A stretch of 64,000 nucleotides of DNA, from NCBI RefSeq assembly GCF_036170895.1, contig NZ_CP108036.1, positions 5,697,501 through 5,761,500 of the forward strand, read 5' to 3'. The position numbers and the translations under genes were made by a program. How positions within the stretch are numbered: position 1 is the first letter of the stretch; each line of letters opens with the position of its first letter. Under the pieces are notes generated by a model that was given only the letters and a program-made list of their open reading frames with translations, made no database searches and was not told the DNA's origin. This DNA is from Streptomyces erythrochromogenes (GTDB lineage Bacteria; Actinomycetota; Actinomycetes; Streptomycetales; Streptomycetaceae). Shown here one piece after another: positions 1-64,000 of the stretch.

Positions 1-282
1 ATGGCGCACGCGGATGGCTGGATCCGGGCGGGGGAGCTCAGCTCCCGCGCCTCCCGCAGCCAGCCGCAGGTCTCGCGCCTGCTGGCCCAGATGGTCGGCG
101 CGGGATATGCCGAGCGCAAGCCGTGCACGAGTGACCGGAGGGGGTTCGACGTCCGGCTCACGCCGTCCGGCCGCGAGCTCTTCTCGCAGTCCGTCGTCAC
201 CATGGAAACGGTGCTGCGAGAGGTGGCTGAAAATAGCGCAGAGGTGAGGGACGTTATGGGGCTAACCGTTACTCGCGAGTAG
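1..282 (+). CDS. MarR-family transcriptional regulator, C-terminal part (cut by window start)
   Basis: This is the C-terminal part of a winged-helix DNA-binding repressor. The visible residues cover the recognition helix and wing of a MarR fold: SRSQPQVSRLLAQM is the recognition helix, and the wing follows with the Asp-Arg-Arg of CTSDRRGFDV and the 'LTPSGREL' segment that opens the C-terminal dimerisation helix. MarR proteins are usually 140-160 residues, so 50-60 N-terminal residues are probably missing; the ATG at base 1 is most likely internal. It ends at a TAG at 280-282 and is followed by a hairpin that could terminate it. The ligand and targets cannot be told from the sequence. Confidence 0.8.
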   Translation: MAHADGWIRAGELSSRASRSQPQVSRLLAQMVGAGYAERKPCTSDRRGFDVRLTPSGRELFSQSVVTMETVLREVAENSAEVRDVMGLTVTRE

Positions 283-413
283 GGTAATCGTCGGCGCCTT
301 TGACCTGTCTGCTAACGTCCCAGGTCAATCGCAGTTCCGAGCCGTCCTGGACATTCGTTCACGGCGGCGGAGAAGGCTTACCGGGGGGAGGCCATGCGAT
401 CGCGCCGACGGGA

Positions 414-445
414 ACGGGCCCGACATGTGGCCATGCCGGGCCCGT
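414..445 (+). terminator. Hairpin terminator between the MarR gene and the SARP gene
   Basis: A 14-bp stem with one mismatch (414-427 paired with 432-445, loop 428-431, core GGGCCCG/CGGGCCC) is followed by TTC. It lies after the MarR stop codon and 88 bp before the chosen SARP start. It may end the MarR transcript or sit in the SARP leader. Confidence 0.5.
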
Positions 446-532
446 TTCAGAACTCCCCCACGCAAGGCGGAGGCGTTCAGCCGTAAACGGCCGATGATGC
501 CTTCGCCGACGGCAGCTGAATTCGGGGGAGAC

Positions 533-1915
533 ATGCTCAATCAGACGATGTCGCGAACACTCGGCCGCGTTCCGGCGGCCCGCGGCCCCGTGGCGGCGCA
601 GTCCGGCTCCCGGGGCGCGGCAATGACAGGTGTCCGATCGAATCCGTCCGGCGGGCCCGGTACCCGGCCTGCGGCCGCCGCGGACCCGGGGGTGTCCTTC
701 CGGCTCCTCGGACCGCTGGAGATCGCCACCGGGGCCGGACCGCTCCCGCTGCGGGGGATGAACCAGCGCGCCATCCTCGCCTTCCTGCTGCTCCACGCCA
801 ACCAGGTGGTCGCCACCGGCGACCTCATGCAGGTCCTCTGGCCGAACGGGGACGCCCCGGCCACCGCGCGCAAGGTGCTGCAGAACACCATCTCGGCGCT
901 GCGCGGCGTACTCGCCCGCGGGGCCGTACCGGCCCACGCCGCCTCACTGGTCAGCCAGGCTCCCGGTTACATGCTGCGGATGGCGCCGGGAGTCCTCGAC
1001 CTCGAACGCTTCCGGGTCCTCGCGGACCAGGGCCGCGACGCGCTGGCTGCCGGGCAGCCGGAGAGCGCCGCCCGCCTGCTGCGTGCCGCGCTGGGGCTGT
1101 GGCGGGGCCGGGCTGCGCAGGAACTCGCCGAATCCGGCGTCGAGTGGCCGCAGCTGGCCGTGGTGGACAGCGCCCGCACCGCGGCGTTCGAGGACTACTG
1201 CGACGCGGAACTGCGCAACGGACGCCACCACGAGGTGATCGGCGGCCTGGAGGCCGGGGCGGCCGCCGAGCCCTCCCGGGAGCGCTCCTGCCACCTCCTC
1301 ATGCTCGCCCTCTACCGGGCCGGCCACCAGGCCGAAGCCCTGCGGGCGTACGAGCGGCTCCACCAGCAGCTGAGCAAGGACTTCGGCGTCCAGCCCGGTC
1401 GCGAGGTGCGCGACCTGCACCAGGCGATCATCAACCAGGACCCCGCACTGCTCCCGTCCGGCGGCCCGGACCTCGACTTCAGCTCCCAGTCCGACCCCGA
1501 ACTGGACCTGCTGTTCGCCCTGCTGGCACTGGTGCAGCGCCAGCGGCGCCCGCACGTGGTCACCCTCGCCGGCGATCCGGGGGGAGGCCAGGGCTGGCTC
1601 CTCTCCGAACTGGCGAGCACGCTGCGCCAGGACGGCCAGGTCACCGTCTGGCACGTGCGCACCGGTCCGGACGGCGCCGCGCTCGGCGACGACCTGCGCG
1701 CCGCCCTGCGCCGCGCCACCCCGTACCGCCCGCTGGTGGTGGTCGCCGAGAACCTGCACGACGTGGGCGGCGGCGTGCCGGAATGCGTCGGCGAGGTGAT
1801 CCGTACGGCGGGCCGCACACCCCTGCTCGTGGTGCTGACCGCCCGAGCCGAACCCGAGAGCCTCTGGCCCGGTTGGAACGCGGCCGTCCCCTGGTCGACC
1901 ACCATCATGGTCTGA
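533..1915 (+). CDS. SARP-family (AfsR/DnrI-like) transcriptional regulator with degenerate ATPase-like C-terminus
   Basis: About 460 residues. The N-terminus is a low-complexity leader. From about residue 53 there is an OmpR-like winged helix ('FRLLGPLEI', then the RAILAFLLLHANQVV and DLMQVLWPN helices), followed by a bacterial transcriptional activation domain at about 155-305 (LDLERFRVLADQGRDAL ... GREVRDLHQAII). This order defines Streptomyces antibiotic regulatory proteins. From about 340 a nucleoside-triphosphatase-like segment begins, but its P-loop reads GDPGGGQGW with Gln where the Lys should be, and the protein stops soon after a Walker-B-like VVVAENLHD. I chose the ATG at 533 because GGGGGAG lies three bases upstream; an in-frame ATG at 494 lacks this. 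No biosynthetic gene cluster is adjacent, so the target is unknown. Confidence 0.85.
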   Translation: MLNQTMSRTLGRVPAARGPVAAQSGSRGAAMTGVRSNPSGGPGTRPAAAADPGVSFRLLGPLEIATGAGPLPLRGMNQRAILAFLLLHANQVVATGDLMQVLWPNGDAPATARKVLQNTISALRGVLARGAVPAHAASLVSQAPGYMLRMAPGVLDLERFRVLADQGRDALAAGQPESAARLLRAALGLWRGRAAQELAESGVEWPQLAVVDSARTAAFEDYCDAELRNGRHHEVIGGLEAGAAAEPSRERSCHLLMLALYRAGHQAEALRAYERLHQQLSKDFGVQPGREVRDLHQAIINQDPALLPSGGPDLDFSSQSDPELDLLFALLALVQRQRRPHVVTLAGDPGGGQGWLLSELASTLRQDGQVTVWHVRTGPDGAALGDDLRAALRRATPYRPLVVVAENLHDVGGGVPECVGEVIRTAGRTPLLVVLTARAEPESLWPGWNAAVPWSTTIMV

Positions 1916-1930
1916 CGCCAACCGTCTGGT

Positions 1931-2554
1931 TCAGGACTTTTCCGGCGACGTCAGGTCGATCAGGCGGCAGACCGTTTCGATGTCGATCTTTACCTGGGCG
2001 ATCGAGGCGCGGCCCGACAGCCAGGTGATCAGCGCGGAGTGCCAGGTGTGCTCGATGACCCGGACGGCCGACAGCTGTTCCGCCGTCGGCGGGTGCTCCA
2101 GGCCCATCGCGTCCAGGATGATCGCCGTGGTCAGGCGGGACACGGTGTCGACCTCGGGGCTCACGCTGCGGTCCGCGAAGGTCAGCGCCCGCACCATCGC
2201 GTCGGCCAGCTGCGGCTCCCGCTGGAGGGCGCGGAAGGCGCGCATCAGGGTCTCCGCGACGCGTGCCGCCGGCTCGTCCCCGGCGGGCGGGCGCTTGCGC
2301 AGCGTGGTGTGCATGTGCTGGAGCTGGTCCTGCATGGTGGCGACCAGCAGGTGCACCTTGGACGGGAAGTAGCGGTAGAGCGTCCCCAGGGCCACGCCGG
2401 CGGCCTCGGCGACCTCGCGCATCTGGACGGCGTCGAAGCCGCCCCGGCTGGCCAGCTGGGCACTCGCGTGCAGGATCCGGCGGCGGCGTGCCTCCTGGCG
2501 CTCCGTCAGGGGAGGCGACGCCGGTGTGGTGACGGCCTTCACTTCCGCACTCAT
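1931..2554 (-). CDS. kstR: TetR-family repressor, KstR type (sterol/acyl-CoA catabolism regulator)
   Basis: 207 residues, the usual TetR length. The helix-turn-helix is at about residues 25-70 and contains GGFDAVQMREVAEAAGV and GTLYRYFPSKVHLLV. From memory these are very close to the DNA-binding domain of mycobacterial KstR, the repressor of cholesterol-degradation genes that responds to sterol-derived CoA thioesters. The call is supported independently by three perfect KstR-type operators in the window (2705-2718, 23195-23208, 28548-28561), two of which precede beta-oxidation genes of the kinds that KstR controls in Mycobacterium. The operator upstream of this gene, 151 bp before the ATG, could serve autoregulation. 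The C-terminal ligand domain is diverse, so the inducer (sterol CoA or another acyl-CoA) is inferred. Confidence 0.85.
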   Translation of the reverse strand: MSAEVKAVTTPASPPLTERQEARRRRILHASAQLASRGGFDAVQMREVAEAAGVALGTLYRYFPSKVHLLVATMQDQLQHMHTTLRKRPPAGDEPAARVAETLMRAFRALQREPQLADAMVRALTFADRSVSPEVDTVSRLTTAIILDAMGLEHPPTAEQLSAVRVIEHTWHSALITWLSGRASIAQVKIDIETVCRLIDLTSPEKS

Positions 2555-2704
2555 GTGTCCCGTTCCGTGTCGTTGCGCGGGCTGTTTCCGGGCTGATCCG
2601 CAGCCAGCATCTCAGGCGCCGCGGTCGTGGCGCGAATCACCTGCTCCATCTCTTACGGTGTGGTTTCCGGCCGGTAGATTCAATGCTCTTGGACGGATCA
2701 AGTC

Positions 2705-2718
2705 TGAAACTTGTTCTA
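2705..2718. promoter_or_regulatory. KstR-type operator between kstR and the GT4 operon
   Basis: TGAAACTTGTTCTA fits the mycobacterial KstR consensus TNNAACNNGTTNNA at every fixed base. It lies in the 217-bp divergent region, 54 bp before the glycosyltransferase GTG and 151 bp before the kstR ATG. It could control either gene or both. Confidence 0.75.
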
Positions 2719-2771
2719 CATTATCCGAGCGGTTACGCTCCGGCGAAAGTGCAGTGAGAAGGGGGCCGAGA

Positions 2772-4091
2772 GTGACCGCTGAGGCCGTGGCGACGAGCCC
2801 TTTCGCGGGTCCCGCCGACGACGGTGAGCGTCCGCTGCGCATCGCCCTCCTCACCTATAAGGGGAACCCGTTCTGCGGCGGTCAGGGCGTCTACGTACGT
2901 CACCTCTCGCGCGAGCTGGTCCGCCTCGGGCACTCCGTCGAGGTCATCGGCGCGCAGCCCTACCCGGTGCTCGACACGGGTGCCACGCTCACCGAGCTGC
3001 CGAGCCTCGACCTGTACCGCAGCCCCGACCCCTTCCGTACGCCGGGGCGCGACGAGTACCGGGACTGGATCGACGCCCTCGAGGTCGCGACGATGTGGAC
3101 CGGCGGCTTTCCCGAGCCGCTGACGTTCTCGCTGCGCGCCCGCCGCCATCTGCGGGATCGGGCGGGCGAGTTCGACGTCATCCACGACAACCAGACCCTC
3201 GGCTACGGTCTGCTCGGCGACCTCGGCGCGCCGCTGGTGACGACGATCCACCACCCCATCACCGTCGACCGCAAGCTCGACCTCGACGCCGCGCAGGGCC
3301 GCGTGAAGCGGGCCTCCGTGCGCCGCTGGTACGCCTTCACCCGCATGCAGGGCCGCGTGGCCCGCAAGCTGCCGTCCGTGCTCACCGTCTCCGGGTCCTC
3401 CCGGCAGGAGATCGCCGACCACCTCGGCGTCCGGGACGAGCGCATCCACGTCGTGCACATCGGCGCCGACACCGACCTGTGGTCGCCCGACGCGTCGGTG
3501 GCGGAGGTGCCCGGCCGCATCGTGACCACCTCCAGCGCCGACGTGCCGCTCAAGGGCCTGGTCTTCCTCGTCGAGGCGCTCGCGAAGCTGCGCACCGAGC
3601 AGCCCGACGCCCACCTCGTCGTGGTCGGCAAGCGCGCCGAGCAGGGCCCCGTGGCCCGCGCCATCGAGACGTACGGCCTCCAGGACGCCGTCCGCTTCGT
3701 CAAGGGCATCACCGACGCCGAGCTCGTCGACCTGGTGCGCAGCGCGCAGGTGGCGTGCGTGCCGTCGCTGTACGAGGGCTTCTCGCTCCCGGCGGCCGAG
3801 GCCATGGCCACCGGCACCCCGCTCGTGGCCACCACCGGCGGTGCGATCCCCGAGGTCGCCGGACCCGACGGCGAGACCTGCCTCGCCGTGCCGCCCGGCG
3901 ACGCCGGCGCGCTGGCCGCCGCGCTGGGCCGGATGCTGGGCGATCCACAGCTGCGGGCCCGCCTCGGCGCGGCCGGACGCGAACGGGTCCTGACCCGTTT
4001 CACCTGGGCCGCCGCCGCCGAGGGAACCGCCGCGCACTACCGTGCCGCCATCGAGCAGTCCCGGGCCGCCCGCAGCCGCCGCGCGCGGTGA
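2772..4091 (+). CDS. GT4-family (GT-B fold) glycosyltransferase
   Basis: 439 residues from the GTG at 2772, chosen because AGAAGGGGG precedes it; homology also begins here. The N-terminal Rossmann domain starts LRIALLTYKGNPFCGGQGVY, with the Gly-Gly-Gln-Gly loop typical of GT4 enzymes. The C-terminal domain has the family EX7E motif in YEGFSLPAAEAMATG, which holds the nucleotide-sugar donor. GT4 enzymes are retaining transferases that build polysaccharides, glycolipids or glycosides; the acceptor here is unknown. The methyltransferase and toroid genes follow on the same strand within 65 bp or by direct overlap, so the three probably work on one product. A KstR-type operator lies 54 bp upstream. 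Confidence 0.85.
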   Translation: MTAEAVATSPFAGPADDGERPLRIALLTYKGNPFCGGQGVYVRHLSRELVRLGHSVEVIGAQPYPVLDTGATLTELPSLDLYRSPDPFRTPGRDEYRDWIDALEVATMWTGGFPEPLTFSLRARRHLRDRAGEFDVIHDNQTLGYGLLGDLGAPLVTTIHHPITVDRKLDLDAAQGRVKRASVRRWYAFTRMQGRVARKLPSVLTVSGSSRQEIADHLGVRDERIHVVHIGADTDLWSPDASVAEVPGRIVTTSSADVPLKGLVFLVEALAKLRTEQPDAHLVVVGKRAEQGPVARAIETYGLQDAVRFVKGITDAELVDLVRSAQVACVPSLYEGFSLPAAEAMATGTPLVATTGGAIPEVAGPDGETCLAVPPGDAGALAAALGRMLGDPQLRARLGAAGRERVLTRFTWAAAAEGTAAHYRAAIEQSRAARSRRAR

Positions 4092-4155
4092 CCTTCCGCC
4101 TCATCCACACCGTCCCCACCCCCGTACACCCCCGCGACCGCGAAGGCAGGACCCC

Positions 4156-4890
4156 GTGCTGACCGTCGATTTCTCCCGGTTCCCGCTCGCCGCAGGCGAT
4201 CGCGTACTCGACCTCGGCTGCGGCGCAGGCCGCCACGCCTTCGAGTGCTACCGGAGAGGCGCCCAGGTGGTCGCCGTCGACCGCAACGGCGAGGAGATCC
4301 GCGAGGTCGCCAAGTGGTTCGCCGCGATGAAGGAGGCCGGTGAGGCCCCGGCCGGTGCCACCGCCACCGCGATGGAGGGCGACGCCCTGGCCCTGCCCTT
4401 CCCCGACGACTCCTTCGACGTCGTCATCATCTCCGAGGTGATGGAGCACATCCACGACGACAAGGGCGTGCTCGCGGAGATGGTCCGCGTGCTCAAGCCG
4501 GGCGGGCGCATCGCCATAACCGTCCCGCGCTACGGCCCGGAGAAGATCTGCTGGGCGCTGTCCGACGCCTACCACGAGGTCGAGGGCGGCCACATCCGCA
4601 TCTACAAGGCGGACGAGCTGCTCGGCAAGATGCGGGCCGCGGGCCTCAAGCCGTACGGCACGCACCACGCGCACGGGCTGCACTCGCCGTACTGGTGGCT
4701 CAAGTGCGCCTTCGGCGTGGACAACGACAAGGCGCTGCCGGTCAAGGCGTACCACAAGCTCCTGGTCTGGGACATCATGAAGAAGCCGCTCGCGACGCGG
4801 CTCGCGGAGCAGGCCCTCAACCCGCTCATCGGCAAGAGCTTCGTCGCGTACGCGACCAAGCCCCACCTTCCCGTCGGCGCGACCCAGTGA
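4156..4890 (+). CDS. Class I SAM-dependent methyltransferase (UbiE/Methyltransf_11 type)
   Basis: 244 residues from the GTG at 4156, with GAAGGCAGGA just upstream. Motif I is VLDLGCGAGRHAFE, followed by an acidic end of strand beta-2 (VVAVDRNGEE) and motif IV/post-I in FDVVIISEVMEHIHD. VLKPGGRIAITVPR is the conserved motif VI region. This architecture transfers a methyl group from S-adenosylmethionine to a small molecule or lipid. The gene sits between the glycosyltransferase and the toroid gene and its stop codon overlaps the next start (GTGA), so it belongs to the same operon. The substrate is unknown. Confidence 0.85.
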   Translation: MLTVDFSRFPLAAGDRVLDLGCGAGRHAFECYRRGAQVVAVDRNGEEIREVAKWFAAMKEAGEAPAGATATAMEGDALALPFPDDSFDVVIISEVMEHIHDDKGVLAEMVRVLKPGGRIAITVPRYGPEKICWALSDAYHEVEGGHIRIYKADELLGKMRAAGLKPYGTHHAHGLHSPYWWLKCAFGVDNDKALPVKAYHKLLVWDIMKKPLATRLAEQALNPLIGKSFVAYATKPHLPVGATQ

Positions 4891-5969
4891 GCTCGCCCGG
4901 GCGTACCGAACACCTCGTCCTGGATGGCGTACTGACCGCGGAGCAGGCCGCCGAGACGGTCGCGGGCATCCTCGCGGTGCAGCGCGCCGACGGCGCCATC
5001 CCGTGGTTCCGCGGTCACCACCTCGACCCGTGGGACCACACCGAGGCGGCGATGGCGCTGGACGCGGCCGGGGAGCACGAGGCGGCCGACCGGGCGTACG
5101 CGTGGCTGGCCCGGCACCAGAACCAGGACGGTTCCTGGTACGCGGCCTACGCCGACCGGCCCGACGGTGTGGACACCGCCGAGCCGCAGGACGCGAGCCG
5201 CGAGAGCAACTTCACCGCCTACATAGCCGTCGGCGTCTGGCACCACTACCTGTCGACCGGCGACGACACCTTCCTCGACCGCATGTGGCCGTCCGTCCAC
5301 TCTGCCGTGGAGTGCGTGCTGTCGCTGCAACAGCCGGGTGGCGAGATCGGCTGGAAGCGGGAGGCGGACGGCACGCCGGTCACCGACGCGCTGCTGACCG
5401 GGTCCTCCTCCATCCACCAGGCGCTGCGCTGCGCGCTGGCGATCGCCGAGCACCGCGAGGAACCGCAGCCGGACTGGGAGCTCGCGGCGGGCGCGCTGCG
5501 GCATGCGATACGCCGTCACCCCGAGCGGTTCCTGGACAAGGACCACTACTCGATGGACTGGTACTACCCGGTCCTCGGGGGCGCCCTGACGGGCGAGGAG
5601 GCGAAGGCGCGGATCGAGGGGCGCTGGGACGAGTTCGTGGTCCCGGACCTGGGGGTGCGGTGCGTCCTGCCGAACCCGTGGGTGACGGGCGGCGAGTCCT
5701 GCGAGCTGGCGATCGCCCTGTGGGCGACGGGGGAGTCGGACCGGGCGCTGGAGATCCTGCGGTCGATCGGTCACCTGCGCGCGGACAACGGCATGTACTG
5801 GACGGGGTACGTCTTCCAGGACGAGGCGGTGTGGCCGGTGGAGCAGACGACGTGGACCGCCGGGTCGCTGCTGCTGGCCGTCGCGGCGCTGGGCGGGGAC
5901 GAGGCCACCACCGAGGTGTTCGGCGGGGGTTCGCTCCCGGCCGGGCTGGAGCCGGACTGCTGCGGCTGA
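4887..5969 (+). CDS. Alpha/alpha-toroid protein resembling prenyltransferase/squalene-cyclase repeat proteins
   Basis: 360 residues from the GTG at 4887, which overlaps the TGA of the methyltransferase gene (GTGA). It carries QW-like repeats: ILAVQRADGAIPWF near residue 30, WLARHQNQDGSWYAAYAD near 75 and VLSLQQPGGEIGW near 150. These are the kind found in terpene cyclases, protein prenyltransferase subunits and six-hairpin glycosidases. No cyclase DXDD or DDXXD motif is evident, so a catalytic cyclase role is doubtful. Homologues are usually labelled 'prenyltransferase' on the fold alone. Tight coupling suggests it acts on, or helps to make, the glycosyltransferase/methyltransferase product. 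Confidence 0.65.
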   Translation: MSSPGRTEHLVLDGVLTAEQAAETVAGILAVQRADGAIPWFRGHHLDPWDHTEAAMALDAAGEHEAADRAYAWLARHQNQDGSWYAAYADRPDGVDTAEPQDASRESNFTAYIAVGVWHHYLSTGDDTFLDRMWPSVHSAVECVLSLQQPGGEIGWKREADGTPVTDALLTGSSSIHQALRCALAIAEHREEPQPDWELAAGALRHAIRRHPERFLDKDHYSMDWYYPVLGGALTGEEAKARIEGRWDEFVVPDLGVRCVLPNPWVTGGESCELAIALWATGESDRALEILRSIGHLRADNGMYWTGYVFQDEAVWPVEQTTWTAGSLLLAVAALGGDEATTEVFGGGSLPAGLEPDCCG

Positions 5970-5986
5970 GCCGGACCTGACGTACG

Positions 5987-6026
5987 GAAGGGGCCCTTCC
6001 CGCCCGATGGCGGGGAGGGCCCCTTC
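5987..6026. terminator. Bidirectional hairpin terminator
   Basis: GAAGGGGCCCTTCC (5987-6000) pairs, with one mismatch, with the segment ending GGGCCCCTTC (to 6026). It lies between the convergent toroid gene and the small membrane protein gene at 6063 and could serve both. Confidence 0.75.
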
Positions 6027-6062
6027 GCGTGCCCGCGGGGCGGGGCGTGGGGGCGCGCGGCG

Positions 6063-6365
6063 TCAGCGGCGGTAGAGCCATCCGGCGACGGCGTGGCCGA
6101 CCAGGACGTAGACGACGGCGGCCAGGCCGTAGCCGATGACGACCTGGACCCATTCGCGGCTGAAGGTGAACAGGTCGTAGGACCAGCCGGCCAGCCAGCT
6201 CGCGGCGTCATGGATGAAGTTGACCAGTTCGTTGCCCTGGTTGGCGTCCAGGAACCAGAGCAGGATCCACAGGACGATCACGAAGGCAAGCACGTCCGCC
6301 ACCAGAGCGACGGCCCGGCCTGCCTGACTGCTTCCTCGGGTGCGTACTCGCGTGTGTGAGGTCAT
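6063..6365 (-). CDS. Small membrane protein, two transmembrane segments
   Basis: 100 residues from the ATG at 6365. A basic N-terminus is followed by a membrane segment around ALVADVLAFVIVLWILLWFL, a loop with LVNFIHDAASWLAGW, and a second hydrophobic segment VVIGYGLAAVVYVLVGHAVA before a short basic end. The layout is typical of small actinobacterial membrane proteins with no assigned function. It is divergent from the lipoprotein-like gene at 6478 and convergent with the toroid gene. No strong Shine-Dalgarno sequence is visible, so the start is moderately certain. Confidence 0.6.
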   Translation of the reverse strand: MTSHTRVRTRGSSQAGRAVALVADVLAFVIVLWILLWFLDANQGNELVNFIHDAASWLAGWSYDLFTFSREWVQVVIGYGLAAVVYVLVGHAVAGWLYRR

Positions 6366-6477
6366 GCTGCGCGTGTTGCCGCCCAGGCGCGTCGCAAACC
6401 CGAACGGGTCCGCCGGGTGGCGGGCCCGCGGGGCCGGGGTGAGGCTGCGGGTGACGCCTGAGTCCCCGGAGGAAACC

Positions 6478-7116
6478 GTGTCCGTACCCACGACCGTCCG
6501 ATTCCGTCGCGCCCTCACGGCAGTGGTCCTGTCGACCGCGCTGCTCGCCGGTGCCACCGCCTGCGGCAGCGGTGGCGGCGGTGCGCAGCGGGAGGAGCTG
6601 TCCGCCGCCTCGATGGGTGAGCTGGCCGCGCTCGCCGCCGCGGAGCCGGCGGCGGCGGAGGCCGACGAGCGGGCGGCCGTGACGCCTTCGCCGAGCACGT
6701 CCGCCGAGAAGCAGAAGTTCGCCAAGACGCGGTTCGTCGCCAACGCGTCGCTCGCGGCGGGCGCCACGTACCAGTGGATCGTCAAGCCGTACCGCGAGGG
6801 CAAGTTCAAGAAGGGGGCGAAGGGCCGGACCTTCGCGCTCATCAAGGCGGGCCTGGCGGGCGCCTTCGCGTACAACCGGCTGAAGGCGGCGGCCGACAAC
6901 GCCAAGGGCGACCCGCTGCTGTCGAAGGCGATGGCCCCGCTGACGGCGGGCATCGAGTCGCTGAAGGGCCTCGGCAGCAAGCTGCGCAAGGGCCAGGCGG
7001 GTGACGCCGACATCTCGTCCTTCGACGACGTCATCAACAGCGTGAAGGAGGCGGGCAAGAGCGCGGGCGCCGAGGTGACCAACAAGGTCCCGAGCGCCTC
7101 CCAGCTCGGCGGCTAG
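6478..7116 (+). CDS. Secreted protein, possible lipoprotein, function unknown
   Basis: 212 residues from the GTG at 6478, with GGAGGA six bases upstream. The basic N-terminus and hydrophobic core (ALTAVVLSTALLAG) lead to ATACGSGGGG. The Cys is in the position of a lipobox, but Ala rather than Leu is at -3, so lipidation is plausible and not certain. The mature part is rich in Ala, Lys and Glu and probably helical, with no recognisable domain. Confidence 0.6.
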   Translation: MSVPTTVRFRRALTAVVLSTALLAGATACGSGGGGAQREELSAASMGELAALAAAEPAAAEADERAAVTPSPSTSAEKQKFAKTRFVANASLAAGATYQWIVKPYREGKFKKGAKGRTFALIKAGLAGAFAYNRLKAAADNAKGDPLLSKAMAPLTAGIESLKGLGSKLRKGQAGDADISSFDDVINSVKEAGKSAGAEVTNKVPSASQLGG

Positions 7117-7194
7117 CCCCCCCGACCGTCGTGCGGCCCCGGGCCGGGGCGGGCGTCGCCGCCCCCTCGGCCGCGGGGCTGTTTGAATGGGCGG

Positions 7195-7590
7195 GTGATC
7201 GAGTACGTGTTGCTTGCCGGCGGGGTCGTCGGGGTCGGGTGGCTGGTGCGGCGCAAGCACCGGGCACGGGCGGCCGCCGCGCCCGTGCCGGGGATTCCCG
7301 GGATGGCGCGGCGGCCGGCCGGAGCGGGCCGCTGGCGGCCGGGACGGGTGTACGCCGACGGGGGCGCGGCCCGCTGGGTTCCCGAGCGCGGGGAGTCCGT
7401 GGAGCTGCCCGGGGGGCGGGCGACCGGGTTGCGGGTGCCGTCGGTGAAGGAGGGGATCTCCATCAATCCCGGCTCGCGGATCGTGACCTGCGCCTACGAC
7501 GGCGGCGGGAGCATCGAGATCGCCGTGATGCCGCTGGACGTGCGCGAGCTGCTGGAGGCCCTGCCGCAGGCGGACACGCCCTCGCCGTGA
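7195..7590 (+). CDS. Single-pass membrane-anchored hypothetical protein
   Basis: 131 residues from the GTG at 7195; a TTG at 7183 would add four residues. One N-terminal membrane segment (YVLLAGGVVGVGWLV) is followed by a basic stop-transfer stretch (RRKHRARAA) and a soluble domain of about 90 residues that is probably mostly beta (GGSIEIAVMPLDVRELLEAL). I do not recognise the family. The stop codon falls inside an array of 10-bp repeats that continues downstream, so the C-terminus may have been set by repeat expansion. Confidence 0.55.
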   Translation: MIEYVLLAGGVVGVGWLVRRKHRARAAAAPVPGIPGMARRPAGAGRWRPGRVYADGGAARWVPERGESVELPGGRATGLRVPSVKEGISINPGSRIVTCAYDGGGSIEIAVMPLDVRELLEALPQADTPSP

Positions 7591-7640
7591 GCCGCCGTGA
7601 GCCGCCGTGAGCCGCCGTGAGTCGCCGTGAGCTGCCGTGA
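7581..7640. repeat. Six tandem 10-bp units across a stop codon
   Basis: Six consecutive 10-bp units in register. The first is CTCGCCGTGA, three are GCCGCCGTGA, and two are variants (GTCGCCGTGA, GCTGCCGTGA). The TGA in the first unit ends the upstream gene, so every copy carries the stop. Slipped-strand duplication of the gene end is the simplest origin. Confidence 0.9.
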
Positions 7641-7646
7641 GCCGAC

Positions 7647-7687
7647 GGAGCCCCGGTCACCGCCGTGTGTGCGGTGGCCGGGGCTCC
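7647..7687. terminator. Strong hairpin terminator
   Basis: A 17-bp stem with one mismatch, 7647-7663 against 7671-7687, with a 7-base loop; the arms begin GGAGCCCCGG and end CCGGGGCTCC. It lies between the convergent genes ending at 7590 and 7706. Confidence 0.8.
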
Positions 7688-7705
7688 CTGGTGCCGTGCG
7701 GGCGG

Positions 7706-10447
7706 TCAGCCCTGGGTGAAGTAGCCGAACAGGTCGGTGATCACGTGGTTGGCGCCGCCGTAGCTGTTCCAGACGGTGACGCGGCCGTCCGCCACCGGGG
7801 TGGTGACGTGGTTGGGGACGGTCTCGCCGGGACGGGTCTGCAGGCTGCTGGCGTCGGGCCGCACGCCCCCGTGTCCGTAGACGGTGAGGAAGCCGGGGCC
7901 GGTGGTGTCGGTGGCGGTCACGTTCAGGGCCGCGCCGAGCGCGCTCGCGGGGATCCCGGTGACGGTGGTGGCGGCGCCGGGGGCGAGCTTGCCGGTGGTG
8001 CGGGTGTCCGCGAGGCGCTGCGGGACGACGGGGGTGAACAGCGTGGTGCCGCTCGTGCCGTAGTAGCCGACCGCGTCCAGCACCAGGTGGGTGGAGCCGC
8101 TGTTGGTGTAGAGGGTGATGGTGCCGTTCGGTCCGACGGGGACGATGGCCTGGTTGGACTTGTCCTTGCCGGGTTCGAGGTTGAGGTTCGAGGTGGCGGG
8201 CCGCTTGTCCTGGTACGGGTAGGCGATGACGTGGCTGTTCTCCGTCGCGCCGGTGCCGGTCAGGTTGAGGGCGACGGCGGTGGCGTCGGCCGGGATGCCG
8301 TTGACGCCGGCGACCTTCACCGTGCGGGTCTGTCCGCCGCCCAGGGCGCCGCCCGCGGTGCGGGTGTCGACGACGCGGGTCGGGGCGATCGGGGCGAAGC
8401 GCTGCCCAGCGTTCGGCTGGTAGTAGCCGACGAAGTCCACGATGAGCGCGGCCTTGCCGGAGTTGAGCTGCGCGGAGATCTTGCCGTCCGCGCCGATGGG
8501 CACGGTGACGGTGTTGGAGGAGGTGCCGCCCGCCTTGACGTTGACGTTGGAGGTGGCCGGGCGGGCCTGGCCCGAGGGCCAGACGCCGAGGTGGGTGTCC
8601 TCGCTGGCCCCGGTGACCGTGACGTTCAGGACGGCCGCGGACGCGCCGGCCGTGTGGTGCGGTCCGGAGCTGTAGTAGTGGACCGGCACGGCGATCGGGG
8701 TGGCGGTGCCGCCCTGGACGGGGGCGTTGGCGGTGCGGGTGTCCAGTACCCGGGCCGGGTGGACGGCGACGTAGCCGGCCGGGGTGTAGGCAACCTCCAC
8801 GTTCCGTTCGGTGGTGGAGGTGGCGCCCTTGACGTCCTTGAGGGTCGTCGTCACCTTGTACGTGCCGGGCTGCTTGTAGGTGTGCCGGACGGGCTCCAGG
8901 GAGCTGCGGCTCTCCTGGGCGCCGTCACCGAAGTCGACGTCCACACGCTCGACGGGCCACGGCAGGGTGGAGGTCTGCGCGTCGGCCTCGACGGACAGCG
9001 GGGGCACGAGCGCGTTGGGGGTGTTCGCCTGCGGCAGGACGGGCTGGGCGGTGAAGGCCGCGGTCAGCGGGGTGTTCGCGGTCACCTTGGCCGCGACCTG
9101 GGTGGCGAACTGCTTCCGGTCCTTGTTGGACACCGTCACCTTGACCGTGCACGCGCACGGCTTGTCGTAGACGTGCTCGGCGGTGGCGGCCGAGGTGGAG
9201 AGCGGGGCGGTGCCGTCGCCGAAGTCGTACGCGTAGGTGAGCCCGGTGAGCCAGCGGCTGTCGGCGGTCGCTTTCACCTTCACCGTGGTGCCGGTCGGCG
9301 CCCAGGCCGGTTCGAGCTCCGCTCGGACGCCGACGAGGCCGTCGGTCAGTTCGAAGGCACCGCGGTCGAGGTGTCCGCCGTCCTTGCCGGTGTTCGGGAC
9401 GCGGGGGTCGTCGCTGGTCTCCCGCCCGTAGTGGTCGGTGAGCAGCACGCCCGGTGCGGTGGCGTCGGCGGAGTCGACCGTGGGGGAGCCGTCCTCCGCG
9501 CCGACGCCCTTCGACGTCGGGGTGAGGATGTCGTGCGCGCCCTGGCCGGTCCCGGCGTGGAAGGTCGCCTGGTCCGCGTAGGGGGCGTCCGCCCACTTGT
9601 AGGCGATCCGGTCGGCGGTGAAGGGGCCGCTGATCAGGTTGTAGTCGGCGCGGGTGCCGGCGGTGGCGGTCTGCGCCACCTCGATGCCGTAGCGTGCGCC
9701 GGGGTCTCCGCAGCCGGCTTCGAAGTCGGTGTGGACGACGTTGTTGAACAGGGCCGCGCCGTTGGAGCCGCCGGAGAGCTTGATGCCCGCCTCGCAGTCA
9801 CGGCGGATCGTGTTGTTGGTGACGACGAGGCCGGTCGCGTCCCACGCGACGACGGCGGGGTGGACGTAGCCCTGGATCTCGTTGCGGCTGAGGACGACGT
9901 CGCGGGCGAACTCGACCCGGACGGACGTCTTCAGCCTGCTGTGCTGGAGGCGGACGTCCGAGCTCCCGCCGTCGATCGTGACGGAGTCGGGGTTGTTGGT
10001 GACGGTGAGCCCGCGCAGTCCGATGTCGGTGGAACCGGTGACCCGGACGCCGGACGGGGCGTCAAGTGCGCTGATGTTCACGTGGGAGGCGCCGCTCACG
10101 GTCAGGGTCCTGCCCGGCGCCAGCTTGAACTTGGAAGCGTCCTCCAGCTCGGAGACCAGCGTGATCGGCTTGCCGGGCAGCCCGCCCCGGTCGACCACGA
10201 CGTTCTCGTTGTACGCCCTGCCCGGGGTGATGTGCACGGTCTGTCCCGGCTGCACGGTCCTGGTCGCGGCCGAGATGGTGCAGAAGGGCTGGGCGTCCGA
10301 ACCGGGGCCGCCGTCCGAGCACCGGGTGAAGGTGTTGTCCACGTAGAGGTGGGTCGCGGGTTCGGCGGCGGCCGCGGTGGCCGGCAGGCCGAGGAGGGAG
10401 ACGAGCCCTGCGGTCAGCAGGACGGTCGTACGAGTGGGGCGCAGCAA
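7706..10447 (-). CDS. Secreted right-handed beta-helix / PKD protein with three LDTR-GYF modules
   Basis: 913 residues from a TTG at 10447 with AAGGA six bases upstream; this places a clean signal peptide (LLTAGLVSLLGLPATAAAAE) at the N-terminus. Residues 30-350 look like a right-handed beta-helix: NosD/pectate-lyase-like runs such as VTNNTIRRDCEAGIKL and ALFNNVVHTDFEAG. Two PKD folds follow, each with a DFGDG signature (about 407 and 503). Three C-terminal modules start at about 566, 692 and 812, each opening with an (L/V/A)DTRT motif, passing through LN(V/L)T, and closing on a Gly-Tyr-(Tyr/Phe) near DL or DAVGYY. The beta-helix suggests binding or cleaving of polysaccharide; no catalytic site is certain. 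The same module occurs in the amidase at 11733, so both may sit at the same surface. Confidence 0.8.
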   Translation of the reverse strand: MLRPTRTTVLLTAGLVSLLGLPATAAAAEPATHLYVDNTFTRCSDGGPGSDAQPFCTISAATRTVQPGQTVHITPGRAYNENVVVDRGGLPGKPITLVSELEDASKFKLAPGRTLTVSGASHVNISALDAPSGVRVTGSTDIGLRGLTVTNNPDSVTIDGGSSDVRLQHSRLKTSVRVEFARDVVLSRNEIQGYVHPAVVAWDATGLVVTNNTIRRDCEAGIKLSGGSNGAALFNNVVHTDFEAGCGDPGARYGIEVAQTATAGTRADYNLISGPFTADRIAYKWADAPYADQATFHAGTGQGAHDILTPTSKGVGAEDGSPTVDSADATAPGVLLTDHYGRETSDDPRVPNTGKDGGHLDRGAFELTDGLVGVRAELEPAWAPTGTTVKVKATADSRWLTGLTYAYDFGDGTAPLSTSAATAEHVYDKPCACTVKVTVSNKDRKQFATQVAAKVTANTPLTAAFTAQPVLPQANTPNALVPPLSVEADAQTSTLPWPVERVDVDFGDGAQESRSSLEPVRHTYKQPGTYKVTTTLKDVKGATSTTERNVEVAYTPAGYVAVHPARVLDTRTANAPVQGGTATPIAVPVHYYSSGPHHTAGASAAVLNVTVTGASEDTHLGVWPSGQARPATSNVNVKAGGTSSNTVTVPIGADGKISAQLNSGKAALIVDFVGYYQPNAGQRFAPIAPTRVVDTRTAGGALGGGQTRTVKVAGVNGIPADATAVALNLTGTGATENSHVIAYPYQDKRPATSNLNLEPGKDKSNQAIVPVGPNGTITLYTNSGSTHLVLDAVGYYGTSGTTLFTPVVPQRLADTRTTGKLAPGAATTVTGIPASALGAALNVTATDTTGPGFLTVYGHGGVRPDASSLQTRPGETVPNHVTTPVADGRVTVWNSYGGANHVITDLFGYFTQG

Positions 10448-10623
10448 GGCGTTCCTTCGACGAGGGGGCGGCGTGTGCCGCGGTGGGCGCGGCGCATCAC
10501 GACCGGTGCGCGGCCGGTTCCCCCCGGCGGCAGTCGGGCGCTCGCGAGATCCCCCCCAGCGGCAACGATCATCATCCACTTGCGGCCAGCCGCTGTCACT
10601 TCCTATTGTCCGACTGGAGTCCC

Positions 10624-11634
10624 TCAGCTGTTGAGCTCCGCCAGCACGCGCAGGGTGTGCGGGTCCGGAGCCGTCACCAGGAGGTCCGTCACCGGGCCCT
10701 TGCGCCACAGCTCCAGTCGCTCCGCGATCCGCTCGCGCGGTCCCACCAGCGAGATCTCGTCGGCGAAGGCGTCCGGGACGGCGAGTACCGCCTCCTCCTT
10801 GCGGCCCGTGAGGAAGAGCTCCTGGATGCGGCGGGCCTCTTCCTCGTAGCCCATCCGGGCCATCAGGGCGGCGTGGAAGTTGCGGGCCTCGTGTCCCATG
10901 CCGCCGATGTAGAAGCCGAGCATGGCCTTGACCGGGAGCAGTCCTTCGGCGACGTCGTCGCAGACGTGCGCCCGCGCCATCGGCGCGATCATGAAGCCTT
11001 CGGGGAGGTCGGCCAGCGAGGCCTGGTAGGCGTCGGTGCGGGTCGGCGACCAGTACAGGGGCAGCCAGCCGTCCGCGATCCGGGTGGTCTGAGCGATGTT
11101 CTTCGGGCCTTCGGCACCCAGCAGGAGCGGGAGGCCGGCGCGCAGCGGGTGGGTGATGGGCTTGAGGGGCTTGCCGATCCCGGTTCCGTCCTCGCCGCGG
11201 TACGGGTGGCTGTGGAAGCGGCCGTCCAGCGCGACGGGGCCCTCGCGGCGCAGGACCTGGCGGATGACGTCGACGTACTCGCGGGTCGCGGTCAGAGGGC
11301 TCGCGGGGAACGGGCGCCCGTACCAGCCCTCGACCACCTGTGGGCCGGACAGGCCCAGGCCCAGCATCATCCGGCCGCCGGAGAGGTGGTCCAGGGTGAG
11401 GGCGTGCATGGCGGTGGCGGTCGGGGTGCGGGCGGCCATCTGCGCGATGGCGGTGCCCAGGCGGATCCGCGAGGTGTGCGCGGCGATCCAGGTCAGGGGG
11501 GTGAAGGCGTCGGAGCCCCAGGCTTCGGCGGTCCACACGGAGTCGTAGCCGAGCCTCTCGGCCTCGGTGGCGAGGTCGAGGTGGGCGGGGTTGGGGCCGC
11601 GGCCCCAGTAGCCGAGTGCGAGTCCGAGGCGCAT
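10624..11634 (-). CDS. LLM-class F420-dependent oxidoreductase
   Basis: 336 residues, typical of the luciferase-like monooxygenase family. The TIM-barrel start is MRLGLALGYWGRGPN. Family signatures include DSVWTAEAWGSDAF, RIRLGTAIAQMAARTPT, LDHLSGGRMMLGLGLSGPQV and IADGWLPLYWSP. In actinomycetes most members of this branch use the deazaflavin F420 rather than FMN. An NADPH:F420 reductase is encoded at 61050 in the same window. The ATG is preceded by GGAGGG at a suitable distance. The substrate is unknown, and neighbouring genes give no hint. Confidence 0.85.
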   Translation of the reverse strand: MRLGLALGYWGRGPNPAHLDLATEAERLGYDSVWTAEAWGSDAFTPLTWIAAHTSRIRLGTAIAQMAARTPTATAMHALTLDHLSGGRMMLGLGLSGPQVVEGWYGRPFPASPLTATREYVDVIRQVLRREGPVALDGRFHSHPYRGEDGTGIGKPLKPITHPLRAGLPLLLGAEGPKNIAQTTRIADGWLPLYWSPTRTDAYQASLADLPEGFMIAPMARAHVCDDVAEGLLPVKAMLGFYIGGMGHEARNFHAALMARMGYEEEARRIQELFLTGRKEEAVLAVPDAFADEISLVGPRERIAERLELWRKGPVTDLLVTAPDPHTLRVLAELNS

Positions 11635-11686
11635 GGGGCGGGTCCCTCCAGCCGGAACTGACGATGCGTCAGGCGACTGTAGGGCA

Positions 11687-11718
11687 ACGGCCCCCCGCCC
11701 GGAAGGGCGGGGGGCCGT
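11687..11718. terminator. Perfect 14-bp hairpin with GGAA tetraloop
   Basis: ACGGCCCCCCGCCC (11687-11700), loop GGAA, and the exact complement at 11705-11718. It lies just downstream of the amidase gene (minus strand, stop at 11733) and is a convincing intrinsic terminator. Confidence 0.85.
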
Positions 11719-11732
11719 CGCGCCGGGCCCGG

Positions 11733-14339
11733 CTACTTGCTGAAGTAGCCGGTGATGTCGGCGATGAGGTCGACGGTGCCGGCGTTGTTGTAGAAGCTGA
11801 TCTTGCCGTCCACGACGGGGACGATGACCAGGTTGGGGATGGTCTGTCCGGTGGTGAAGTTGAGGTTCGAGGCGCTCGTGCGGGTCGTGCCGTGCGGGTA
11901 GACCGACACGTGGCCGGCCGTGCTCGGGTTGGTCGCCGTCACGTTCAGGATCACCGCGGTGACGCCCTCGGCCGGCACGCCTTCGACGCCCGCGACGGTC
12001 AGGGTGACGACACCGCCCGCACCGACCGGGGCCTTGGCGACGCCGAGCCCGGAGCGGGTGTCCATCAGGCGCTTCGGGCCCGCACCGGAGTGCTTGGCGC
12101 CCTGGCCCGACGTGGTGAAGTAGCCGGTGATGTCGGCGATGAGGTCGACGGTGCCGGCGTTGTTGTAGAAGCTGATCTTGCCGTCCACGACGGGGACGAT
12201 GACCAGGTTGGGGATGGTCTGTCCGGTGGTGAAGTTGAGGTTCGAGGCGCTCGTGCGGGTCGTGCCGTGCGGGTAGACCGACACGTGGCCGGCCGTGCTC
12301 GGGTTGGTCGCCGTCACGTTGAGGACCACCGCGGTGACGCCTTCGACCGGCACGCCCTCGACGCCCGTGAGGCCCGAGACCTGGAGGTCCAGGACCTGAC
12401 CCTGGCCGACCGGGGCGACGGGGGCGCCGCCCGTGCCGTCCCGGGTGTCCAGGATCCGCTTCGGACCGAGGTTCATGTGGGTGCTGCCCTCGCCGCTCGC
12501 GAGGAAGTAGCCGTTGATGTCGGCGATCAGGTCGACGGTGCCGGCGCTGTTGTAGAACTGGACGATGCCGTCCTGGACGGGTACGACGACCAGGTTCGGG
12601 ATGGTCTGCCCGGCGGTGAAGTTGAGGTTCGAGGTGCTGGGGCGGGCCACGCCGTTGGGGTAGACCGACACGTGACCGGCCTCCGTCGGGTTGGTCGCCG
12701 TCACGTTCAGCGCCACCGACGTCACGCCGTACGCGGGGATGCCCTGGACGCCCGCGACCTTCAGGATCGCCACTTCGCCCGGTCCGACCTTCGCCTTCGG
12801 CACGCCCACGCCCTCGCGCGTGTCCATCAGGCGCTTGGGCAGGACCGGGACGTACTTGACGTCCGAGACGTCCGCCTCGACGGTGACCGGGAGGCTCGTG
12901 GACACCTTGCCGTTCTTGGCGGTCGCCCGGACCTGGACCCGGTGGCCGCCCAGGCTCAGCATGGTGGCGGCGCGCGTGGCGTCACCGCCGACCGTCGCGA
13001 CCGACGTACCGTCCACCAGCAGCTCGAACGAGCTCACCAGCGGCGCGGCCGTGCTGGTGGAGAAGTCGACCACCAGCGGCCCCGGGGTCTTCGCCGTGCC
13101 GCCCGGCACGACGGCCTTCTCGTTCACGGCGCCGATCTTCAGCCGGGCCGCGGGGCCCGACTTCCGGATCGTGTCCAGCTGCGGGTACAGCTGGTGGCCC
13201 GGGCACTCGGTGTTGAAACCGTCGCGGTGACCGGAGACGGTCTTGAACTGGTAGGGCTGCCCGGCGGTGAAGCTGGTGCCCGCGTAGTTCTTCTGCGTGG
13301 CGCCCGCGGTCAGCGTCGTCGTGCCGTCCATGTCGGCGTCGTACTGGCCCAGCTTGTACGCGGCCATCTTCGAGATGCCTTCGAGCGCGGCGGGCGAGGC
13401 CCCGGCGGTCGTGTGGTCGCCGAGGACCGCGACGCTCGTCGACTCCGAGTTGAAGCCGTAGGTGTGGGCGCCCATCACCGGCTGGTCCACGCCGCCCTGA
13501 CGGCCCTCGAAGAGGGTGCCGCACTTGTCGACGAGGAAGTTGTAGCCGAGGTCGCGCCAGCCGTTCGTCTTCACGTGGTAGACGTGCAGACCGCGGACGA
13601 TGGCCGCGGAATCCGCGCACTCGTACGGGGCGGCGGCCGCCGTGTGGTGCACGAACAGAGCCTTGATCTTCCCGCCCGCGAGGTAGAGCGGCCCCTCGTT
13701 GTTCAGCGACTCGTCGGCGCCCCACTGGGCGCGCGGGACGACGTCCGGTCGCGGCGCCGTCGACTCCGGCCCGGGGGCCACCGCAGCGGCCGCCGCGCGG
13801 GCGCCCGAGGCCGGCGCGGACTTCGCCGCACCGCCGCGCCCGGCCTTGCCCGGGTCCACCAGGTCCAGCTCCAGGCCCGCCGGCAGCGCGGCAGAGCCGC
13901 CGCTCACCCGCACCTCGGCGCCGTCGGCGGAGCCGACCCACACGGGCTCCGTGGCGCCGCGCGCACCCGGGCGGACGCCGTCCAGACCGGCCTTGAGCGG
14001 CTCCAGCTCGACCCACGGCGTCCACGCCCCGGTCACGGCGTTGCGGCTGCGGGCCTCGATCTTCCCCTGCACCTCGGCGGAGGCGTCCTTCCAGGACACG
14101 CCCATGAGCCCGAAGCGGTCGGTGTTCTGCGCGGAGACTGCCGCCTCCGTGGCGCTCCTCGGCTCCAGCGCGAGCCTGCGGACCGTGCCCTCGACCGGGC
14201 CGCTCGTCCCGGCGGAAGCGCTGCTGCCCGCCCGGTCCGGACCGGGTCCGGCGGCCACGGCCACCCCCGGCAGGCACAGCGCCGTCACGACGCCGAGCGC
14301 GGCGGCGAGAGCCCTACCGCGCATGCGACTTGCTATCAC
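11733..14339 (-). CDS. Secreted PGRP-type N-acetylmuramoyl-L-alanine amidase with three LDTR-GYF repeats
   Basis: 868 residues from a GTG at 14339 preceded by GGTGGGGAAC; an ATG at 14324 is an alternative. The signal peptide is RALAAALGVVTALCLPGVAVA. A linker region leads to the catalytic Amidase_2/PGRP domain at about 210-390, with zinc-binding His in FVHHTAAAAPYE (about 228), LGYNFLVDKCGTLFEGR, and a second ligand region in SGHRDGFNTECPGH (about 370). This domain cleaves the MurNAc-L-Ala bond of peptidoglycan. An Ig-like segment precedes three C-terminal modules at about 501, 628 and 756, each (M/L)DTR...LNVTATNP...GYF. Two modules are nearly identical and their DNA contains a perfect 205-bp direct repeat. 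The repeats probably provide surface or glycan attachment. Confidence 0.88.
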   Translation of the reverse strand: MIASRMRGRALAAALGVVTALCLPGVAVAAGPGPDRAGSSASAGTSGPVEGTVRRLALEPRSATEAAVSAQNTDRFGLMGVSWKDASAEVQGKIEARSRNAVTGAWTPWVELEPLKAGLDGVRPGARGATEPVWVGSADGAEVRVSGGSAALPAGLELDLVDPGKAGRGGAAKSAPASGARAAAAAVAPGPESTAPRPDVVPRAQWGADESLNNEGPLYLAGGKIKALFVHHTAAAAPYECADSAAIVRGLHVYHVKTNGWRDLGYNFLVDKCGTLFEGRQGGVDQPVMGAHTYGFNSESTSVAVLGDHTTAGASPAALEGISKMAAYKLGQYDADMDGTTTLTAGATQKNYAGTSFTAGQPYQFKTVSGHRDGFNTECPGHQLYPQLDTIRKSGPAARLKIGAVNEKAVVPGGTAKTPGPLVVDFSTSTAAPLVSSFELLVDGTSVATVGGDATRAATMLSLGGHRVQVRATAKNGKVSTSLPVTVEADVSDVKYVPVLPKRLMDTREGVGVPKAKVGPGEVAILKVAGVQGIPAYGVTSVALNVTATNPTEAGHVSVYPNGVARPSTSNLNFTAGQTIPNLVVVPVQDGIVQFYNSAGTVDLIADINGYFLASGEGSTHMNLGPKRILDTRDGTGGAPVAPVGQGQVLDLQVSGLTGVEGVPVEGVTAVVLNVTATNPSTAGHVSVYPHGTTRTSASNLNFTTGQTIPNLVIVPVVDGKISFYNNAGTVDLIADITGYFTTSGQGAKHSGAGPKRLMDTRSGLGVAKAPVGAGGVVTLTVAGVEGVPAEGVTAVILNVTATNPSTAGHVSVYPHGTTRTSASNLNFTTGQTIPNLVIVPVVDGKISFYNNAGTVDLIADITGYFSK
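11741..12320. repeat. Perfect 205-bp direct repeat inside the amidase gene
   Basis: Bases 11741-11945 and 12116-12320 are identical over 205 bp, at a spacing of 375 bp, which matches one protein module of 125 residues. A third, diverged copy starts near 12484. Identity at all codon positions points to recent duplication or gene conversion rather than protein selection alone. Confidence 0.93.
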
Positions 14340-14425
14340 GTGTTCCCCACCCGTTTGCAACTCATCGAATATGAGTACTGGTTGGGTCGATGCTACTGAT
14401 CCGTACCGACACGGGCGCACACGCG

Positions 14426-14457
14426 CGTCGCCCCACCGGAGAACCGGTGGGGCGACG
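14426..14457. terminator. Perfect 14-bp hairpin with AGAA loop
   Basis: CGTCGCCCCACCGG (14426-14439), loop AGAA, exact complement 14444-14457. It follows the minus-strand gene ending at 14485. Confidence 0.85.
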
Positions 14458-14484
14458 TGGGGGACCTACGCATGCGTACGCGGA

Positions 14485-15306
14485 TCAGCCGCGCTGGATG
14501 CCCGAGGTGTCGCTCAGGATGCCGCGACGGCCGTCCTGGGTCTGCGCGACCAGGGCGGCCGCGCCGCGCTGCTCGACCGCCAGGTACCAGGTGCCCGGCG
14601 CGAGTTCGGCGATCTGCGCGGACGAGCCGTCCTCCGCGAACAGGGGACGGGCCACCGGCACCGCGAACCAGAACGGGCTGAAGTCCGCCGCCGGAGCGGG
14701 CGTCGGGGCCGCCTGGTGGCCGGCACCCGAGTCGTGCGGGCCGGGCGCCGGGGTCGGCGTGCCACCGTACGGCGGGACCGGCTGCGGGGTGGAACCGTAG
14801 GGCTGCTGCCCGGCCGGGTAGCCGTACCCGGCACCCGGCTGCGGCTGGCCGCCGTACGGCTGCGGGGCGGCGGGACGCGCCTCCGGCACCAGCGCACCGG
14901 CGAGCGCCGGGACCTTCGCACCGAAGAGGGCAACGCCGGCCAGGGCCAGCGTGGCGAGGAAGGCGATGACGGCGCCCGCGCCCAGGTCGAGCGTGCTCGG
15001 GCAGGTGATCAGCGCCCACAGCGCGGACCAGGCGGCCGAGACGGCGAGGACCGTACCCCACGCCGACAGCGGGATGCCGAGCACCTTGCGGCTCTCCGGC
15101 TGGAAGCGGCCCGCGATCAGCAGACCGGTGGCGATGAACCCGAGCAGGAAGACGCTGGGCAGCACGAGGCGGTAGGCGTCGGTGTCCCACGCGCTCGGCA
15201 GGTCGCCACCCGTGGTGGAGTAGAAATCGAAGAACGAGGCGATGAACAGCAGCACCGCTGCTCCGATCACCACGCCGTCGCCTCGAGTGAGGGAGCGGAT
15301 GTTCAC
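14485..15306 (-). CDS. Membrane protein with four TM segments, Pro/Gly-rich linker and C-terminal domain
   Basis: 273 residues. Four hydrophobic segments lie in the first half (VVIGAAVLLFIASFFDFYST, LVLPSVFLLGFIATGLLIA, AWGTVLAVSAAWSALWALIT, AVIAFLATLALAGVALFGA). They are followed by a Gln/Pro/Tyr/Gly-rich linker (QPQPGAGYGYPAGQQPYG and similar) and a soluble C-terminal domain of about 80 residues with FWFAVPVARPLFAEDGS and GTWYLAVEQRG. The organisation resembles the actinobacterial DUF5336-type membrane family, which has no established role. The C-terminal domain looks like a small beta fold that reads like a ligand- or stress-sensing module, but this is a guess. Confidence 0.65.
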   Translation of the reverse strand: MNIRSLTRGDGVVIGAAVLLFIASFFDFYSTTGGDLPSAWDTDAYRLVLPSVFLLGFIATGLLIAGRFQPESRKVLGIPLSAWGTVLAVSAAWSALWALITCPSTLDLGAGAVIAFLATLALAGVALFGAKVPALAGALVPEARPAAPQPYGGQPQPGAGYGYPAGQQPYGSTPQPVPPYGGTPTPAPGPHDSGAGHQAAPTPAPAADFSPFWFAVPVARPLFAEDGSSAQIAELAPGTWYLAVEQRGAAALVAQTQDGRRGILSDTSGIQRG

Positions 15307-15432
15307 GTCTTAGGTGTCCTTCTCGGTCTCGGTCGTCTCGTGGTGCCGCGGTCGCAGCGCAGATCGTGCCTGCAGCAGGGCGGGCGGCACCATGGTACGG
15401 ATGTATCCCGCAACCGAGAGGATCGGGGCGGC

Positions 15433-15453
15433 GGGCCTCCCGGCGGGAGGCCC
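15433..15453. terminator. Short hairpin terminator
   Basis: GGGCCTCCC, loop GGC, GGGAGGCCC: a perfect 9-bp stem immediately downstream of the amidase gene ending at 15462 on the minus strand. Confidence 0.65.
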
Positions 15454-15461
15454 GAGAGGGA

Positions 15462-16457
15462 CTACCCGCCCAGGAAGCCGACGATGCCGTCCGCGATGCC
15501 CTGGGCCGCCTTCTGCCGCCACTCCGGACTCGTCAGCTGCGCCGCGTCCTTGGCGTCACGCATGTTGCCGCATTCGATGAACACCTTGGGTCGAGTTGAC
15601 AGGTTCAGTCCGCCCAGATCGTCGCGGACCACCAAGCCGGTACCGCCGCCCAGGTAGTTGGCGGGGGCCGAGCCGGTGGTGCGGGCGAAGTTCCCGGCGA
15701 TCCGTTCGCCCAGCTCACGCGAGGGTCCCACGATCTTCGCGGTGTCCGCGGCCCCGCTCTTGACCTTGGCCGGGAGGATGATGTGGAAGCCGCGGTTGCC
15801 GGCCGAGACGCCGTCGGCGTGGACGGACACCACCGCGTCCGCGTTCGCCTCGTTGCCGATGCGGGCGCGCTCCGTGATGCACGGCCCCCAGGCGCGGGCG
15901 CCCGTCTCGTGGGTGAGGACCACCTTCGCGCCCTGGGCCTCCAGCGCGGTCCGCAGGCGCTTGGACACGTCCATCGTGAACTCCGCCTCCATGTAGCCGG
16001 AGTTGGTGGTCGTGCCGGTGGTGTCGCACTCCTTGCGGTTGGTGCCGATGTCGACCTGCTGGTCGATCTCGTCGGTGTGCTTGAAGTTGCCGGTGTTGTG
16101 CCCGGGGTCCACGACCACGGTCTTTCCGGTCAGCGGGCCCTTGGCGGGGGCCGGTACGGGGGCCGCCGCGGTCGTCGTCGGGCTCGTGGTCGGGCTCGTG
16201 CTCGGGGTGGAGCCCGGCTTCGCGTCCCGCTGGCCCGGAGCCACGGACGAGTGCGAGGCGGGCTGCGCCGCCGGGCCGGACCGGCTCGCGTCCGGCCCGG
16301 CCCCGGACAGGGTCTGGGTCAGGACCCAGCCCGCCAGGCAGGCCGGGGCGAGTGCGGCGATCCCGACCACGAGCGTGGAGCGTCGGGTGAACCAGTGCCG
16401 GTCCGGATCGGCCGAGGAGCCGGACTCGGGGGGCGGGGGGCTGTCGTCGTAGCGCAC
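15462..16457 (-). CDS. N-acetylmuramoyl-L-alanine amidase (Amidase_3), membrane-anchored or secreted
   Basis: 331 residues. A short cytoplasmic start (SADPDRHWFTRRS) precedes a hydrophobic helix (LVVGIAALAPACLAGWVLTQ) that acts as a signal anchor or signal peptide, then a Thr/Pro-rich linker. The catalytic domain begins at about residue 110 with KTVVVDPGHNTGN, whose His is the first zinc ligand. It continues with the Glu of MEAEFTMDVSKRL and SVHADGVSAGN, whose His is another ligand. These features match Amidase_3 zinc amidases such as Rv3717 and CwlM relatives, which cut the MurNAc-L-Ala bond. An insertion with Cys residues (NRKECDTTGTTTNSGY) follows the first motif, as in Rv3717-like enzymes. 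Confidence 0.87.
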   Translation of the reverse strand: MRYDDSPPPPESGSSADPDRHWFTRRSTLVVGIAALAPACLAGWVLTQTLSGAGPDASRSGPAAQPASHSSVAPGQRDAKPGSTPSTSPTTSPTTTAAAPVPAPAKGPLTGKTVVVDPGHNTGNFKHTDEIDQQVDIGTNRKECDTTGTTTNSGYMEAEFTMDVSKRLRTALEAQGAKVVLTHETGARAWGPCITERARIGNEANADAVVSVHADGVSAGNRGFHIILPAKVKSGAADTAKIVGPSRELGERIAGNFARTTGSAPANYLGGGTGLVVRDDLGGLNLSTRPKVFIECGNMRDAKDAAQLTSPEWRQKAAQGIADGIVGFLGG

Positions 16458-16540
16458 GTCCGCGATGCTAGACCGCTGCCCGCCGGCCCGGCCGGTACTG
16501 GGCCATCCGGGGGCGTGGTGCGCTTATATGAAGGGTGGGG

Positions 16541-17182
16541 TCAGATGCCCGGGCCGGTGCGGCGCAGTACGCGCAGGGAGTCGGTGACGGAGATCTCCTC
16601 GAAGGCGCCCGAGGCGAGGGCCCGCAGGTAGATCCGGTACGGGGCCTGGCCGCCGTCGGCCGGGTCCGGGAAGACGTCGTGGATGACGAGCGTGCCGCCC
16701 TCGGCCACGTGCGGGGCCCAGCCCTCGTAGTCGCCGATCGCGTGCTCGTCGGTGTGGCCGCCGTCGATGAAGACGAAGCCCAGCTTGCCGCCCCAGGCCG
16801 CCGCGACCTGCGGGGACCGGCCGACGATCGCGATCACGTGCTCCTCCAGCCCGGCCTTGTGGAGGGTCCGGCGGAAGGTGGGGAGGGTGTCCATCAGCCC
16901 GACCTCCGGGTCCACGACCGTCGGGTCGTGGTACTCCCAGCCCGGCTGCTGCTCCTCGCTGCCCCGGTGGTGGTCCACGGTGATCGCGGACACCCCGGCC
17001 TCACGGGCCGCGTCGGCCAGCAGGATCGTCGAACGCCCGCAGTACGTGCCGACCTCCAGCAGCGGCAGCCCGAGCGCCCCGGCCGCGGCGGCGGCCTCGT
17101 ACAGGGCGAGGCCCTCCCGTACGGGCATGAACCCCTTGGCGGCCTCGAAGGCGGCGAGGGTCTCCGGCTTGGGCGTGGCCAT
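16541..17182 (-). CDS. Class I SAM-dependent methyltransferase (Methyltransf_24 type)
   Basis: 213 residues from the ATG at 17182, with AGGAGG six bases upstream; a longer frame starting at 17218 lacks this. SAM-binding motif I is LLEVGTYCGRSTILLADAA, followed by AITVDHHRGSEEQQPGW and LGFVFIDGGHTDEHAIGDYE. The last has the Asp-Gly-Gly-His of the Methyltransf_24 family, whose members methylate sugars or antibiotic intermediates or act on O-linked substrates. No biosynthetic neighbours indicate the substrate. It is transcribed alone, between an amidase gene and a SMI1-like gene. Confidence 0.8.
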   Translation of the reverse strand: MATPKPETLAAFEAAKGFMPVREGLALYEAAAAAGALGLPLLEVGTYCGRSTILLADAAREAGVSAITVDHHRGSEEQQPGWEYHDPTVVDPEVGLMDTLPTFRRTLHKAGLEEHVIAIVGRSPQVAAAWGGKLGFVFIDGGHTDEHAIGDYEGWAPHVAEGGTLVIHDVFPDPADGGQAPYRIYLRALASGAFEEISVTDSLRVLRRTGPGI

Positions 17183-17276
17183 GCTGTTCCTCCTGCTGAG
17201 CTGCGTGTGGCGGCCCATGCTGCCCTACCGCCGGGTAGCGGTCCATGGGTGGGGTCGCCTCCGACCGGCCCGCCGG

Positions 17277-18680
17277 TTACGGCAGCGGCCCGAGGTCGCC
17301 TTCGAGGACCGTCTGGACGATCCGGGGCCGGCCCCAGAGGCCCAGGATCTCGTTCGCGACGGCCACGATCGGCAACGGGTCGTGATCGCTGTGCGCCCTG
17401 ATGGCCGCGGCCGAAAGGCTGCGCGGTACGGCTCCGGCATCCAGGAGCACGCGCCACTCCTGCGGACCGAGTTCGAGGTACTCCAGTCCGGTGAGCTTCG
17501 CGATCTCCAACGGGTCGGCCAGGGTGCCGGGGTACGCGGTCAGGGTGCGCAGGCGGGGCAGGCCGACGACGGGGGCGAGGCTGAGAGGTGCGTCGTCCCA
17601 CACACCGATGGACAGGACCTCCAGGCCGGGATGCGCGGCGGATTCGACGCTCTTCAGGCTCGCGATGTTGACCCGGGCGACGGCAGGCGGCCGCCGCTGC
17701 CCGGACCCGCCGGGCTCCGAGCCGAGCCGGCCCAGCACGAGGTCGGTGAGGGAGTCGGCGACCAGCTCGGCGCCGACGTTTTCCTCGTGGGACAGCATGA
17801 TGATCTGGCCCTTGTGCCCGCGGGGGCCGGGTGTCAGGTCGACGGCCAGCCGGTCTCCGCCGCCGTTGTCGCCGAAGGCGATCCAGCCGGGTGAGCCGAC
17901 GAGGCCCTGCACCATGGCGTCGGGTGAGGTGGTGACCGCCTCCATCGCCGCGAACTCCCAGCGGCAGTACCGCGACGCCGCGTCCGCGACGTACAGGCCG
18001 TCGAGATCGAACAGCTCGAAGCCGACCGCCGTGCACGCGTCCATCACCGCTTCGTGGTCGCCACCCAAGTCCTCCCACCGGGCCCGTGTCACCCGGTAGA
18101 GGACCTTGAGCTCGTCGGGCAGGGCCACGCCCAGACGCGCTTCGGCCGCGGCGATCTCCTCCTCCGTCGCGCCGATGGCGTGCGGCAGGCGTTCGCGCAG
18201 CGTCCGCTCCAGCAGCTCCGGGTCCGCCGAAGGCGCCGGAGCCGCCCCCGGGAACGGTTCGGGGAGCCGGCGCCAGGGCTCGGGGAGAGCACCGTCGACC
18301 AGGATCAGCGCTCCCGGGTGCGGGGTGCCGATGCCGGGCTCCACGGCGGGGCTGGGCCCCAGCAGGCGCAGCGTCGTCCTCCCGGTCGCTTCTATGCCCG
18401 CGGTGAACGAGACGTCGTCGACTCCCGCGTCCGCGAGCGCGCTCTGCACCCGCTCCACCGCCTCGTTCTCCTCCCGCGTGTCCTCCACTTGCGCGGCCCG
18501 GCCGGGGGGCGGCATCCGCCGGGTGAGTGCGAGACTCCAGCCGTGTCGGCCGATGCGTCCCGCGACGCGGACGGGCTTGCCTGCGGGCTCCCGCGCCTTT
18601 TCGGCCCGTAGGAGTCGCAGCACCGGTGCCCAGGTCGCGAAGTCGTTCATCGATGCGTCGGAGAACCCCTGATCAGCCAT
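17277..18680 (-). CDS. SMI1/KNR4-domain protein
   Basis: 467 residues from the ATG at 18680; no good ribosome binding site is visible, and an ATG at about 18650 is an alternative. The centre (about 165-310) is a SMI1/KNR4 fold: EEEIAAAEARLGVALPDELKVLYR, followed by WEFAAMEAV, GSPGWIAFGDNGGGDRLAVDL and GQIIMLSHEEN. The N-terminal 150 residues and a C-terminal 130-residue repeat-like region with leucine-rich spacing (LEVLSIGVWDDAPLSLAP, LEYLELGPQEWRVLL) are not recognised. SMI1/KNR4 proteins are often immunity proteins against secreted toxins or scaffolds. No toxin gene adjoins this one, so immunity is only a possibility. Confidence 0.7.
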   Translation of the reverse strand: MADQGFSDASMNDFATWAPVLRLLRAEKAREPAGKPVRVAGRIGRHGWSLALTRRMPPPGRAAQVEDTREENEAVERVQSALADAGVDDVSFTAGIEATGRTTLRLLGPSPAVEPGIGTPHPGALILVDGALPEPWRRLPEPFPGAAPAPSADPELLERTLRERLPHAIGATEEEIAAAEARLGVALPDELKVLYRVTRARWEDLGGDHEAVMDACTAVGFELFDLDGLYVADAASRYCRWEFAAMEAVTTSPDAMVQGLVGSPGWIAFGDNGGGDRLAVDLTPGPRGHKGQIIMLSHEENVGAELVADSLTDLVLGRLGSEPGGSGQRRPPAVARVNIASLKSVESAAHPGLEVLSIGVWDDAPLSLAPVVGLPRLRTLTAYPGTLADPLEIAKLTGLEYLELGPQEWRVLLDAGAVPRSLSAAAIRAHSDHDPLPIVAVANEILGLWGRPRIVQTVLEGDLGPLP

Positions 18681-18810
18681 GGGCAGACCGTATGCGGGGC
18701 CGCTGACACCGACGCCGTGCGGGGGGTTCCGGGCGAATCGCGCCACCGGGGAGTGTGCGGATGGCTACGCTCGGCCACGGAACCGGCAACTGCCTTGGGG
18801 GTGACCGTCC

Positions 18811-19659
18811 ATGGTCGGCGTGCGCGATCTCGATCCCAGCGCCTCACCGCTGGACTACTACGGCTCCGAACTGCGCCGCCTCAGAGAGGACGCGGGGCTC
18901 AACCAGGCGCAGCTCGGCAGCATCGTCTTCTGCACGGGCTCGCTGATCGGCCAGGTCGAGACCACGCGGAGGGTCCCGACGCGGGACTTCTCGGAACGGG
19001 TGGACGCGGCGCTCGGGACGGGCGGGGTGTTCTCGCGGCTGGTCGGGCTGGTGCTCCGGCACCAGCTGCCGACGTGGTTCCAGGCGTATGCGGAGATGGA
19101 GGCGCGGGCGGCCTATATCTCCTCGTTCCAACCACAGTTGGTGCATGGTCTGTTACAGACAGAGGCCTACGCGCGCGCGGTCCTGGGCGTGTGGATCGAG
19201 GATGGTCTCGATGCCAAGGTGGCCGCTCGGCTGGAGCGTCAGCGCATTCTCGACCGCAAGAACCCGCCACTGATGTGGGTCGTGATGAGCGAGGCCGTGC
19301 TGTACCAGGAGATCGGTGGGCGTGCAGTCATGCGGGACCAACTCGCGCACCTGGCGGCGCTAAGGAGGCGGGAGTGGGTGCAGGTGCAGATCCTGCCCTA
19401 CGCGGCGGGCGCCCACGCGGGACTGCCAGGTGAGTTCAACCTCCTGCGCTTTGAGGACAACCCGGATCTCGTTTACACCGAAGACTTCGTGCAGGGTCAT
19501 ATGACGGCCAATCCGCAAGCTTTCAGGGAGGGTTCGCTCCGATACGATCACTTGCAGGCTGCCGCGCTCTCCCTGGAGGACTCGGCGGCGCTGATCGCCC
19601 GCGTATTGGAGGAGCGCTATGGAGACCATCCAGAACCTGACGGGCACGCGGTGGCGTAA
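18811..19659 (+). CDS. XRE-family helix-turn-helix regulator with DUF5753 domain
   Basis: 282 residues. The N-terminal HTH (about 18-70) is YGSELRRLREDAGLNQAQLG with the recognition helix in CTGSLIGQVETTRRVP. The C-terminal 180 residues carry the DUF5753 hallmarks: AYISSFQPQLVHGLLQTEAY, LERQRILDR, WVVMSEAVLYQEIGG, VQVQILPYAAGAHAGLPGEF and DLVYTEDF. This type is greatly expanded in Streptomyces and is usually paired with a small DUF397 protein, as here. In BldB/AbaA-like and WhiJ-like loci such pairs influence development and antibiotic production. The role and targets at this locus are unknown. Confidence 0.9.
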   Translation: MVGVRDLDPSASPLDYYGSELRRLREDAGLNQAQLGSIVFCTGSLIGQVETTRRVPTRDFSERVDAALGTGGVFSRLVGLVLRHQLPTWFQAYAEMEARAAYISSFQPQLVHGLLQTEAYARAVLGVWIEDGLDAKVAARLERQRILDRKNPPLMWVVMSEAVLYQEIGGRAVMRDQLAHLAALRRREWVQVQILPYAAGAHAGLPGEFNLLRFEDNPDLVYTEDFVQGHMTANPQAFREGSLRYDHLQAAALSLEDSAALIARVLEERYGDHPEPDGHAVA

Positions 19660-19879
19660 GTCTTCGTACAGCGCGGAAGGCAACTGCGTTGAATGCGCCC
19701 CGCTCGGCGCCCTGGCGTGGCACAAGTCCTCATACAGCGGTGACACCGGCGGGCAGTGCGTCGAGGTCGCCGCACAGCCCTGCCTCGTCGCCGTTCGGGA
19801 CTCCAAGGACCCCGAGGGGCCCGTGTTCACCGTCCGCCCCGCCGCTTTCGCCGCGTTCGTGAGGGCCGTCTCGGTATGA
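19619..19879 (+). CDS. DUF397 protein with two copies of the motif
   Basis: 86 residues. DUF397 signatures occur twice: WRKSSYSAEGNCVECAP (about 12-28) and WHKSSYSGDTGGQCVEVA (about 34-51), followed by VAVRDSKDPEGPVFTVRPAAF. The second copy is complete and the first is a short version. DUF397 proteins are small partners of XRE/DUF5753 regulators. The ATG lies 41 bp inside the upstream regulator gene and has GGAGGA before it, so translation is coupled. Its biochemical action is not established. Confidence 0.9.
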   Translation: METIQNLTGTRWRKSSYSAEGNCVECAPLGALAWHKSSYSGDTGGQCVEVAAQPCLVAVRDSKDPEGPVFTVRPAAFAAFVRAVSV

Positions 19880-19914
19880 TCCGCTCCCGACTCGGGGAGT
19901 AGGGGGGCGGGGAC

Positions 19915-21498
19915 ATGGAGCAGGTGGGGCCGGGCGGTCCGACGCACGTCGGGCCGTTCGAGGTCGTCGGTGTGCTCGGGCAGGGCGGGATGGGGCGGGT
20001 GCTGCTCGCGGCCGGTCCGGACGGGCGGCTCGTCGCCGTCAAGCAGGTCCTCGCGCACTTCGCCGACGACGAGGGCTTCCGGGCCCGTTTCCGCCGTGAG
20101 GTCACCGCCTCGCGCAAGGTGTCCGGTGCGTACACGGCCGCCGTGATCGACGCCGATCCGGACGCCTCGACGCCCTGGCTGGCCTCGGTCTTCGTCGCCG
20201 GGCCCTCCCTCGGCGCCGTGGTCAAGGCGGGCGGGGTGCTGCCCGAGGACGTCGTACGCCGTCTCGCCGCGGGCCTGACGTCGGCCCTGGCCGAGATCCA
20301 CCGGGCCGGGCTCGTGCACCGGGACCTCAAGCCCGACAACGTGCTCCTCGCGGAGGACGGCGTCCGCGTCATCGACCTCGGCATCGCCCGGGCCACGGAG
20401 GGCGAGGCGGAGGGCGATACCGGGCTGACGCGTACGGGGTTCGTCGTCGGATCGCCCGCGTACATGTCGCCCGAGCAGGCGGAGGGGCATCCGCTCACGC
20501 CCGCCAGCGACGTCTTCTCCCTCGGTTCCGTGCTGGTCATGGCGCTGACGGGCCGCAGCCCCTTCGCCGGGACCTCCACGCTCAAGACGCTGTACGAGGT
20601 GGCGCACGGCGAGCCGGACCTCAGCGGGGTCCCGGCGGGGCTGCGCGACCTCGTCGCGCGCTGCCTGGCCAAGGACCCGGAGGCCAGGCCGACCCCGGCG
20701 GAGCTGCACGAGCTGATCGGTCCGGTGTCCCCGGCGGGCAGGCAGTGGCCGTCCGCCGTGTACGGGATGCTCACCGCGCAACGGGCCCGGATCGACGGCC
20801 TCCTGGCCGGCGTTCCCGTAGAGGAGCCGGAGCCCTCGCCCGTGCCCGAGCCCGCATCCGTGACCGAGGTCGATCCGGTCACGGTGCCGACGCAGGACAC
20901 GCCGACGCCCGTGCCGCAGGCACCACCGGAGGCAACCCGCCCCGACGGTCCGCGGCGCACCCGGCGGCGCCGGGTCGCGGCGCTGGTGGCGGCCGGAGTC
21001 CTCCTCGTGGCCGGTACCGGGACAGCCCTGTACGTCCGGGACCGCATGAACGCCCCCATCGCCTACGCGGAGGTCCCCAGGTGCGAGGAGGCGCGCGAGG
21101 AAGTGCCCCTGGACCTGCGGCCGTCGACCTCGGACAGCTGGATCGGGACGGTCGACGGCGCGCAGATGTCGTGCAGCGGTGGCGCCGGTACCGCCGCGTC
21201 GCCGACCGCGAGGGTCGTCTGGAACCTGAGCCTCGGCGGGGACGCGGAGACCAACGCGGCCACGCAGCGGCGGCACTTCCAGACGGAGGCGGTCGGTCAG
21301 CGCGCGGCGTCCCGCATCGGGTTCGGAACCGAGGCGTACTGGGAGTCCTCCAGCCCCGACTGGACCTGCGTCCTCGCCGTTCGTGAGGGGAACCTGTCGG
21401 TCCGGGTGGGCCTCAAAGCGACGCCGTACGCCAAGGGCGCCTGCGAGACCAAGGCGAAGGAGGCCGCCCGCGCCGCGCTGAAGGCCGCCCCGCGCTGA
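19915..21498 (+). CDS. Transmembrane Ser/Thr protein kinase (PknB-like)
   Basis: 527 residues. The kinase domain is at about 15-265. It has the glycine loop VLGQGGMGRVLLA, the catalytic Lys in LVAVKQVL, the catalytic loop HRDLKPDN at about 137, VIDLGIAR (DLG in place of DFG), and SPAYMSPEQA as the P+1 region. A Pro/Glu-rich juxtamembrane linker of about 60 residues leads to one membrane helix (RVAALVAAGVLLVAGTGTAL, about 355-375) and an extracellular domain of about 150 residues with three or four Cys. There are no PASTA repeats, so it is not a peptidoglycan-type sensor. It lies directly after the DUF397 gene but with its own ribosome binding site. Confidence 0.9.
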   Translation: MEQVGPGGPTHVGPFEVVGVLGQGGMGRVLLAAGPDGRLVAVKQVLAHFADDEGFRARFRREVTASRKVSGAYTAAVIDADPDASTPWLASVFVAGPSLGAVVKAGGVLPEDVVRRLAAGLTSALAEIHRAGLVHRDLKPDNVLLAEDGVRVIDLGIARATEGEAEGDTGLTRTGFVVGSPAYMSPEQAEGHPLTPASDVFSLGSVLVMALTGRSPFAGTSTLKTLYEVAHGEPDLSGVPAGLRDLVARCLAKDPEARPTPAELHELIGPVSPAGRQWPSAVYGMLTAQRARIDGLLAGVPVEEPEPSPVPEPASVTEVDPVTVPTQDTPTPVPQAPPEATRPDGPRRTRRRRVAALVAAGVLLVAGTGTALYVRDRMNAPIAYAEVPRCEEAREEVPLDLRPSTSDSWIGTVDGAQMSCSGGAGTAASPTARVVWNLSLGGDAETNAATQRRHFQTEAVGQRAASRIGFGTEAYWESSSPDWTCVLAVREGNLSVRVGLKATPYAKGACETKAKEAARAALKAAPR

Positions 21499-21556
21499 CG
21501 CTCGGCCCCGGCGTGCGGCGCAGGGTCGTGTCGGTCGGCGGACTTCGCCGGCTGCC

Positions 21557-23101
21557 TCACGTGGTGGTGGAGCAGAGGAGGATTCGGCCGTCGCGGGTCC
21601 CGATGAGCAGGCGGCCCGCCTGGGTGACGGTGAGTGCCGTCGGTATCAAAGACATGTTTCCCAAGGTGAGACGGTGCCGCCAGAGCACGGTGCCGGTATC
21701 GAGGCCGAGAGCGACGATCTCGCCGTCGTCGTAGGCGATGAAGGCGGTGGTCGCGTCGGCGTCCAGCGCGGTGGCGGAGCAGTCGGTGCGAAAGACCCAC
21801 TGCGGTGTCCCGTCCGGAGCCGCGCGACGTACGACGAACGAGTCACCAGGCCGGCGTCTTTGCCTGAAGACCCTGCCCGCGTGGATCAGGCTCCCGTCGG
21901 CGGCCTCCACGCCGGGCCCGCCGAAGTGCCTTTCACCGGGGACCCAGGAGCAGGGGAACAGGCGCCGTACGTCCGCTTCCTCCGGCTCGGCCGGTCGGCC
22001 CGGGCCTGGTCCGGGTCCCGGCTCGGCGGTGGCCATCCACGCAACGCCGGGGTTTGAACGCCGGGTGCCTTCCTCCTTCACGTAGGAGAGGAACCATGTG
22101 CGGCCGGCGTGCCGGATACGGATGGGGTGTCTGTCGGCGACCGGCACGCCTGCGATCCGGTACCCGGAGGGGGCGAGGGCCGCAGTGCCGTCCGCCGCAC
22201 TCGACAGGGACACGTAGACCGACGGTGTGAGCTGGTCCACTTGCGCGCCGTCCGCCAGGGACAGTCGGACCACGGACTGTGGGCGTCGGTGGTGTCTTTC
22301 GGGGCGTACGAGGGAGACCCAGGCCGAGCTCTCGTCCCGGGCGACGGCGATCTCGCTGCCCCCTTCTTCGTCCGGGACGGCCCAGAGCCGTTCCCCCGAC
22401 GGAAGCCAGCACTCCAGTTGCACTCCGCCGAGCGTGGCGAGGATCCGGCCGTCCGAGAGCTCCTCCGCCGCCCGAACGGTGAGGCGCGGGTCCCAGTCCG
22501 GGCCGAGCTCGGTCACCAGCCGGTACGCGGCAGCCCTGCCGTCGGGACGGGGTGCCGGGACCCGGGGGCCGGCCAGATCGTGGGGTGTGATGGATCCGGG
22601 CGGCACCATGGTCCAGTCGGGCCGGCTGACCACGGCGGTGTGGCCGTGCGTGTGCGCTTCTTCGTCCTGCCAGTCGTCGGGCGGGGCCATCAGTACGCGG
22701 AGCCGCTGTTCGTCGAGCCACTCCAGCCCCAGGACCTGGCGCCCGCCATGATGCTCGAAGGCCGGGACGGACGCTCCTGTCTCCAGGTTGAGCAGGAGCA
22801 GTTCACCGCCGAAGAAGTACCCGCCGTCGTAGGAACCGGTTCCTATGGCGAGCAGCCGCAGGGTGGGGTGGAAGGCCATCGCCTGGACCGCGCAGCGAGG
22901 TCGGATCAGCACGCGGCAGGACAGGGTGGCGGTGTCGTAGACACCGACCGTCGGGTGGTCGGAGAACTCGTGCGTACCCGCCAGAGCGACCAGATTCAGC
23001 CGCCCGTCAGCCACGGCAAGGGTCGGACAGCCGATCTCCGCGAAGGGGCGGTCGCCCAGAATCCGGTCGACAGAGAACGAGAAGGTCATGGAGACGATCA
23101 T
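21557..23101 (-). CDS. WD40/PQQ-like beta-propeller hypothetical protein
   Basis: 514 residues from the ATG at 23101; an in-frame ATG at 23089 is possible. Blade-like repeats (VQAMAFHPTLRLLAIGTGS, GGELLLLNLETG, VLGLEWLDEQRLRVLM, TAFIAYDDGEIVALGLDTG, RLLIGTRDGRILLC) fit a propeller of WD40 or PQQ type. No signal peptide is present, so it is probably cytoplasmic. Its start region faces the FadE34-like gene, and the KstR operator at 23195-23208 lies 94 bp upstream of its start, so KstR could influence it. I see no enzymatic motif. Confidence 0.6.
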   Translation of the reverse strand: MIVSMTFSFSVDRILGDRPFAEIGCPTLAVADGRLNLVALAGTHEFSDHPTVGVYDTATLSCRVLIRPRCAVQAMAFHPTLRLLAIGTGSYDGGYFFGGELLLLNLETGASVPAFEHHGGRQVLGLEWLDEQRLRVLMAPPDDWQDEEAHTHGHTAVVSRPDWTMVPPGSITPHDLAGPRVPAPRPDGRAAAYRLVTELGPDWDPRLTVRAAEELSDGRILATLGGVQLECWLPSGERLWAVPDEEGGSEIAVARDESSAWVSLVRPERHHRRPQSVVRLSLADGAQVDQLTPSVYVSLSSAADGTAALAPSGYRIAGVPVADRHPIRIRHAGRTWFLSYVKEEGTRRSNPGVAWMATAEPGPGPGPGRPAEPEEADVRRLFPCSWVPGERHFGGPGVEAADGSLIHAGRVFRQRRRPGDSFVVRRAAPDGTPQWVFRTDCSATALDADATTAFIAYDDGEIVALGLDTGTVLWRHRLTLGNMSLIPTALTVTQAGRLLIGTRDGRILLCSTTT

Positions 23102-23194
23102 CTCAAGGCCCTGCAGAGGGGAACGCAGGGCGGCCGCGTCCCGCTGGGCGGCGACGGCCCGGGAAGAACACCCCCATCTGACCTTCCGTCAGAT

Positions 23195-23208
23195 TGGAAC
23201 GTGTTCTA
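23195..23208. promoter_or_regulatory. KstR-type operator in front of the FadE34-like gene
   Basis: TGGAACGTGTTCTA is a perfect TNNAACNNGTTNNA match. It overlaps a -10-like TAGTCT (23207-23212) that lies seven bases before the ATG at 23220, so bound repressor would block a leaderless promoter directly. Confidence 0.85.
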
Positions 23209-23219
23209 GTCTGCCGCGC

Positions 23220-25352
23220 ATGGGCATCGGAATCACACAGGAGCAGCGGGAGTTGGCCGAGGCGGTGCGCGGCTGGGTGGCGCGGGCCGTGCCTCCCGAA
23301 GAGGTGCGCAAGCTGCTCGACTCCCCGCCGCGGACCGGGGTGCGGCCCGGCTACTGGGACGCTCTGGCGGAGTCGGGGCTCCTGGAGCCGCACCTGGAGG
23401 GCGGGACCCTGCTCGACCTGGCCGTCGTCGTCGAGGAGGCGGCCCGGGCCGCGCTGCCGGGCGCGTACCTGCCGAGCGCGCTGGCCTCCGTACTGCTGGA
23501 CCGGGCCGGGGCCGAGCCCCTCGCCGGCCGGGTCGGGGCGGTGGCGCTGGGGCCGGGGACCGTGACCGCCGTGGCCACCGAGGGCGGCGGGCACCTGCTC
23601 GACGGGCTCGCGCCGCCCGTGCTCGGAGCCGGCGAGGCCGACCTCGTGCTGCTCGCCGCGGAGGCCGCGCACGGGACCTGCTGGTTCGCCGTGGACGCCG
23701 CCGCGCTGGACATCCGTACGCACGACAGCGCCGACCCGACCCGCCCCACCGCCGAGGTGCGGGCGCGCGGCGCGGTGGTCCCCGCCGGGCGGCTGCTGGA
23801 GCTCGACGCTGCCCTCGTCCGCGACCTCGCCTGCACGCTCTTCGCCGCCGACGCCTGCGGCACCGCTGCCTGGGCCCTGCACACGGCCGCCGAGTACGCC
23901 AAGGTGCGCGAGCAGTTCGGCCGGCCCATCGGGAAGTTCCAGGGCGTCAAGCACCTGTGCGCCGACATGCTCGTCCGGCTGGAACAGGCCCGCGCTCTGG
24001 CCTGGGACGCAGCTCAGGCCATGGACGAGCCCGCCGACGTGCGCTCGCTCGTGGCGGCCCTCGCCGCCGGGACCGCCCTGGACGCCGCGTACTCCTGCGC
24101 CAAGGACTGCATCCAGATCCTCGGCGGGATCGGCTTCACCTGGGAGCACGACGCCCACATCCACCTGCGGCGGGCGGTCGTCGCCCGCCAGCTGCTCGGA
24201 CCCGGCGACGGGCACCGCGTACGGGCCGTGCGCTGCGCGGCGGGCGGTGCGCGGCGCGAGCTGCGCCTGGAGCTGCCGGCGCAGGCCGAGGCCCACCGAG
24301 CGAAGGCGCGCGCCGCCATCGAGGACGCGCGCGGACTCGACCCGGCCGCCGCCCGGCGGATCCTGGCCCCCACCGGCTACGCGGCGCCCTACCTGCCGCC
24401 GCCCTACGGGCTGGGCGCCGGGCCCGTCGAGCAGCTCGTCGTCCAGCAGGAGCTCGCGGCCGCCGGGGTCACGGTCTCCGACCTCGGCATCGCCACCTGG
24501 ATCGTGCCCTCCCTGCTGGCCTACGGGACGCAGGCGCAGCGCGACGCCTACGTGCTCCCCACCCTGCGCGGGGAGATCACCTGGTGCCAGCTCTTCTCCG
24601 AGCCGGGCGCCGGCTCCGACCTGGCCTCGCTGCGGACCCGGGCCGAGCGGCGTGAGGACGGCTCCTGGGTGGTCAACGGGCAGAAGGTGTGGACGAGTTC
24701 CGCGCACAGCGCCGACTTCGGGATCCTGCTGGCCCGTACCGACCCGGACGCGCCCAAGCACAAGGGGCTCGGCTACTTCGTCGTCGACATGAAGAACACC
24801 CCCGGCATCGACGTCCGGCCGCTGAAGGAGATCACCGGGGAGGCCCTCTTCAACGAGGTGTACCTCGACGACGTGGAGCTCCCGGCGGACGCGCTGGTCG
24901 GCGCGGCCGACGACGGCTGGAAGGTGGCCCGCAACACCCTCGGCAACGAACGGGTGCACATGGCCGACCAGATGACCTTCGACACCGGACTGGAGGCCCT
25001 CCTCGCCCGGGCCGCCGAGCTCGACGGCGCCCACCGGGCCCGGATCGGCGCGCTGGCCGCCGAGGCGCACGCCCTGGCCTGCATCGGGCTGCGCACCACG
25101 CTCCAGCAGGTGTCGGGGCTGGAGCCGGGCGCGGGTGCCTCCGTACGCAAACTCGTCCAGACCCCGCACCAGCAGCGGACCGCCGAGCTCGCGCTCGAAC
25201 TGCTGGGGCCGGCGGGCGCGGTGCGGGAGGGGGCGGGGGAGCAGGCGGTGCACGGGATGCTCATGTCCCGCTGCCTGACCATCGCCGGGGGCACCACGCA
25301 GGTCCAGCTCAACGTCGTCGCCGAGCGGATTCTCGGCCTTCCCAGGGACTAG
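23220..25352 (+). CDS. fadE34: Fused two-domain acyl-CoA dehydrogenase, FadE34 (ChsE3)-like
   Basis: 710 residues from the ATG at 23220, close to the 711 residues I recall for Mycobacterium tuberculosis FadE34. Two acyl-CoA dehydrogenase modules are joined. The N-terminal half (about 1-345) has YAKVREQFGRPIGKFQGVKH and IQILGGIGFTWEHDAHIHLRR. The C-terminal half has ITWCQLFSEPGAGSDLASLR, the FAD/substrate strand WVVNGQKVWTSSAHSADFG and NEVYLDDVELPADALVG. In mycobacteria such fusions replace an alpha2beta2 heterotetramer and oxidise steroid side-chain CoA thioesters. No Shine-Dalgarno sequence precedes the ATG. The operator upstream and the thiolase gene 12 bp downstream support the role. A generic branched acyl-CoA substrate remains possible. 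Confidence 0.82.
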   Translation: MGIGITQEQRELAEAVRGWVARAVPPEEVRKLLDSPPRTGVRPGYWDALAESGLLEPHLEGGTLLDLAVVVEEAARAALPGAYLPSALASVLLDRAGAEPLAGRVGAVALGPGTVTAVATEGGGHLLDGLAPPVLGAGEADLVLLAAEAAHGTCWFAVDAAALDIRTHDSADPTRPTAEVRARGAVVPAGRLLELDAALVRDLACTLFAADACGTAAWALHTAAEYAKVREQFGRPIGKFQGVKHLCADMLVRLEQARALAWDAAQAMDEPADVRSLVAALAAGTALDAAYSCAKDCIQILGGIGFTWEHDAHIHLRRAVVARQLLGPGDGHRVRAVRCAAGGARRELRLELPAQAEAHRAKARAAIEDARGLDPAAARRILAPTGYAAPYLPPPYGLGAGPVEQLVVQQELAAAGVTVSDLGIATWIVPSLLAYGTQAQRDAYVLPTLRGEITWCQLFSEPGAGSDLASLRTRAERREDGSWVVNGQKVWTSSAHSADFGILLARTDPDAPKHKGLGYFVVDMKNTPGIDVRPLKEITGEALFNEVYLDDVELPADALVGAADDGWKVARNTLGNERVHMADQMTFDTGLEALLARAAELDGAHRARIGALAAEAHALACIGLRTTLQQVSGLEPGAGASVRKLVQTPHQQRTAELALELLGPAGAVREGAGEQAVHGMLMSRCLTIAGGTTQVQLNVVAERILGLPRD

Positions 25353-25364
25353 GAGTCATCGGGC

Positions 25365-26552
25365 ATGAAGTCGTACATCGTGGGCGTGGGCATGACGAAG
25401 TTCGAGAAGCCCGAGTCGCGGGACTGGCAGTACTGGGACATGGCGAAGGAGGCCGGGTCCGCGGCGCTCGCGGACGCGGGCGTGGACTACGGGCTGGTGC
25501 AGCAGGTACCGGTCGGCTACTGCTTCCAGGCCTCCACGGCCGGCCAGCGCGCGGCGTACGAGCTGGGGCTGAGCGGGGTGCCGGTCTACAACGTCAACAA
25601 CAACTGCGCGACCGGGGCGACGGCGCTGATGATGGCGCGGCAGTTCGTGGAGGGCGGCCTGAGCGACTGCGTGCTGGCGCTGGGCTTCGAGAAGATGAAG
25701 CGGGGCGCGCTGGGCGGTGGCGCGGACGGAGGAGACTTCAAGACCTCGCCGGTGGCCCGGCACTACGGGATCATGGCGGCGGGGCACGGCTTCGAGATGT
25801 CCCCGCCCACGGCGCAGATCTTCGGCAACGCGGCGCGGGAGCACATGGAGCGCCACGGGACCACGCCCGCGCAGCTGGCGGCGGTCGGCGCGAAGAACCA
25901 CCGGCACTCGGCGAACAACCCGAACGCGCAGTTCCAGGACGTCTACTCGGTGGAGGAGATCCTGGCGGCGAAGGAGATCCACGCACCGCTGACGAAGCTC
26001 CAGTGCTCGCCGACCTCGGACGGCGCGGCGGCGGCCCTGGTGGTGTCCGAGCGGTTCCTGGTGGCGCACGGGCTGCACGACAGGGCGGTGGAGATCGTCG
26101 GGCAGGCGATGGCCACGGACACGGAGGAGTCGTTCGCGTCGGGCTCCTGCATCGACGTGGTCGGCAAGCCGATGAGCGCGGCGGCGGCCCGGCAGGTGTA
26201 CGAGGCGTCCGGGCTCGGCATCGAGGACGTGGACGTGGTGGAACTGCACGACTGCTTCTCGATCAACGAGCTGCTGACGTACGAGGCGCTGGGCATGTGC
26301 GAGGACGGGGCCGCGGGCAAGCTGGTGGAGAGCGGGGCCACGACGTACGGGGGCCGGTGGGTGGTCAACCCCTCGGGCGGGCTCATCTCCAAGGGCCACC
26401 CGCTGGGGGCGACGGGCCTCGCCCAGGCCGCGGAACTGGTCTGGCAACTGCGGGGCGAAGCGGGGGCGCGGCAGGTCGCGGGCGCCCGCACCGGCCTGGC
26501 CCACAACATCGGCCTGGGCGGCGCGGCGGTCGTGACCATGCTGCGCCGCTGA
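25365..26552 (+). CDS. SCP-x-type thiolase (lipid-transfer protein/acetyl-CoA acetyltransferase)
   Basis: 395 residues. It is a thiolase-fold enzyme of the SCP-x/Ltp class: YNVNNNCATGATALMMARQF with the nucleophilic Cys at about 81, VVELHDCFSINELLTYEALG, and NPSGGLISKGHPLGATGLAQ with the catalytic His at about 344. HNIGLGGAAVVTMLRR closes the fold. No sterol-carrier SCP-2 domain follows, as in mycobacterial Ltp proteins of about 400 residues. The reaction is cleavage (or retro-aldol cleavage in some Ltp enzymes) of beta-ketoacyl or sterol-CoA side chains. It is 12 bp downstream of the FadE34-like gene and shares its transcript and presumably its KstR control. Confidence 0.85.
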   Translation: MKSYIVGVGMTKFEKPESRDWQYWDMAKEAGSAALADAGVDYGLVQQVPVGYCFQASTAGQRAAYELGLSGVPVYNVNNNCATGATALMMARQFVEGGLSDCVLALGFEKMKRGALGGGADGGDFKTSPVARHYGIMAAGHGFEMSPPTAQIFGNAAREHMERHGTTPAQLAAVGAKNHRHSANNPNAQFQDVYSVEEILAAKEIHAPLTKLQCSPTSDGAAAALVVSERFLVAHGLHDRAVEIVGQAMATDTEESFASGSCIDVVGKPMSAAAARQVYEASGLGIEDVDVVELHDCFSINELLTYEALGMCEDGAAGKLVESGATTYGGRWVVNPSGGLISKGHPLGATGLAQAAELVWQLRGEAGARQVAGARTGLAHNIGLGGAAVVTMLRR

Positions 26553-26572
26553 CCCCCCGCCCCGCCGCCGGG

Positions 26573-27001
26573 TCAGAGCTTCTGGATGTCCTTGTGCACG
26601 ATGTCCGAGCCGAGGTGGTCGGCCACCAGGCGGACCTTGAGGGGGTGTCCGACCGGGGCCTTGATGATGATGTCGGGGTACTCGCCCAGGCCGGTGCCGT
26701 TGCAGGAGGGCTCGGTGGTCAGGTTGGACCAGCCGTCCGGGTTGTGTGGGTTGTTCCACTGCACCCAGGCGCAGTCGAGCTCGCCGCTGTGGATCGTCAC
26801 CGCCTTGATCCTGGCCGAGTTCACCGCGGCGTCGACGCGCTCGTACAGCACCGTCCCGGTGTTGTGGTGGCGGCCCTTGCCGGCCTCCAGGTCGACCTGG
26901 AGGACCGGGTCGGCCGGGGTGTCGGCGGTGGCCGGAGCCGCGCCTGAGGCAAGAGTCGCGAGGACGAGCGCGGCGGCGGCGGGCAGGGCGGACAAGCGCA
27001 T
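26573..27001 (-). CDS. Secreted hypothetical protein
   Basis: 142 residues from the ATG at 27001, with GGAGAGG upstream. A signal peptide (LSALPAAAALVLATLASGA, cut after TADTP or similar) is followed by a beta-rich domain of about 110 residues with an odd composition of Trp and Asn (CAWVQWNNPHNPDGWSNL) and two Cys that may form a disulphide. I do not recognise the family. It is convergent with the thiolase gene and lies 129 bp downstream of the sigma-factor operon, so it may be separate. Confidence 0.55.
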   Translation of the reverse strand: MRLSALPAAAALVLATLASGAAPATADTPADPVLQVDLEAGKGRHHNTGTVLYERVDAAVNSARIKAVTIHSGELDCAWVQWNNPHNPDGWSNLTTEPSCNGTGLGEYPDIIIKAPVGHPLKVRLVADHLGSDIVHKDIQKL

Positions 27002-27129
27002 GACGGACCTCTCCACGAACCGGATCGAGGAGCCTCATCCTGGTCCAGTACGGGCGCGGGCGCTGCGCCGGAATCCGTCAATCGGTGGCCCGGACCGAAC
27101 GGTCGGCTCCGTGCCGGGCCGTGCCGGGG

Positions 27130-27414
27130 TCAACGGGACGCCGGTTTCAGTTCGCACCGCCCATCCGTGCACTCGCGGCGGAGCCGGCCCCGGGAGACGG
27201 TCTCGGCCAGGCCGATCGCCCAGCACATCGGGCAGCCGCGCAGCGCGACCAGCCCGACCGGCGCGAGGAGCAGGGTGGCCGGGCCGAAGACCGGGATGAG
27301 GGCGAAGGCCGCGATCAGCGCGCCGAAGCCCACCCCGCCGCGCGCCAGGTGCCGCGGCACGGACGCGCTCGCGAAGCCGGATCCGGAGGAAGCTGCGGTG
27401 TCAGTGGTGGGCAC
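27130..27414 (-). CDS. Small membrane protein with CPMCW motif, downstream of the sigma factor
   Basis: 94 residues. A hydrophobic stretch (GALIAAFALIPVFGPATLLL, probably two short helices) is followed by LVALRGCPMCWAIGLAETVSR and then RECTDGRC. Four Cys in two pairs (CPMC and CTDGRC) are unusual for so small a protein and could bind a metal or form redox disulphides. The start overlaps the end of the sigma-factor gene by 14 bp, so it is in the same operon. It lacks the HxxxCxxC signature of ZAS anti-sigma factors, so calling it an anti-sigma factor is only an idea. Confidence 0.6.
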   Translation of the reverse strand: MPTTDTAASSGSGFASASVPRHLARGGVGFGALIAAFALIPVFGPATLLLAPVGLVALRGCPMCWAIGLAETVSRGRLRRECTDGRCELKPASR

Positions 27415-27946
27415 GGGTGTCTCCCAGGGTGTGCTGGAGCGCCGCGCGGGCGCGGTGGAGCCGCGACTTCATCGCGGCGGTGCTCAGGCCGAGGGCCTCG
27501 GCGGCGGTCCGCCCGCTGTGGCCCTGGACGTCCCGCATGATCAGCACGCGCCGCTGGTCCGCCGGCAGCGCGGCGATGGCCTCCGCCACCCGCCCCGCCT
27601 CCAGGCGCCGCAGCACCTCGTCCTCGGCGGACATGACGGCCGTGTCCGGCAGCGGCGCCCGCTCCCTCGGCACCAGCCGGGCGCGGCGCAGGCACTCGTT
27701 GCGGACGATGCGGAACATCCACGACGCCAGCGCCCCGGACGCCCTGAGCATCCCGACCCTGCGGTACAGGATGATCAGCGCCTCCTGGGCCGCGTCCTCG
27801 GCGTCCTCGCGCGACGCGCACAGGGAGTGCGCGAAGCGGCGTACGTTCGGATGCGCCCCGGCGACCAGCGCGGTGAGCGAATCGAGGTCACCGGCCTGCG
27901 CGGCGACGACCAGCGCCTCGCCCGGCCAGTCCGTACGGTCAGCCAC
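27401..27946 (-). CDS. ECF-type RNA polymerase sigma factor
   Basis: 181 residues from the GTG at 27946. Sigma region 2 has VVAAQAGDLDSLTALVAG and EDAEDAAQEALIILYRRVG with the core-binding acidic helix. Region 2.4 is GALASWMFRIVRNECLRRARL. Region 4 has AIAALPADQRRVLIMRDVQGHSG and the HTH AEALGLSTAAMKSRLHRARAAL. It has no SnoaL-like tail. The stop overlaps the next gene by 14 bp, and its GTG overlaps the stop region of the 30-residue ORF upstream. The promoter class it recognises is not deducible. Confidence 0.9.
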   Translation of the reverse strand: MADRTDWPGEALVVAAQAGDLDSLTALVAGAHPNVRRFAHSLCASREDAEDAAQEALIILYRRVGMLRASGALASWMFRIVRNECLRRARLVPRERAPLPDTAVMSAEDEVLRRLEAGRVAEAIAALPADQRRVLIMRDVQGHSGRTAAEALGLSTAAMKSRLHRARAALQHTLGDTRAHH

Positions 27947-28031
27947 GGGCCCGGCCCCGCTTGCGCAGGACGGCGACGGTGCACGCGCAGAGCAGGACGG
28001 CCGCGCCGGCGACGACGAGAACAGTGATCAC
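27939..28031 (-). CDS. 30-residue single-pass membrane peptide coupled to the sigma factor
   Basis: GTG at 28031 with a GGAGG six bases before it, a very good ribosome binding site; TGA at 27939-27941. The peptide has one membrane segment (VLVVAGAAVLLCACTVAVL) with two Cys and a basic tail (RKRGRARG), so it would sit with the tail inside. The ORF overlaps the sigma-factor GTG by eight bases, so the sigma gene is translationally coupled to it. I infer a small sensor or regulatory peptide; no family can be named. Confidence 0.65.
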   Translation of the reverse strand: MITVLVVAGAAVLLCACTVAVLRKRGRARG

Positions 28032-28103
28032 GAAAACCTCCAGGTCAGGTGCCGACCTCGGCGTCGGCAACATACACAAGAGGCGCGGGCACCCCGAAAG
28101 GAT

Positions 28104-28466
28104 TCACCCCAGGGCCGGATCGATCACCGTCTCGCCCGTCGAGGCCCGGCGGATCGCGTCCGCGAGGTCCTCCACCCGGCCGTCCCGAACGATCAGCCCC
28201 GCCGCTCCGGCGGCGAGCGCGGCCTCCCGAAGACCGGGGCGCGCCGAGCCCGTCAGGACCAGGACCCGGCACTCCGGATCGTCCTCCAGCAGGGCGGTCA
28301 CCGCCGCGAGATCCTCCACCAGGGCCACCTCCGGGCGGGCCGCCGGGTCCCGCACGACGTCGATGTCCGGCTGGAGGCCGAGCTGGATCGCCAGGGCCGG
28401 ATTGTGCGGCTCCAGCAGGACCCGCAGGGTGCGGGTCCGGCGGTGTTCCACGGGCATTTCTTCCAC
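28104..28466 (-). CDS. Orphan degenerate receiver domain (NarL/DesR-like without HTH)
   Basis: 120 residues. The fold follows a NarL-type receiver: LRVLLEPHNPALAIQLGLQP at strand beta-1 and helix alpha-1, then CRVLVLTGSARPGLREAALA, GAAGLIVRDGRVEDLADAIRRAS and GETVIDPALG. It lacks the acidic pair (EPHN in place of a usual ED or DD), has no clear phospho-Asp in PEVALVEDLA, and stops where the linker to an HTH would begin. It therefore cannot be a normal phosphorylated DNA-binding regulator. It may be a pseudo-receiver with a protein-binding role or a decayed gene. A KstR operator lies 82 bp upstream of its start. Confidence 0.6.
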   Translation of the reverse strand: MEEMPVEHRRTRTLRVLLEPHNPALAIQLGLQPDIDVVRDPAARPEVALVEDLAAVTALLEDDPECRVLVLTGSARPGLREAALAAGAAGLIVRDGRVEDLADAIRRASTGETVIDPALG

Positions 28467-28547
28467 CGGGAAAGCCTATCTGACGGGGAGTCAAGAGTCT
28501 TCCCAAGTGCGGGGGCGTGCGTTATACATTCCCTCACCGGCCGAGCC

Positions 28548-28561
28548 TAGAACGCGTTCTA
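28548..28561. promoter_or_regulatory. KstR-type operator between the receiver gene and the MaoC operon
   Basis: TAGAACGCGTTCTA, inside the 16-bp perfect palindrome CTAGAACGCGTTCTAG (28547-28562), is a perfect TNNAACNNGTTNNA match. It lies 114 bp before the MaoC ATG. Confidence 0.9.
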
Positions 28562-28582
28562 GAACCGGCCGCCCCGCATACG

Positions 28583-28622
28583 ACCTCGGTGCGGCCGACG
28601 GTGCGGACGGCCGCACCGAGGT
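28583..28622. promoter_or_regulatory. Perfect 15-bp hairpin in the MaoC leader
   Basis: 28583-28597 pairs exactly with 28608-28622; the loop is ten bases. The arms begin ACCTCGGTGC and end GCACCGAGGT. It lies between the KstR operator and the ATG, with no run of T after it. It may be an attenuator, a mRNA stabiliser or an unrecognised operator. Confidence 0.6.
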
Positions 28623-28674
28623 CTTCCAGGGCAGCGATTTTCCCGCCACACCGACGACAGGGAGCCGCATCCTC

Positions 28675-29529
28675 ATGCCGATCGATGCCGCCAGGGCCCT
28701 CGCCGCAGACCCCCGTCAGGGGGACATCGGCTGGGACCACAAGGACGTCCAGCTCTACCACCTCGGCCTCGGCGCGGGCCTGCCGGCCACCGACCCGGAC
28801 GAACTGCGCTACACCCTCGAATCCAAGCTCCACGTCCTGCCCAGCTTCGCGACCGTCGCCGGAGCCGGCATGGCCATGCTGGGCGGCCTCGCCGCTCCCG
28901 GCATCGAGGTCAACCTCGCAGCCGTCCTGCACGGCGGCCACTCCATCGAGCTGCACCGGCCCATCCCCGTCAAGGGGCGGGCCACCTCCAGCTCCAAGGT
29001 CGCCGCCGTCTACGACAAGGGCAAGGCGGCCGTGATCGTGCTGCGCTCCGAGGTCGCCGACGCCGACGGGCCGCTGTGGACCAGCGACGCGCAGATCTTC
29101 GTGCGGGGAGAGGGCGGCTTCGGCGGCGAGCGCGGCCCCTCCGCCAAGGAGGAGCTGCCCGGGCGCGAACCCGACCGGGTCGAGGAGCGGCACATCCGCG
29201 AGGACCAGGGACTCCTCTACCGCCTCTCCGGCGACTGGAACCCGCTGCACGCCGACCCCGAGTTCGCCAAGCTGGCCGGCTTCGACAAGCCGATCCTGCA
29301 CGGCCTGTGCTCGTACGGCATGACCCTCAAGGCCGTCGTCGACACGGCCCTCGGCGGGGACGTCTCCCGCGTCCGCGCCTACCGGACGCGCTTCGCCGGG
29401 ATCGTCTTCCCGGGCGAGACGCTGCGCATCCGGATGTGGCAGGAGACCGGCCGCGTCCTGGTGTCGGTGACCGCCGTCGAACGGGACGACGCGCCGGTCC
29501 TCGCCGACACCGTCGTCGAACACTCGTAG
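28675..29529 (+). CDS. MaoC-like enoyl-CoA hydratase, Hsd4B-like
   Basis: 284 residues from the ATG at 28675, near the roughly 286 I recall for M. tuberculosis Hsd4B. It has two hot-dog halves. The C-terminal half carries the hydratase-2 motif GDWNPLHADPEFAKLAGF, with catalytic Asp and His at about 186 and 191, then KPILHGLCSYG. The N-terminal half has the substrate-side DELRYTLESKLHVLPSFATV. Hydratase-2 enzymes add water to 2-enoyl-CoA to give (R)-3-hydroxyacyl-CoA; Hsd4B does this on steroid side-chain intermediates. It heads an operon with ADH and SDR genes behind a KstR operator, which supports a role in the same pathway as FadE34. Confidence 0.82.
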   Translation: MPIDAARALAADPRQGDIGWDHKDVQLYHLGLGAGLPATDPDELRYTLESKLHVLPSFATVAGAGMAMLGGLAAPGIEVNLAAVLHGGHSIELHRPIPVKGRATSSSKVAAVYDKGKAAVIVLRSEVADADGPLWTSDAQIFVRGEGGFGGERGPSAKEELPGREPDRVEERHIREDQGLLYRLSGDWNPLHADPEFAKLAGFDKPILHGLCSYGMTLKAVVDTALGGDVSRVRAYRTRFAGIVFPGETLRIRMWQETGRVLVSVTAVERDDAPVLADTVVEHS

Positions 29530-29550
29530 CACCCACTAAGGAGCCGCACC

Positions 29551-30627
29551 GTGCGCGCAGCACTGCAGAGCGAGATCGGCCAGGACAAGCTGGAAGTCGT
29601 CGACGACATGGAAGCCGTGGGCTTCGGCCCCGGCAAGGTCAGGATCCGCGTCAAGGCCACCGGCCTGTGCCACTCCGACCTCTCCGCGATGAGCGGCGTC
29701 CTGCCGCAGCCCGCCCCCTTCATCCCGGGCCACGAGGGCTCCGGCGTGATCACCGATGTCGGTGACGGAGTCACCGGCCACACGATCGGCGACCGCGTCC
29801 TCGTCTGCTGGCTGCCGCCGTGCGGCCACTGTCCGTCCTGCAAGCGCGGCCAGGGCCACCTGTGCCTGGAGGCCTTCGGGAACGTCGCCACTCCCAACTT
29901 CAAGCGGGCGTCGAGCGACATCTTCGGCTTCGCCGGCACCGGCACCTTCTCCGAGGAGATGGTCGTCCCCGCCGCCTGCGCCATCCCGATCCCCGACGAC
30001 CTCCCCTTCGACATCGCGGCGCTGATCGGCTGCGGTGTCACCACCGGACTCGGCGCGGCCATCAACACCGCGAAGGTGGAGGCCGGTTCCTCGGTGGCCG
30101 TCATCGGCTGCGGCGGCGTCGGCATATCCGTCATCCAGGGCGCCAAGGTGCAGGGCGCCGCCCAGATCATCGCCGTCGACCCCGTCGAGTCCCGCCGCGA
30201 GGCGGCCCTGCGCTTCGGGGCCACCGAGGCGGTCTCCCCGGAGGAGTTCGCCGACGCCAAGAACCGGATCACCGCCGGCGAGGGCTTCGACTACGTCTTC
30301 GAGGTCGTCGGCAAGTCCGCGACCGCCCAGAAGGCGTACGAGATGACGCGGCGCGGCGGCTCCGTCGTCGTGGTCGGGGCCGGCGCCCTCGACGACAACT
30401 TCCAGATCAACATGTTCTCGCTGTTCTTCGACGAGAAGAAGATCCTGCCGTCGATGTACGGCGGCGGCGACGTGCTCCGCTCCTACGAGCGCACCATCGC
30501 CCTGTGGCGGGCCGGCCGCATCGACCTGTCGAACCTGATCACGCACCGGGTGAGCCTGGCCGAGGTCAACGACGCGCTCGACCAGATGCGCACCGGCGTC
30601 GCCCTGCGCACCTGCATCGAACTCTGA
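29551..30627 (+). CDS. Zinc-dependent medium-chain alcohol dehydrogenase
   Basis: 358 residues. GTG at 29551 with AAGGAG upstream. Catalytic zinc ligands are in ATGLCHSD (Cys) and IPGHEGSGVI (His), with the structural zinc site CGHCPSCKRGQGHLC at about 91-105. The Rossmann domain has VAVIGCGGVGISVIQGA and AVDPVESRREAALRFG. The overall pattern matches mycobacterial AdhB/AdhD and mycothiol-type dehydrogenases. In this position it probably oxidises a hydroxyl or aldehyde on the side chain being degraded. It lies 21 bp after the MaoC gene. Whether it truly takes part in beta-oxidation is inferred from the operon only. Confidence 0.83.
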   Translation: MRAALQSEIGQDKLEVVDDMEAVGFGPGKVRIRVKATGLCHSDLSAMSGVLPQPAPFIPGHEGSGVITDVGDGVTGHTIGDRVLVCWLPPCGHCPSCKRGQGHLCLEAFGNVATPNFKRASSDIFGFAGTGTFSEEMVVPAACAIPIPDDLPFDIAALIGCGVTTGLGAAINTAKVEAGSSVAVIGCGGVGISVIQGAKVQGAAQIIAVDPVESRREAALRFGATEAVSPEEFADAKNRITAGEGFDYVFEVVGKSATAQKAYEMTRRGGSVVVVGAGALDDNFQINMFSLFFDEKKILPSMYGGGDVLRSYERTIALWRAGRIDLSNLITHRVSLAEVNDALDQMRTGVALRTCIEL

Positions 30628-30690
30628 CCCGACCACCGATCCGACCACCGACCCGTTCCGCAGATCCGATCTCCGAGGGGAACCGTACGG

Positions 30691-31632
30691 ATGTCACTGC
30701 CACTTGAGGGACTCGCCGCCATCGTCACGGGGGCGGGCCGCGGGCTCGGCCGGGCCGAGGCGATCGAGCTCGCGCGGCTGGGCGCGAGCGTGGTCGTCAA
30801 CGACTTCGGCCAGCCCGGCCGGGACGGCTCGGGGGAGGCCTCGGCCGCCCCGGCGCAGGAGGTGGCCGAGGAGATCCGCGCCGCGGGCGGGCAGGCCGTC
30901 GCCCACCTCGGCGACGTGGCCGACTTCGAGCAGGCGCGCGAGCTGGTCGAGCTGGCGGTGGGCACGTACGGGAAGCTCGACATCCTGGTCAACAACGCGG
31001 GCATCCTGCGCGACCGGATGATCTTCTCGATGTCGGAGGAGGAATGGGACTCGGTGATCCGGGTCCACCTCAAGGGCCACTTCAACACCACCCACTTCGC
31101 GTCCGCCCACTGGCGCGAACGGTCCAAGGCGGCCGGCGGCCCGGTCTACGGCCGGATCGTCAACACCTCCTCCGAGGCCTTCCTCGGCGGCTCGGCCGGC
31201 CAGCCGAACTACGCCGCGGCCAAGGGAGGCATCGTGGGCCTCACGACCTCGACCGCCCTGGCCCTGGCCAAGTACGGGGTGACGGCCAACGCCATCTGCC
31301 CGCGCGCCCGCACCCGTATGACGCAGGACGTCTTCGCCGGCTTCGAGGTACCGGCGGACGGCAAGCTTGACGCCCTCGCCCCCGAGCACGTGGCGCCGCT
31401 CGTCGGCTACCTGGCCTCACCCGCCTCCGCCAAGGCGAACGGGCAGCTCTTCGTCGTGCACGGCGGCATCGTCGTCGTCATGGAACGCCCCAAGGTGGCG
31501 GCCAAGTTCGACACGGGCAAGGAGTCCTTCTCCTACGAGGAGCTCGACGAGGTCCTCACCCCGCACTACGACTCCCGCCCGGCCAACGAGACCTTCGCCG
31601 CGCCCGAGGTCCTCGGCCTCAAGCACGGCTGA
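30691..31632 (+). CDS. Short-chain dehydrogenase/reductase, Hsd4A-like (3-hydroxyacyl-CoA dehydrogenase)
   Basis: 313 residues, with GAGGGG before the ATG. It is a longer SDR of the D-bifunctional protein type: IVTGAGRGLGRAEAIELARL (NAD site), LDILVNNAGILRDRMI, RIVNTSSEAFLGG (catalytic Ser) and GQPNYAAAKGGIVGL (YxxxK). The length and the C-terminal extension (EELDEVLTPHYDSRPANETF) resemble M. tuberculosis Hsd4A (Rv3502c, about 317 residues), which oxidises 3-hydroxy-acyl-CoA and 17-beta hydroxyl groups in cholesterol side-chain catabolism. It closes the MaoC-ADH-SDR operon behind the KstR operator. FadE34, MaoC, SDR and thiolase together make one complete beta-oxidation cycle. Confidence 0.82.
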   Translation: MSLPLEGLAAIVTGAGRGLGRAEAIELARLGASVVVNDFGQPGRDGSGEASAAPAQEVAEEIRAAGGQAVAHLGDVADFEQARELVELAVGTYGKLDILVNNAGILRDRMIFSMSEEEWDSVIRVHLKGHFNTTHFASAHWRERSKAAGGPVYGRIVNTSSEAFLGGSAGQPNYAAAKGGIVGLTTSTALALAKYGVTANAICPRARTRMTQDVFAGFEVPADGKLDALAPEHVAPLVGYLASPASAKANGQLFVVHGGIVVVMERPKVAAKFDTGKESFSYEELDEVLTPHYDSRPANETFAAPEVLGLKHG

Positions 31633-31647
31633 GCCGCCGCCGAACCG

Positions 31648-32745
31648 CTACTGCCGCCCCGCCAGGGGGGCCTGCTGGAGGGGGACCGGGCGGGGCGACG
31701 GCGGGGGCGGCGGGTCAAGGCGGACCGGCGGGTCAAGGCGGACCGGCGGGGGAGGAGCAGCAGGAAGGTTCATCCCGACGATCCCGCAGGGCACCTCCGC
31801 CGTCGTGCACGGCAGGTGCAGGCGGCCCTGCGGGCTCCACATGCCCGCACCGCCGAGCCACCCCGCCGGGGCGGCCAGCCGGAAGACGCGCCGGTCGGCC
31901 GGGCGCCACAGGCCGATGTCCCCCTCGGGCAGCCACAACGCCACCCCGCAGGTCTCCGGCATCAGGGCCTGGCCCGGCTGGACCGCGAAGGGCAGCGCCT
32001 CCCCGAGCCGCAGGCACTCCGGGAAGCGGACCGGACGCGAGCTGCCCAGCACCCCCCAGCCCAGGCGCGGTTCGCCCGGGGCGTCGGAGCGGATCAGCAG
32101 CAGCCCGCTGTCCGGCTCGGCCAGCAGCAGCCGGTCGTCGCTGTCCTCGGTGATCTGGAGCAGCGGCGAGACCTCGCCGCCGCGCCCCAGGTCGACGGCG
32201 ACGGCCTTGACGGTGCCGTCCAGCTCGCGGTCCAGGGCCAGCAGCCGGCCCGACCGGTCCAGCCACACACCGCCCGAGCAGCGCCCCGGGATCCGGGCCA
32301 CCCGCTGCGGCCCGAACGCGCACCCGGCCACCTGCCACAGCGTGGTCGCGGTGTCCGACGCGGCCACCGCGAAGGCACCGGAGCCGTCCGGGGCCGGCGG
32401 GAGCAGGAAGACCCGTACGCCCTCCTCCGCGTCCACCCCGCCCAACTGGAGCTCTCCGGTGCGCGGCCCGGCCGCGGCGCCCGTCGGGTAGAGCAGGACG
32501 AAGGCGTGGCGGTCCGCGACCCGCCGGTGGATCAGCACGCGCCCGTCGGCCAGCGGGAGGAGCTCGCTGTCCGCCTCCTCGGGCTGTGCGAGGGGCAGCG
32601 GCACCGCGTACGGCTCGGGACCGGCGAGGGTCCAGCGTTCCGCGTAGCGGGCCTCGCCTTCTCCGGCGAGCCGGGCGGCGTACGACCCGTCCGCGGAGAT
32701 CGTGAACGGGGCCGTGGTCGTCATCTCGATGGCACAGACAGTCAT
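31648..32745 (-). CDS. Beta-propeller-like hypothetical protein with Pro-rich tail
   Basis: 365 residues from the ATG at 32745, placed 11 bases after GGAGG; a GTG at 32757 is close but overlaps the GGAGG. Repeating strand-turn patterns (ADGRVLIHRRVADRHAFVLLYP, GVWLDRSGRLLALDRELDG, CGVALWLPEGDIGLWRPADR) fit a propeller. The C-terminal 35 residues are Pro/Arg/Leu-rich with a repeated VRLDPP. No signal peptide. It is convergent with the SDR gene. No function can be assigned. Confidence 0.55.
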   Translation of the reverse strand: MTVCAIEMTTTAPFTISADGSYAARLAGEGEARYAERWTLAGPEPYAVPLPLAQPEEADSELLPLADGRVLIHRRVADRHAFVLLYPTGAAAGPRTGELQLGGVDAEEGVRVFLLPPAPDGSGAFAVAASDTATTLWQVAGCAFGPQRVARIPGRCSGGVWLDRSGRLLALDRELDGTVKAVAVDLGRGGEVSPLLQITEDSDDRLLLAEPDSGLLLIRSDAPGEPRLGWGVLGSSRPVRFPECLRLGEALPFAVQPGQALMPETCGVALWLPEGDIGLWRPADRRVFRLAAPAGWLGGAGMWSPQGRLHLPCTTAEVPCGIVGMNLPAAPPPPVRLDPPVRLDPPPPPSPRPVPLQQAPLAGRQ

Positions 32746-32969
32746 CCGGGCCGTCACCTCCGGTGAGGAAGCTAGTTTTCGGGATTCATGCCGAACAACA
32801 CGACCAAGGCGGCTTCACACGTAAGGGTGTCCGGGCGGCGATTCGTCTGTGATGGGCGGTGCGATTGTGCTGTGAGGCATCGAAAGGCAGGCGCGCCGGG
32901 CGGGCAGCGGGCCGTTTCCCCGGGACCGGTGCTGACCGGGCCGGCCGCCACGGACGGTAGCCTTGGCCC

Positions 32970-33827
32970 GTGCCCCGTCTCTCTGAAGTCATCGCCGCGC
33001 TGGACGCTCTCTGGCCCCCCTCGCGGGCCGAGCAGTGGGACGCGGTCGGAACCGTATGTGGCGACCCCGATGCCGAGGTCACCCGGGTCCTGTTCGCGGT
33101 GGACCCCGTCCAGGAGATCGCCGACGAAGCCGTGGACCTGGGTGCCGACCTGATCGTCACCCACCACCCCCTCTACCTGCGGGGTACCACCACGGTAGAG
33201 GCCGGCACCTTCAAGGGCCGCGTCGTCCACACGCTGATCAAGAACGACATCGCGCTGCACGTCGCCCACACCAACGCCGACACCGCCGACCCGGGCGTCT
33301 CCGACGCCCTCGCCGGCGCCCTGGACCTGCGGATCACCGGTCCGCTCGTGCCGGACCCGAGCGACCCGGCCGGCCGCCGCGGCCTCGGCCGGATCTGCGA
33401 GCTGGACCGTCCCGAGACCCTGCGCGAGTTCGCCGCCCGCTGCGCGGCCTGGCTGCCGCCGACCGCCCAGGGCATCCGAGTCGCCGGCGACCCGGACGCC
33501 ATGATCCAGCGCGTCGCCGTCAGCGGCGGCTCCGGCGACAGCCTCTTCGCCGAGGTCCGCGCCGCGGGCGTGGACGCTTTCGTGACCGCCGACCTGCGTC
33601 ACCACCCGGTGTCCGAGGCCCGCGAGCAGAGCCCGCTCGCCCTCGTCGACGCGGCCCACTGGGCCACCGAGTGGCCCTGGTGCGAGCAGGCAGCCGCGCA
33701 GCTCGACGCGATCTCCGAGCGCCACGGCTGGGGTTTGCGCACCCACGTCTCGCGCACGGTCACCGACCCGTGGACGGCGCACGCGCCGTCCGTACCCTCC
33801 CCTTCTATCTCTGGAGCCCCCAACTGA
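32970..33827 (+). CDS. NIF3-family dinuclear metal-centre protein
   Basis: 285 residues. GTG at 32970, with TAGCCT six bases upstream and no Shine-Dalgarno sequence, so possibly leaderless. NIF3 metal-binding motifs are present: DLIVTHHPLYLRG, LHVAHTNADTADPGVSDALA, VAVSGGSGDSL, and DLRHHPVSEAREQ with the C-terminal His. The family is hexameric and binds two metals. It is annotated as GTP cyclohydrolase 1 type 2 in some species, although the biological substrate is unresolved. Its stop codon overlaps the next start (CTGA), so it is coupled to the zinc-ribbon and RNase H genes. Confidence 0.88.
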   Translation: MPRLSEVIAALDALWPPSRAEQWDAVGTVCGDPDAEVTRVLFAVDPVQEIADEAVDLGADLIVTHHPLYLRGTTTVEAGTFKGRVVHTLIKNDIALHVAHTNADTADPGVSDALAGALDLRITGPLVPDPSDPAGRRGLGRICELDRPETLREFAARCAAWLPPTAQGIRVAGDPDAMIQRVAVSGGSGDSLFAEVRAAGVDAFVTADLRHHPVSEAREQSPLALVDAAHWATEWPWCEQAAAQLDAISERHGWGLRTHVSRTVTDPWTAHAPSVPSPSISGAPN

Positions 33828-34567
33828 ACGCCGAGCCCGCCGACCAGATCCGACTTCTCGATGTCCAGGCACTGGACGTCCGGCTGTCTCAGCTCGCCCA
33901 CAAGCGCAAGTCGCTGCCCGAGCACGCCGAGCTCGACACGCTCACCAAGGACCTGACGCAGCAGCGCGACCTGCTGGTCGCCGCCCAGACCCAGGCGAGC
34001 GACACCGCGCGCGAGCAGACCAAGGCGGAGCAGGACGTCGACCAGGTGCGCCAGCGTGCGGTCCGCGACCAGCAGCGGCTGGACTCCGGCGTGGGCATCT
34101 CGGCCCGGGACCTGGCGAACCTGCAGAGCGAGGTCGTCTCCCTCGCCAAGCGCCAGGGCGACCTGGAGGACGTGGTCCTGGAGGTCATGGAGCGCCTGGA
34201 GGCCGCGCAGGAGCGCGTCACCGAGCTCACCGAGCGGGTCTCCGCCCTGGAGACCAAGGTGGCCGACGCCACCACCCGTCGTGACGCGGCCACCGCCGAG
34301 ATCGACGCCGAGGTCGCCAAGGCCACCAAGGACCGCGAGGTGATCGTCACCTCCATGCCGGCCGACCTGATGGCCCTGTACGAGAAGATCCGCGTCAAGC
34401 AGGGCGGGGTGGGCGCCGCGCGCCTCTACCAGCGCCGCTGCGAGGGCTGCCGGCTGGAGCTCGACATGGCCGAGGTCAACGAGATCAAGGCCGCGGCCCG
34501 CGACCAGGTCGTCCGTCACGAGAACTGCGGCCGCATCCTGGTCCGTACGGCCGACTCGGGCATCTGA
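33824..34567 (+). CDS. C4-type zinc-ribbon coiled-coil protein (zf-RING_7), CTG start
   Basis: 247 residues. The only start near the beginning of homology is a CTG at 33824-33826, seven bases after GGAG (33813-33816). It overlaps the NIF3 stop as CTGA, a version of the usual ATGA coupling. No ATG, GTG or TTG is available nearby. The first 190 residues form a long coiled coil (LDVRLSQLAHKRKSLPEHAE, then repeated heptads), and the end carries four Cys: YQRRCEGCRLELDM and RHENCGRILV (the last cluster has one Cys, so the zinc site uses CEGC and possibly His). Related proteins are found next to RNase H genes in actinobacteria; function unknown. Confidence 0.8.
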   Translation: MNAEPADQIRLLDVQALDVRLSQLAHKRKSLPEHAELDTLTKDLTQQRDLLVAAQTQASDTAREQTKAEQDVDQVRQRAVRDQQRLDSGVGISARDLANLQSEVVSLAKRQGDLEDVVLEVMERLEAAQERVTELTERVSALETKVADATTRRDAATAEIDAEVAKATKDREVIVTSMPADLMALYEKIRVKQGGVGAARLYQRRCEGCRLELDMAEVNEIKAAARDQVVRHENCGRILVRTADSGI

Positions 34568-35955
34568 TGCCGCGTTTTGTCGTCGAGGCGGACGGCGGGT
34601 CCCGGGGCAACCCGGGGCCGGCCGGCTACGGCGCCGTCGTCCTCGACCCGGCCTCGGGCGAGACGCTGGCCGAGCGCGCCGAGTTCATCGGCGTCGCGAC
34701 GAACAACGTGGCGGAGTACAAGGGCCTGATCGCCGGGCTCACGGCGGCCCGTGACCTCGCGTCGGACGCCGAGGTCCTGGTCCGGATGGACTCCAAGCTC
34801 GTCGTCGAGCAGATGTCGGGCCGCTGGAAGATCAAGCACCCGGACATGAAGCCGCTCGCGGCCGAGGCCGCGCGGATCCTGCCGCGCGCGCAGGTGACGT
34901 ACGAGTGGATCCCGCGCGAGCGCAACAAGCACGCGGACCGGCTCGCCAACGAGGCGATGGACGCGGGCAAGCGCGGCGAACAGTGGGAGCCGTCGGCCTC
35001 CTCGGCCGCCCTCGACGCCTCCGCCGCCCGGTCCCTGTCCACCCCGCCGCCGTCCGGCCCGCCGGGGGACGCCGCGGCGGGCGCCGCGGCGGCGCGGGCG
35101 GCCCTGGCCGCCTCCCGGTCCGGCCCGGACACCGCGGCCACCGCTCCGGCGTCAGCCCGTACGTCGGCCACCGCGTCGGCGCTCGCGGAGGCAGCGGCCG
35201 ACACCCTTTGGGCGGAGCCCGGCTCCGGTACGGGCGGATCGATCCCGTCGGCGGCACCGGCGCCCGGCCGGGCCGCCCACGCAGCGACGGCGACCGCCCC
35301 CGCGGCGGGTCAGGGCTGGGGTCCCGACATGGGCGCGCCGGCCACCTTCGTGCTGCTGCGCCACGGCGAGACCGCGCTCACCCCGCAGAAGCGGTTCTCC
35401 GGAAGCGGGGGGAGCGACCCCGAGCTGTCGCCGGCCGGCCGCCGCCAGGCGGCGGCCGTCGCGGAGGCGCTCGCCGCCCGCGGCACCGTCCAGACGGTCA
35501 TCAGCTCCCCGCTGCTCCGCTGCCGCGAGACCGCCCGGGCCGTCGCCGACCGCCTCGGCCTCGACGTGACCGTCGAACAGGGCCTGCGCGAGGTGGACTT
35601 CGGTGCCTGGGAGGGCCTGACCTTCGCCGAGGTGCAGGAGCGCTTCCCGGACGACCTCCAGGCCTGGCTGGACTCCCCGAAGGCCGCCCCCACCGGCGGC
35701 GGGGAGAGCTTCGCGGCCGCCACCCGCCGGATCTCGGCCACCCGTGACCGGCTGCTGGCCGCGCACGCGGGCCGCACCGTCCTGCTGGTCACCCACGTGA
35801 CCCCGGTCAAGATCCTGGTCCGCCTCGCCCTCGGGGCCCCGCCGGAATCGCTGTTCCGGATGGAGCTCTCGGCGGCTTCCCTCTCGGCGGTGGCCTACTA
35901 CGCGGACGGGAACGCCTCGGTCCGCCTCCTGAACGACACCGCGCACCTGCGGTAG
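34567..35955 (+). CDS. Bifunctional RNase H / acid phosphatase (CobC-like)
   Basis: 462 residues. The ATG overlaps the previous stop (TGATG). Residues 1-135 are a type I RNase H with acidic catalytic residues in VEADGGSRGNPGPAGYGAVV, AEYKGLIAGL, VRMDSKLVVEQM and HADRLANEAMD. A low-complexity Ala/Pro/Ser linker of about 110 residues follows. Residues 258-462 are a histidine phosphatase with LLRHGETALTPQ, SSPLLRCRETARAV, VDFGAWEG and VTHVTPVK. This is the arrangement of S. coelicolor SCO2299, shown in a published study to have both activities. It degrades RNA in RNA/DNA hybrids; the phosphatase substrate may be a cobalamin intermediate. The linker is unusually long and Ala-rich. Confidence 0.92.
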   Translation: MPRFVVEADGGSRGNPGPAGYGAVVLDPASGETLAERAEFIGVATNNVAEYKGLIAGLTAARDLASDAEVLVRMDSKLVVEQMSGRWKIKHPDMKPLAAEAARILPRAQVTYEWIPRERNKHADRLANEAMDAGKRGEQWEPSASSAALDASAARSLSTPPPSGPPGDAAAGAAAARAALAASRSGPDTAATAPASARTSATASALAEAAADTLWAEPGSGTGGSIPSAAPAPGRAAHAATATAPAAGQGWGPDMGAPATFVLLRHGETALTPQKRFSGSGGSDPELSPAGRRQAAAVAEALAARGTVQTVISSPLLRCRETARAVADRLGLDVTVEQGLREVDFGAWEGLTFAEVQERFPDDLQAWLDSPKAAPTGGGESFAAATRRISATRDRLLAAHAGRTVLLVTHVTPVKILVRLALGAPPESLFRMELSAASLSAVAYYADGNASVRLLNDTAHLR

Positions 35956-35970
35956 GGCCGAGCAGGTTTC

Positions 35971-36170
35971 GGGCCGGTCCGTGGCGTCGCCAGTGCGGGC
36001 GGTTTCATTCCCGGTGGGGGCGGGTCGCGGTGCCGTTCCCCTCGCCGGGGCCACGCGGGTTCCGGGCGGGTCCGTGGCGTCGCCAGTACGGGCGGTTTCA
36101 TTCCCCGTGCGGGCGGGTCGCGGTGCCGCCGAGGGGTATCTCCTCGGCTCGGCGCGTGCGGGCATGTCTC
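35971..36170. repeat. Two 93-bp direct repeats, left arm of an inverted minisatellite
   Basis: Two units offset by 93 bp share long stretches such as GTGGCGTCGCCAGT (35981 and 36074). Their ends (near 36119-36160) match the 95-bp family at 36345-36800 in reverse complement: the segment TATCTCCTCGGCTCGGCGCG corresponds to the complement of the right-hand unit. Noncoding. Confidence 0.75.
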
Positions 36171-36191
36171 GGCTGTACCCGGTGGTCGCGC

Positions 36192-36307
36192 CTCGTCCTG
36201 CGGGGACACCCCTCACCGTCCCCGCTCCAGCAGTACGAGCCCGGTTCCGCAAGCACCGAAGCCGTGGCGTGGGGTGGGGACACGGCGGAGTGTCCCCGCA
36301 GGACGAG
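36192..36307. repeat. 18-bp perfect inverted repeat at the centre of the minisatellite
   Basis: CTCGTCCTGCGGGGACAC (36192-36209) and its exact reverse complement at 36290-36307, 80 bp apart. It divides the two opposed repeat arrays, so the whole block from 35971 to 36800 has a partly palindromic layout. Confidence 0.85.
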
Positions 36308-36344
36308 CGCGCAACCCAGGCCGCCTCGCCGAGACGCAGCCGCA

Positions 36345-36800
36345 CGCGCCGAGCCGAGGAGACACTCCGGCGGGGCACCGCCCCACACCACACGATCCCG
36401 CCCCGCGTAAACCCGCAACCCCGGCGGGAGCCCAGCGGCACGCGCCGAGCCGAGGAGACACTCCGCCGGGGCACCGCCCCACACCACACGATCCCGCCCC
36501 GCGTAAACCGGCAACCCCGGCGGGAGCCGAGCGGCACGGGTCGAGCCGAGGAGACACTTCGGCGGGGCACCGCCCCACCCGTACGGTCCCGTTCCGCGGA
36601 AACCCGCTACCCCGGCGGGAGCCGAGCGGCACGGGTCGAGCCGAGGAGACACTTCGGCGGGGCACCGCCCCACCCGTACGGTCCCGTTCCGCGGAAACCC
36701 GCTACCCCGGCGGGAGCCGAGCCGCACGGGCCGGGTCGAGGAGACGCTCCGGCGGGGCGCCGCCCCACGCGTACGGGCCCGCTCCGCGGAAACCCGGATA
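36345..36800. repeat. Five tandem 95-96-bp repeats between the RNase H gene and rnpB
   Basis: Units start at about 36351, 36447, 36543, 36638 and 36733. Each opens with a (G)CCGAGGAGAC-type motif, contains GGGGCACCGCCCC (a small hairpin), and has a CGCGGAAACCCG or CGCGTAAACCCG motif and CCCCGGCGGGAG. Units 3 and 4 are almost identical and unit 5 is the most diverged. Unit length is constant to one base. ORFs crossing it run in several frames, so I regard it as noncoding. Confidence 0.88.
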
Positions 36801-36803
36801 CCG

Positions 36804-36843
36804 CCGAGCAAACACCCCGGACCGGGGAGAGGGAACCGCTCGG
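36804..36843 (-). terminator. Likely terminator of rnpB
   Basis: On the minus strand an outer stem CCGAGC/GCTCGG (36838-36843 with 36804-36809) encloses an inner CCCCGG/CCGGGG stem (36815-36827), with a TGTTT run in the 3' arm. It lies about 20 bp past the RNase P RNA 3' end. Confidence 0.5.
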
Positions 36844-36861
36844 CCCCCGAACGGGAGTGGA

Positions 36862-37277
36862 AGCGGCAGACGAGCCGGCCTGTACGCCGGGTTCTGTCGC
36901 CCGGTGACCTCGCGGTCGCCGGGGAGACGGCCATCCATCTAGGACCGGCGTTGCCGCCGGCCTCGTGCGGTCTACCCGCGAACTCGGGCGGGCAGCCCTC
37001 AAGCGTTCGCGCAGACCCGTCCGGGGACGGATCCTCTTGACCTTGCTCCGGGTGGGGTTTACCTAGCCGCCTGGGTCACCCCAGGCGCTGGTGGTCTCTT
37101 ACACCACCGTTTCACCCTTACCGAGGGCCGAAGCCCCCGGCGGTCTGTTTTCTGTGGCACTGTCCCGCGGGTCACCCCGGGTGGGCGTTACCCACCACCC
37201 TGCCCTGTGGAGCCCGGACGTTCCTCGGCGGGATCCGAGGATCCCGACGCGGCCGCCCGGCCGACTCGTCTGCCGTG
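36862..37277 (-). ncRNA. rnpB: RNase P RNA (type A), minus strand
   Basis: The minus strand carries the universally conserved cores of bacterial RNase P RNA: GAGGAACGTCCGGGCTCC near the 5' end, ACAGAAAACAGACCGCC in the middle, GGTAAGGGTGAAACGGTGG, and GGCGTACAGGCCGG near the 3' end. The P1 helix is formed by 37260-37275 and 36864-36879 (one mismatch). The length of about 416 nt and the GC-rich helices are normal for actinobacterial type A RNA. It is the catalytic RNA that cuts the 5' leader from tRNA precursors. It is flanked by repeats downstream and a divergent MerR gene upstream. End points are approximate. Confidence 0.95.
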
Positions 37278-37308
37278 GCGACCATGTTACCGGCTGTGCC
37301 GCCGCCGC

Positions 37309-37339
37309 TTGACCTTGCCGCAACGGCAGGGTTTCTACT
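37309..37339 (+). promoter_or_regulatory. MerR-type promoter with 19-bp spacer and dyad
   Basis: -35 TTGACC (37309-37314) and -10 TCTACT (37334-37339) are separated by 19 bp, the long spacing that MerR activators correct. The spacer contains the dyad ACCTTGCCG-CAA-CGGCAGGGT (37312-37332, one mismatch). The -10 ends seven bases before the ATG, so the transcript may be leaderless. Confidence 0.7.
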
Positions 37340-37346
37340 GGGGGGC

Positions 37347-38081
37347 ATGCGGATCGGAGAGATCGCCGCGGTCGTCGGGGTCACCACCCGGGCGATCCGG
37401 CACTACCACCATGTCGGGCTGCTCCCGGAACCGGAGCGGCGTCCCAACGGATACCGGGCCTACACCGTCCGGGACGCCGTCCTGCTGGCCCGCGTACGGC
37501 GGCTCACCGAGCTCGGGCTCAGCCTCGACGAGGTGCGCGACGTCCTCGCGGACGACGCCGGGCGCGATCTGGCCGACGTACTGGAGGAGCTCGACGCCGA
37601 CCTCGCCCGGCAGGAGGCGGAGATCAAGGAGCGGCGGCGACGGCTCGCCGTGCTCCTGGCCGCGGAGCCGGGGGAGGGCGAGCCGATCTCGCCCGCGCTC
37701 GCCGAGCTCCTGGCGAAGGCGCCGCGCACCACCTCGCCGGCCGCGGCGAAGGACCGCGAACACCTGACGCTCCTCGACGCCACGGGCGTCGGCGGCGAGG
37801 AGGTCTACGCCGCACTCGGGCCGCTGGCCGCCGACCCCGGAACGCTCGCCCTGTACGAGCGCCTGGACGAACTCGCCGACGCCCCCGCGGACGACCCGCG
37901 GATCCCGGGCCTGGCGGCCGAGCTGGTGGCGGCGGTCCCCGACGAGGTGTTCGCCGCGATCCCCCGGGACGGGGCGGTGGTGACCGGGTTCAAGGAGGCG
38001 CTGCTCGCCGAGTACGCCCCCGCACAGGCGGAGGTCGTCCGCCGCGTCATGGAGGCATTCATCGAGAGGGGACGGGGATGA
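37347..38081 (+). CDS. MerR-family transcriptional regulator
   Basis: 244 residues from the ATG at 37347. The N-terminal winged HTH is RIGEIAAVVGVTTRAIRHYHHVGLLPEPER, with PNGYRAYTVRDAVLLARVRRL and LGLSLDEVRDVLADDAG next, then a coiled-coil dimerisation helix (LDADLARQEAEIKERRRRL). The effector domain of about 130 residues is Ala/Leu/Glu-rich with no Cys, so it is unlikely to bind a metal in the MerR way. The overlap with the membrane protein gene (ATGA) makes that gene the probable target or partner. The promoter with 19-bp spacer and dyad directly upstream points to autoregulation. Confidence 0.88.
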   Translation: MRIGEIAAVVGVTTRAIRHYHHVGLLPEPERRPNGYRAYTVRDAVLLARVRRLTELGLSLDEVRDVLADDAGRDLADVLEELDADLARQEAEIKERRRRLAVLLAAEPGEGEPISPALAELLAKAPRTTSPAAAKDREHLTLLDATGVGGEEVYAALGPLAADPGTLALYERLDELADAPADDPRIPGLAAELVAAVPDEVFAAIPRDGAVVTGFKEALLAEYAPAQAEVVRRVMEAFIERGRG

Positions 38082-38908
38082 CACGCGCGGTACGGGCGGC
38101 CCGGATCGCGGTGGCCGCGGTCCTGCCGGCGGAGCTGGCGCTCGTGGTGTGCGTGGCGGCCGGGGTACGACTGCCCGCACCGGCCCTGGCCGCCGCCGAG
38201 GCCGCGGTGTTCGGGGTGCTCCTGCTGGAGACGTGGGTGCTGCACCGGCTGTACGCCGCCGCCCGCGCAGCCGGCGAGGAACCCCGGGCAGCCCTGCGGA
38301 CCGCGGTCCGCACCGTGGTCCCGGTCCAGGTCCGGCGGCTGCTGCGGCACGAGCTGCACGCCGGCGCCTCCCTCGGCTGGTGGGTCCTGCGCCGCAAGCA
38401 CGGGGTGCGCCCCGGGGACCTCGCCGCCGCGTACACCGGACCGCAGACGGCCATGATGTACGGGATGGTCTTCGTGTCGGTGGTCGAGACCGTCGCACTG
38501 GCCCTCCTCATCCCCTGGCCGGCCGTCCACCGGGTGGTGCTCGTGCTGGACGTGTACGGGATCCTGCTGGTGATCGCCCTGCACGCCGCCTGCGTCACCC
38601 GGCCGCACGTGGTCGGCGCCGACGGCACGCTGCGGATCCGCTACGGCGCCCTCTTCGACCTCGCCGTCCCGCCGGACGCGGTGGCCCCCGTACGGGTGGA
38701 GCGCCGCTATCCCGAAGGGCGGCTGGTCACGCTCTCCCAGGACGGGGTGCTCGACCTCATCGTCGGCAGCCAGACCACGGTGACCCTGGAGCTGAACCGC
38801 CCGCTCACCTTCACCCGCCCGCTCGGCACCCGCGCGTCGGCCCGCACCATCCGCTTCCACGCCGACGACCCCCGCACGCTGGTCTCGGCCCTGCGCCAGC
38901 CGGTGTAG
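38078..38908 (+). CDS. Membrane protein, about four TM segments, function unknown
   Basis: 276 residues, ATGA overlap with the merR gene. Hydrophobic segments are at about 8-30 (RIAVAAVLPAELALVVCVAA), 38-55, 130-150 (MMYGMVFVSVVETVALALLI) and 155-180 (VHRVVLVLDVYGILLVIALH). The C-terminal 80 residues are soluble and beta-rich (GTLRIRYGALFDLAVP, LIVGSQTTVTLELNRPL, RTIRFHADDPRTLVSAL). No transporter motif. The pairing with a MerR regulator suggests a stress or drug response, but nothing in the sequence proves this. Confidence 0.65.
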   Translation: MTRAVRAARIAVAAVLPAELALVVCVAAGVRLPAPALAAAEAAVFGVLLLETWVLHRLYAAARAAGEEPRAALRTAVRTVVPVQVRRLLRHELHAGASLGWWVLRRKHGVRPGDLAAAYTGPQTAMMYGMVFVSVVETVALALLIPWPAVHRVVLVLDVYGILLVIALHAACVTRPHVVGADGTLRIRYGALFDLAVPPDAVAPVRVERRYPEGRLVTLSQDGVLDLIVGSQTTVTLELNRPLTFTRPLGTRASARTIRFHADDPRTLVSALRQPV

Positions 38909-38996
38909 GCGGGAGGGGCCGGGCGGGGCGAGCGGGCGTCTACCCTGGCCGGGGGGCCGCATCCCCTGCGACGTGTCGTACTGAAGGAGAACCACC

Positions 38997-39800
38997 GTGC
39001 TCGTGCTGCTGCCGCCCTCGGAGGGAAAGGCCGCCGGCGGCTCCGGCGCACCGCTGGAGCCGCAGGAGCTGTCGCTGCCGGGCCTGGCGCAGGCCCGGGC
39101 GGCGGTGCTGGAGGAACTGCTCGACCTGTGCACGGGCGACGAGCTGAAGGCCCGTGAGGTACTGGGCCTGAGCGAGGGCCTGCGGGGCGAGGTCGCGAAG
39201 AACGCGGAGCTGCGCTCGGCGGCGGCCCTCCCGGCGGGGGAGATCTACACCGGTGTGCTCTACGACGCGCTGGGCCTGGCAGACCTGCCGGCGCCGGCGC
39301 GGGCGACCGCCGAGGACGCGCTGCTCGTCTTCTCGGGGCTGTGGGGCGCGGTGCGCGTCACCGACCGCATCCCGTCGTACCGCTGCTCGATGGGCGTGAA
39401 GCTGCCGGGGCTGGGTGCGCTCGGTGCGTACTGGCGAGCCCCGATGGCCGAGGTGCTGCCCGCGGCCGCCGGGGACGGGCTCGTACTGGACCTTCGTTCG
39501 GCGGCGTACGCGACCGCGTGGAAGCCCAAGGGCGAGGTCGCGGGCCGGACCGCGACCGTGCGGGTGCTGCACTCGCAGATGGTCGACGGCGTGGAGAAGC
39601 GCTCCGTGGTGAGCCACTTCAACAAGGCGACGAAGGGCCGGCTGGTCCGGGACCTGCTCGTGGCCGGCGCCGTGCCCGGCTCCCCCGCGGAACTGGTGAC
39701 GGCCCTGCGGGACCTGGGCTACGTCGTCGAGGCGGAAGCCCCCGCGAAGGCGGGCCGGGCCTGGTCCCTCGACGTGGTCGTGACGCAGATCCACCACTGA
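38997..39800 (+). CDS. yaaA: YaaA-family protein (peroxide stress / DUF328)
   Basis: 267 residues from the GTG at 38997 with AAGGAGA upstream. It starts LVLLPPSEGKAAGG, the family start signature, and includes EIYTGVLYDALGL, VFSGLWGAVRVTDRIPSYR, VLDLRSAAYATAWKPKG and SHFNKATKGRLVRDLL. These match UPF0246/YaaA. In Escherichia coli YaaA lowers free intracellular iron during peroxide stress and binds DNA; the biochemical activity is not fully settled. It is transcribed alone. Its presence some 8 kb from the iron-uptake genes may be coincidence. Confidence 0.88.
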   Translation: MLVLLPPSEGKAAGGSGAPLEPQELSLPGLAQARAAVLEELLDLCTGDELKAREVLGLSEGLRGEVAKNAELRSAAALPAGEIYTGVLYDALGLADLPAPARATAEDALLVFSGLWGAVRVTDRIPSYRCSMGVKLPGLGALGAYWRAPMAEVLPAAAGDGLVLDLRSAAYATAWKPKGEVAGRTATVRVLHSQMVDGVEKRSVVSHFNKATKGRLVRDLLVAGAVPGSPAELVTALRDLGYVVEAEAPAKAGRAWSLDVVVTQIHH

Positions 39801-39854
39801 CGCGCCGCGCCGCGGCCGGGGGCACCGCCCCCGGCGCTCCCACGTCACAGCGTC

Positions 39855-40604
39855 TCAGCGGCCGAGCGGCCAGGCCACCGTCGCCGGGGTGCGGTCGGAG
39901 GTGTCGGCGTACGCGGCGCAGGCGTCCGTCAGGGTTTCCAGGAGGGTGAGCGGGTCCGGGAGGGGGTGCTCCATGCCGCGGATCCAGGTCACCGCCTGGT
40001 CACCGGGGAGGGCCGCCGGCGGGACCAGGACGTAGCTGCCGCGGCAGTGCCAGCGCAGGCCCGGGTGTTCGTCCATGGTCTCGGGGTGGCAGTCCAGCGC
40101 GCACGGCCACCACTCGTCCTCGTCCTCGGGGGTGCCGCGGGTGGCGGTGAAGAAGAGCATCCGGGCCTGGTCGCCGGTGCCGCCCGATTCGGCGACGGGG
40201 CCGACCTTGATGTCGGCCTCCAGGAGCCGCGTCAGGGCGGCGGCGCCGGCTTCCAACGGGACGTCGAGTACGTCGTGGACCATGCCGGTCGCGGTGATGA
40301 AGTTGGCCTGGGGCTGGTTGCGCGCCCACCGCTCGATCTGTGCGCGGTCGGTGGTCGACTGGGTCTGCCAGGCGAAGGAGACGGGATGTCGTGCGGGGGT
40401 CGGACAGCCGATGCGGTCGCACGAACATCGATAGCCGGCGGGATGGGCGGCGGGGGCGAGGGGGAGACCGGCGGCCGCGACGGCCAGGAGGAGCGCCTCG
40501 CGCTCGCGTGCGGGGTCCTCGGCGGTGGGCTTCTGCCGCCGGCGCAGCCACTGGGAGATCCTGCTCTGCTCGCCGCGTTTGACGCGGCCGGACTCAGACC
40601 CCAT
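39855..40604 (-). CDS. Bifunctional primase/polymerase (Prim-Pol) N-terminal-like protein
   Basis: 249 residues. The start is ISQWLRRRQKPTAEDPARER followed by AGLPLAPAAHPAGYRCSCDRIGCPTPARHPV, a Cys-rich motif of Streptomyces Prim-Pol-like proteins. NFITATGMVHDVLDVPLEAG follows in the position of the acidic metal-binding motif. A normal AEP active site needs three carboxylates in a DXD...D/H arrangement, and here the putative site reads DVLDVP, so activity is uncertain. The remaining text (LRWHCRGSYVLVPPAALPGD) matches the end of the family. Such stand-alone genes occur widely in Streptomyces. It has no replication or mobile-element neighbour here. Confidence 0.65.
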   Translation of the reverse strand: MGSESGRVKRGEQSRISQWLRRRQKPTAEDPAREREALLLAVAAAGLPLAPAAHPAGYRCSCDRIGCPTPARHPVSFAWQTQSTTDRAQIERWARNQPQANFITATGMVHDVLDVPLEAGAAALTRLLEADIKVGPVAESGGTGDQARMLFFTATRGTPEDEDEWWPCALDCHPETMDEHPGLRWHCRGSYVLVPPAALPGDQAVTWIRGMEHPLPDPLTLLETLTDACAAYADTSDRTPATVAWPLGR

Positions 40605-40774
40605 CTATCCCCTCACCTCACCGTTGCCCCGGCAGACCTTCACATGGTCCCACCATCCTGCGCCCCGGGTGACCGCTCTGTGAGACCGGGGGGCCGGGGA
40701 TGGGTGACCATCAACCCCAACATACCCACAGAATCGGGGCAAACATTCCCGGGTGAACGCGGGTTGTCGGGCGG

Positions 40775-41386
40775 CTAGCCGGCGGTGACGTTTGCCACCC
40801 CGCCGAGCACCCCGTCCACCAGTGCGTCGGTGTACGCGTGCGTGAGCGGCGCCGTGCGCAGCAGCCAGCGGTACGTCAGCGGTCCGAGCAGCATCTCGAC
40901 CGTCAGCCGCAGGTCCGTGTCGGGCGCGAGCTGGCCGGCATCGCGGGCCGTGCGCAACCGGGCCTCGTACAGGGCGAGCTGCGGCTCCAGCAGCTGCTCG
41001 GTGAACGTGGCGCCGAGCTCGGGGTCGGTGGCGCCGGCCGCGGTCAGGGCGCGGGCGGGGGCCTCGTACTTCTCGTCGTTGAACTCGTCGACCGTCGCCC
41101 GCAGTACGTACTTCAGGTCGGCGGCGAGGTCCCCGGTGTCGGGGAAGCCGGCCCACCCGGCGTCCGTCTCCGCGTCCCCGGCGAGGGCGAGGGAGGCCTC
41201 CAGGAGGACGGCGGCCTTCGAGGGCCACCAGCGGTAGATGGTCTGCTTGCCGACGCCGGCGCGGGCGGCGATGGCCTCGATGGTCAGCTTGTTGTAGCCG
41301 ACCTCCCCGACCAGGGCGAGCGCGGCGTCGAGGATGGCACGCCGGGAGCGGTCGCTGCGGCGTGTGGCGTCAGGGGTCTTGGTCAT
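40775..41386 (-). CDS. TetR-family transcriptional regulator
   Basis: 203 residues. The HTH lies at about 15-60: RRAILDAALALVGEVGYNKLTIEAIAARAGVGKQTIYRWW, with the recognition helix GVGKQTIYRWWPSKAAVL (written in part). The C-terminal domain (TetR_C_33 or similar) has DLRLTVEMLLGPLTYRWLLRT and AYTDALVDGVLG. It lies 158 bp from the divergent DDAH gene, and the 12-bp palindrome CGAGACGTCTCG sits 18 bp from its start. It probably represses itself and perhaps the DDAH gene. The ligand is unknown. Confidence 0.87.
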   Translation of the reverse strand: MTKTPDATRRSDRSRRAILDAALALVGEVGYNKLTIEAIAARAGVGKQTIYRWWPSKAAVLLEASLALAGDAETDAGWAGFPDTGDLAADLKYVLRATVDEFNDEKYEAPARALTAAGATDPELGATFTEQLLEPQLALYEARLRTARDAGQLAPDTDLRLTVEMLLGPLTYRWLLRTAPLTHAYTDALVDGVLGGVANVTAG

Positions 41387-41404
41387 GCCCCGAAAATATC
41401 AAAG

Positions 41405-41416
41405 CGAGACGTCTCG
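41405..41416. promoter_or_regulatory. Probable TetR operator
   Basis: CGAGACGTCTCG is a perfect 12-bp palindrome, 18 bp upstream of the TetR ATG and 128 bp before the DDAH start. GAGACGTCTC is a form often seen at TetR operators. Confidence 0.6.
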
Positions 41417-41544
41417 TCTCCTCTTCTGTTCGTTTCTCATCGGTTCGGTAAACCACCCCATCGGTCCACTGCGTCGTCCCGGTCCAGGAGAGACGATTCT
41501 TTCCAGCACTCGTCCCGAGTCGTGAAAGTCGTGAGGAGCCTTCT

Positions 41545-42354
41545 TTGCGCAGAGACGCCACACCCCGGCGCTATCTGATGTGCCCACCCGCACACTTCAA
41601 GGTCACGTACTCCATCAATCCGTGGATGGATCCCACGAAACCGGTGGACCTGCCCCTCGCCCAGACCCAGTGGGAAGACCTCAGGGACCGGTACGTGTCC
41701 CTGGGCCACACCGTCGAGACCCTGCTGCCGGATCCCGAGCTGCCCGACATGGTGTTCGCGGCGAACGGGGCCCTGGTGGTCGACGGCCGGGTCCTCGGGG
41801 CCCGCTTCGCCCACCCGGAACGGGGCCCCGAGGCCGCGATCCACCTCGACTGGTTCCGCGACCACGGCTACCGGGACGTCCACGAGCCCGCCCACGTCAA
41901 CGAGGGCGAGGGCGACTTCGCCGTCACGGCGAGCTTCATCCTCGCCGGCCGCGGCTTCCGCTCCAGCCCGCTCTCGCACGACGAGGCCCAGGAGTTCTTC
42001 GGCCGGCCCGTCATCGGACTCGACCTGGTGGACCCGCGCTACTACCACCTGGACACCGCGCTCAGCGTCCTCGACGGCGACGAGGTCATGTACTACCCCG
42101 AGGCCTTCTCGCCCGGCAGCCGGGGCGTGCTCAGGCGGCTCTTCCCCGACGCGCTGATCGCCGACGGGCAGGACGCGGCCGCCCTCGGCCTGAACGCGGT
42201 GTCCGACGGCCGGCACGTGCTGCTCCCGCAGGCGGCGACCGGGCTGTTCGGCCCGCTGCGCGACCGGGGGTTCGAACCGGTCCCGATGGACCTCGGGGAA
42301 CTGCTCAAGGGGGGCGGCAGCGTGAAGTGCTGCACCCAGGAGCTGCGTCCGTAG
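41545..42354 (+). CDS. ddaH: Dimethylargininase / amidinotransferase-fold hydrolase
   Basis: 269 residues from a TTG at 41545, with GTGAGGAG seven to ten bases upstream. The fold is that of guanidino-modifying enzymes: CPPAHFKVTYSINPWMDP, MVFAANGALVVDGRVLGARF (substrate Asp), YYHLDTALSVLDGDEVMYYP (catalytic His) and GGSVKCCTQELRP (catalytic Cys near the end). Members hydrolyse N-omega-methylated arginines to citrulline, or in related enzymes act on arginine and ornithine. The presence of the C-terminal Cys makes it active. The substrate in Streptomyces is not certain. Its divergent TetR partner suggests regulated expression. Confidence 0.82.
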   Translation: MRRDATPRRYLMCPPAHFKVTYSINPWMDPTKPVDLPLAQTQWEDLRDRYVSLGHTVETLLPDPELPDMVFAANGALVVDGRVLGARFAHPERGPEAAIHLDWFRDHGYRDVHEPAHVNEGEGDFAVTASFILAGRGFRSSPLSHDEAQEFFGRPVIGLDLVDPRYYHLDTALSVLDGDEVMYYPEAFSPGSRGVLRRLFPDALIADGQDAAALGLNAVSDGRHVLLPQAATGLFGPLRDRGFEPVPMDLGELLKGGGSVKCCTQELRP

Positions 42355-42356
42355 GG

Positions 42357-42395
42357 CTCGGCGCCGCCTAGCCCTCGGCGCCGCCTAGTCCTCGG
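42357..42395. repeat. 17-bp tandem duplication at the ddaH/Rsm22 junction
   Basis: CTCGGCGCCGCCTAG(C/T)C occurs at 42357-42373 and 42374-42390, with a partial third copy (CTCGG). The second copy contains the stop codon of the minus-strand Rsm22 gene. Slipped-strand duplication is likely. Confidence 0.85.
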
Positions 42396-43398
42396 AGGGC
42401 GGCGGCCAGGCCTGGCCCCAGTCGGCGTCCCGCGCGGCCTTGTAGAGGTCGCCGTGGCGCTTGGTCACGTTGACCCGGGTCAGGCCCGCGCCGTCGCCCT
42501 CCTCGGGGCCGCACAGCTCCAGCAGGACGAGCCCCTTGCGGATCTGCGGCTTGCGCGTGATGCGGGAGGCGGCCGGCCCGACGGGGAAGCGGGTCGCGGC
42601 GACGTAGCTGAACTTCTCGTCCTCGTACGGGAGCGAGCCGCCCTTGACCTGCCGGTGCAGGGAGGAGCGGCTGACCCGTGCCGAGAAGTGGCACCAGTCC
42701 TTGCCGACCTCGATGGGACAGGTCCCGTCGTGCGGGCACGGGGCGGCGACCTGCATTCCGGCCGCGATCAGCTGGTCGCGGGCCTCGCGGATGCGCAGGT
42801 ACCCCTCCGGCGTGCCCGGCTCGATCAGCACCACCGCCCGGCCGGCCCGCGCCGCCTCGGCGACGACGGCCGTGCGGGCCTGCCCGGTCAGCTCGCCGAG
42901 CACGTACGAGACGGTCACCAGGTCGGCGTCGGGGATCGCCAGCCCGGCGCCGATGACGGCCCGCCGCCACTCGGCGCCGCGCAGCACCTGAGAGCCGGAG
43001 GCCGCCGCCAGTTCCCGGCCGAGGGTCAGCGCCGGCTCGGCCCAGTCCAGCACGGTGGTCCGCCGCGGGCCGTCCCAGGTGGCGTCCACCGCCCAGGTCG
43101 CCGCCCCCGTACCGCCGCCCACGTCGACGTGCGAGGCGGGCGCCCAGTCGGGCGCCGCCTCGGCCAGGGCGTCCAGGGCGGACCGTACGGCCTCGAAGGT
43201 GGCGGGCATGCGGTAGGCCGCGTACGCCGCGACGTCCGAGCGGTCGCGCAGTACGGGTGCGTCGGTGGGGGTCCGCCCGCGGTAGTTGGCGATGAGCCGC
43301 TCGACGGCGGCCGCGGCCTGCTTGGGCGGGAGACCGTCGAGCAGCCCGCCGAGCGTGCTGCGGAGGGTCTCGGCGGTGGTGGGGGCGGAGACGTTCAC
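42385..43398 (-). CDS. Rsm22-family small-subunit ribosomal protein/methyltransferase
   Basis: 337 residues from the GTG at 43398. A class I methyltransferase core is present (ASHVDVGGGTGAATWAVDATW, RTTVLDWAEPALTLGREL, DLVTVSYVLGELTG). The Rsm22-type Fe-S-like Cys cluster is CPHDGTCP followed by WCHFSARVSRSSLHRQV. Rsm22 proteins bind the small ribosomal subunit and are needed for mitochondrial or bacterial ribosome assembly; SAM use is plausible but not shown for all. C-terminal half has RKGLVLLELCGPE. The start site has only a weak Shine-Dalgarno sequence. Confidence 0.83.
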   Translation of the reverse strand: MNVSAPTTAETLRSTLGGLLDGLPPKQAAAAVERLIANYRGRTPTDAPVLRDRSDVAAYAAYRMPATFEAVRSALDALAEAAPDWAPASHVDVGGGTGAATWAVDATWDGPRRTTVLDWAEPALTLGRELAAASGSQVLRGAEWRRAVIGAGLAIPDADLVTVSYVLGELTGQARTAVVAEAARAGRAVVLIEPGTPEGYLRIREARDQLIAAGMQVAAPCPHDGTCPIEVGKDWCHFSARVSRSSLHRQVKGGSLPYEDEKFSYVAATRFPVGPAASRITRKPQIRKGLVLLELCGPEEGDGAGLTRVNVTKRHGDLYKAARDADWGQAWPPPSED

Positions 43399-43432
43399 CT
43401 GCCGAGTTTACGGCGAGCCGGAGCCGGGGCCG

Positions 43433-44782
43433 TCAGCGAGACCCCGGCTCCGGCCCCTCGGCCCAGTCCTCTGCCGGGACGGGCGCGGTCTGCGCGTCCC
43501 GCTTCTGCCAGGGCCGGCACAGGGCCAGGAAGCAGCTCACCGAGAGCACCGCGCACACCAGCTGCACCAGGGCCATCGGGACCGCCGTGTCCTCGCCCGC
43601 GATGCCCACCAGCGGGGACGCGATCGCGCCGACCAGGAAGGAGGAGGTGCCGAGCAGTGCGGAGGCCGATCCGGCCGCGTGCGGGGTCCGCATCAGCGCC
43701 TGCGCGTTGGTGTTCGGCAGCACGATGCCCATCGCCGACATGAGGACGAACAGCGCGGTGGCGACGGGGGTCAGCCCGACCTCGCCGAAGACGCCCGTGG
43801 TCATCAGCAGCAGGGACACCGCGGAGGCCAGGACGACCGCGAGGCCGACGGCCAGCACCTTGTCCAGGCGTACCCGGCCGACCAGCAGCTTGCCGTTGAT
43901 CTGCCCGACGAGGATCAGGCCGACGGAGTTCAGGCCGAAGAGCAGGGAGAAGGTCTGGGGCGAGGCCCCGTAGATCTCCTGCACCACGAAGGGGGAGGCG
44001 GAGATGTAGGAGAAGAGGACGGCGAAGGAGAAGCCGCCGGTCAGGGTGTAGCCGGTGAAGACCCGGTCGCCGAGCAGCCCGCGCATGGTCCGCAGCGCGG
44101 AGCCGACGCCGCCGGTGTGCCGCCGCTCGGGCGGCAGGGTCTCGCCGAGGCCGCGCCAGACCATCAGGGTGAGGACCGCGCCGACGCCGGTCAGGACGAC
44201 GAAGACGCCCCGCCAGTCGGCGAAGCGCAGCACCTGGCCGCCTATGAGCGGCGCGACGATCGGGGCGGCCCCGGATATGAGCATCAGCGTGGAGAAGAAG
44301 CGGGCCATCTCGTCGCCGTCGTACAGGTCGCGCACGACGGCGCGCGCGATGACGACGCCGGCGGCCCCGGCCAGACCCTGGAGCAGCCGGAAGGCGATCA
44401 GCAGCTCGGCGGTCGGGGCGAGGGCGCAGATCGCGGTGGCCAGGACGTAGACGACCATGCCGGCGAGCAGCGGCCGGCGCCGGCCCCACTTGTCGCTCAT
44501 CGGGCCGATGACGAGCTGGCCGAGTGCCATGCCGGCGAGGCAGGCGGTGAGGGTCAGCTGGATCGTTGCTGCGGGGCTGTTCAGGGCGTCGGTGACCTGC
44601 GGCAGGGCCGGCAGGTACATGTCCATGGACAGCGGGGGGAGGGCGGTGAGCCCGCCGAGTACGAAGGTGACGAGCAGGCTCGTGCGGCGGGCGCGCGTCA
44701 GGGACGCGGTGGCGGCGGGGGCGGAGGGCGATTCGGGCGACGAGTCGTGCGAGGGTGCCGTCGCGGGGCCTCTCTCCGGCAT
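43433..44782 (-). CDS. Bcr/CflA-type multidrug efflux MFS transporter
   Basis: 449 residues from the ATG at 44782, chosen because GGAG lies seven bases upstream; an ATG at 44803 is also in frame. Twelve TM helices start at about residue 35. The signature of drug:H+ antiporters is visible: [18 protein letters not shown] (Bcr/CflA start), [20 protein letters not shown] (motif A), [24 protein letters not shown] (motif B) and [16 protein letters not shown]. Such pumps expel chloramphenicol-like or peptide drugs. It lies downstream of a converging gene, with no obvious regulator. Confidence 0.9.
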
Positions 44783-44891
44783 GCGGAACTCCAGTCTTCT
44801 CATCTGCTTTTGTGCACCCCTGACCGACCCATGTTCTCAGCAATCGGAACGTCCCGGGACCGGAGCGTGCTGTGACGTACCCTGCGGCCCC

Positions 44892-45653
44892 ATGGACGAA
44901 CCTACGAAGAAGATCGCCGTCGTGACCGGCGCCGGCTCCGGGATCGGCCGTTCCGTGGCACTGGCCCTGGCCGCGGCGGGATGGGCCGTGGCCCTGGCCG
45001 GCCGCCGGGCCGAACCGCTGGAGGAGACCGCCGCCGCGGCCGGGACCGGCGCCGACGTGCTGTGCGTGCCGGCCGACGTCAGCGACCCGGACGACGTGAA
45101 TCGGCTGTTCGAGTCAGTGCGCACCCGCTACGGGCGCCTCGACCTGCTCTTCAACAACGCGGGCACCTTCGGGCCCGGCGGGGTCCCGCTGGAGGACATC
45201 ACCTACGAGGCCTGGCGCTCGGTCGTCGACGTCAACCTGACCGGCGCCTTCCTCTGCGCGCAGGCCGCCTTCCGGCAGATGAAGGGGCAGGACCCGCAGG
45301 GCGGCCGCATCGTCAACAACGGCTCCATCTCCGCCCACGTGCCCCGCCCGAACTCCATCGCCTACACCGCGACCAAGCACGCCATGACCGGCCTGACGAA
45401 GTCCCTGTCACTGGACGGGCGGCCGTACCGGATCGCCTGCGGCCAGATCGACATCGGCAACGCGGCGACCGAGATGACCGAGCGGATGCAGACCGGCATC
45501 CTCCAGGCCAACGGGCAGCTGGCCGTCGAACCGGTCATGGACGCCGCCGACGTGGCACGCACGGTCCTGCACATGGCCGAGCTCCCGCTGGAGGCGAACG
45601 TGCAGTTCGCGACGGTGATGGCCACCGCCATGCCGTACATCGGCCGCGGCTGA
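44892..45653 (+). CDS. Short-chain dehydrogenase/reductase
   Basis: 253 residues from the ATG at 44892. TACCCT eight bases upstream and no Shine-Dalgarno sequence suggest a leaderless start. Classical SDR features are [48 protein letters not shown] (Ser) and [18 protein letters not shown] (YxxxK). It has an unusual C-terminal region for the family: [18 protein letters not shown] and [17 protein letters not shown]. The cofactor would be NAD(P)H; the substrate is unknown. It precedes the PhzF and GNAT genes on the same strand with a 55-bp gap, so may be in one unit. Confidence 0.83.
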
Positions 45654-45708
45654 GCCGCCCGCCCGGCCCCCATTGCCACGGCGCGCCGACCGCGCCGATC
45701 ATGACTGC

Positions 45709-46572
45709 ATGACCGATACCGAGGTACTGCGCTACACCGCGTTCTCCGGCGACCCGGACGGCGGCAACCCCGCCGGGGTCGTGCTCGACGCCTCCGGCCT
45801 GGACGAGGACGCGATGCTGGAGATCGCCGCCGGGCTGGGCTACAGCGAGACGGCCTTCCTCACCGCCCCGCCCGCGGGGCTCGGCGGCCAGGAGGACCGC
45901 TCCTTCACCGTGCGCTACTTCAGCCCGAAGGCGGAGGTCCCCTTCTGCGGCCACGCCACGGTCGCCACGGCCGTCGCGCTGGCGGAGCGGATCGGACCCG
46001 GCGAGCTCCTCCTCGCCACCCGCGCGGGAACCGTCCCGGTCTCCGTCACCGCCGAGGACGACCGCCTGCGGGCCACGCTGACCAGCGTCGAGCCGCACAC
46101 CGAGGAGATCGCCGCCGCCGACCTCGCCGAGGCGCTCGCCGCGCTCGACTGGCCGCAGGCCGACCTAGACCCGGCGTTCCCGCCGAGGATCGCCTACGCC
46201 GGAGCCCGCCACCTGGTGATCGGCGCCGCCACCCGGGCCCGGCTCGCGGACCTCGCCTACGACTTCGCGCGGCTGGAGGCGCTGATGCGGCGCCTGGACC
46301 TCACCACCGTGCAGCTGGTGCACCGGGCGGGCCCGCGGGAGTTCCACGTACGCGACCCGTTCCCGCCCGGCGGTGTCGTCGAGGACCCGGCGACCGGGGC
46401 CGCGGCGGCCGCCTTCGGCGCGTACGCCCGGGAGCTCGGCCTGGTCCCGCAGGACGCCGTGCTGACCCTCCACCAGGGCGCGGACATGGGCCGCCCCGGG
46501 GTGCTCACGGTCGAACTGCGCGAGGGCGACCCCCGCGTCCGCGTCGGCGGCACGGCCGTTCGCATCCCGTGA
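45709..46572 (+). CDS. PhzF-family isomerase/epimerase-like protein
   Basis: 287 residues. PhzF signatures are FSGDPDGGNPAGVVLDA at the start, LGYSETAFLT (with the catalytic-type Glu), YFSPKAEVPFCGHATVATAVAL (substrate pocket) and VVEDPATGAAAAAFGAYARE. The family includes PhzF of phenazine synthesis and diaminopimelate-epimerase-like folds; most members outside phenazine clusters lack a known substrate. No phenazine genes are nearby, so the symbol should not be used. The stop overlaps the GNAT start (GTGA), so the two are coupled. Confidence 0.85.
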   Translation: MTDTEVLRYTAFSGDPDGGNPAGVVLDASGLDEDAMLEIAAGLGYSETAFLTAPPAGLGGQEDRSFTVRYFSPKAEVPFCGHATVATAVALAERIGPGELLLATRAGTVPVSVTAEDDRLRATLTSVEPHTEEIAAADLAEALAALDWPQADLDPAFPPRIAYAGARHLVIGAATRARLADLAYDFARLEALMRRLDLTTVQLVHRAGPREFHVRDPFPPGGVVEDPATGAAAAAFGAYARELGLVPQDAVLTLHQGADMGRPGVLTVELREGDPRVRVGGTAVRIP

Positions 46573-47144
46573 GCGCGGGTCCGCGGGTGCTGGGGTTCGC
46601 CGAGGCCTGCGTGCCCGCGGCGCTGGCAGTCCAGGTTGCCGAGCTGGAAGCAGAGGCCTGGCCCGGCTCCACCCCGGGGCACGACCCGGCGCTGGCGCCG
46701 CGCACCCTCCTGCTCGTCGACGACGAGGGGGCGGTGGCCGCCGCGCTGGCGCTGCTGTACAAGGGGATCCCGCTCGCGGGGCGCACGTACCGGGCGGCCG
46801 GGCTGAGCTCCGTCGTGACCCGGAGCGCGCTGCGCGGACAGGGGCTCGGCGGGCGGCTGGTGGCGGCCGCCCGCGCCCAACTCGCCGCGGACCCGGCCGT
46901 GGACCTGGCGCTGTTCAGCTGCGACCGGCCCCTCGCGCCGTTCTACGAGGCGGCCGGTTTCGCACCGCTGCCCGGCACGGTCCTCGTGGGCGGCACCCCC
47001 GAGGACCCGCTGGCCACCGACGCCCCGGGCTTCGACAAGGTGGTGGTCGCGGCCTTCTTCACCGGCGCCCCGGCCGCGGACCGCACGGCCTTCACCGCCG
47101 TGCGCGTCCCGCTCCACTCCGGGAGCGTCGACCGGCTCTGGTGA
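46569..47144 (+). CDS. GNAT-family N-acetyltransferase
   Basis: 191 residues from the GTG at 46569, which overlaps the PhzF stop as GTGA. The acetyl-CoA site is in LSSVVTRSALRGQGLGGRLVAAA, with the RGQGLG (Q/RxxGxG/A) loop, preceded by AALALLYKGIPLAG and followed by FYEAAGFAPLPGTVLVG. The N-terminal part is a mixed helix and strand with the predicted amine-binding side. The substrate is unknown. It is convergent with efeU, four bases apart. Confidence 0.82.
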   Translation: MSAGPRVLGFAEACVPAALAVQVAELEAEAWPGSTPGHDPALAPRTLLLVDDEGAVAAALALLYKGIPLAGRTYRAAGLSSVVTRSALRGQGLGGRLVAAARAQLAADPAVDLALFSCDRPLAPFYEAAGFAPLPGTVLVGGTPEDPLATDAPGFDKVVVAAFFTGAPAADRTAFTAVRVPLHSGSVDRLW

Positions 47145-47148
47145 CCCG

Positions 47149-48012
47149 TCAGCCGGCGGGCTTGGCGTCCGAGGGGTCGCAGGCCCGCGCCGGGGTGCCC
47201 GCCGGGCCGCCGCGCCCGCGCTCGGCGAAGAACAGCACCAGCACGGGGACCAGGTACAGGACCCACACCGTCAGCTGGAGGACGGTCGGGTCCGGCTGGA
47301 AGTTGAAGACGCCCTTGAGCAGGGTCCCGTACCAGCTGTCCGGCGGGACGGCCGTGCTGACGTCGAAGGCCCTGTCGTTCAGACCGCCCAGGAAGCGGGC
47401 CTCCTGGAGGTCGTGGACGCCGTAGGCGAGCACGCCCGCGGCCACGACCACGAGCATCGCGCCGGTCCACCGGAAGAACTTCGCCAGGTTGATCCGTACG
47501 GCGCCGCGGTAGAAGAGGTACCCGAGCACGATCGCCGTCGCGATGCCCAGCAGCACACCGGCCAGCGGCGCCGAGGAGCCCTCGCCGCTGGCCCGTACCG
47601 ACGCCCACACGAACAGCGCGGTCTCCAGGCCCTCCCGGCCGACCGCCAGGAAAGCGGTCGCGACCAGCGCGCCGGTGCCCATGGCGAGCGCCGTGTCCAG
47701 CTTGCCGTGCAGTTCGGCCTTCAGGTGCCGCGCGGTGCGCTTCATCCAGAAGACCATCCACGTCACCAGCCCCACCGAGATGATCGACAGGCTGCCGCCC
47801 AGCAGCTCCTGGGCCTCGAAGGTCAGCTCCTGGGAGCCGAATTCGAGCAGCGCGCCGAAGGCGAGCGAGAGCGCGCAGGCGATCCCGATGCCGAGCCACA
47901 CCGGACGCAAGGCGTCCCGGCGCTCCGTCTTCACCAGGTACGCGACGAGGATGCAGACGACCAGACTGGCCTCCAGCCCCTCGCGCAGGCCGATCAGATA
48001 GTTGCCGAACAC
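47149..48012 (-). CDS. efeU: FTR1-family iron permease EfeU
   Basis: 287 residues from a GTG at 48012, with GAGAGGA upstream. It is a seven-helix permease with two REGLE-type iron motifs, LREGLEASLVVCILVAYLV (first helix) and VGREGLETALFVWASVRAS (central), the pattern of FTR1/EfeU iron transporters. Other helices include LGIGIACALSLAFGALLE and GVLLGIATAIVLGYLFY. EfeU moves iron across the membrane after EfeO and EfeB prepare it. It is the last gene in the efeO-efeB-efeU order, 26 bp after efeB. A C-terminal Pro/Gly tail of about 20 residues follows the last helix. Confidence 0.93.
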   Translation of the reverse strand: MFGNYLIGLREGLEASLVVCILVAYLVKTERRDALRPVWLGIGIACALSLAFGALLEFGSQELTFEAQELLGGSLSIISVGLVTWMVFWMKRTARHLKAELHGKLDTALAMGTGALVATAFLAVGREGLETALFVWASVRASGEGSSAPLAGVLLGIATAIVLGYLFYRGAVRINLAKFFRWTGAMLVVVAAGVLAYGVHDLQEARFLGGLNDRAFDVSTAVPPDSWYGTLLKGVFNFQPDPTVLQLTVWVLYLVPVLVLFFAERGRGGPAGTPARACDPSDAKPAG

Positions 48013-48038
48013 GGCGGTTGTTCCTCTCCGGCGGATAC

Positions 48039-49331
48039 TTACGCGAACAGCGCCCGGCCCCACCAGTCGTCCTTGTCGCGGACGCCCGGCGGGACGGCGA
48101 AGACGGCCGAACCCACGTGCTGGATGTATTCGTTGAGGACGTCGGACTTCGCCAGGTTGCGCTGGATCGGGACGAAGCCCGTGCGGACGTCGCGCTGGTA
48201 GGCGAGGAAGAACAGGCCCGCGTCGAGGCGGCCCAGGCCGTCCGTGCCGTCGGTGAAGGAGTAGCCGCGCCGCAGGATCGTCGCACCGTTGTTGGTGTCC
48301 GGGTGCGCGAGACGGACGTGCGCCTGCGGCTTCATCGCCTTCAGGAAGGGCTCGTCGTGCTCCTTGGACTTGCCCACGGGGGCGCCCTCGCCCTTGTCGC
48401 GGCCGAAGATGTCCTCCTGCTCCTGGAGCGGGGTCCGGTCCCAGGTCTCGATGTTCATCCGGATCCGGCGCGCCACCAGGTACGAGCCGCCCGTCAGCCA
48501 GTCGCTGCCGTCGCCCGCGCCGACCCACACGTGCTTGTCCAGGGCCGCCTTGTCGGTGCCCGAGATGTTCCGGGTGCCGTCCTTGAAGCCCATCATGTTG
48601 CGCGGGGTCTGCTCGTCGGGCGTCGTCGAGGACGTCTTGCCGAAGCCGAGCTGCGACCAGCGCACCGCGACCCGGCCGAAGCCGATCCGGGCCAGCTGGC
48701 GGATGGCGTGCACGGCGACCTGCGGGTCGTCGGCGCACGCCTGCACGCACAGGTCGCCGCCGGAGCGGGCCGGGTCCAGGTTGTCGCCGGGGAACAGCTC
48801 CAGGTCCACCAGCGCCTCGGGGCGCCTGCCCTCCAGCCCGAACCGGTCCTTGGCGAACAGGCCCGGACCGAAACCGACGGTCAGGGTCAGCCGGGAGGCC
48901 TTCAGGCCGAGGGCCTCGCCGGTGTCGGTCGGCGGGGCCTCCGGCAGGCCCTCGTACACGTCGCCGACCGGCAGGCCCGCCGTCATCAGACGGGCCGCCG
49001 CGGTCCACTCCTTCAGGAGCCCGACCAGCGCCGCGCGGTCCTTCGTCTTCACGTCGAAGGCCGCGAAGTGCAGCCGGTCCTGCACGGCGCTCGCGATTCC
49101 GGCCTGGTGCGCGCCGTGGAAGGGCACGGCCGCGCCCGCGGCCGACGCCGAGACCATGTCCGAGCCGCCGCCGAAGGCCGCGGCCGCACCGCCGGCCGCG
49201 GCGGCGCCGAGCGCGAGCCCGGCCCCGCCCCAGCCGAGCACCGCACGGCGGGAGGGTGCGGCTGCGGCGGCCGCGGGGGCGGCGCCGCCGTCCTGCTGCG
49301 GCTGCTCTGCCGCCGGTTGCGACTCGGTCAT
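48039..49331 (-). CDS. efeB: Tat-exported DyP-type haem peroxidase EfeB
   Basis: 430 residues. A Tat signal is present: SRRAVLGWGGAGLALGAAAA, with twin Arg. The DyP domain has GFKDGTRNISGTDKAAL with the catalytic Asp (about 245), RRIRMNIETWDRTP, and the proximal haem ligand region ARLAHPDTNNG-type (RLAHPDTNN at about 340). EfeB oxidises ferrous iron, or extracts iron from haem as claimed for E. coli, in the iron uptake system EfeUOB. It lies between efeO and efeU, reading in the same direction, with 40 and 26 bp gaps. Confidence 0.92.
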   Translation of the reverse strand: MTESQPAAEQPQQDGGAAPAAAAAAPSRRAVLGWGGAGLALGAAAAGGAAAAFGGGSDMVSASAAGAAVPFHGAHQAGIASAVQDRLHFAAFDVKTKDRAALVGLLKEWTAAARLMTAGLPVGDVYEGLPEAPPTDTGEALGLKASRLTLTVGFGPGLFAKDRFGLEGRRPEALVDLELFPGDNLDPARSGGDLCVQACADDPQVAVHAIRQLARIGFGRVAVRWSQLGFGKTSSTTPDEQTPRNMMGFKDGTRNISGTDKAALDKHVWVGAGDGSDWLTGGSYLVARRIRMNIETWDRTPLQEQEDIFGRDKGEGAPVGKSKEHDEPFLKAMKPQAHVRLAHPDTNNGATILRRGYSFTDGTDGLGRLDAGLFFLAYQRDVRTGFVPIQRNLAKSDVLNEYIQHVGSAVFAVPPGVRDKDDWWGRALFA

Positions 49332-49371
49332 CGTCTGCTCCGTCTGCTCTCGTCCGCTTCCGTTCCGTCCG

Positions 49372-50523
49372 TTACTTCGCGACCGCTGCGGCGAGCTTGG
49401 ACAGCGGCTCGGCGAGCGCGTTCACGCCGTCCGAGAGCTCCTTGCGCTCCGCCTCGCCGACCTTGTCGTACGAGGTGAACTCGTAGGAGGTCTTGTCGGC
49501 GCGGTACTTGTCCAGAAGGGTGTTCAGGGCCGCGAACTGGGCGTCGAGCTGCTTGGACAGCTCCGGGTCGTTCTTCTCGGCGATCGGCTTGAGCAGGTCG
49601 TACGCCTTCTGCGCGCCCTCGACGTTGGCCTTGAAGTCGACCAGGTCGGTGTGGGAGTAGCGCTCCTCCTCACCCGTGACCTTGCCTGTGGCGACCTCGT
49701 CGAGGAGCTCCTTGGCGCCGTTGGCGATCGAGGTGGGGGTGATCTCCGCCTGGCCGACCTTCTTCTGCCAGTCGGTCAGGTCCGCGATCAGGGTGTCGGC
49801 GAGCTTCTTGTCGTTGTCGTCGATCTTGTTGTCGGCCCACAGGGACTTCTCCAGGCGGTGCCAGCCCGTCCAGTCCTTCGCGGGGTCCTGGCCGGCCTCC
49901 AGGCCGTCCTCGCGGACGTCGACCTTCGGGTCGATGTCGCCGAAGGACTCGGCGACCGGCTCGGTGCGCTCCCAGCCGATGCGGGAGGGGGCGTACGCCT
50001 TCTTGGCTGCCTCGACGTCGCCGGCCCTGACCGCGTCCGCGAAGGCCTGCGCCTTGGGGAGCGTCTCCTCGGCCTGCGCGACGACGTACGCGCGGTACGC
50101 GGCGACGGCGGCGTCGGCCTCCGGGCTGCGCTTCTCCTCGGCGGCGCCCTTGGCCCCGGTCGCCTTGACCTTCTGGGCGATGCCGTCGCCCTTCATGCCG
50201 GGCTTGCAGACGATCTCGTAGTCGCCCGCCTTGATCTCGGCGGTGATGGACGCCTTGGTGCCCGGGCCGATGTTCTCGCGCTCGGTGACGATGCGGGCGT
50301 CCGGGAAGAGGACGTAGACCTCGGTGACCTTGGAGCCCTTGTTCTCGACGTCGATCTGCACCTTGCCGGCCGGGAACTCCGTCTTCGACACGTCGCAGGC
50401 GCTGTCGGAGGCCGCCACGCGGATCGCGTCGTCGCCCGCGTCGCTCTTCTGGGAGCAGCCGGTGGCGACGGTCAGAGCGACCACCGCGGTGGCGGCGGCG
50501 ACGGTGAGGCGGGCGGGGCGCAT
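49372..50523 (-). CDS. efeO: EfeO lipoprotein, cupredoxin plus M75 domains
   Basis: 383 residues from the ATG at 50523, with AGGAG eight bases upstream. The signal peptide ends at the lipobox VATGCSQKSD, so the protein is a lipoprotein. The N-terminal cupredoxin-like domain is at about 35-130 (VQIDVENKGSKVTEVYVLFP and the Cys in YEIVCKPGMKG). The M75/EfeO domain is at about 135-383 with the family HxxE motif in GWHRLEKSLWADNK and WERTEPVAESFGDID. It captures ferrous or ferric iron for EfeU. It is the first gene of efeOBU and has a weak iron box 51 bp upstream. The domain order matches E. coli EfeO. Confidence 0.93.
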   Translation of the reverse strand: MRPARLTVAAATAVVALTVATGCSQKSDAGDDAIRVAASDSACDVSKTEFPAGKVQIDVENKGSKVTEVYVLFPDARIVTERENIGPGTKASITAEIKAGDYEIVCKPGMKGDGIAQKVKATGAKGAAEEKRSPEADAAVAAYRAYVVAQAEETLPKAQAFADAVRAGDVEAAKKAYAPSRIGWERTEPVAESFGDIDPKVDVREDGLEAGQDPAKDWTGWHRLEKSLWADNKIDDNDKKLADTLIADLTDWQKKVGQAEITPTSIANGAKELLDEVATGKVTGEEERYSHTDLVDFKANVEGAQKAYDLLKPIAEKNDPELSKQLDAQFAALNTLLDKYRADKTSYEFTSYDKVGEAERKELSDGVNALAEPLSKLAAAVAK

Positions 50524-50573
50524 AGGGGGCTCCTGGGCGTCGGACGAGGGCCGTCCCAAGGGGGAGAGGCCAG

Positions 50574-50592
50574 TGAGGCGGACCTAACTTAA
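50574..50592. promoter_or_regulatory. Weak iron box upstream of efeO
   Basis: On the minus strand TTAAGTTAGGTCCGCCTCA agrees with the DmdR/IdeR consensus TTAGGTTAGGCTAACCTAA at 13 of 19 bases. A second weak, shifted site runs to about 50605. It sits 51 bp before the efeO ATG. The site could bind the iron-dependent repressor with low affinity. Confidence 0.55.
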
Positions 50593-50709
50593 CCGAGCCT
50601 TACTTCACCCATACCCCCTCGTGCAGTGATTCAGGTCTCACGTTCCGGGCTGGGACACGGGGCCGTCACGGACCCTCCACGACAAGCCCATGGCCCGGTC
50701 AAGCGGGGG

Positions 50710-51660
50710 TCAAGAGGGCATGCCGTCCGGTATGCCGGCGGGTTCCGGGACGCGTTCGGCGGCGCGTTCCGTGGCTCGTACGGGGACCACCAGCGGGGCA
50801 CCCGTGCGGGGGTGCGGGAGCACCTCTACGGGCTGCCGGTACACGCGGCTGAGGAGGGCGTCCTCGAACACCTCGGCGGGCGGGCCGTCCGCGGCGATCC
50901 GCCCGTCGTGCAGGACTGCGGCCCGGTCCGCGTAGGCGGCGGCCAGCCCCAGGTCGTGCAGGACGACGACGACCGCGTCACCTGCCCCGGCCCGCTCCCG
51001 GCAGATGCGCAGCACGAGTTCCTGGTGGCGCAGGTCGAGGGCGGCGGTGGGCTCGTCGAGCAGCAGCAGCGGGGCCCGTTGGGCCAGTACGCGGGCCAGC
51101 GCGACCCGGGCCCGCTCGCCGCCGGAGAGCGCGGAGAAGGGGCGCGCGGCGAATTCGGTGACCTCGGCCGCGGCCATCGCGGTGGCGACGGCCTCCTCGT
51201 CCGCCTCGGCGAAGGGGGTGCCGGCCCAGGGCGCGCGGCCCATCCGTACGACGTCCTCCACCGGGAAGGGGAAGGACAGCGCGGCCGACTGGGGCAGGAC
51301 CGAGCGGCGCAGCGCGAGGTCCGGGGCGCTCCAGTCGCCCACCGGGCGGCCGTCGATGCGGACTTCGCCGGAGGCGGCGGGCAGGTCCGCGGCGAGGGCG
51401 CCGAGGAGGGTGGACTTGCCTGCGCCGTTGGGGCCGACCAGGGCCAGCACCTCCCCGGCGCGGGCGGACAGTTCGATGCCGGCGAGCACCTCGCGCTGCC
51501 CGAGCCGGACGTGCAGGTCCACGGCTTCGGCGAGGGCCGTGCCGGGCGCCGGGCGGGCCGGGACGGTGCGGCGGCCGCGGGCGAACAGTCGGGACAGCGT
51601 GCCGGGCCTGGCGGTGGCCGTGGCGGCGGTCGCGTCGGCGGTGGTGGTGGTGCGGGTCAC
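50710..51660 (-). CDS. hmuV: Haem ABC transporter ATP-binding protein HmuV
   Basis: 316 residues from the GTG at 51660, with AAGGAGG upstream. ABC ATPase motifs are complete: Walker A in ALVGPNGAGKSTLLGAL, Q-loop VLPQSAALSF, signature FSALSGGERARVALARVL, Walker B LLLLDEPTAALDLRH and the H-loop VVVVLHDLGLAA. The N-terminal 45 residues are low-complexity. The start overlaps the permease stop (GTGA). It energises import of haem (or an iron siderophore) through HmuU; the adjacent HmuT, HtaA and haem oxygenase genes favour haem. Confidence 0.9.
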   Translation of the reverse strand: MTRTTTTADATAATATARPGTLSRLFARGRRTVPARPAPGTALAEAVDLHVRLGQREVLAGIELSARAGEVLALVGPNGAGKSTLLGALAADLPAASGEVRIDGRPVGDWSAPDLALRRSVLPQSAALSFPFPVEDVVRMGRAPWAGTPFAEADEEAVATAMAAAEVTEFAARPFSALSGGERARVALARVLAQRAPLLLLDEPTAALDLRHQELVLRICRERAGAGDAVVVVLHDLGLAAAYADRAAVLHDGRIAADGPPAEVFEDALLSRVYRQPVEVLPHPRTGAPLVVPVRATERAAERVPEPAGIPDGMPS

Positions 51661-52913
51661 GCCCAGCCTCCTTGCTTGCGGCGGGTGCGACGCAGCAGCC
51701 AGAAGAAGAACGGGCTGCCGATCAGGGCGGTCAGGACACCGAGCGGCAGCTCGGCGGGCTGGGCGAGGGTCCGGGCGGCGAGGTCGCCCGCGACCAGGAC
51801 CACGGCGCCGGCCAGGGCGCTGCCCGGGACCAGGAAGCGGTGGCCGGGGCCGTTGGCCATGCGCAGCAGGTGCGGGACGAGCAGGCCGATGAAGGTGATG
51901 ACGCCGGCGACGGCCACGGCGGCCGCGGTGAGCAGCGCGACGACCAGGATGAGGGCCAGGCGCAGCCGTTCGACGTCGATGCCGAGGTGGCGGGCGGGCC
52001 GCTCGCCGAGCGAGAGCAGGTCGAGCCGGCGGGCGTAGAAGGGGGCGACGAGCAGGCCGGCGACGGCGCAGGGCAGGACCGCGAGCACCTTGGGCCAGGT
52101 GGCCTGGGCCAGGGAGCCCAGTTGCCAGAAGGTGATCTGGTTGACCTGGCCGCTGTCCGCGAAGAACACGAACAGGCCGATGAGGGCGCCGGCGAAGGCG
52201 TTGACCGCGATGCCGGTGAGGATCAGCGTGACGATCTCCGTCTTCCCGCCGTTGCGGGAGAGGAGGTAGACCGAGCTGACGGTGATCAGGCCCGCGACGA
52301 ACGCGCAGACGGTGATGGTCCAGTTGCCGAAGAAGCTGAGGCCGAGGCCGATGGCGGCGACCGCGCCGACGGCGGCGCCCGCCGAGATGCCGATGACGCC
52401 GGGCTCGGCGAGGGGGTTGCCGAAGACGCCCTGCATGAGCGCGCCGGCGCAGCCGAGGCTGGCGCCGACGAGCAGCGCGAGCACGACGCGGGGGAGGCGT
52501 ACGTTCCACAGCACGCTCTCGCCGACCCGGTCCAGCGGTGCCCCGCCGAGGCCCAGGCGGTGCTGGGCGGAGGCGAGTACGTCCGCGGTGGGGATGCGGT
52601 AGGCGCCGGTGCCGGCGGAGACCAGGGCGAGGAGGAGCAGGGTCGCGACCAGGGCGACGGTGAGGAGCAGGGCCTTCCGGCCGCGACGGCGGCGGCGTTC
52701 GCCTGCGGCGGGCTCGGCGGGCTCGGCGGGCTCGGTTCCCGTGCCGGTGGCTTCGCCGGGGGCGGCTCCGGTGGGGCCGGGGGCGTGCCGGGGCGTCTCC
52801 TCGGGCGCCGAACGGTTCTCCTTGTCGGACGGTGCGGCGGCGGTGCGTTCGGCGCCCTGCGGGGAGCGCCCCGGCACACACCCGTCCCCGGCGGTGTCGT
52901 AGGAGAGCGTCAC
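51657..52913 (-). CDS. hmuU: FecCD-type haem ABC permease HmuU
   Basis: 418 residues. An extended N-terminal cytoplasmic region of about 78 residues (Pro/Glu/Ala-rich, RRRRRGRK before the first helix) is longer than usual. About nine to ten TM helices follow. FecCD signatures are RLPRVVLALLVGASLGCAGA, FGNPLAEPGVIGISAGAAVG, LILTGIAVNAFAGALIG and FIGLLVPHLLRMANGPGH. It forms the membrane channel of the haem transporter with HmuT and HmuV. GTG at 52913 lies 1 bp past the end of the hmuT stop codon, and its stop overlaps hmuV, so the three are one translationally coupled operon. Confidence 0.9.
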   Translation of the reverse strand: MTLSYDTAGDGCVPGRSPQGAERTAAAPSDKENRSAPEETPRHAPGPTGAAPGEATGTGTEPAEPAEPAAGERRRRRGRKALLLTVALVATLLLLALVSAGTGAYRIPTADVLASAQHRLGLGGAPLDRVGESVLWNVRLPRVVLALLVGASLGCAGALMQGVFGNPLAEPGVIGISAGAAVGAVAAIGLGLSFFGNWTITVCAFVAGLITVSSVYLLSRNGGKTEIVTLILTGIAVNAFAGALIGLFVFFADSGQVNQITFWQLGSLAQATWPKVLAVLPCAVAGLLVAPFYARRLDLLSLGERPARHLGIDVERLRLALILVVALLTAAAVAVAGVITFIGLLVPHLLRMANGPGHRFLVPGSALAGAVVLVAGDLAARTLAQPAELPLGVLTALIGSPFFFWLLRRTRRKQGGWA

Positions 52914-52914
52914 C

Positions 52915-53985
52915 TCAGGCTCCCTTGCCGTAGAGCTGGGTGATCAGGGAGGACAGGACCTGGTCCGTACGGGGGCCGTAGTTGAGCAGGACCCCGTCGT
53001 CGACCGTGAGCACGCGGCGGTCCATGCCGGCCGGGGTCTGGGCGACGCCCGGGATCTTCACCAGGCCGTCGATGCCGCCGACCGATTCGAGGCCCTTGGA
53101 CATGACCAGGATCGCGTCGGGGGCGGCGGCCGCCAGGGCCTCGCTGGTGATCGGGGTGAAGTCCTTGCCGAGGCCGGACTCCTTGCCGGTGTCGACCGCG
53201 CCGGCCGCCTCCAGCAGCGAGGCGGCGCCGGAGTCCGAACCGCCCAGCAGGTAGACGGAGGCGGTGCCCCGCAGGTAGAGGAACGCCACCCGGGGCTGCT
53301 TGCCCCCGGCCGCAGGAACGTTCTTGCGGACGGCTGCGATCCGGTCGGCGGTGCGCTGGTTCAGCTGGGCGCCTGCGTCCTTGACGCCGAGCGCCGCGGC
53401 GACGGTGTCGATCCGCTTCGGAACGTCGTCCAGCCCCTTGGCGGGAGCGACCACGAGGACCGGGATGCCGGCGTCGCGGATCTGCTGGACCGCCTCGGCG
53501 GGACCGGTGGTGGTCTCCGTCAGCACCAGCGTGGGGCGCAGTGAGAGCACGCTCTCGGCGGAGACGTCGTGGCCACGTGTCACCACCGGCAGCCGGGCGG
53601 CCTGTTCGAAGGTGGCCGTGATGTCCCGGGCGACGACCTGTCCGCCGAGGCCCAGCGTGTGGACGATCTCGTTGAGGCTGCCGGTCAGCGGGATCACCCG
53701 GTCGGCCGAGGTGACGGTCACCTGGGCGCCGTCGGCCGAGGGCACGGTCACCGGCAGTGCGGGCTGCGGCGTCGCGGCGAGCGGCTCCACCCGGTCCGGA
53801 GCGGCAGCGGCGGCGGGGGCGGATGAGCCCGGAGGGGTGGCCGTACCTCCGCAGCCCGTCAGCGCGAGTGCCAGTGCTGCCACGGCAACTGCGAGACGGG
53901 GAAAGCGGTGTGACGCGGCGGGCGTAGGCACGAAGGCACCGTCCTGATCGTCCGACTGAGGTTCTGGGGACCGGGGGGTTTCCAT
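52915..53985 (-). CDS. hmuT: Haem-binding lipoprotein HmuT
   Basis: 356 residues. A 28-residue leader precedes LAVAVAALALALTGCGGTA, with lipobox LTGC, so it is a lipoprotein; an in-frame GTG near 53930 may be the true start. The periplasmic-binding fold III signatures are RVIPLTGSLNEIVHTLGLGG, SVLSLRPTLVLTETTTG, AFLYLRGTASVYLLGG and DAILVMSKGLESVGGIDGL. This is the cluster A-8 type that includes HmuT and BtuF. Pairing with HmuU/V and the divergent htaA genes supports haem. An overlapping pair of iron boxes lies in the 61 bp between this gene and htaA. Confidence 0.88.
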   Translation of the reverse strand: METPRSPEPQSDDQDGAFVPTPAASHRFPRLAVAVAALALALTGCGGTATPPGSSAPAAAAAPDRVEPLAATPQPALPVTVPSADGAQVTVTSADRVIPLTGSLNEIVHTLGLGGQVVARDITATFEQAARLPVVTRGHDVSAESVLSLRPTLVLTETTTGPAEAVQQIRDAGIPVLVVAPAKGLDDVPKRIDTVAAALGVKDAGAQLNQRTADRIAAVRKNVPAAGGKQPRVAFLYLRGTASVYLLGGSDSGAASLLEAAGAVDTGKESGLGKDFTPITSEALAAAAPDAILVMSKGLESVGGIDGLVKIPGVAQTPAGMDRRVLTVDDGVLLNYGPRTDQVLSSLITQLYGKGA

Positions 53986-53996
53986 CCGGCCTGGGT

Positions 53997-54020
53997 TTAG
54001 CTTAGGTTAGCCTAACCTTG
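53997..54020. promoter_or_regulatory. Iron boxes (DmdR/IdeR type), two overlapping, between hmuT and htaA
   Basis: TTAGCTTAGGTTAGCCTAA (53997-54015) and TTAGGTTAGCCTAACCTTG (54002-54020) each match the 19-bp consensus TTAGGTTAGGCTAACCTAA at 16 bases. Two shifted sites fit binding of two repressor dimers on opposite faces of the helix. They would control both divergent operons. Confidence 0.9.
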
Positions 54021-54046
54021 CTTGCTAGACCCTGGAGGGGGCAGTC

Positions 54047-55726
54047 ATGCCCGCGAGACCCATCCGTACGCTCACCATGGCCCTGCTGGCGGGCCTGTTG
54101 GGGGCTCTGCTCCCGGCGGCCGCCGCCCACGCGGGCACCGTGCAGGGGGGTCGGCTCGACTGGGGCATCAAATCGTCTTTCCAGAGTTATGTCACCGGTC
54201 CGGTGGCAAAAGGCGGTTTCAAGCTGAAGAGCGGAGCCGCCACGGTCGGCGGAAGTCTGTTCCGCTTCCACTCGGCGACCGGCTCCTACGACCCCGGGAC
54301 GGGCGCGTTCGAGGCCTCGTACTCCGGCGGAGTGACCTTTCAGGGCCACCAGAAGCCGGACGGCGCCTACGAGCTGGACATGACCGTCAGCCGCCCCACC
54401 GTCAAGATCAGCGGCGGTAGCGGGACGCTGTACGTGGACGTCTCCAGCAAGGCCAAGGACACCGGCACGGTCAGCAACCAGAGCCAGGTGCCCTTCGCGA
54501 CGCTCGGCGTCGGCGGGATCAACATGAAGGGCGGCGGCACCCCGCTGACCCTCACGAACATCCCGGTCACCCTCACTTCCCAGGGCGCCCAGGCGTTCGC
54601 CGGCTACTACCCGGCCGGCGCGCAGCTCGACCCGCTCTCGCTCTCGGCCGACGTGAAGGCGGCGCCGGCGGCGGAGGCCTCGCAGTCGTCGTCCGCGCAG
54701 CCGAGCACCACGTCCGAGGCGTCGCAGGCGCCCGGCGCCTTCGCCGACGCCGCCGTCGACTGGGGGGTGCGCCGCACCTTCCGCGAGTACGTCACCGGTT
54801 CGATCGGCCAGGGCAAGTGGACCCTCGCCGAAGGGGCCCAGGACGGTGGCGCGCTGTTCCGCTTCCCGCAGGGCAAGGGCGTGTACGACGGCCAGAAAGG
54901 CACTCTTGACGCGGCCTTCGCCGGCACCGTCCGGTTCACCGGAGCCCACCTGGACCTGACGCTCGCCACCGTGGGCGTGAAGGTGGAGAACGGCAAGGGC
55001 GTGCTGTCCGCGGACGTCACCACGGCGGGCACGACGAAGAACGCCGTCCCGCTGGTCGAGTTCGACGCCAAGGGCCTGAAGGCCGAGGGCGCGCTCGTCA
55101 CCCTGACCGAGGCCCCGGCCACCCTCACCGAGGGCGGCTCCCAGGCCTTCAACTCCATGTACAAGGCCGGCACCGAGATGGACCCCGTCTCGCTGGCCGT
55201 CGCCCTCGACGCCACCGCGAAGCTGCCGGCCCTGCCCGACCTGGGCTCCACGGCCTCGCCGTCGGCGGCTGCCGCCCCCGCACCGTCGGCGGGCGAACAG
55301 GCCCCCGCCGCGGAGTCCGGGGAGTCCTCGAACACCGGGCTCTACGTGGGCCTGGCCGTGGGCGTCCTGCTCCTGGCCGCCGCCGCAGCCTTCCTGCTGC
55401 GCAAGCGCCGCACGGCCCCGGCCGCAGCCTCGGCGCCGGGCCAGGCCACGGCCCCGGCCACCGGTGCCGCTTCCGCAGCCTCGGCGCCCGCCGCGGGCTC
55501 GGCCCAGGCGCCGGCCGCGGGCTCGGCCGCTCCCGCTTCCGCGGCGCCCGCCACGGCTTCGGCCTCCGGCTCGGCTCCGGCCGCTGCCGGGGAGTCGGTC
55601 GCCGCGCCGGAGCCGGCGGCCGCCACGGAGCCCGCTGCGGCCCCGGGCTCGGGCTCGGCTTCGGGGTCGGGCTCGGCGGCGGATGCCGACCGGTCGGACG
55701 GCGCGCCCGCCGACGCCTCGAAGTAG
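54047..55726 (+). CDS. htaA: HtaA-type haem-binding surface protein, two HtaA domains
   Basis: 559 residues, with GGAGGG before the ATG. The signal peptide is ALLAGLLGALLPAAAAHA. Domains 1 and 2 each carry the HtaA signatures: LDWGIKSSFQSYVTG and WGVRRTFREYVTG, FRFHSATGSYDPGTG and FRFPQGKGVYDGQKG, and VDVSS or ADVTT tracts. In Corynebacterium HtaA domains bind haem with conserved Tyr and His residues; the Tyr of FREYVTG-type motifs is preserved. A membrane helix (YVGLAVGVLLLAAAAAFLLR, about 430-450) is followed by about 105 residues of Ala/Pro/Ser on the cytoplasmic side, which is odd. An iron box lies upstream. Confidence 0.9.
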   Translation: MPARPIRTLTMALLAGLLGALLPAAAAHAGTVQGGRLDWGIKSSFQSYVTGPVAKGGFKLKSGAATVGGSLFRFHSATGSYDPGTGAFEASYSGGVTFQGHQKPDGAYELDMTVSRPTVKISGGSGTLYVDVSSKAKDTGTVSNQSQVPFATLGVGGINMKGGGTPLTLTNIPVTLTSQGAQAFAGYYPAGAQLDPLSLSADVKAAPAAEASQSSSAQPSTTSEASQAPGAFADAAVDWGVRRTFREYVTGSIGQGKWTLAEGAQDGGALFRFPQGKGVYDGQKGTLDAAFAGTVRFTGAHLDLTLATVGVKVENGKGVLSADVTTAGTTKNAVPLVEFDAKGLKAEGALVTLTEAPATLTEGGSQAFNSMYKAGTEMDPVSLAVALDATAKLPALPDLGSTASPSAAAAPAPSAGEQAPAAESGESSNTGLYVGLAVGVLLLAAAAAFLLRKRRTAPAAASAPGQATAPATGAASAASAPAAGSAQAPAAGSAAPASAAPATASASGSAPAAAGESVAAPEPAAATEPAAAPGSGSASGSGSAADADRSDGAPADASK

Positions 55727-55776
55727 CGCCCCGCCCCTCCCCCCTTTCCCCTTCCGTCCCCCAGGAGTGCCCCGCC

Positions 55777-57201
55777 ATGTCGTCCATCCGCCGCCCGATC
55801 TCCCTCGCGGCCGCCGTCCTGACCGCCGCCGCTCTCGGCGCCACCGCCTTCGCCCTGCCGGCCACCGCCGCGGGCGGCCCCCCGGCCGGGCCCGTGAAGA
55901 TCGTCGGCGGCACCCTCGACTGGGGCGTCCTCGCCAGCTACCGCGCCTACGTGACCGGCATGGCCAAGGGCACCATCACCGTCGCCGACGGCGCCCAGCA
56001 GAACGCCGACGGCACCCTGCGATTCGTCGAGCCGACCGGCCAGTACGACCCGGCCGGCGGCCACGTGGTGAAGGCCGCCTTCAAGGGCAGCGTCACCTTC
56101 TCCTCTCCTGCCCCGCCGACCGGCCACGGCTTCGAGGTCAAGCTGTCGGACATACGCATCGACACCGGTACCAAGAAGCTGACCGCGGACGTCACCAAGT
56201 CCGGTGCCACCGCCCAGGACGTGCCGCTGGCCACCGTCGCCTTCGCCGGCCAGTCGATGACCGGCCTGGCGACGACCCTCACCAAGGAGGCCGCGGACGC
56301 GCTCGGTTCCGCCGGCTACGAGAACAAGGCCGGCGACCCGCTCACCGCGAACCTGAAGTTCGAGCAGCCCGCCCCCGAGCCGACCCCGACGAAGCCGACC
56401 CCGACCCAGGACCCCACCCCCACAAAGGACCCGAGCCCCACCGCTCCGGCCGACGGAGCGCAGAAGGTCCTGAACGGCAAGCTGACGTGGGGTGTGAAGG
56501 AGTCCTTCCGCCGGTACGTGCTGGGCGCGGGCTCGATCACCCCGGCCGGCGGCGCCGCCAAGAACGGCGAACTCTTCGACTTCGCCTTCGGCAAGGGAGG
56601 GCTGGACGCGAAGAAGCAGAAGCTGAACGCCTCCTTCGAGGGCAACCTCCGCTTCCAGTACGCGGCCCACGGCATCGACATGACCTTCGGCAACCCCCGC
56701 ATCGACGCCACCGGCAAGACCGGCACCCTGTACGTCGACGTCAAGAACGCCGCCGGCAGCAAGACGGGCGTCGCCTTCGCCACGCTCGACCTGTCGAAGA
56801 CCGACTACAAGACCAAGAACGGCGTGCTGGCGCTGAACGGCGTGCCGGCGGCCTTCACCGCCGACGGCGCGGCCGTCTTCGCCAACGACACCACCGGCTC
56901 CATGTACAAGGCGGGCGACGCGATCGACCCGCTCACCTTCTCCGTGGCGTTGGACAAGGACGCCACCCTGCCGCCGTCCACGGGCGGCACCACCGGCGGC
57001 GGCTCGACGGGCGGAACCACCGGCGGTACGGCTGGCACCGCGGGCGGCGGTTCGGTCGGCGGCGGCTCCGTCGGCGGCAACCTCGCCAACACCGGTGCCG
57101 AGATTCCGGCCGGGGCGCTGCTTACCACCTCCGGTGTCGTCATCGCGGCCGGCGCGGGCGCGATATACATGGCGCGCAGGCGCCGTACGGCCCAGGTCTG
57201 A
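55777..57201 (+). CDS. Second HtaA haem-binding protein with LAxTG sortase signal
   Basis: 474 residues, 50 bp after htaA with AGGAG before the ATG. A signal peptide (LAAAVLTAAALGATAFALPA) precedes two HtaA domains, GTLDWGVLASYRAYVTGMAK (about 45-230) and LTWGVKESFRRYVLGAGS (about 235-400), separated by a Pro/Thr repeat (EPTPTKPTPTQDPTPTKDP). The C-terminus is a Gly/Ser/Thr spacer, then NLANTGAEIP, a hydrophobic helix (LLTTSGVVIAAGAGAIYMA) and a basic tail (RRRRTAQV). LANTG is the motif cut by class E sortases in Streptomyces, so the protein is probably linked to the cell wall. It would capture haem and pass it to HmuT. Confidence 0.9.
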   Translation: MSSIRRPISLAAAVLTAAALGATAFALPATAAGGPPAGPVKIVGGTLDWGVLASYRAYVTGMAKGTITVADGAQQNADGTLRFVEPTGQYDPAGGHVVKAAFKGSVTFSSPAPPTGHGFEVKLSDIRIDTGTKKLTADVTKSGATAQDVPLATVAFAGQSMTGLATTLTKEAADALGSAGYENKAGDPLTANLKFEQPAPEPTPTKPTPTQDPTPTKDPSPTAPADGAQKVLNGKLTWGVKESFRRYVLGAGSITPAGGAAKNGELFDFAFGKGGLDAKKQKLNASFEGNLRFQYAAHGIDMTFGNPRIDATGKTGTLYVDVKNAAGSKTGVAFATLDLSKTDYKTKNGVLALNGVPAAFTADGAAVFANDTTGSMYKAGDAIDPLTFSVALDKDATLPPSTGGTTGGGSTGGTTGGTAGTAGGGSVGGGSVGGNLANTGAEIPAGALLTTSGVVIAAGAGAIYMARRRRTAQV

Positions 57202-57220
57202 ACCGTGCTTGAATTCCCGC

Positions 57221-57886
57221 GTGAACGATCTCGATGTCCTGAAGGTCTTTTGCGCGGGTGACGGCCGGTACGGCAACCTGCTCGGCGTCGTGCGCGACGG
57301 CCGGACCTGCCCCGACGACGCGTCGCGGCAGGCGCTGGCCGCCGAACTCGGCTACAGCGAGACGGTGTTCGTCGACGACCCCGAGCGCGGGGTCGTCGAC
57401 ATCCGCACCCCCGGCACGCGGATGTCCTTCGCGGGACACCCGCTGGTCGGGGTCGCGTGGTTGCTGGACATCGAGGAGCTCCAGCCGCCCGCCGGATCGG
57501 TATGGGCCCGTGACGACGGGGAGTTCACCTGGATCACGGCCCGGCCCGAGTGGGTCGAGGGCAAGCGCACCCAGCAGTACGACAGCGTCGCCGAGGTCGA
57601 GGCGCTCCCGGCGCCGCCGCCCGGCGAGGGCTGGCTGTACGCCTGGGCGTGGGAGGACGAGGCCGCGGGCCGCGTCCGGGCCCGGGGCTTCCCGCGCCGC
57701 CCCGACGGCGTCATCGCCGAGGACGAGGCCACCGGTTCGGCGGCGATCCTGCTGACGGCCCAGCTGGACCGAGCCCTGAACATCACCCAGGGCGCCGGCT
57801 CCCAGATCCTCACCGCCCCCGGTGCCGACGGCACGATCGAGGTGGGCGGCCGCGTCCGCTTCGCCCCGCCCGTCCACCCCGCGTAG
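57221..57886 (+). CDS. PhzF-family protein, short form
   Basis: 221 residues from the GTG at 57221; the longer reading frame upstream overlaps the sortase signal gene. Family signs are VLKVFCAGDGRYGNLLGVV, LGYSETVFVDD, RMSFAGHPLVGVAWLL and VIAEDEATGSAAILLTAQL. It is shorter than the 280-300 residue norm, and the N-terminal half of the fold looks compact. The substrate is unknown. Although it follows the haem genes on the same strand, it has no Shine-Dalgarno sequence and may be separate. Confidence 0.75.
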   Translation: MNDLDVLKVFCAGDGRYGNLLGVVRDGRTCPDDASRQALAAELGYSETVFVDDPERGVVDIRTPGTRMSFAGHPLVGVAWLLDIEELQPPAGSVWARDDGEFTWITARPEWVEGKRTQQYDSVAEVEALPAPPPGEGWLYAWAWEDEAAGRVRARGFPRRPDGVIAEDEATGSAAILLTAQLDRALNITQGAGSQILTAPGADGTIEVGGRVRFAPPVHPA

Positions 57887-57956
57887 GTATCCCGCACCCG
57901 GGAAGTGAGTACGCGGGCGCTGACGCGGGAGCCGGGTGCCGCGGTGGGATGGCGTC

Positions 57957-58274
57957 ATGACGACGAACCCCATGCCCCGTCCGCCCTACGAGCGGCGGCA
58001 GTGGCTGGCCGTGGCCGTGCTCTTCACCGTGCTGGCGCCCGCCGCCGCCTGGCTCGGCCAGGCGCTCTCGTACGGGCCCGGTGCCCCGGGCCCCTACGCC
58101 CTGTTCTACGTCGTCCCGTTCGCGCTGGTGGCCGCCACCTGGATCCCGCCGCGGACCGACGCCCAGCGCAGGCGGCGCTTCGCGCTGGGGAGCGCCGGCT
58201 GCCTCTTGGCCCTCTTCTACCCGAACGTACTGCTCGTCACCTGGCTCGTGCTGTGGGCGCTCACGGCCTCCTGA
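57957..58274 (+). CDS. Small membrane protein, about three TM segments
   Basis: 105 residues from the ATG at 57957; an ATG at 57936 is possible. Hydrophobic segments are WLAVAVLFTVLAPAAAWLG, YALFYVVPFALVAATWI and LLALFYPNVLLVTWLVLWAL, with a basic loop (TDAQRRRRFA) between the last two. Family not recognised. It ends before a strong hairpin terminator. Confidence 0.6.
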   Translation: MTTNPMPRPPYERRQWLAVAVLFTVLAPAAAWLGQALSYGPGAPGPYALFYVVPFALVAATWIPPRTDAQRRRRFALGSAGCLLALFYPNVLLVTWLVLWALTAS

Positions 58275-58283
58275 AACGGCCGC

Positions 58284-58322
58284 GGGGCCGGTCCGGGTGC
58301 ACTGTGCACCCGGACCGGCCCC
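58284..58322. terminator. Perfect 18-bp hairpin terminator between convergent genes
   Basis: GGGGCCGGTCCGGGTGCA (58284-58301), loop CTG, exact complement 58305-58322. It is the strongest hairpin seen in the window and could end both the small membrane gene and hmuO. Confidence 0.9.
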
Positions 58323-58356
58323 GGACTCGTACCCGCGCCCGTGCCTGTACACGACG

Positions 58357-59004
58357 TCACGCGGTGAGGCGGAACTCCTCGCCCAGCTCGCGGAACACCG
58401 CGCCGTTGAAGTCGAAGGCGCGCTTGCACTCGTCGATGATGCGCTGCTTCTCCAGGTCGTCCGCGGCGATCGCGTCCAGCAGCTCGCGGTAGGTCCGCTT
58501 GAAGGCCGCCGGGTTGGAGATGTCCGCGAAGACGTAGAAGCGGACTCCGTCGCCCTTGCGCTCGAAGCCCCAGGTGCGCTCCGCCTTGTCGCGGATGATC
58601 TGCCCGCCGGAGAGGTCGCCCAGGTAGCGGGTGTAGTGGTGGGCGACGTACCCGCCCGGCCACTCGGCCGCGCACTGGGCCACGCGCGCGGCGTAGGCCT
58701 CGGTCGAGGGCAGCGCCACGACGTTCTCGCGCCACTGCGGGCCCAGCAGGTGCGCGAGGTCCCGCTCGATCTCCGCGACGCGCATCAGCTCGGGCCGGAT
58801 GAACGGTCCCGCCACCGGGTCGTCCTTCAGGGACTCGGCCGCTTCCTCCAGGGCCCGGTACACGAACCACAGCTGTTCGGTGTAGCGCGTGTACGCGTCC
58901 ACTCCGAGCCGCCCGCCCAGCAGGTCGCTCATGAAGGTCGACGTCTCGGCCTCGGTGTGCTGCTCGTGCGACGCGACGCGGATGACCGTAGAGAAGGCGT
59001 CCAA
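58357..59004 (-). CDS. hmuO: Haem oxygenase (biliverdin-producing) HmuO
   Basis: 215 residues from a TTG at 59004 with GGAGG eight bases upstream. This matches the 215 residues I recall for Corynebacterium diphtheriae HmuO; an upstream ATG at 59052 would add 16. The proximal haem His is in RVASHEQHTEAETSTFMSDL. The distal helix has YLGDLSGGQIIRDKAER, the family motif with the flexible Gly pair, and FVYRALEEAAESL lies between. It cleaves haem to biliverdin, CO and ferrous iron using reductant and oxygen. An iron box lies 62 bp upstream. It completes the haem pathway begun by HtaA and HmuTUV. Confidence 0.93.
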   Translation of the reverse strand: MDAFSTVIRVASHEQHTEAETSTFMSDLLGGRLGVDAYTRYTEQLWFVYRALEEAAESLKDDPVAGPFIRPELMRVAEIERDLAHLLGPQWRENVVALPSTEAYAARVAQCAAEWPGGYVAHHYTRYLGDLSGGQIIRDKAERTWGFERKGDGVRFYVFADISNPAAFKRTYRELLDAIAADDLEKQRIIDECKRAFDFNGAVFRELGEEFRLTA

Positions 59005-59065
59005 GGCGGACCTCCAGGAAAGAGGAAACAGGCGTGGCAGCAGTGCCGCCACGCCTGATACTCCT

Positions 59066-59083
59066 ACTTAGGCTTGCCTAAGT
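59066..59083. promoter_or_regulatory. Iron box upstream of hmuO
   Basis: ACTTAGGCTTGCCTAAGT contains an inverted TTAGG/CCTAA pair (59068-59081) with a central CTTG, and matches 12 of 19 positions of the DmdR consensus in one alignment. It sits 62 bp before the hmuO TTG. Confidence 0.75.
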
Positions 59084-59132
59084 CAATGAGTTCCCGACGC
59101 CTTGTCGGTAAAAGAATCCGGCCGGGTACCGG

Positions 59133-59990
59133 CTAGGGAAGGGTCAGGATCTCCGCCCCGGAGTCCGTCACCACCAGCGTGTGCTCGAACTGCGCGGTGC
59201 GCTTGCGGTCCTTCGTGACGACCGTCCAGCCGTCGTCCCACATGTCGTAGTCGTGGGTGCCCAGGGTCAGCATCGGCTCGATCGTGAACGTCATCCCCGG
59301 CTCGATGACCGTGGTCGCGTGCGGGCTGTCGTAGTGCGGGATGATCAGGCCGGAGTGGAAGGACGAGTTGATGCCGTGGCCGGTGAAGTCCCGGACCACG
59401 CCGTAGCCGAAGCGCTTCGCGTACGACTCGATGACCCGCCCGATGACGTTGATCTGGCGGCCCGGCTTCACGGCCTTGATCGCCCGGTTCAGCGCCTCAC
59501 GGGTGCGCTCCACCAGCAGCCGCGACTCCTCGTCCACGTCACCGCACAGGTAGGTGGCGTTGTTGTCGCCGTGCACCCCGCCGATGTACGCCGTCACGTC
59601 GAGGTTCACGATGTCGCCGTCGCGCAGGACGGTGGAATCGGGGATCCCGTGACAGATGACCTCGTTGACCGAGGAGCACAGCGACTTCGGGTAGCCGCGG
59701 TAGCCGAGCGTCGAGGGGTAGGCGCCGTGGTCGCACATGTACGCGTGGGCGACCTTGTCGAGCTCGTCGGTGGTCACCCCCGGCGCGATCAGCTTGGCGG
59801 CCTCTTCCATCGCCTGGGCGGCGATCCGGCCGGCGATGCGCATGGCCTCGATGGTCTCGGCCGACTGCACCTCCGGTCCGGTGTACGGAGTGGGCGCGGG
59901 CTTGCCGACGTACTCGGGCCGGCGGATGTTTCCGGGAACGGAACGGGCGGGAGAGAGCTCGCCTGGAACGAGCAGCGACTGACCGGACAT
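59133..59990 (-). CDS. map: Type I methionine aminopeptidase
   Basis: 285 residues, the normal length, from the ATG at 59990. Metal ligands of MetAP are present: [20 protein letters not shown] (two Asp), [15 protein letters not shown] (His), [12 protein letters not shown] (Glu) and [12 protein letters not shown] (Glu). His in [10 protein letters not shown] is the substrate-binding one. It removes the initiator Met from new proteins. The N-terminal extension of about 40 residues is like that in other actinobacterial MetAPs. TACACT lies seven bases upstream of the ATG with no Shine-Dalgarno sequence, so it may be leaderless. Confidence 0.95.
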
Positions 59991-60083
59991 GCAAGCGAGT
60001 GTATCCAGCGGGGATGGGGCAGCATGGCGGGATAGAGCGGCACACAGCGGCTTGCGGAGGCATCGAGAGGAGCCTGGACGACG

Positions 60084-60341
60084 ATGGCCCTGTTCAAGAA
60101 GCGCCAGGTGGGCAAACCGGGCGAGTGGTACTACTGCCTGGTCCACCACAAGGTCGAGGAAGGCCCCGAGTGCCCGGCGAAGGACCGGTTCGGCCCCTAC
60201 GGAACGCCCGAGGAGGCCACCCGCGCCATGGAGACGGCACAGGAGCGCAACCTCGAGTGGCAGAACGACCCCAAGTGGAACGACAAGACCCGCGAGGAAG
60301 AAGAGGGCACGTCCGGCACGGGCACGGGCGCGGCCGGCTGA
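60084..60341 (+). CDS. Conserved small actinobacterial protein
   Basis: 85 residues, with GAGAGGAG before the ATG. A compact conserved core is visible: [38 protein letters not shown] and [15 protein letters not shown], with a Cys pair (YYC, PEC) that could bind a metal together with the His residues. Similar short genes accompany the map gene in many actinomycetes (from memory). No known function. A Gly/Thr-rich C-terminal tail is variable. Confidence 0.75.
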
Positions 60342-60356
60342 CGGGTCGGTAGCGGA

Positions 60357-60965
60357 CTACCAGCGGCTGGGCGGCGGCGCGGTCAGCCGGTCGGCCAACC
60401 CCGCCAGCCGGTCCCGCAACCGGCGGCGGGACCCGCGCTGAGCCGGCAGGCCGTTCTCCCCGGCCGCCGCGCTGACCAGGTGCTGCACGGTGTCCAGGTC
60501 CAGCTCGGCGCCGCCGTCCGGCACCGACAGCGCGTCGTGCGCGAGCGCGCCCAGATCCCGGTCCCCGCCGTCCAGGGACAGTACGGTCGCGCCCGCGCGC
60601 CGGGCGTCGTGCACGCGCTCCAGCAGCCCCTCGCCGGGCTCCCGCGGCGCCACCACCAGCACCGTGTGCCCGCGCCCGGCCGCCGCCAGCCGGCCGAGCC
60701 CCACCGACAGGTGCGGCGGCTCGCCGGGCCGCACCCGGTGGCGCACGAGTGTCGGCGCCAGCTCCGGCAGGCCCGACCAGGCGGCCTCGTCCACGAGGTG
60801 CGCCGCCATGTGCCAGGGCTCGTACCCCTCGGTCCCCACCAGCAGCAGCTTCCCGCCGGCCGGAGCGACGGACCGGCGCAGCGAGCCGGCGAAGCGGCGC
60901 GCGTCGCCCGGCCACTGCGTACCGGCGAGCACCTCGCGCAGCAGGGCGACCCTGACGGCATCCAT
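60357..60965 (-). CDS. Hypothetical protein, SIS-like alpha/beta fold
   Basis: 202 residues from the ATG at 60965 with GGGAGGA upstream. The sequence reads like an alpha/beta fold: GGKLLLVGTEGYEPWHMAAHLVDEA, HTVLVVAPREPGEGLLERVHDAR and GATVLSLDGGDRDLGALAHDAL, in the style of a SIS (sugar isomerase) domain or a nucleotide-handling protein. The C-terminus is Arg-rich. It is convergent with the small protein gene, 15 bp apart. The SIS assignment is tentative. Confidence 0.5.
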   Translation of the reverse strand: MDAVRVALLREVLAGTQWPGDARRFAGSLRRSVAPAGGKLLLVGTEGYEPWHMAAHLVDEAAWSGLPELAPTLVRHRVRPGEPPHLSVGLGRLAAAGRGHTVLVVAPREPGEGLLERVHDARRAGATVLSLDGGDRDLGALAHDALSVPDGGAELDLDTVQHLVSAAAGENGLPAQRGSRRRLRDRLAGLADRLTAPPPSRW

Positions 60966-61013
60966 GTCCGCATCCTCCCGCATCGGGGCGACACGGGGGG
61001 CGCTTCCCGACTC

Positions 61014-61042
61014 TTCGACTGTGGGCTACCCGGCAGTACCCT
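61014..61042 (+). promoter_or_regulatory. Promoter of the F420 reductase gene
   Basis: TTCGAC (61014-61019) and TACCCT (61037-61042) separated by 17 bp. The -10 ends seven bases before the ATG at 61050, and there is no Shine-Dalgarno sequence, so transcription likely begins at the start codon. Confidence 0.6.
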
Positions 61043-61049
61043 CGCCCCC

Positions 61050-61754
61050 ATGACTTCCTCAGACAGCACGCAGAAGCCGCCGGCCAAGGACCCCTGGGAC
61101 CTGCCGGACGTGTCCGGCCTCGTCGTCGGCGTCCTCGGCGGCACCGGCGACCAGGGCCGGGGCCTCGCCTACCGGCTCGCCCGCGCCGGCCAGAAGGTGA
61201 TCATCGGCTCCCGTGCCGCCGACCGCGCGCGCACCGCCGCCGACGAGCTGGGGCTCGGCGTGGAGGGCGCGGACAACGCCGAGTGCGCGCGCCGCAGCGA
61301 CATCGTCATCATCGCGGTGCCGTGGGAGGGCCACGCCAAGACCCTCGAAGCGCTGCGCGAGGACCTCGCGGGCAAGCTCGTCGTCGACTGCGTCAACCCG
61401 CTCGGCTTCGACAAGCAGGGCGCCTACGCCCTCCAGGTCGAAGAGGGCAGCGCCGCCCAGCAGGCCGCCGCGCTGCTCCCGGACTCCCGCGTCACGGCCG
61501 CCTTCCACCACCTCTCGGCGGTCCTCCTCCAGGACGAGTCGATCGACGAGATCGACACCGACGTCATGGTCCTCGGCGAATCCCGCGCCGACACGGACAT
61601 CGTCCAGGCCCTGGCCGCCCGCATCCCGGGCATGCGCGGCATCTTCGCGGGCCGCCTGCGCAACGCCCACCAGGTCGAGGCCCTCGTCGCGAACCTGATC
61701 TCCACCAACCGCCGCTACAAGGCCCACGCGGGCCTGCGCACGACGGACGTCTGA
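61050..61754 (+). CDS. npdG: NADPH-dependent F420 reductase (FNO/NpdG)
   Basis: 234 residues from the ATG at 61050. The NADPH-binding site VVGVLGGTGDQGRGLAYRLA and VIIGSRAADRARTAADELG are followed by SDIVIIAVPWEGHAKTL, KLVVDCVNPLGFDKQGAY and TAAFHHLSAVLLQD. The pattern is typical of F420H2:NADP oxidoreductase, which swaps hydride between NADPH and the deazaflavin F420. It supplies reduced F420 to enzymes such as the LLM oxidoreductase at 10624. It is transcribed alone and ends before a hairpin. Confidence 0.9.
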   Translation: MTSSDSTQKPPAKDPWDLPDVSGLVVGVLGGTGDQGRGLAYRLARAGQKVIIGSRAADRARTAADELGLGVEGADNAECARRSDIVIIAVPWEGHAKTLEALREDLAGKLVVDCVNPLGFDKQGAYALQVEEGSAAQQAAALLPDSRVTAAFHHLSAVLLQDESIDEIDTDVMVLGESRADTDIVQALAARIPGMRGIFAGRLRNAHQVEALVANLISTNRRYKAHAGLRTTDV

Positions 61755-61764
61755 CCACCCCCGC

Positions 61765-61801
61765 CCGGCGGTCCGGTCCCGGGACCGGACCGGACCGCCG
61801 G
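61765..61801. terminator. Hairpin terminator
   Basis: CCGGCGGTCCGG (61765-61776) pairs with CCGGACCGCCGG (61790-61801); the 13-base loop contains another palindrome, TCCCGGGA. It lies downstream of npdG, near the convergent gene ending at 61815. Confidence 0.75.
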
Positions 61802-61814
61802 AGGAGTCCCGTGC

Positions 61815-62408
61815 TCAGACCCGCCGACCGGTACGGGCATCGACGGCGCCCAGGTGGGCGACCACCCCGTGGTGGAAGCGGTCGACGGCGTCGTCGACGC
61901 TGCGGATGAACCCCGACTCGGTGTTGCCCCGGCTGTTGCCCATCCCCTTGATGAGCGTCAGGCGGAACCCTGCGATCGGGGCGCCGTCCCTGGGCAGCAG
62001 GTCGCCCGGCTCGGGCCGCAGGCGCTCCAGGGTGCCGCGCGGCCCGTTCTCGCCCTCCACCAGACTCTGCACGTGCAGATCCGCCGGCGCCTCGGCGAGC
62101 GTGCGGACCAGCCGCTTCGCCGCCGCCGGCGGATACGCCCCCTCGGAGGCCGGGACGTCCACGGAGGTGCGCACCTTCATCGTGCGCAGATCGGCGACGA
62201 CTCCGATGACCGAGCTCGTCCCGTCGATGCGCAGTTCGGCGGCGAGCCCGCCCTCGGCGCACAGCCTCTCGGCCGCCGCCCCGCGCCTCGCCCGCGGATC
62301 GCTGCTGCGCCGGGCGCGCGGTACCGGCCGGGCTGTTCGTTCGTCGCGCTCCGGATACGGCGCGTCACCGGCGAACGCTGACGCTGCGGGGGAGAGGAGG
62401 TCGGGCAA
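61815..62408 (-). CDS. Hypothetical protein
   Basis: 197 residues from a TTG at 62408 that lacks a convincing ribosome binding site; the true start may be further in. The N-terminal third is Arg/Ala/Pro-rich. The remaining 140 residues look like a folded alpha/beta domain (IDGTSSVIGVVADLRTMKV, RLVRTLAEAPADLHVQSL, APIAGFRLTLIKGMGNSRG). I do not recognise a family and see no catalytic motif. Confidence 0.45.
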   Translation of the reverse strand: MPDLLSPAASAFAGDAPYPERDERTARPVPRARRSSDPRARRGAAAERLCAEGGLAAELRIDGTSSVIGVVADLRTMKVRTSVDVPASEGAYPPAAAKRLVRTLAEAPADLHVQSLVEGENGPRGTLERLRPEPGDLLPRDGAPIAGFRLTLIKGMGNSRGNTESGFIRSVDDAVDRFHHGVVAHLGAVDARTGRRV

Positions 62409-62519
62409 AGCCGGAAATGTATCGGAAGCGGCTGCGCGCGGCCCTTACGGCAGCACTGCGGGGCATGGGGGACACTGGAGGGGCTCTACCCCCTTCCGTG
62501 TCCCCGAGGAGCTCTTCCC

Positions 62520-62708
62520 ATGCCCCGCCTTGCCGTCTTCGCCGTTGTCGTGTGCGTCCTTGCTGTGGCCGCGGCCGTCGTCGCCTTCGTGGAGGGCAGC
62601 TTCCTCGGGATCGTGTGGGTGCTGCTGGCGGGCCTCACGTCCAACATGGCCTGGTACTACATGCGCAAGGCCAAGGCCGAGAAGGCCGCGACCGCCCGCA
62701 ACGCCTGA
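62520..62708 (+). CDS. Small membrane protein (62 residues)
   Basis: 62 residues, with AGGAG eight to ten bases before the ATG. Two hydrophobic segments (LAVFAVVVCVLAVAAAVVAF and LGIVWVLLAGLTSNMAWYYM) are separated by a short turn (VEGSFLG), followed by a basic tail (RKAKAEKAATARNA). No recognised family, though the ribosome binding site and length support a real gene. Confidence 0.6.
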   Translation: MPRLAVFAVVVCVLAVAAAVVAFVEGSFLGIVWVLLAGLTSNMAWYYMRKAKAEKAATARNA

Positions 62709-62712
62709 GCCG

Positions 62713-63606
62713 TCAGCCCCCGGCGGCCGCCCGGGCGGCCTTGAGCGCCGTGTCGAGTGCCTGATCGGCCGGGACCGGGACGTCGGGGACGACCCCGACG
62801 CCCTCCCAGTTGCCGCCCGTCACCGTGCTGATCGTCCGGGCGGTCGGCACCGCCACCAGGACGTGCTCGCTCACCGCGTGCCGATCCGTGGGGTGCGCAC
62901 CGCCCCGCGTGGTCTCGCCGACGAGGACGGCACGGCCGTGCGCCTGGAGGGTGTAGGCGACGTCCTCGCCGCCGGAGAAGGTGAGCGCGCTGGTCAGCAC
63001 GTACACGGGGCGGTCGAGGTAGCGGGGCGCGGGCAGGTGCGCCAACGTCCAGTACTGGCGGGTGGACCCGGTGGCGCGGTCGTAGATGTCGTTCAGGTGC
63101 ACCTGGTCGTCGGGGAAGAAGTAGCTGCACCACATCGCGGCCCCCTCCGGCGAGCCGCCCCGGCATGCGCGCAGGTCCAGGACGAGCGCGGAGCCGCGGG
63201 AGGCCAGCTGCATGGCGGCGCCGATCACGGCGGCCCCCTCGTCGGCCGTCGATATCAGGCGGACGTCGACGAGGGTGACGCCGCCCTCCAGCCGCTCGAC
63301 GCGCCGCACACCGTGGTTCTCGGCCTGCAGCAGTGCGAGGAAGGCCGCCCGTCCGGCGTCCTGGTCCTCCGGTTCCAGCGACTGCGGCTCCTCGACCCAC
63401 AGCAACCGCAGGTGCTTGTCCGGGCACACCTCCTGGATGTGCGCCGTGACCGTCTCGCACAGCGCCCGCTCGTCCAGGCCGTCGTACTCGCCGGCCGCGA
63501 GCCGGCGCCGGACCGCGGCGTCGATGTCCACGGCCTTCTCGGGGAACACGTACCCTGCGCCGATCCGCTCCAGGGCACGCTCGATGATCTCTTCGTGTGT
63601 AGGCAC
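62713..63606 (-). CDS. S41-family (tail-specific/Tsp-like) peptidase
   Basis: 297 residues, no signal peptide visible. The S41 catalytic core is present: VYVLTSALTFSGGEDVAYTLQ, with the catalytic Ser, and VLVGETTRGGAHPTDRH. ALVLDLRACRGGSPEGA is the substrate-binding strand before it. A short N-terminal helical domain (MPTHEEIIERALERIGAGYVF, given as far as the rule allows) replaces the PDZ domain of typical Tsp enzymes. It may be a cytoplasmic carboxyl-terminal processing enzyme of interphotoreceptor type. Substrate unknown. Confidence 0.83.
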   Translation of the reverse strand: MPTHEEIIERALERIGAGYVFPEKAVDIDAAVRRRLAAGEYDGLDERALCETVTAHIQEVCPDKHLRLLWVEEPQSLEPEDQDAGRAAFLALLQAENHGVRRVERLEGGVTLVDVRLISTADEGAAVIGAAMQLASRGSALVLDLRACRGGSPEGAAMWCSYFFPDDQVHLNDIYDRATGSTRQYWTLAHLPAPRYLDRPVYVLTSALTFSGGEDVAYTLQAHGRAVLVGETTRGGAHPTDRHAVSEHVLVAVPTARTISTVTGGNWEGVGVVPDVPVPADQALDTALKAARAAAGG

Positions 63607-63675
63607 GGCGGGTCATGCTAGGTGGCGGACGGGCCTGCGGCGACGGGTTTCCCGGCAAGGTCCGATCGATACGGC

Positions 63676-64000
63676 CTAGTCCTGCGGGACCTCGCAGACG
63701 CCGCTGCCCTCCTGCCAGAAACGGTAGAGGTCGCGGCCGCAGTACGTCTCCAGGTCCGACACGCCCAGCGCCGACAGCACCCCGTCCACCACGTCGAAGA
63801 AGAAGACGTTGACCGCCGGGATCCACAGCAGTGCGAAGACGGCGATCAGGCCGAACGGCGCCAGCGGCTCCACCTCGCGCCGCACCCGGTACGACAGCCA
63901 CGGCTCGATCACCCCGTAGCCGTCGAGGCCCGGCACCGGCAGGAAGTTCAGGATCGCCGCCGTCACCTGGAGCATCGCGAGGAAACCGAGCGCGTAGCGG
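63676..64000 (-). CDS. Site-2 (M50) metalloprotease, C-terminal part (cut by window end)
   Basis: The reading frame continues past base 64000, where it reads RYALGFLAMLQV. The part seen holds a TM segment and the second M50 motif, NFLPVPGLDGYGVIEPWL, in which the Asp of LDG is a zinc ligand. The HExxH motif would lie in the missing part. Another helix (PFGLIAVFALLWIPAVNVFF) and a short tail with two Cys follow. M50 proteases cut within the membrane, for example in anti-sigma release or pheromone processing. The target is unknown. It is downstream of a 70-bp gap from the S41 gene. Confidence 0.85.
   Translation of the reverse strand, partial: RYALGFLAMLQVTAAILNFLPVPGLDGYGVIEPWLSYRVRREVEPLAPFGLIAVFALLWIPAVNVFFFDVVDGVLSALGVSDLETYCGRDLYRFWQEGSGVCEVPQD

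Follow-up and report, generated by a model that had tools for sequence, protein, structure and literature searches.

A predicted chromosome-wide KstR-type regulon in Streptomyces erythrochromogenes that would oxidise sterols and remove their side chains while leaving the ring closed

The window (the whole 64-kb stretch of S. erythrochromogenes DNA that was analysed) probably represents the centre of a chromosome-wide, dispersed regulon through which an orthologue of mycobacterial KstR would govern the oxidation of sterols and the removal of their side chains, but not the opening of the ring. A sterol is very probably the substrate, judged from the KstR-type motif found before genes for cholesterol oxidase, CYP125/FadA5-like and FadD19/EchA19-like proteins and two acyl-CoA dehydrogenases (ACADs) of the 4x28 type. 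An earlier sequence-only reading had placed a KstR-like repressor, three operators and a set of β-oxidation genes within the window; these operators and genes were recovered, while the predicted regulon proved far larger than the window. The features concerned are as follows, a perfect KstR site being defined as TNNAACNNGTTNNA with 8/8 fixed bases and palindromes being given without strand.

1931..2554, minus strand: KstR-like TetR repressor of 207 aa (NF033703, 198 bits; PF17925, 86 bits; PDB KstR, 138-139 bits; KstR clade)
2705..2718: KstR operator TGAAACTTGTTCTA, upstream of both kstR (by 150 bp) and the GT4 gene (by 53 bp)
2772..4091, plus strand: glycosyltransferase of the GT4 family, at the head of the operon that faces this operator
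4156..4890, plus strand: SAM-dependent methyltransferase of the GT4 operon
4887..5969, plus strand: weakly amylase-like protein of the GT4 operon (TIGR01577, 56 bits, cut-off 821)
10624..11634, minus strand: F420-dependent LLM oxidoreductase, Rv3520c subfamily (TIGR03559, 443 bits, cut-off 335)
11657..11673: copy of the second palindrome (2 mismatches) located upstream of the LLM oxidoreductase gene
23177..23193: exact copy of the second palindrome, TCTGACCTTCCGTCAGA, separated from the following KstR site by a single base
23195..23208: KstR operator TGGAACGTGTTCTA, 11 bp upstream of the start codon for the FadE34-like protein
23220..25352, plus strand: FadE34-like two-domain acyl-CoA dehydrogenase of 710 aa
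25365..26552, plus strand: SCP2-type thiolase/lipid-transfer protein (6hsj, 513 bits; PRK08256, 614 bits, cut-off 436)
28479..28495: second palindrome with 2 mismatches, upstream of the MaoC gene
28548..28561: KstR operator TAGAACGCGTTCTA, fully palindromic
28675..29529, plus strand: MaoC-type hydratase, Hsd4B-like (MFE-2 hydratase 2 and MaoC domains; 1s9c, 195 bits)
29551..30627, plus strand: zinc alcohol dehydrogenase
30691..31632, plus strand: short-chain dehydrogenase, Hsd4A-like (PRK07792, 480 bits, cut-off 414)

The repressor scored above cut-off for both PF00440 (TetR_N) and PF17925 (TetR_C_20), the latter of which we take to be the C-terminal domain typical of KstR, and matched solved KstR structures with 138-139 bits; its 198 bits to the NCBIfam KstR equivalog NF033703 did not reach the cut-off of 280. 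The helix-turn-helix region was identical at 38/58 positions to one mycobacterial-type KstR, whereas the ligand domain was identical to the same protein at 44/130 positions (~34%), so that the ligand may differ. In a tree with a midpoint root only, the protein was placed within a KstR clade of 36 rows (support 100/100), with a separate paralogue clade of 13 rows (support 100/100). This KstR clade includes KstRs that face fadE34 across the same operator. Perfect sites were found in 9/22 non-Streptomyces stretches of the KstR clade (the other 13 were without one, these stretches being 2.7-4 kb in length) versus 0/13 paralogue stretches. Its place in the tree supports assignment of the protein as a putative orthologue of mycobacterial KstR.

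The three operators predicted earlier were found to be the only perfect sites in the 64-kb window, where 0.04 would be expected; three were reached in 0/100 shuffles of the window. A scan of the whole genome for perfect sites returned 30 places versus 7 for the reversed pattern (27 outside the window and 3 inside), with 12 lying within genes and 18 being intergenic according to our own gene caller. Seven of the 18 were of another type, TTGAACNNGTTCAA, and were set aside as probably belonging to another regulator; three of eight scanned proteins neighbouring these matched Pfam (trypsin-like, flavin reductase, DUF6777). Six of the remaining 11 (all non-TTGAAC) face sterol or kstR genes, with the other five found at MelC1, PadR, a cutinase and two genes without annotation. 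Loose matching to the full palindrome TAGAACNNGTTCTA (up to 2 mismatches, whole genome) was not enriched, giving 78 matches versus 174 in the reversed control; weak matches alone therefore carry no weight and were dropped as evidence. The stricter half-palindrome TAGAACNNGTT gave 23 matches across the genome versus 4 in the control, at 21 places, 12 of them intergenic and 9 of these at sterol or kstR genes.

Recurrence of the operators was examined mostly at the best 30 loci per search. A perfect site was present at kstR in 50/50 Streptomyces loci checked and at the FadE34-like gene in all of its best 30 loci, the present genome being included in both counts, and at the MaoC-ADH-SDR genes in 15/15 stretches of other genomes with those genes. 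The FadE34 and MaoC operators were both retained while the genes between them varied from genome to genome; the source genomes of the 17 long stretches were already among the 30 FadE34-like loci. Gene identities agreed with the proposal that the sites precede genes for a FadE34-like protein, SCP2-type thiolase, MaoC, zinc alcohol dehydrogenase and short-chain dehydrogenase. The enzymes said to make up a complete β-oxidation round are present, but those of the window need not form a single round.

Outside the window, a motif with 7 or 8 of the 8 fixed bases was found to precede genes for cholesterol oxidase (756 bits), CYP125 and FadA5 (508 bits each to the solved proteins), FadD19-like ligase (PRK07798, 732 bits, cut-off 543), EchA19 (PRK07799, 410 bits, cut-off 316) and two ACADs. 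The latter match both chains of 4x28 (450 bits to 4x28_A and 175 bits to 4x28_D) and are encoded 3.1 Mb apart. Among the best 30 loci for each, cholesterol oxidase was found with a perfect site in 25 and with the TAGAACNNGTT half in the remaining 5, EchA19 with a perfect site in 22 and one mismatch in the other 8, and CYP125 with the TAGAACNNGTT half in 29 and a perfect site in none; the CYP125/FadA5 sites of the present genome have 7/8 fixed bases. For the ACAD at 4189572 (best 80 of 543 loci), 42/80 had a perfect site, 38/80 were without one and 63/80 were within one mismatch, versus 0/80 within two mismatches in a control stretch. Behind echA19 lie genes for two proteins of the Ltp/thiolase type and for a ChsH2-like protein with an OB fold.

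With regard to the steroid ring, no match was obtained in the present genome to the KshA_C profile (E up to 0.001) or to HsaA (E up to 1e-40), searches for which nine positive Streptomyces served as the only positive control. Among 150 Streptomyces, KshA exceeded 280 bits (a line of our own) in nine genomes and HsaA exceeded its cut-off in the same nine; neither was above cut-off in 14 control genomes. No ring-opening enzyme was identified among 20 window proteins scanned, which agrees with the sequence-only reading as far as the window is concerned, but KstD, one of the two enzymes that it had named as missing from the window (KstD, HsaC), is encoded elsewhere in the genome, at 7453455-7455170 (NF005882, 906 bits, cut-off 788). 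As far as the KshA and HsaA searches extend, the present genome showed neither ring genes among the KstR targets nor a complete cholesterol pathway. Six 20-kb stretches surrounding ring clusters of four other Streptomyces contained no KstR site. Side-chain removal is set apart from degradation of the ring by the genes present as well as by the operators that can be seen. The lack of KshA and HsaA matches, along with the KstR-type sites at cholesterol oxidase, CYP125, FadA5, FadD19/EchA19 and the two ACADs, fits the earlier suggestion that the side chain may be shortened without mineralisation of the ring.

Gene content among the 150 Streptomyces was nested: KstR in 140, CYP125 in 104, FadE34-like in 53 (including genome G079, in which the match is only 43% identical) and KshA with HsaA in 9. 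All 53 FadE34-like genomes had CYP125, and CYP125 occurred together with EchA19 in 102/150. Co-occurrence is reported as counts, Fisher tests having been set aside as they are blind to genome relatedness. Side-chain-stripping Streptomyces are predicted from the 53 genomes with FadE34-like and the 104 with CYP125.

The operator at 2705 could act on kstR, the GT4 gene or both. The GT4 operon thereby joins the candidate targets and is better conserved than the others; homology searching with GT4 returned generic names only. KstR in Streptomyces might primarily regulate this GT4-methyltransferase operon, for a glycosylated lipid or envelope component, with sterol genes added in some lineages. We regard this as rather unlikely as the primary role, even though kstR-GT4-methyltransferase with a perfect operator was found in 20/20 Streptomyces lacking FadE34, KstR is far more widespread than FadE34-like (140 versus 53 of 150), and GT4 adjoins kstR in 6/6 loci examined of genus g39 (family f26, with 8 g39 genomes having a KstR match) and in one of two loci of genus g34. 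Only 1/6 of the g39 loci had a perfect operator (3.5-kb stretches), and in five family-f4 stretches kstR faces fadE34 across the operator, which suggests that genes of lipid catabolism may have been the earlier targets; the ACAD in question is 43-45% identical to that at 23220. Regulation of the GT4 operon and of sterol genes could both hold.

It is improbable that the regulon has been turned to other branched or isoprenoid acyl-CoAs (e.g. terpenoid or methyl-branched lipid) with sterols being incidental. The diverged ligand domain and the lack of KshA and HsaA matches would fit such a role, as would the persistence of kstR with its perfect site beside the GT4 operon in those seven of 20 examined genomes that have neither CYP125 nor EchA19. 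Against it stand KstR-type sites at cholesterol oxidase in 30/30 of the best loci, the close matches to solved CYP125 and FadA5, hydroxylation of cholesterol in vitro by a Streptomyces CYP125 (as described in PMC9728343) and two genomes in which KstD is divergent from cholesterol oxidase across two KstR-type sites. Far less probable still is that the sites merely reflect general conservation of the promoters. Orthologous promoters do share descent and the loose scans were not enriched, but in an alignment of 11 distinct FadE34-like promoters (aligned at the start codon and not selected for sites) the major-base frequency was mostly at least 0.8 over both palindromes versus mostly 0.3-0.6 in columns 50-100 bp upstream, and the same KstR palindrome is carried by unlinked, unrelated promoters.

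The second palindrome, TCTGACN5GTCAGA, was found with side-chain genes and was absent at kstR/GT4 and cholesterol oxidase. At up to 3 mismatches it was not enriched in the 64-kb window (11 versus 21.6 expected), and its weight thus comes from near-exact sites at orthologous promoters together with a control in which 0/120 scrambled palindromes showed the same promoter pattern. A Pfam scan of ten neighbours for a second regulator identified one AraC-type protein and no TetR. Tentatively, and at somewhat less than even chances, a second regulator reading this palindrome may act along with KstR in a two-key circuit by which only the side chains of plant or fungal sterols are harvested, the ring being excreted. 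On this reading, the KstR site by itself would mark kstR/GT4 and cholesterol oxidase (the entry to sterol attack), the two sites jointly would mark CYP125 and the CoA-dependent enzymes of the side chain, and in the present genome the second palindrome by itself would mark KstD and the Rv3520c-like oxidoreductase. With this second operator named, its binding protein is open to isolation.

What was observed are the gene identities, the operators with their recurrence, and gene co-occurrence; that KstR binds the sites and represses instead of activating, and which ligand, substrate and end product the proposed sterol regulon has, we infer. KstR dimers would occupy TNNAACNNGTTNNA palindromes in or close to promoters and keep these off. 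Once sterols become available, for instance plant sterols or ergosterol from fungi, KstR would be released by a sterol acyl-CoA formed via CYP125 and FadD19. Derepression would then yield cholesterol oxidase (3-OH to 3-keto), CYP125 for terminal hydroxylation with the FadD19-like ligase, and side-chain β-oxidation by the 4x28-type and FadE34-like ACADs, EchA19, MaoC, the short-chain dehydrogenase, FadA5, the SCP2-type thiolase and Ltp-type enzymes. As KshA and HsaA, which ring opening requires, were not found in this strain, the ring product left after shortening should be exported or put to some other use. KstD may introduce a 1-dehydrogenation into this product, which is predicted to be C22 if the last side-chain round (ChsE1-E2, ChsH1-H2, Ltp2) is missing and C19 if that round is present. 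Strains halting at C22 or C19 would be of practical interest as a source of steroid starting materials.

For comparison with mycobacteria, we take Rv3515c/3516 to be fadD19/echA19, Rv3520c/3521 to be ltp genes and Rv3545c/3546 to be cyp125/fadA5. In the account of the mycobacterial KstR (Rv3574/MSMEG_6042) regulon in PMC1995591, a TetR repressor with the same TNNAACNNGTTNNA operator is described, fadE34 adjoins kstR and the motif also occurs at these three gene pairs; SCO2319 is named there as the possible KstR of S. coelicolor. The regulon predicted here differs in that its targets are spread over several Mb, kstR faces GT4 rather than fadE34, cholesterol oxidase lies under KstR-type sites, KshA and HsaA were not found and a second palindrome joins the KstR site. 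According to another study (PMC3388012), KstR and its sites arose in the ancestor of Mycobacterium and Rhodococcus, with paralogues only farther out, which is a point against a KstR orthologue in Streptomyces. A 2016 survey of steroid degradation in sequenced bacteria (PMC4810484) lists 55/57 Streptomyces genomes as without pathways, and a side-chain-only state such as that described here would probably have been scored as absent. CYP125A13 of S. peucetius is reported to hydroxylate cholesterol at C-27 in a paper whose main text contains neither KstR nor FadA5 (PMC9728343). Finally, S. lavendulae YAKB-15 is described as raising choD and cyp125A13 together when grown with yeast, with sterols being consumed or modified (PMC13170338); KstR does not occur in the main text of that study, to which the present analysis adds the side-chain genes and, in KstR, a candidate regulator for this co-induction when Streptomyces meets yeast.

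The three 14-bp KstR sites described in the sequence-only reading were confirmed at window positions 2705-2718, 23195-23208 and 28548-28561, and were found to be the sole full matches in the window (0.04 expected, with 0/100 shuffles reaching three). The first of them separates kstR from a GT4 glycosyltransferase gene, the second precedes the FadE34-like start codon by 11 bp, and the third stands ahead of the MaoC-ADH-SDR genes. The whole-genome scan that it had proposed as a check identified the pattern at 30 places, compared to 7 for a reversed control. Twelve of these places were within genes and 18 were intergenic, a division that rests on a purpose-made gene caller. Seven of the 18 read TTGAACNNGTTCAA and form a distinct set; of the remaining 11, three are the window sites. 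A scan with the half-palindrome TAGAACNNGTT gave 23 matches (21 places) versus 4 in the control, with nine of its 12 intergenic places situated at sterol or kstR genes. Looser matching of the KstR motif was not enriched in the genome (78 matches versus 174 in the control).

Further perfect KstR sites, and sites added by the TAGAACNNGTT scan (S. erythrochromogenes chromosome positions)
614279, perfect site, faces cholesterol oxidase
7336155, perfect site, faces an ACAD gene
7443612, perfect site, faces the FadD19/EchA19-like pair
655760, perfect site, MelC1
372012, perfect site, PadR
930923, perfect site, cutinase
2000812 and 3741997, perfect sites, neighbours without annotation
5678724, added site, CYP125/FadA5
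4189520, added site, second ACAD
614177, added site, second site at cholesterol oxidase

The TTGAACNNGTTCAA palindromes (G000:C1, the S. erythrochromogenes chromosome, 1223103, 1223144, 3385385, 3385429, 4511645, 4703890 and 7971831) precede unrelated genes, encoding DUF6777, trypsin-like and flavin reductase proteins and others unnamed. This palindrome probably belongs to another regulator.

The operator at kstR was perfect in 30/30 nearest loci (S. erythrochromogenes included) and in a further 20/20 loci drawn from genomes without the FadE34-like gene, all of which possess GT4 and methyltransferase genes at kstR. The FadE34-like operator was likewise perfect in 30/30 loci, S. erythrochromogenes included. 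Seventeen of these genomes were also read as 18-19 kb stretches, in which FadE34 sites were perfect in 17/17 and MaoC sites in the 15/15 possessing the MaoC set (two were without it), with one extra perfect site found among the 17 and the gene content between both operators varying from genome to genome. The EchA19 operator was perfect in 22/30 loci (one mismatch in the remaining 8) and that of cholesterol oxidase in 25/30 (half only in the remaining 5), while for CYP125 a half was present in 29/30 and a perfect site in 0/30. Among 80 loci of the ACAD at 4189572 from named genomes, 42 were perfect, 63 had at most one mismatch and 17 were worse, compared to 0/80 within two mismatches for a control stretch 300-450 bp upstream.

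The identification of the TetR protein at 1931-2554 as KstR-like was upheld by a match of 198 bits to the NCBIfam KstR model (equivalog cut-off 280) and by a Pfam TetR_C_20 match, with solved KstR structures matching at 138-139 bits. A SARP-type regulator gene (692-1915) adjoins kstR. In a 49-protein tree rooted at midpoint, Streptomyces KstR was found inside a 36-member clade (14 Streptomyces and 22 others, support 100/100), with 13 KstR paralogues, several of which adjoin HsaC/HsaD- or KstD-like genes, forming a separate clade (support 100/100). Perfect sites were identified in 9/22 non-Streptomyces stretches of the KstR clade (132 kb) versus 0/13 paralogue stretches (83 kb); for the remaining 13 of the 22, none was found in the short stretch searched around each. 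In five stretches of family f4, the FadE34-like gene is divergent from kstR with a perfect site in between. Streptomyces KstR and one f4 KstR share 38/58 HTH residues versus 44/130 in the ligand domain, which indicates, at the level of sequence, that the DNA-reading part is preserved whereas the ligand part has diverged.

A second palindrome, TCTGACN5GTCAGA, was first spotted adjoining KstR sites.

Second palindrome at S. erythrochromogenes genes, with further positions
Window 23177-23193, FadE34-like gene, 0 mismatches
FadD19/EchA19, 0 mismatches
CYP125, 1 mismatch
KstD, 1 mismatch
Window 28479-28495, MaoC, 2 mismatches
Window 11657-11673, Rv3520c-like LLM gene, 2 mismatches
Stretches L094:16190, L098:9569 and L261:6295, adjoining side-chain genes

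At up to two mismatches, 13 matches were found in 328 kb of S. erythrochromogenes, some at other genes; at three mismatches it was not enriched within the window. Across loci, at up to two mismatches, it was present at FadE34 (28/30), CYP125 (30/30), EchA19 (30/30), MaoC (15/15) and ACAD (46/80), and rare at cholesterol oxidase (2/30) and kstR/GT4 (1/50, this match adjoining another site of its stretch). None of 120 scrambled same-letter palindromes reached its counts at FadE34, CYP125 or EchA19 (best 3/30, 5/30 and 7/30, respectively), while 9/120 equalled that at cholesterol oxidase. Some FadE34-like promoters (L050, L053-L056) possess an extra KstR-like core 31-34 bp from the perfect site, across the second palindrome from it. 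Most non-Streptomyces KstR stretches are without this palindrome, with genome G203 having several two-mismatch sites. A 14 kb stretch of G203 (L364, family f18) holds five sites at up to two mismatches, four intergenic, surrounding CYP125-like, KstR and FadA5-like genes.

The gap between the second palindrome and the KstR site is mostly 1 bp at FadE34, although four promoters have 12 or 18 bp instead, and 52 bp at the window MaoC genes, and due to this variation a simple -35 element was ruled out. The GT4-methyltransferase-amylase-like operon (2772-5969) faces kstR, and its perfect operator is also found in genomes without sterol genes. That KstR in Streptomyces primarily regulates this operon, with sterol genes added in some lineages, is considered unlikely, and slightly more so as no perfect operator was found in the 3.5-kb stretches of 5/6 loci of genus g39. 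We tentatively propose that KstR and a putative second regulator reading TCTGACN5GTCAGA may form a two-key circuit for side-chain harvest, a reading that is plausible, short of probable, and made slightly likelier by the scrambled-palindrome control.

The genome encodes a CYP125-like protein (508 bits to CYP125 structures), a FadA5-like protein (508 bits) and a cholesterol oxidase (756 bits to 1coy). The ACAD at 7336249 matched 4x28 chain A (450 bits) and that at 4189572 matched Tcur3481 (197 bits) and 4x28 chain D (175 bits); as we take 4x28 to be the ChsE4-ChsE5 pair, these would be subunits of one enzyme with genes 3.1 Mb apart. The ligase beside echA19 matched PRK07798 (732 bits, cut-off 543), presumably the FadD19 group, in agreement with its position. 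The EchA19-like hydratase matched PRK07799 (410 bits, cut-off 316) and scored below the cut-off of the named EchA19 model (368 bits, cut-off 400). Downstream of echA19 are an OB-fold ChsH2-like protein and then two Ltp/thiolase-type proteins. KstD is encoded at 7453455-7455170 (906 bits, above the equivalog cut-off of 788), with no KstR-type site found at this gene in S. erythrochromogenes. Two KstR-type sites separate its orthologues in genomes G040 and G095 from a divergent cholesterol oxidase gene, and these orthologues carry the second palindrome with two mismatches.

Among 150 Streptomyces genomes, KstR was identified in 140, CYP125 in 104, EchA19 in 103, the FadE34-like protein in 53 (one only 43% identical) and cholesterol oxidase orthologues (at least 77%) in 51 (one part-length), with 36 possessing KstR without CYP125 and EchA19. 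CYP125 was present in 53/53 FadE34-like genomes. KshA (>280 bits) and HsaA (above cut-off) were each found in 9/150, these being the identical nine genomes, all within the 53. KshA_C matches of about 21-101 bits, the majority above the Pfam cut-off of 23.3, came from another 30 genomes and were not counted as KshA, and HsaA-like proteins under the cut-off were common (98/150 at 1e-40). S. erythrochromogenes gave no KshA_C or HsaA match at the limits used (for HsaA, 11/22 first-look candidates scored), with 14 control genomes also giving no KshA or HsaA match above cut-off and hence no positive control. The KstR-type site was absent from six 20-kb stretches of ring clusters of four other Streptomyces (L195-L200) and from two further ring-cluster stretches of genome G070 (L369, L370), and therefore ring and side chain there are not under one visible operator. 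G070 carries KstR paralogues in its ring-degradation clusters.

Given the presence of cholesterol oxidase and KstD, sterols are the likely substrate of the S. erythrochromogenes KstR system, judging from gene content. In our reading, it would harvest the side chains of sterols under the control of KstR, with a C22 or C19 end product depending on the presence of the last side-chain round. The closest named relatives of the S. erythrochromogenes genes were those of S. virginiae and similar strains. A search of open-access literature, covering titles and abstracts of the matches listed, returned none on a Streptomyces KstR regulon. In a 2026 study, S. lavendulae choD and cyp125A13 are reported to be upregulated in yeast co-culture, with most ergosterol lost and modified sterols arising; KstR does not occur in its main text (PMC13170338). 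SCO2319 is described in PMC1995591 as a possible S. coelicolor orthologue with 32% identity and synteny not conserved. According to a 2012 comparison (PMC3388012), KstR and its sites originated in the ancestor shared by Mycobacterium and Rhodococcus; on the sequence comparisons made here, we argue for an origin of KstR that would be older than this ancestor.
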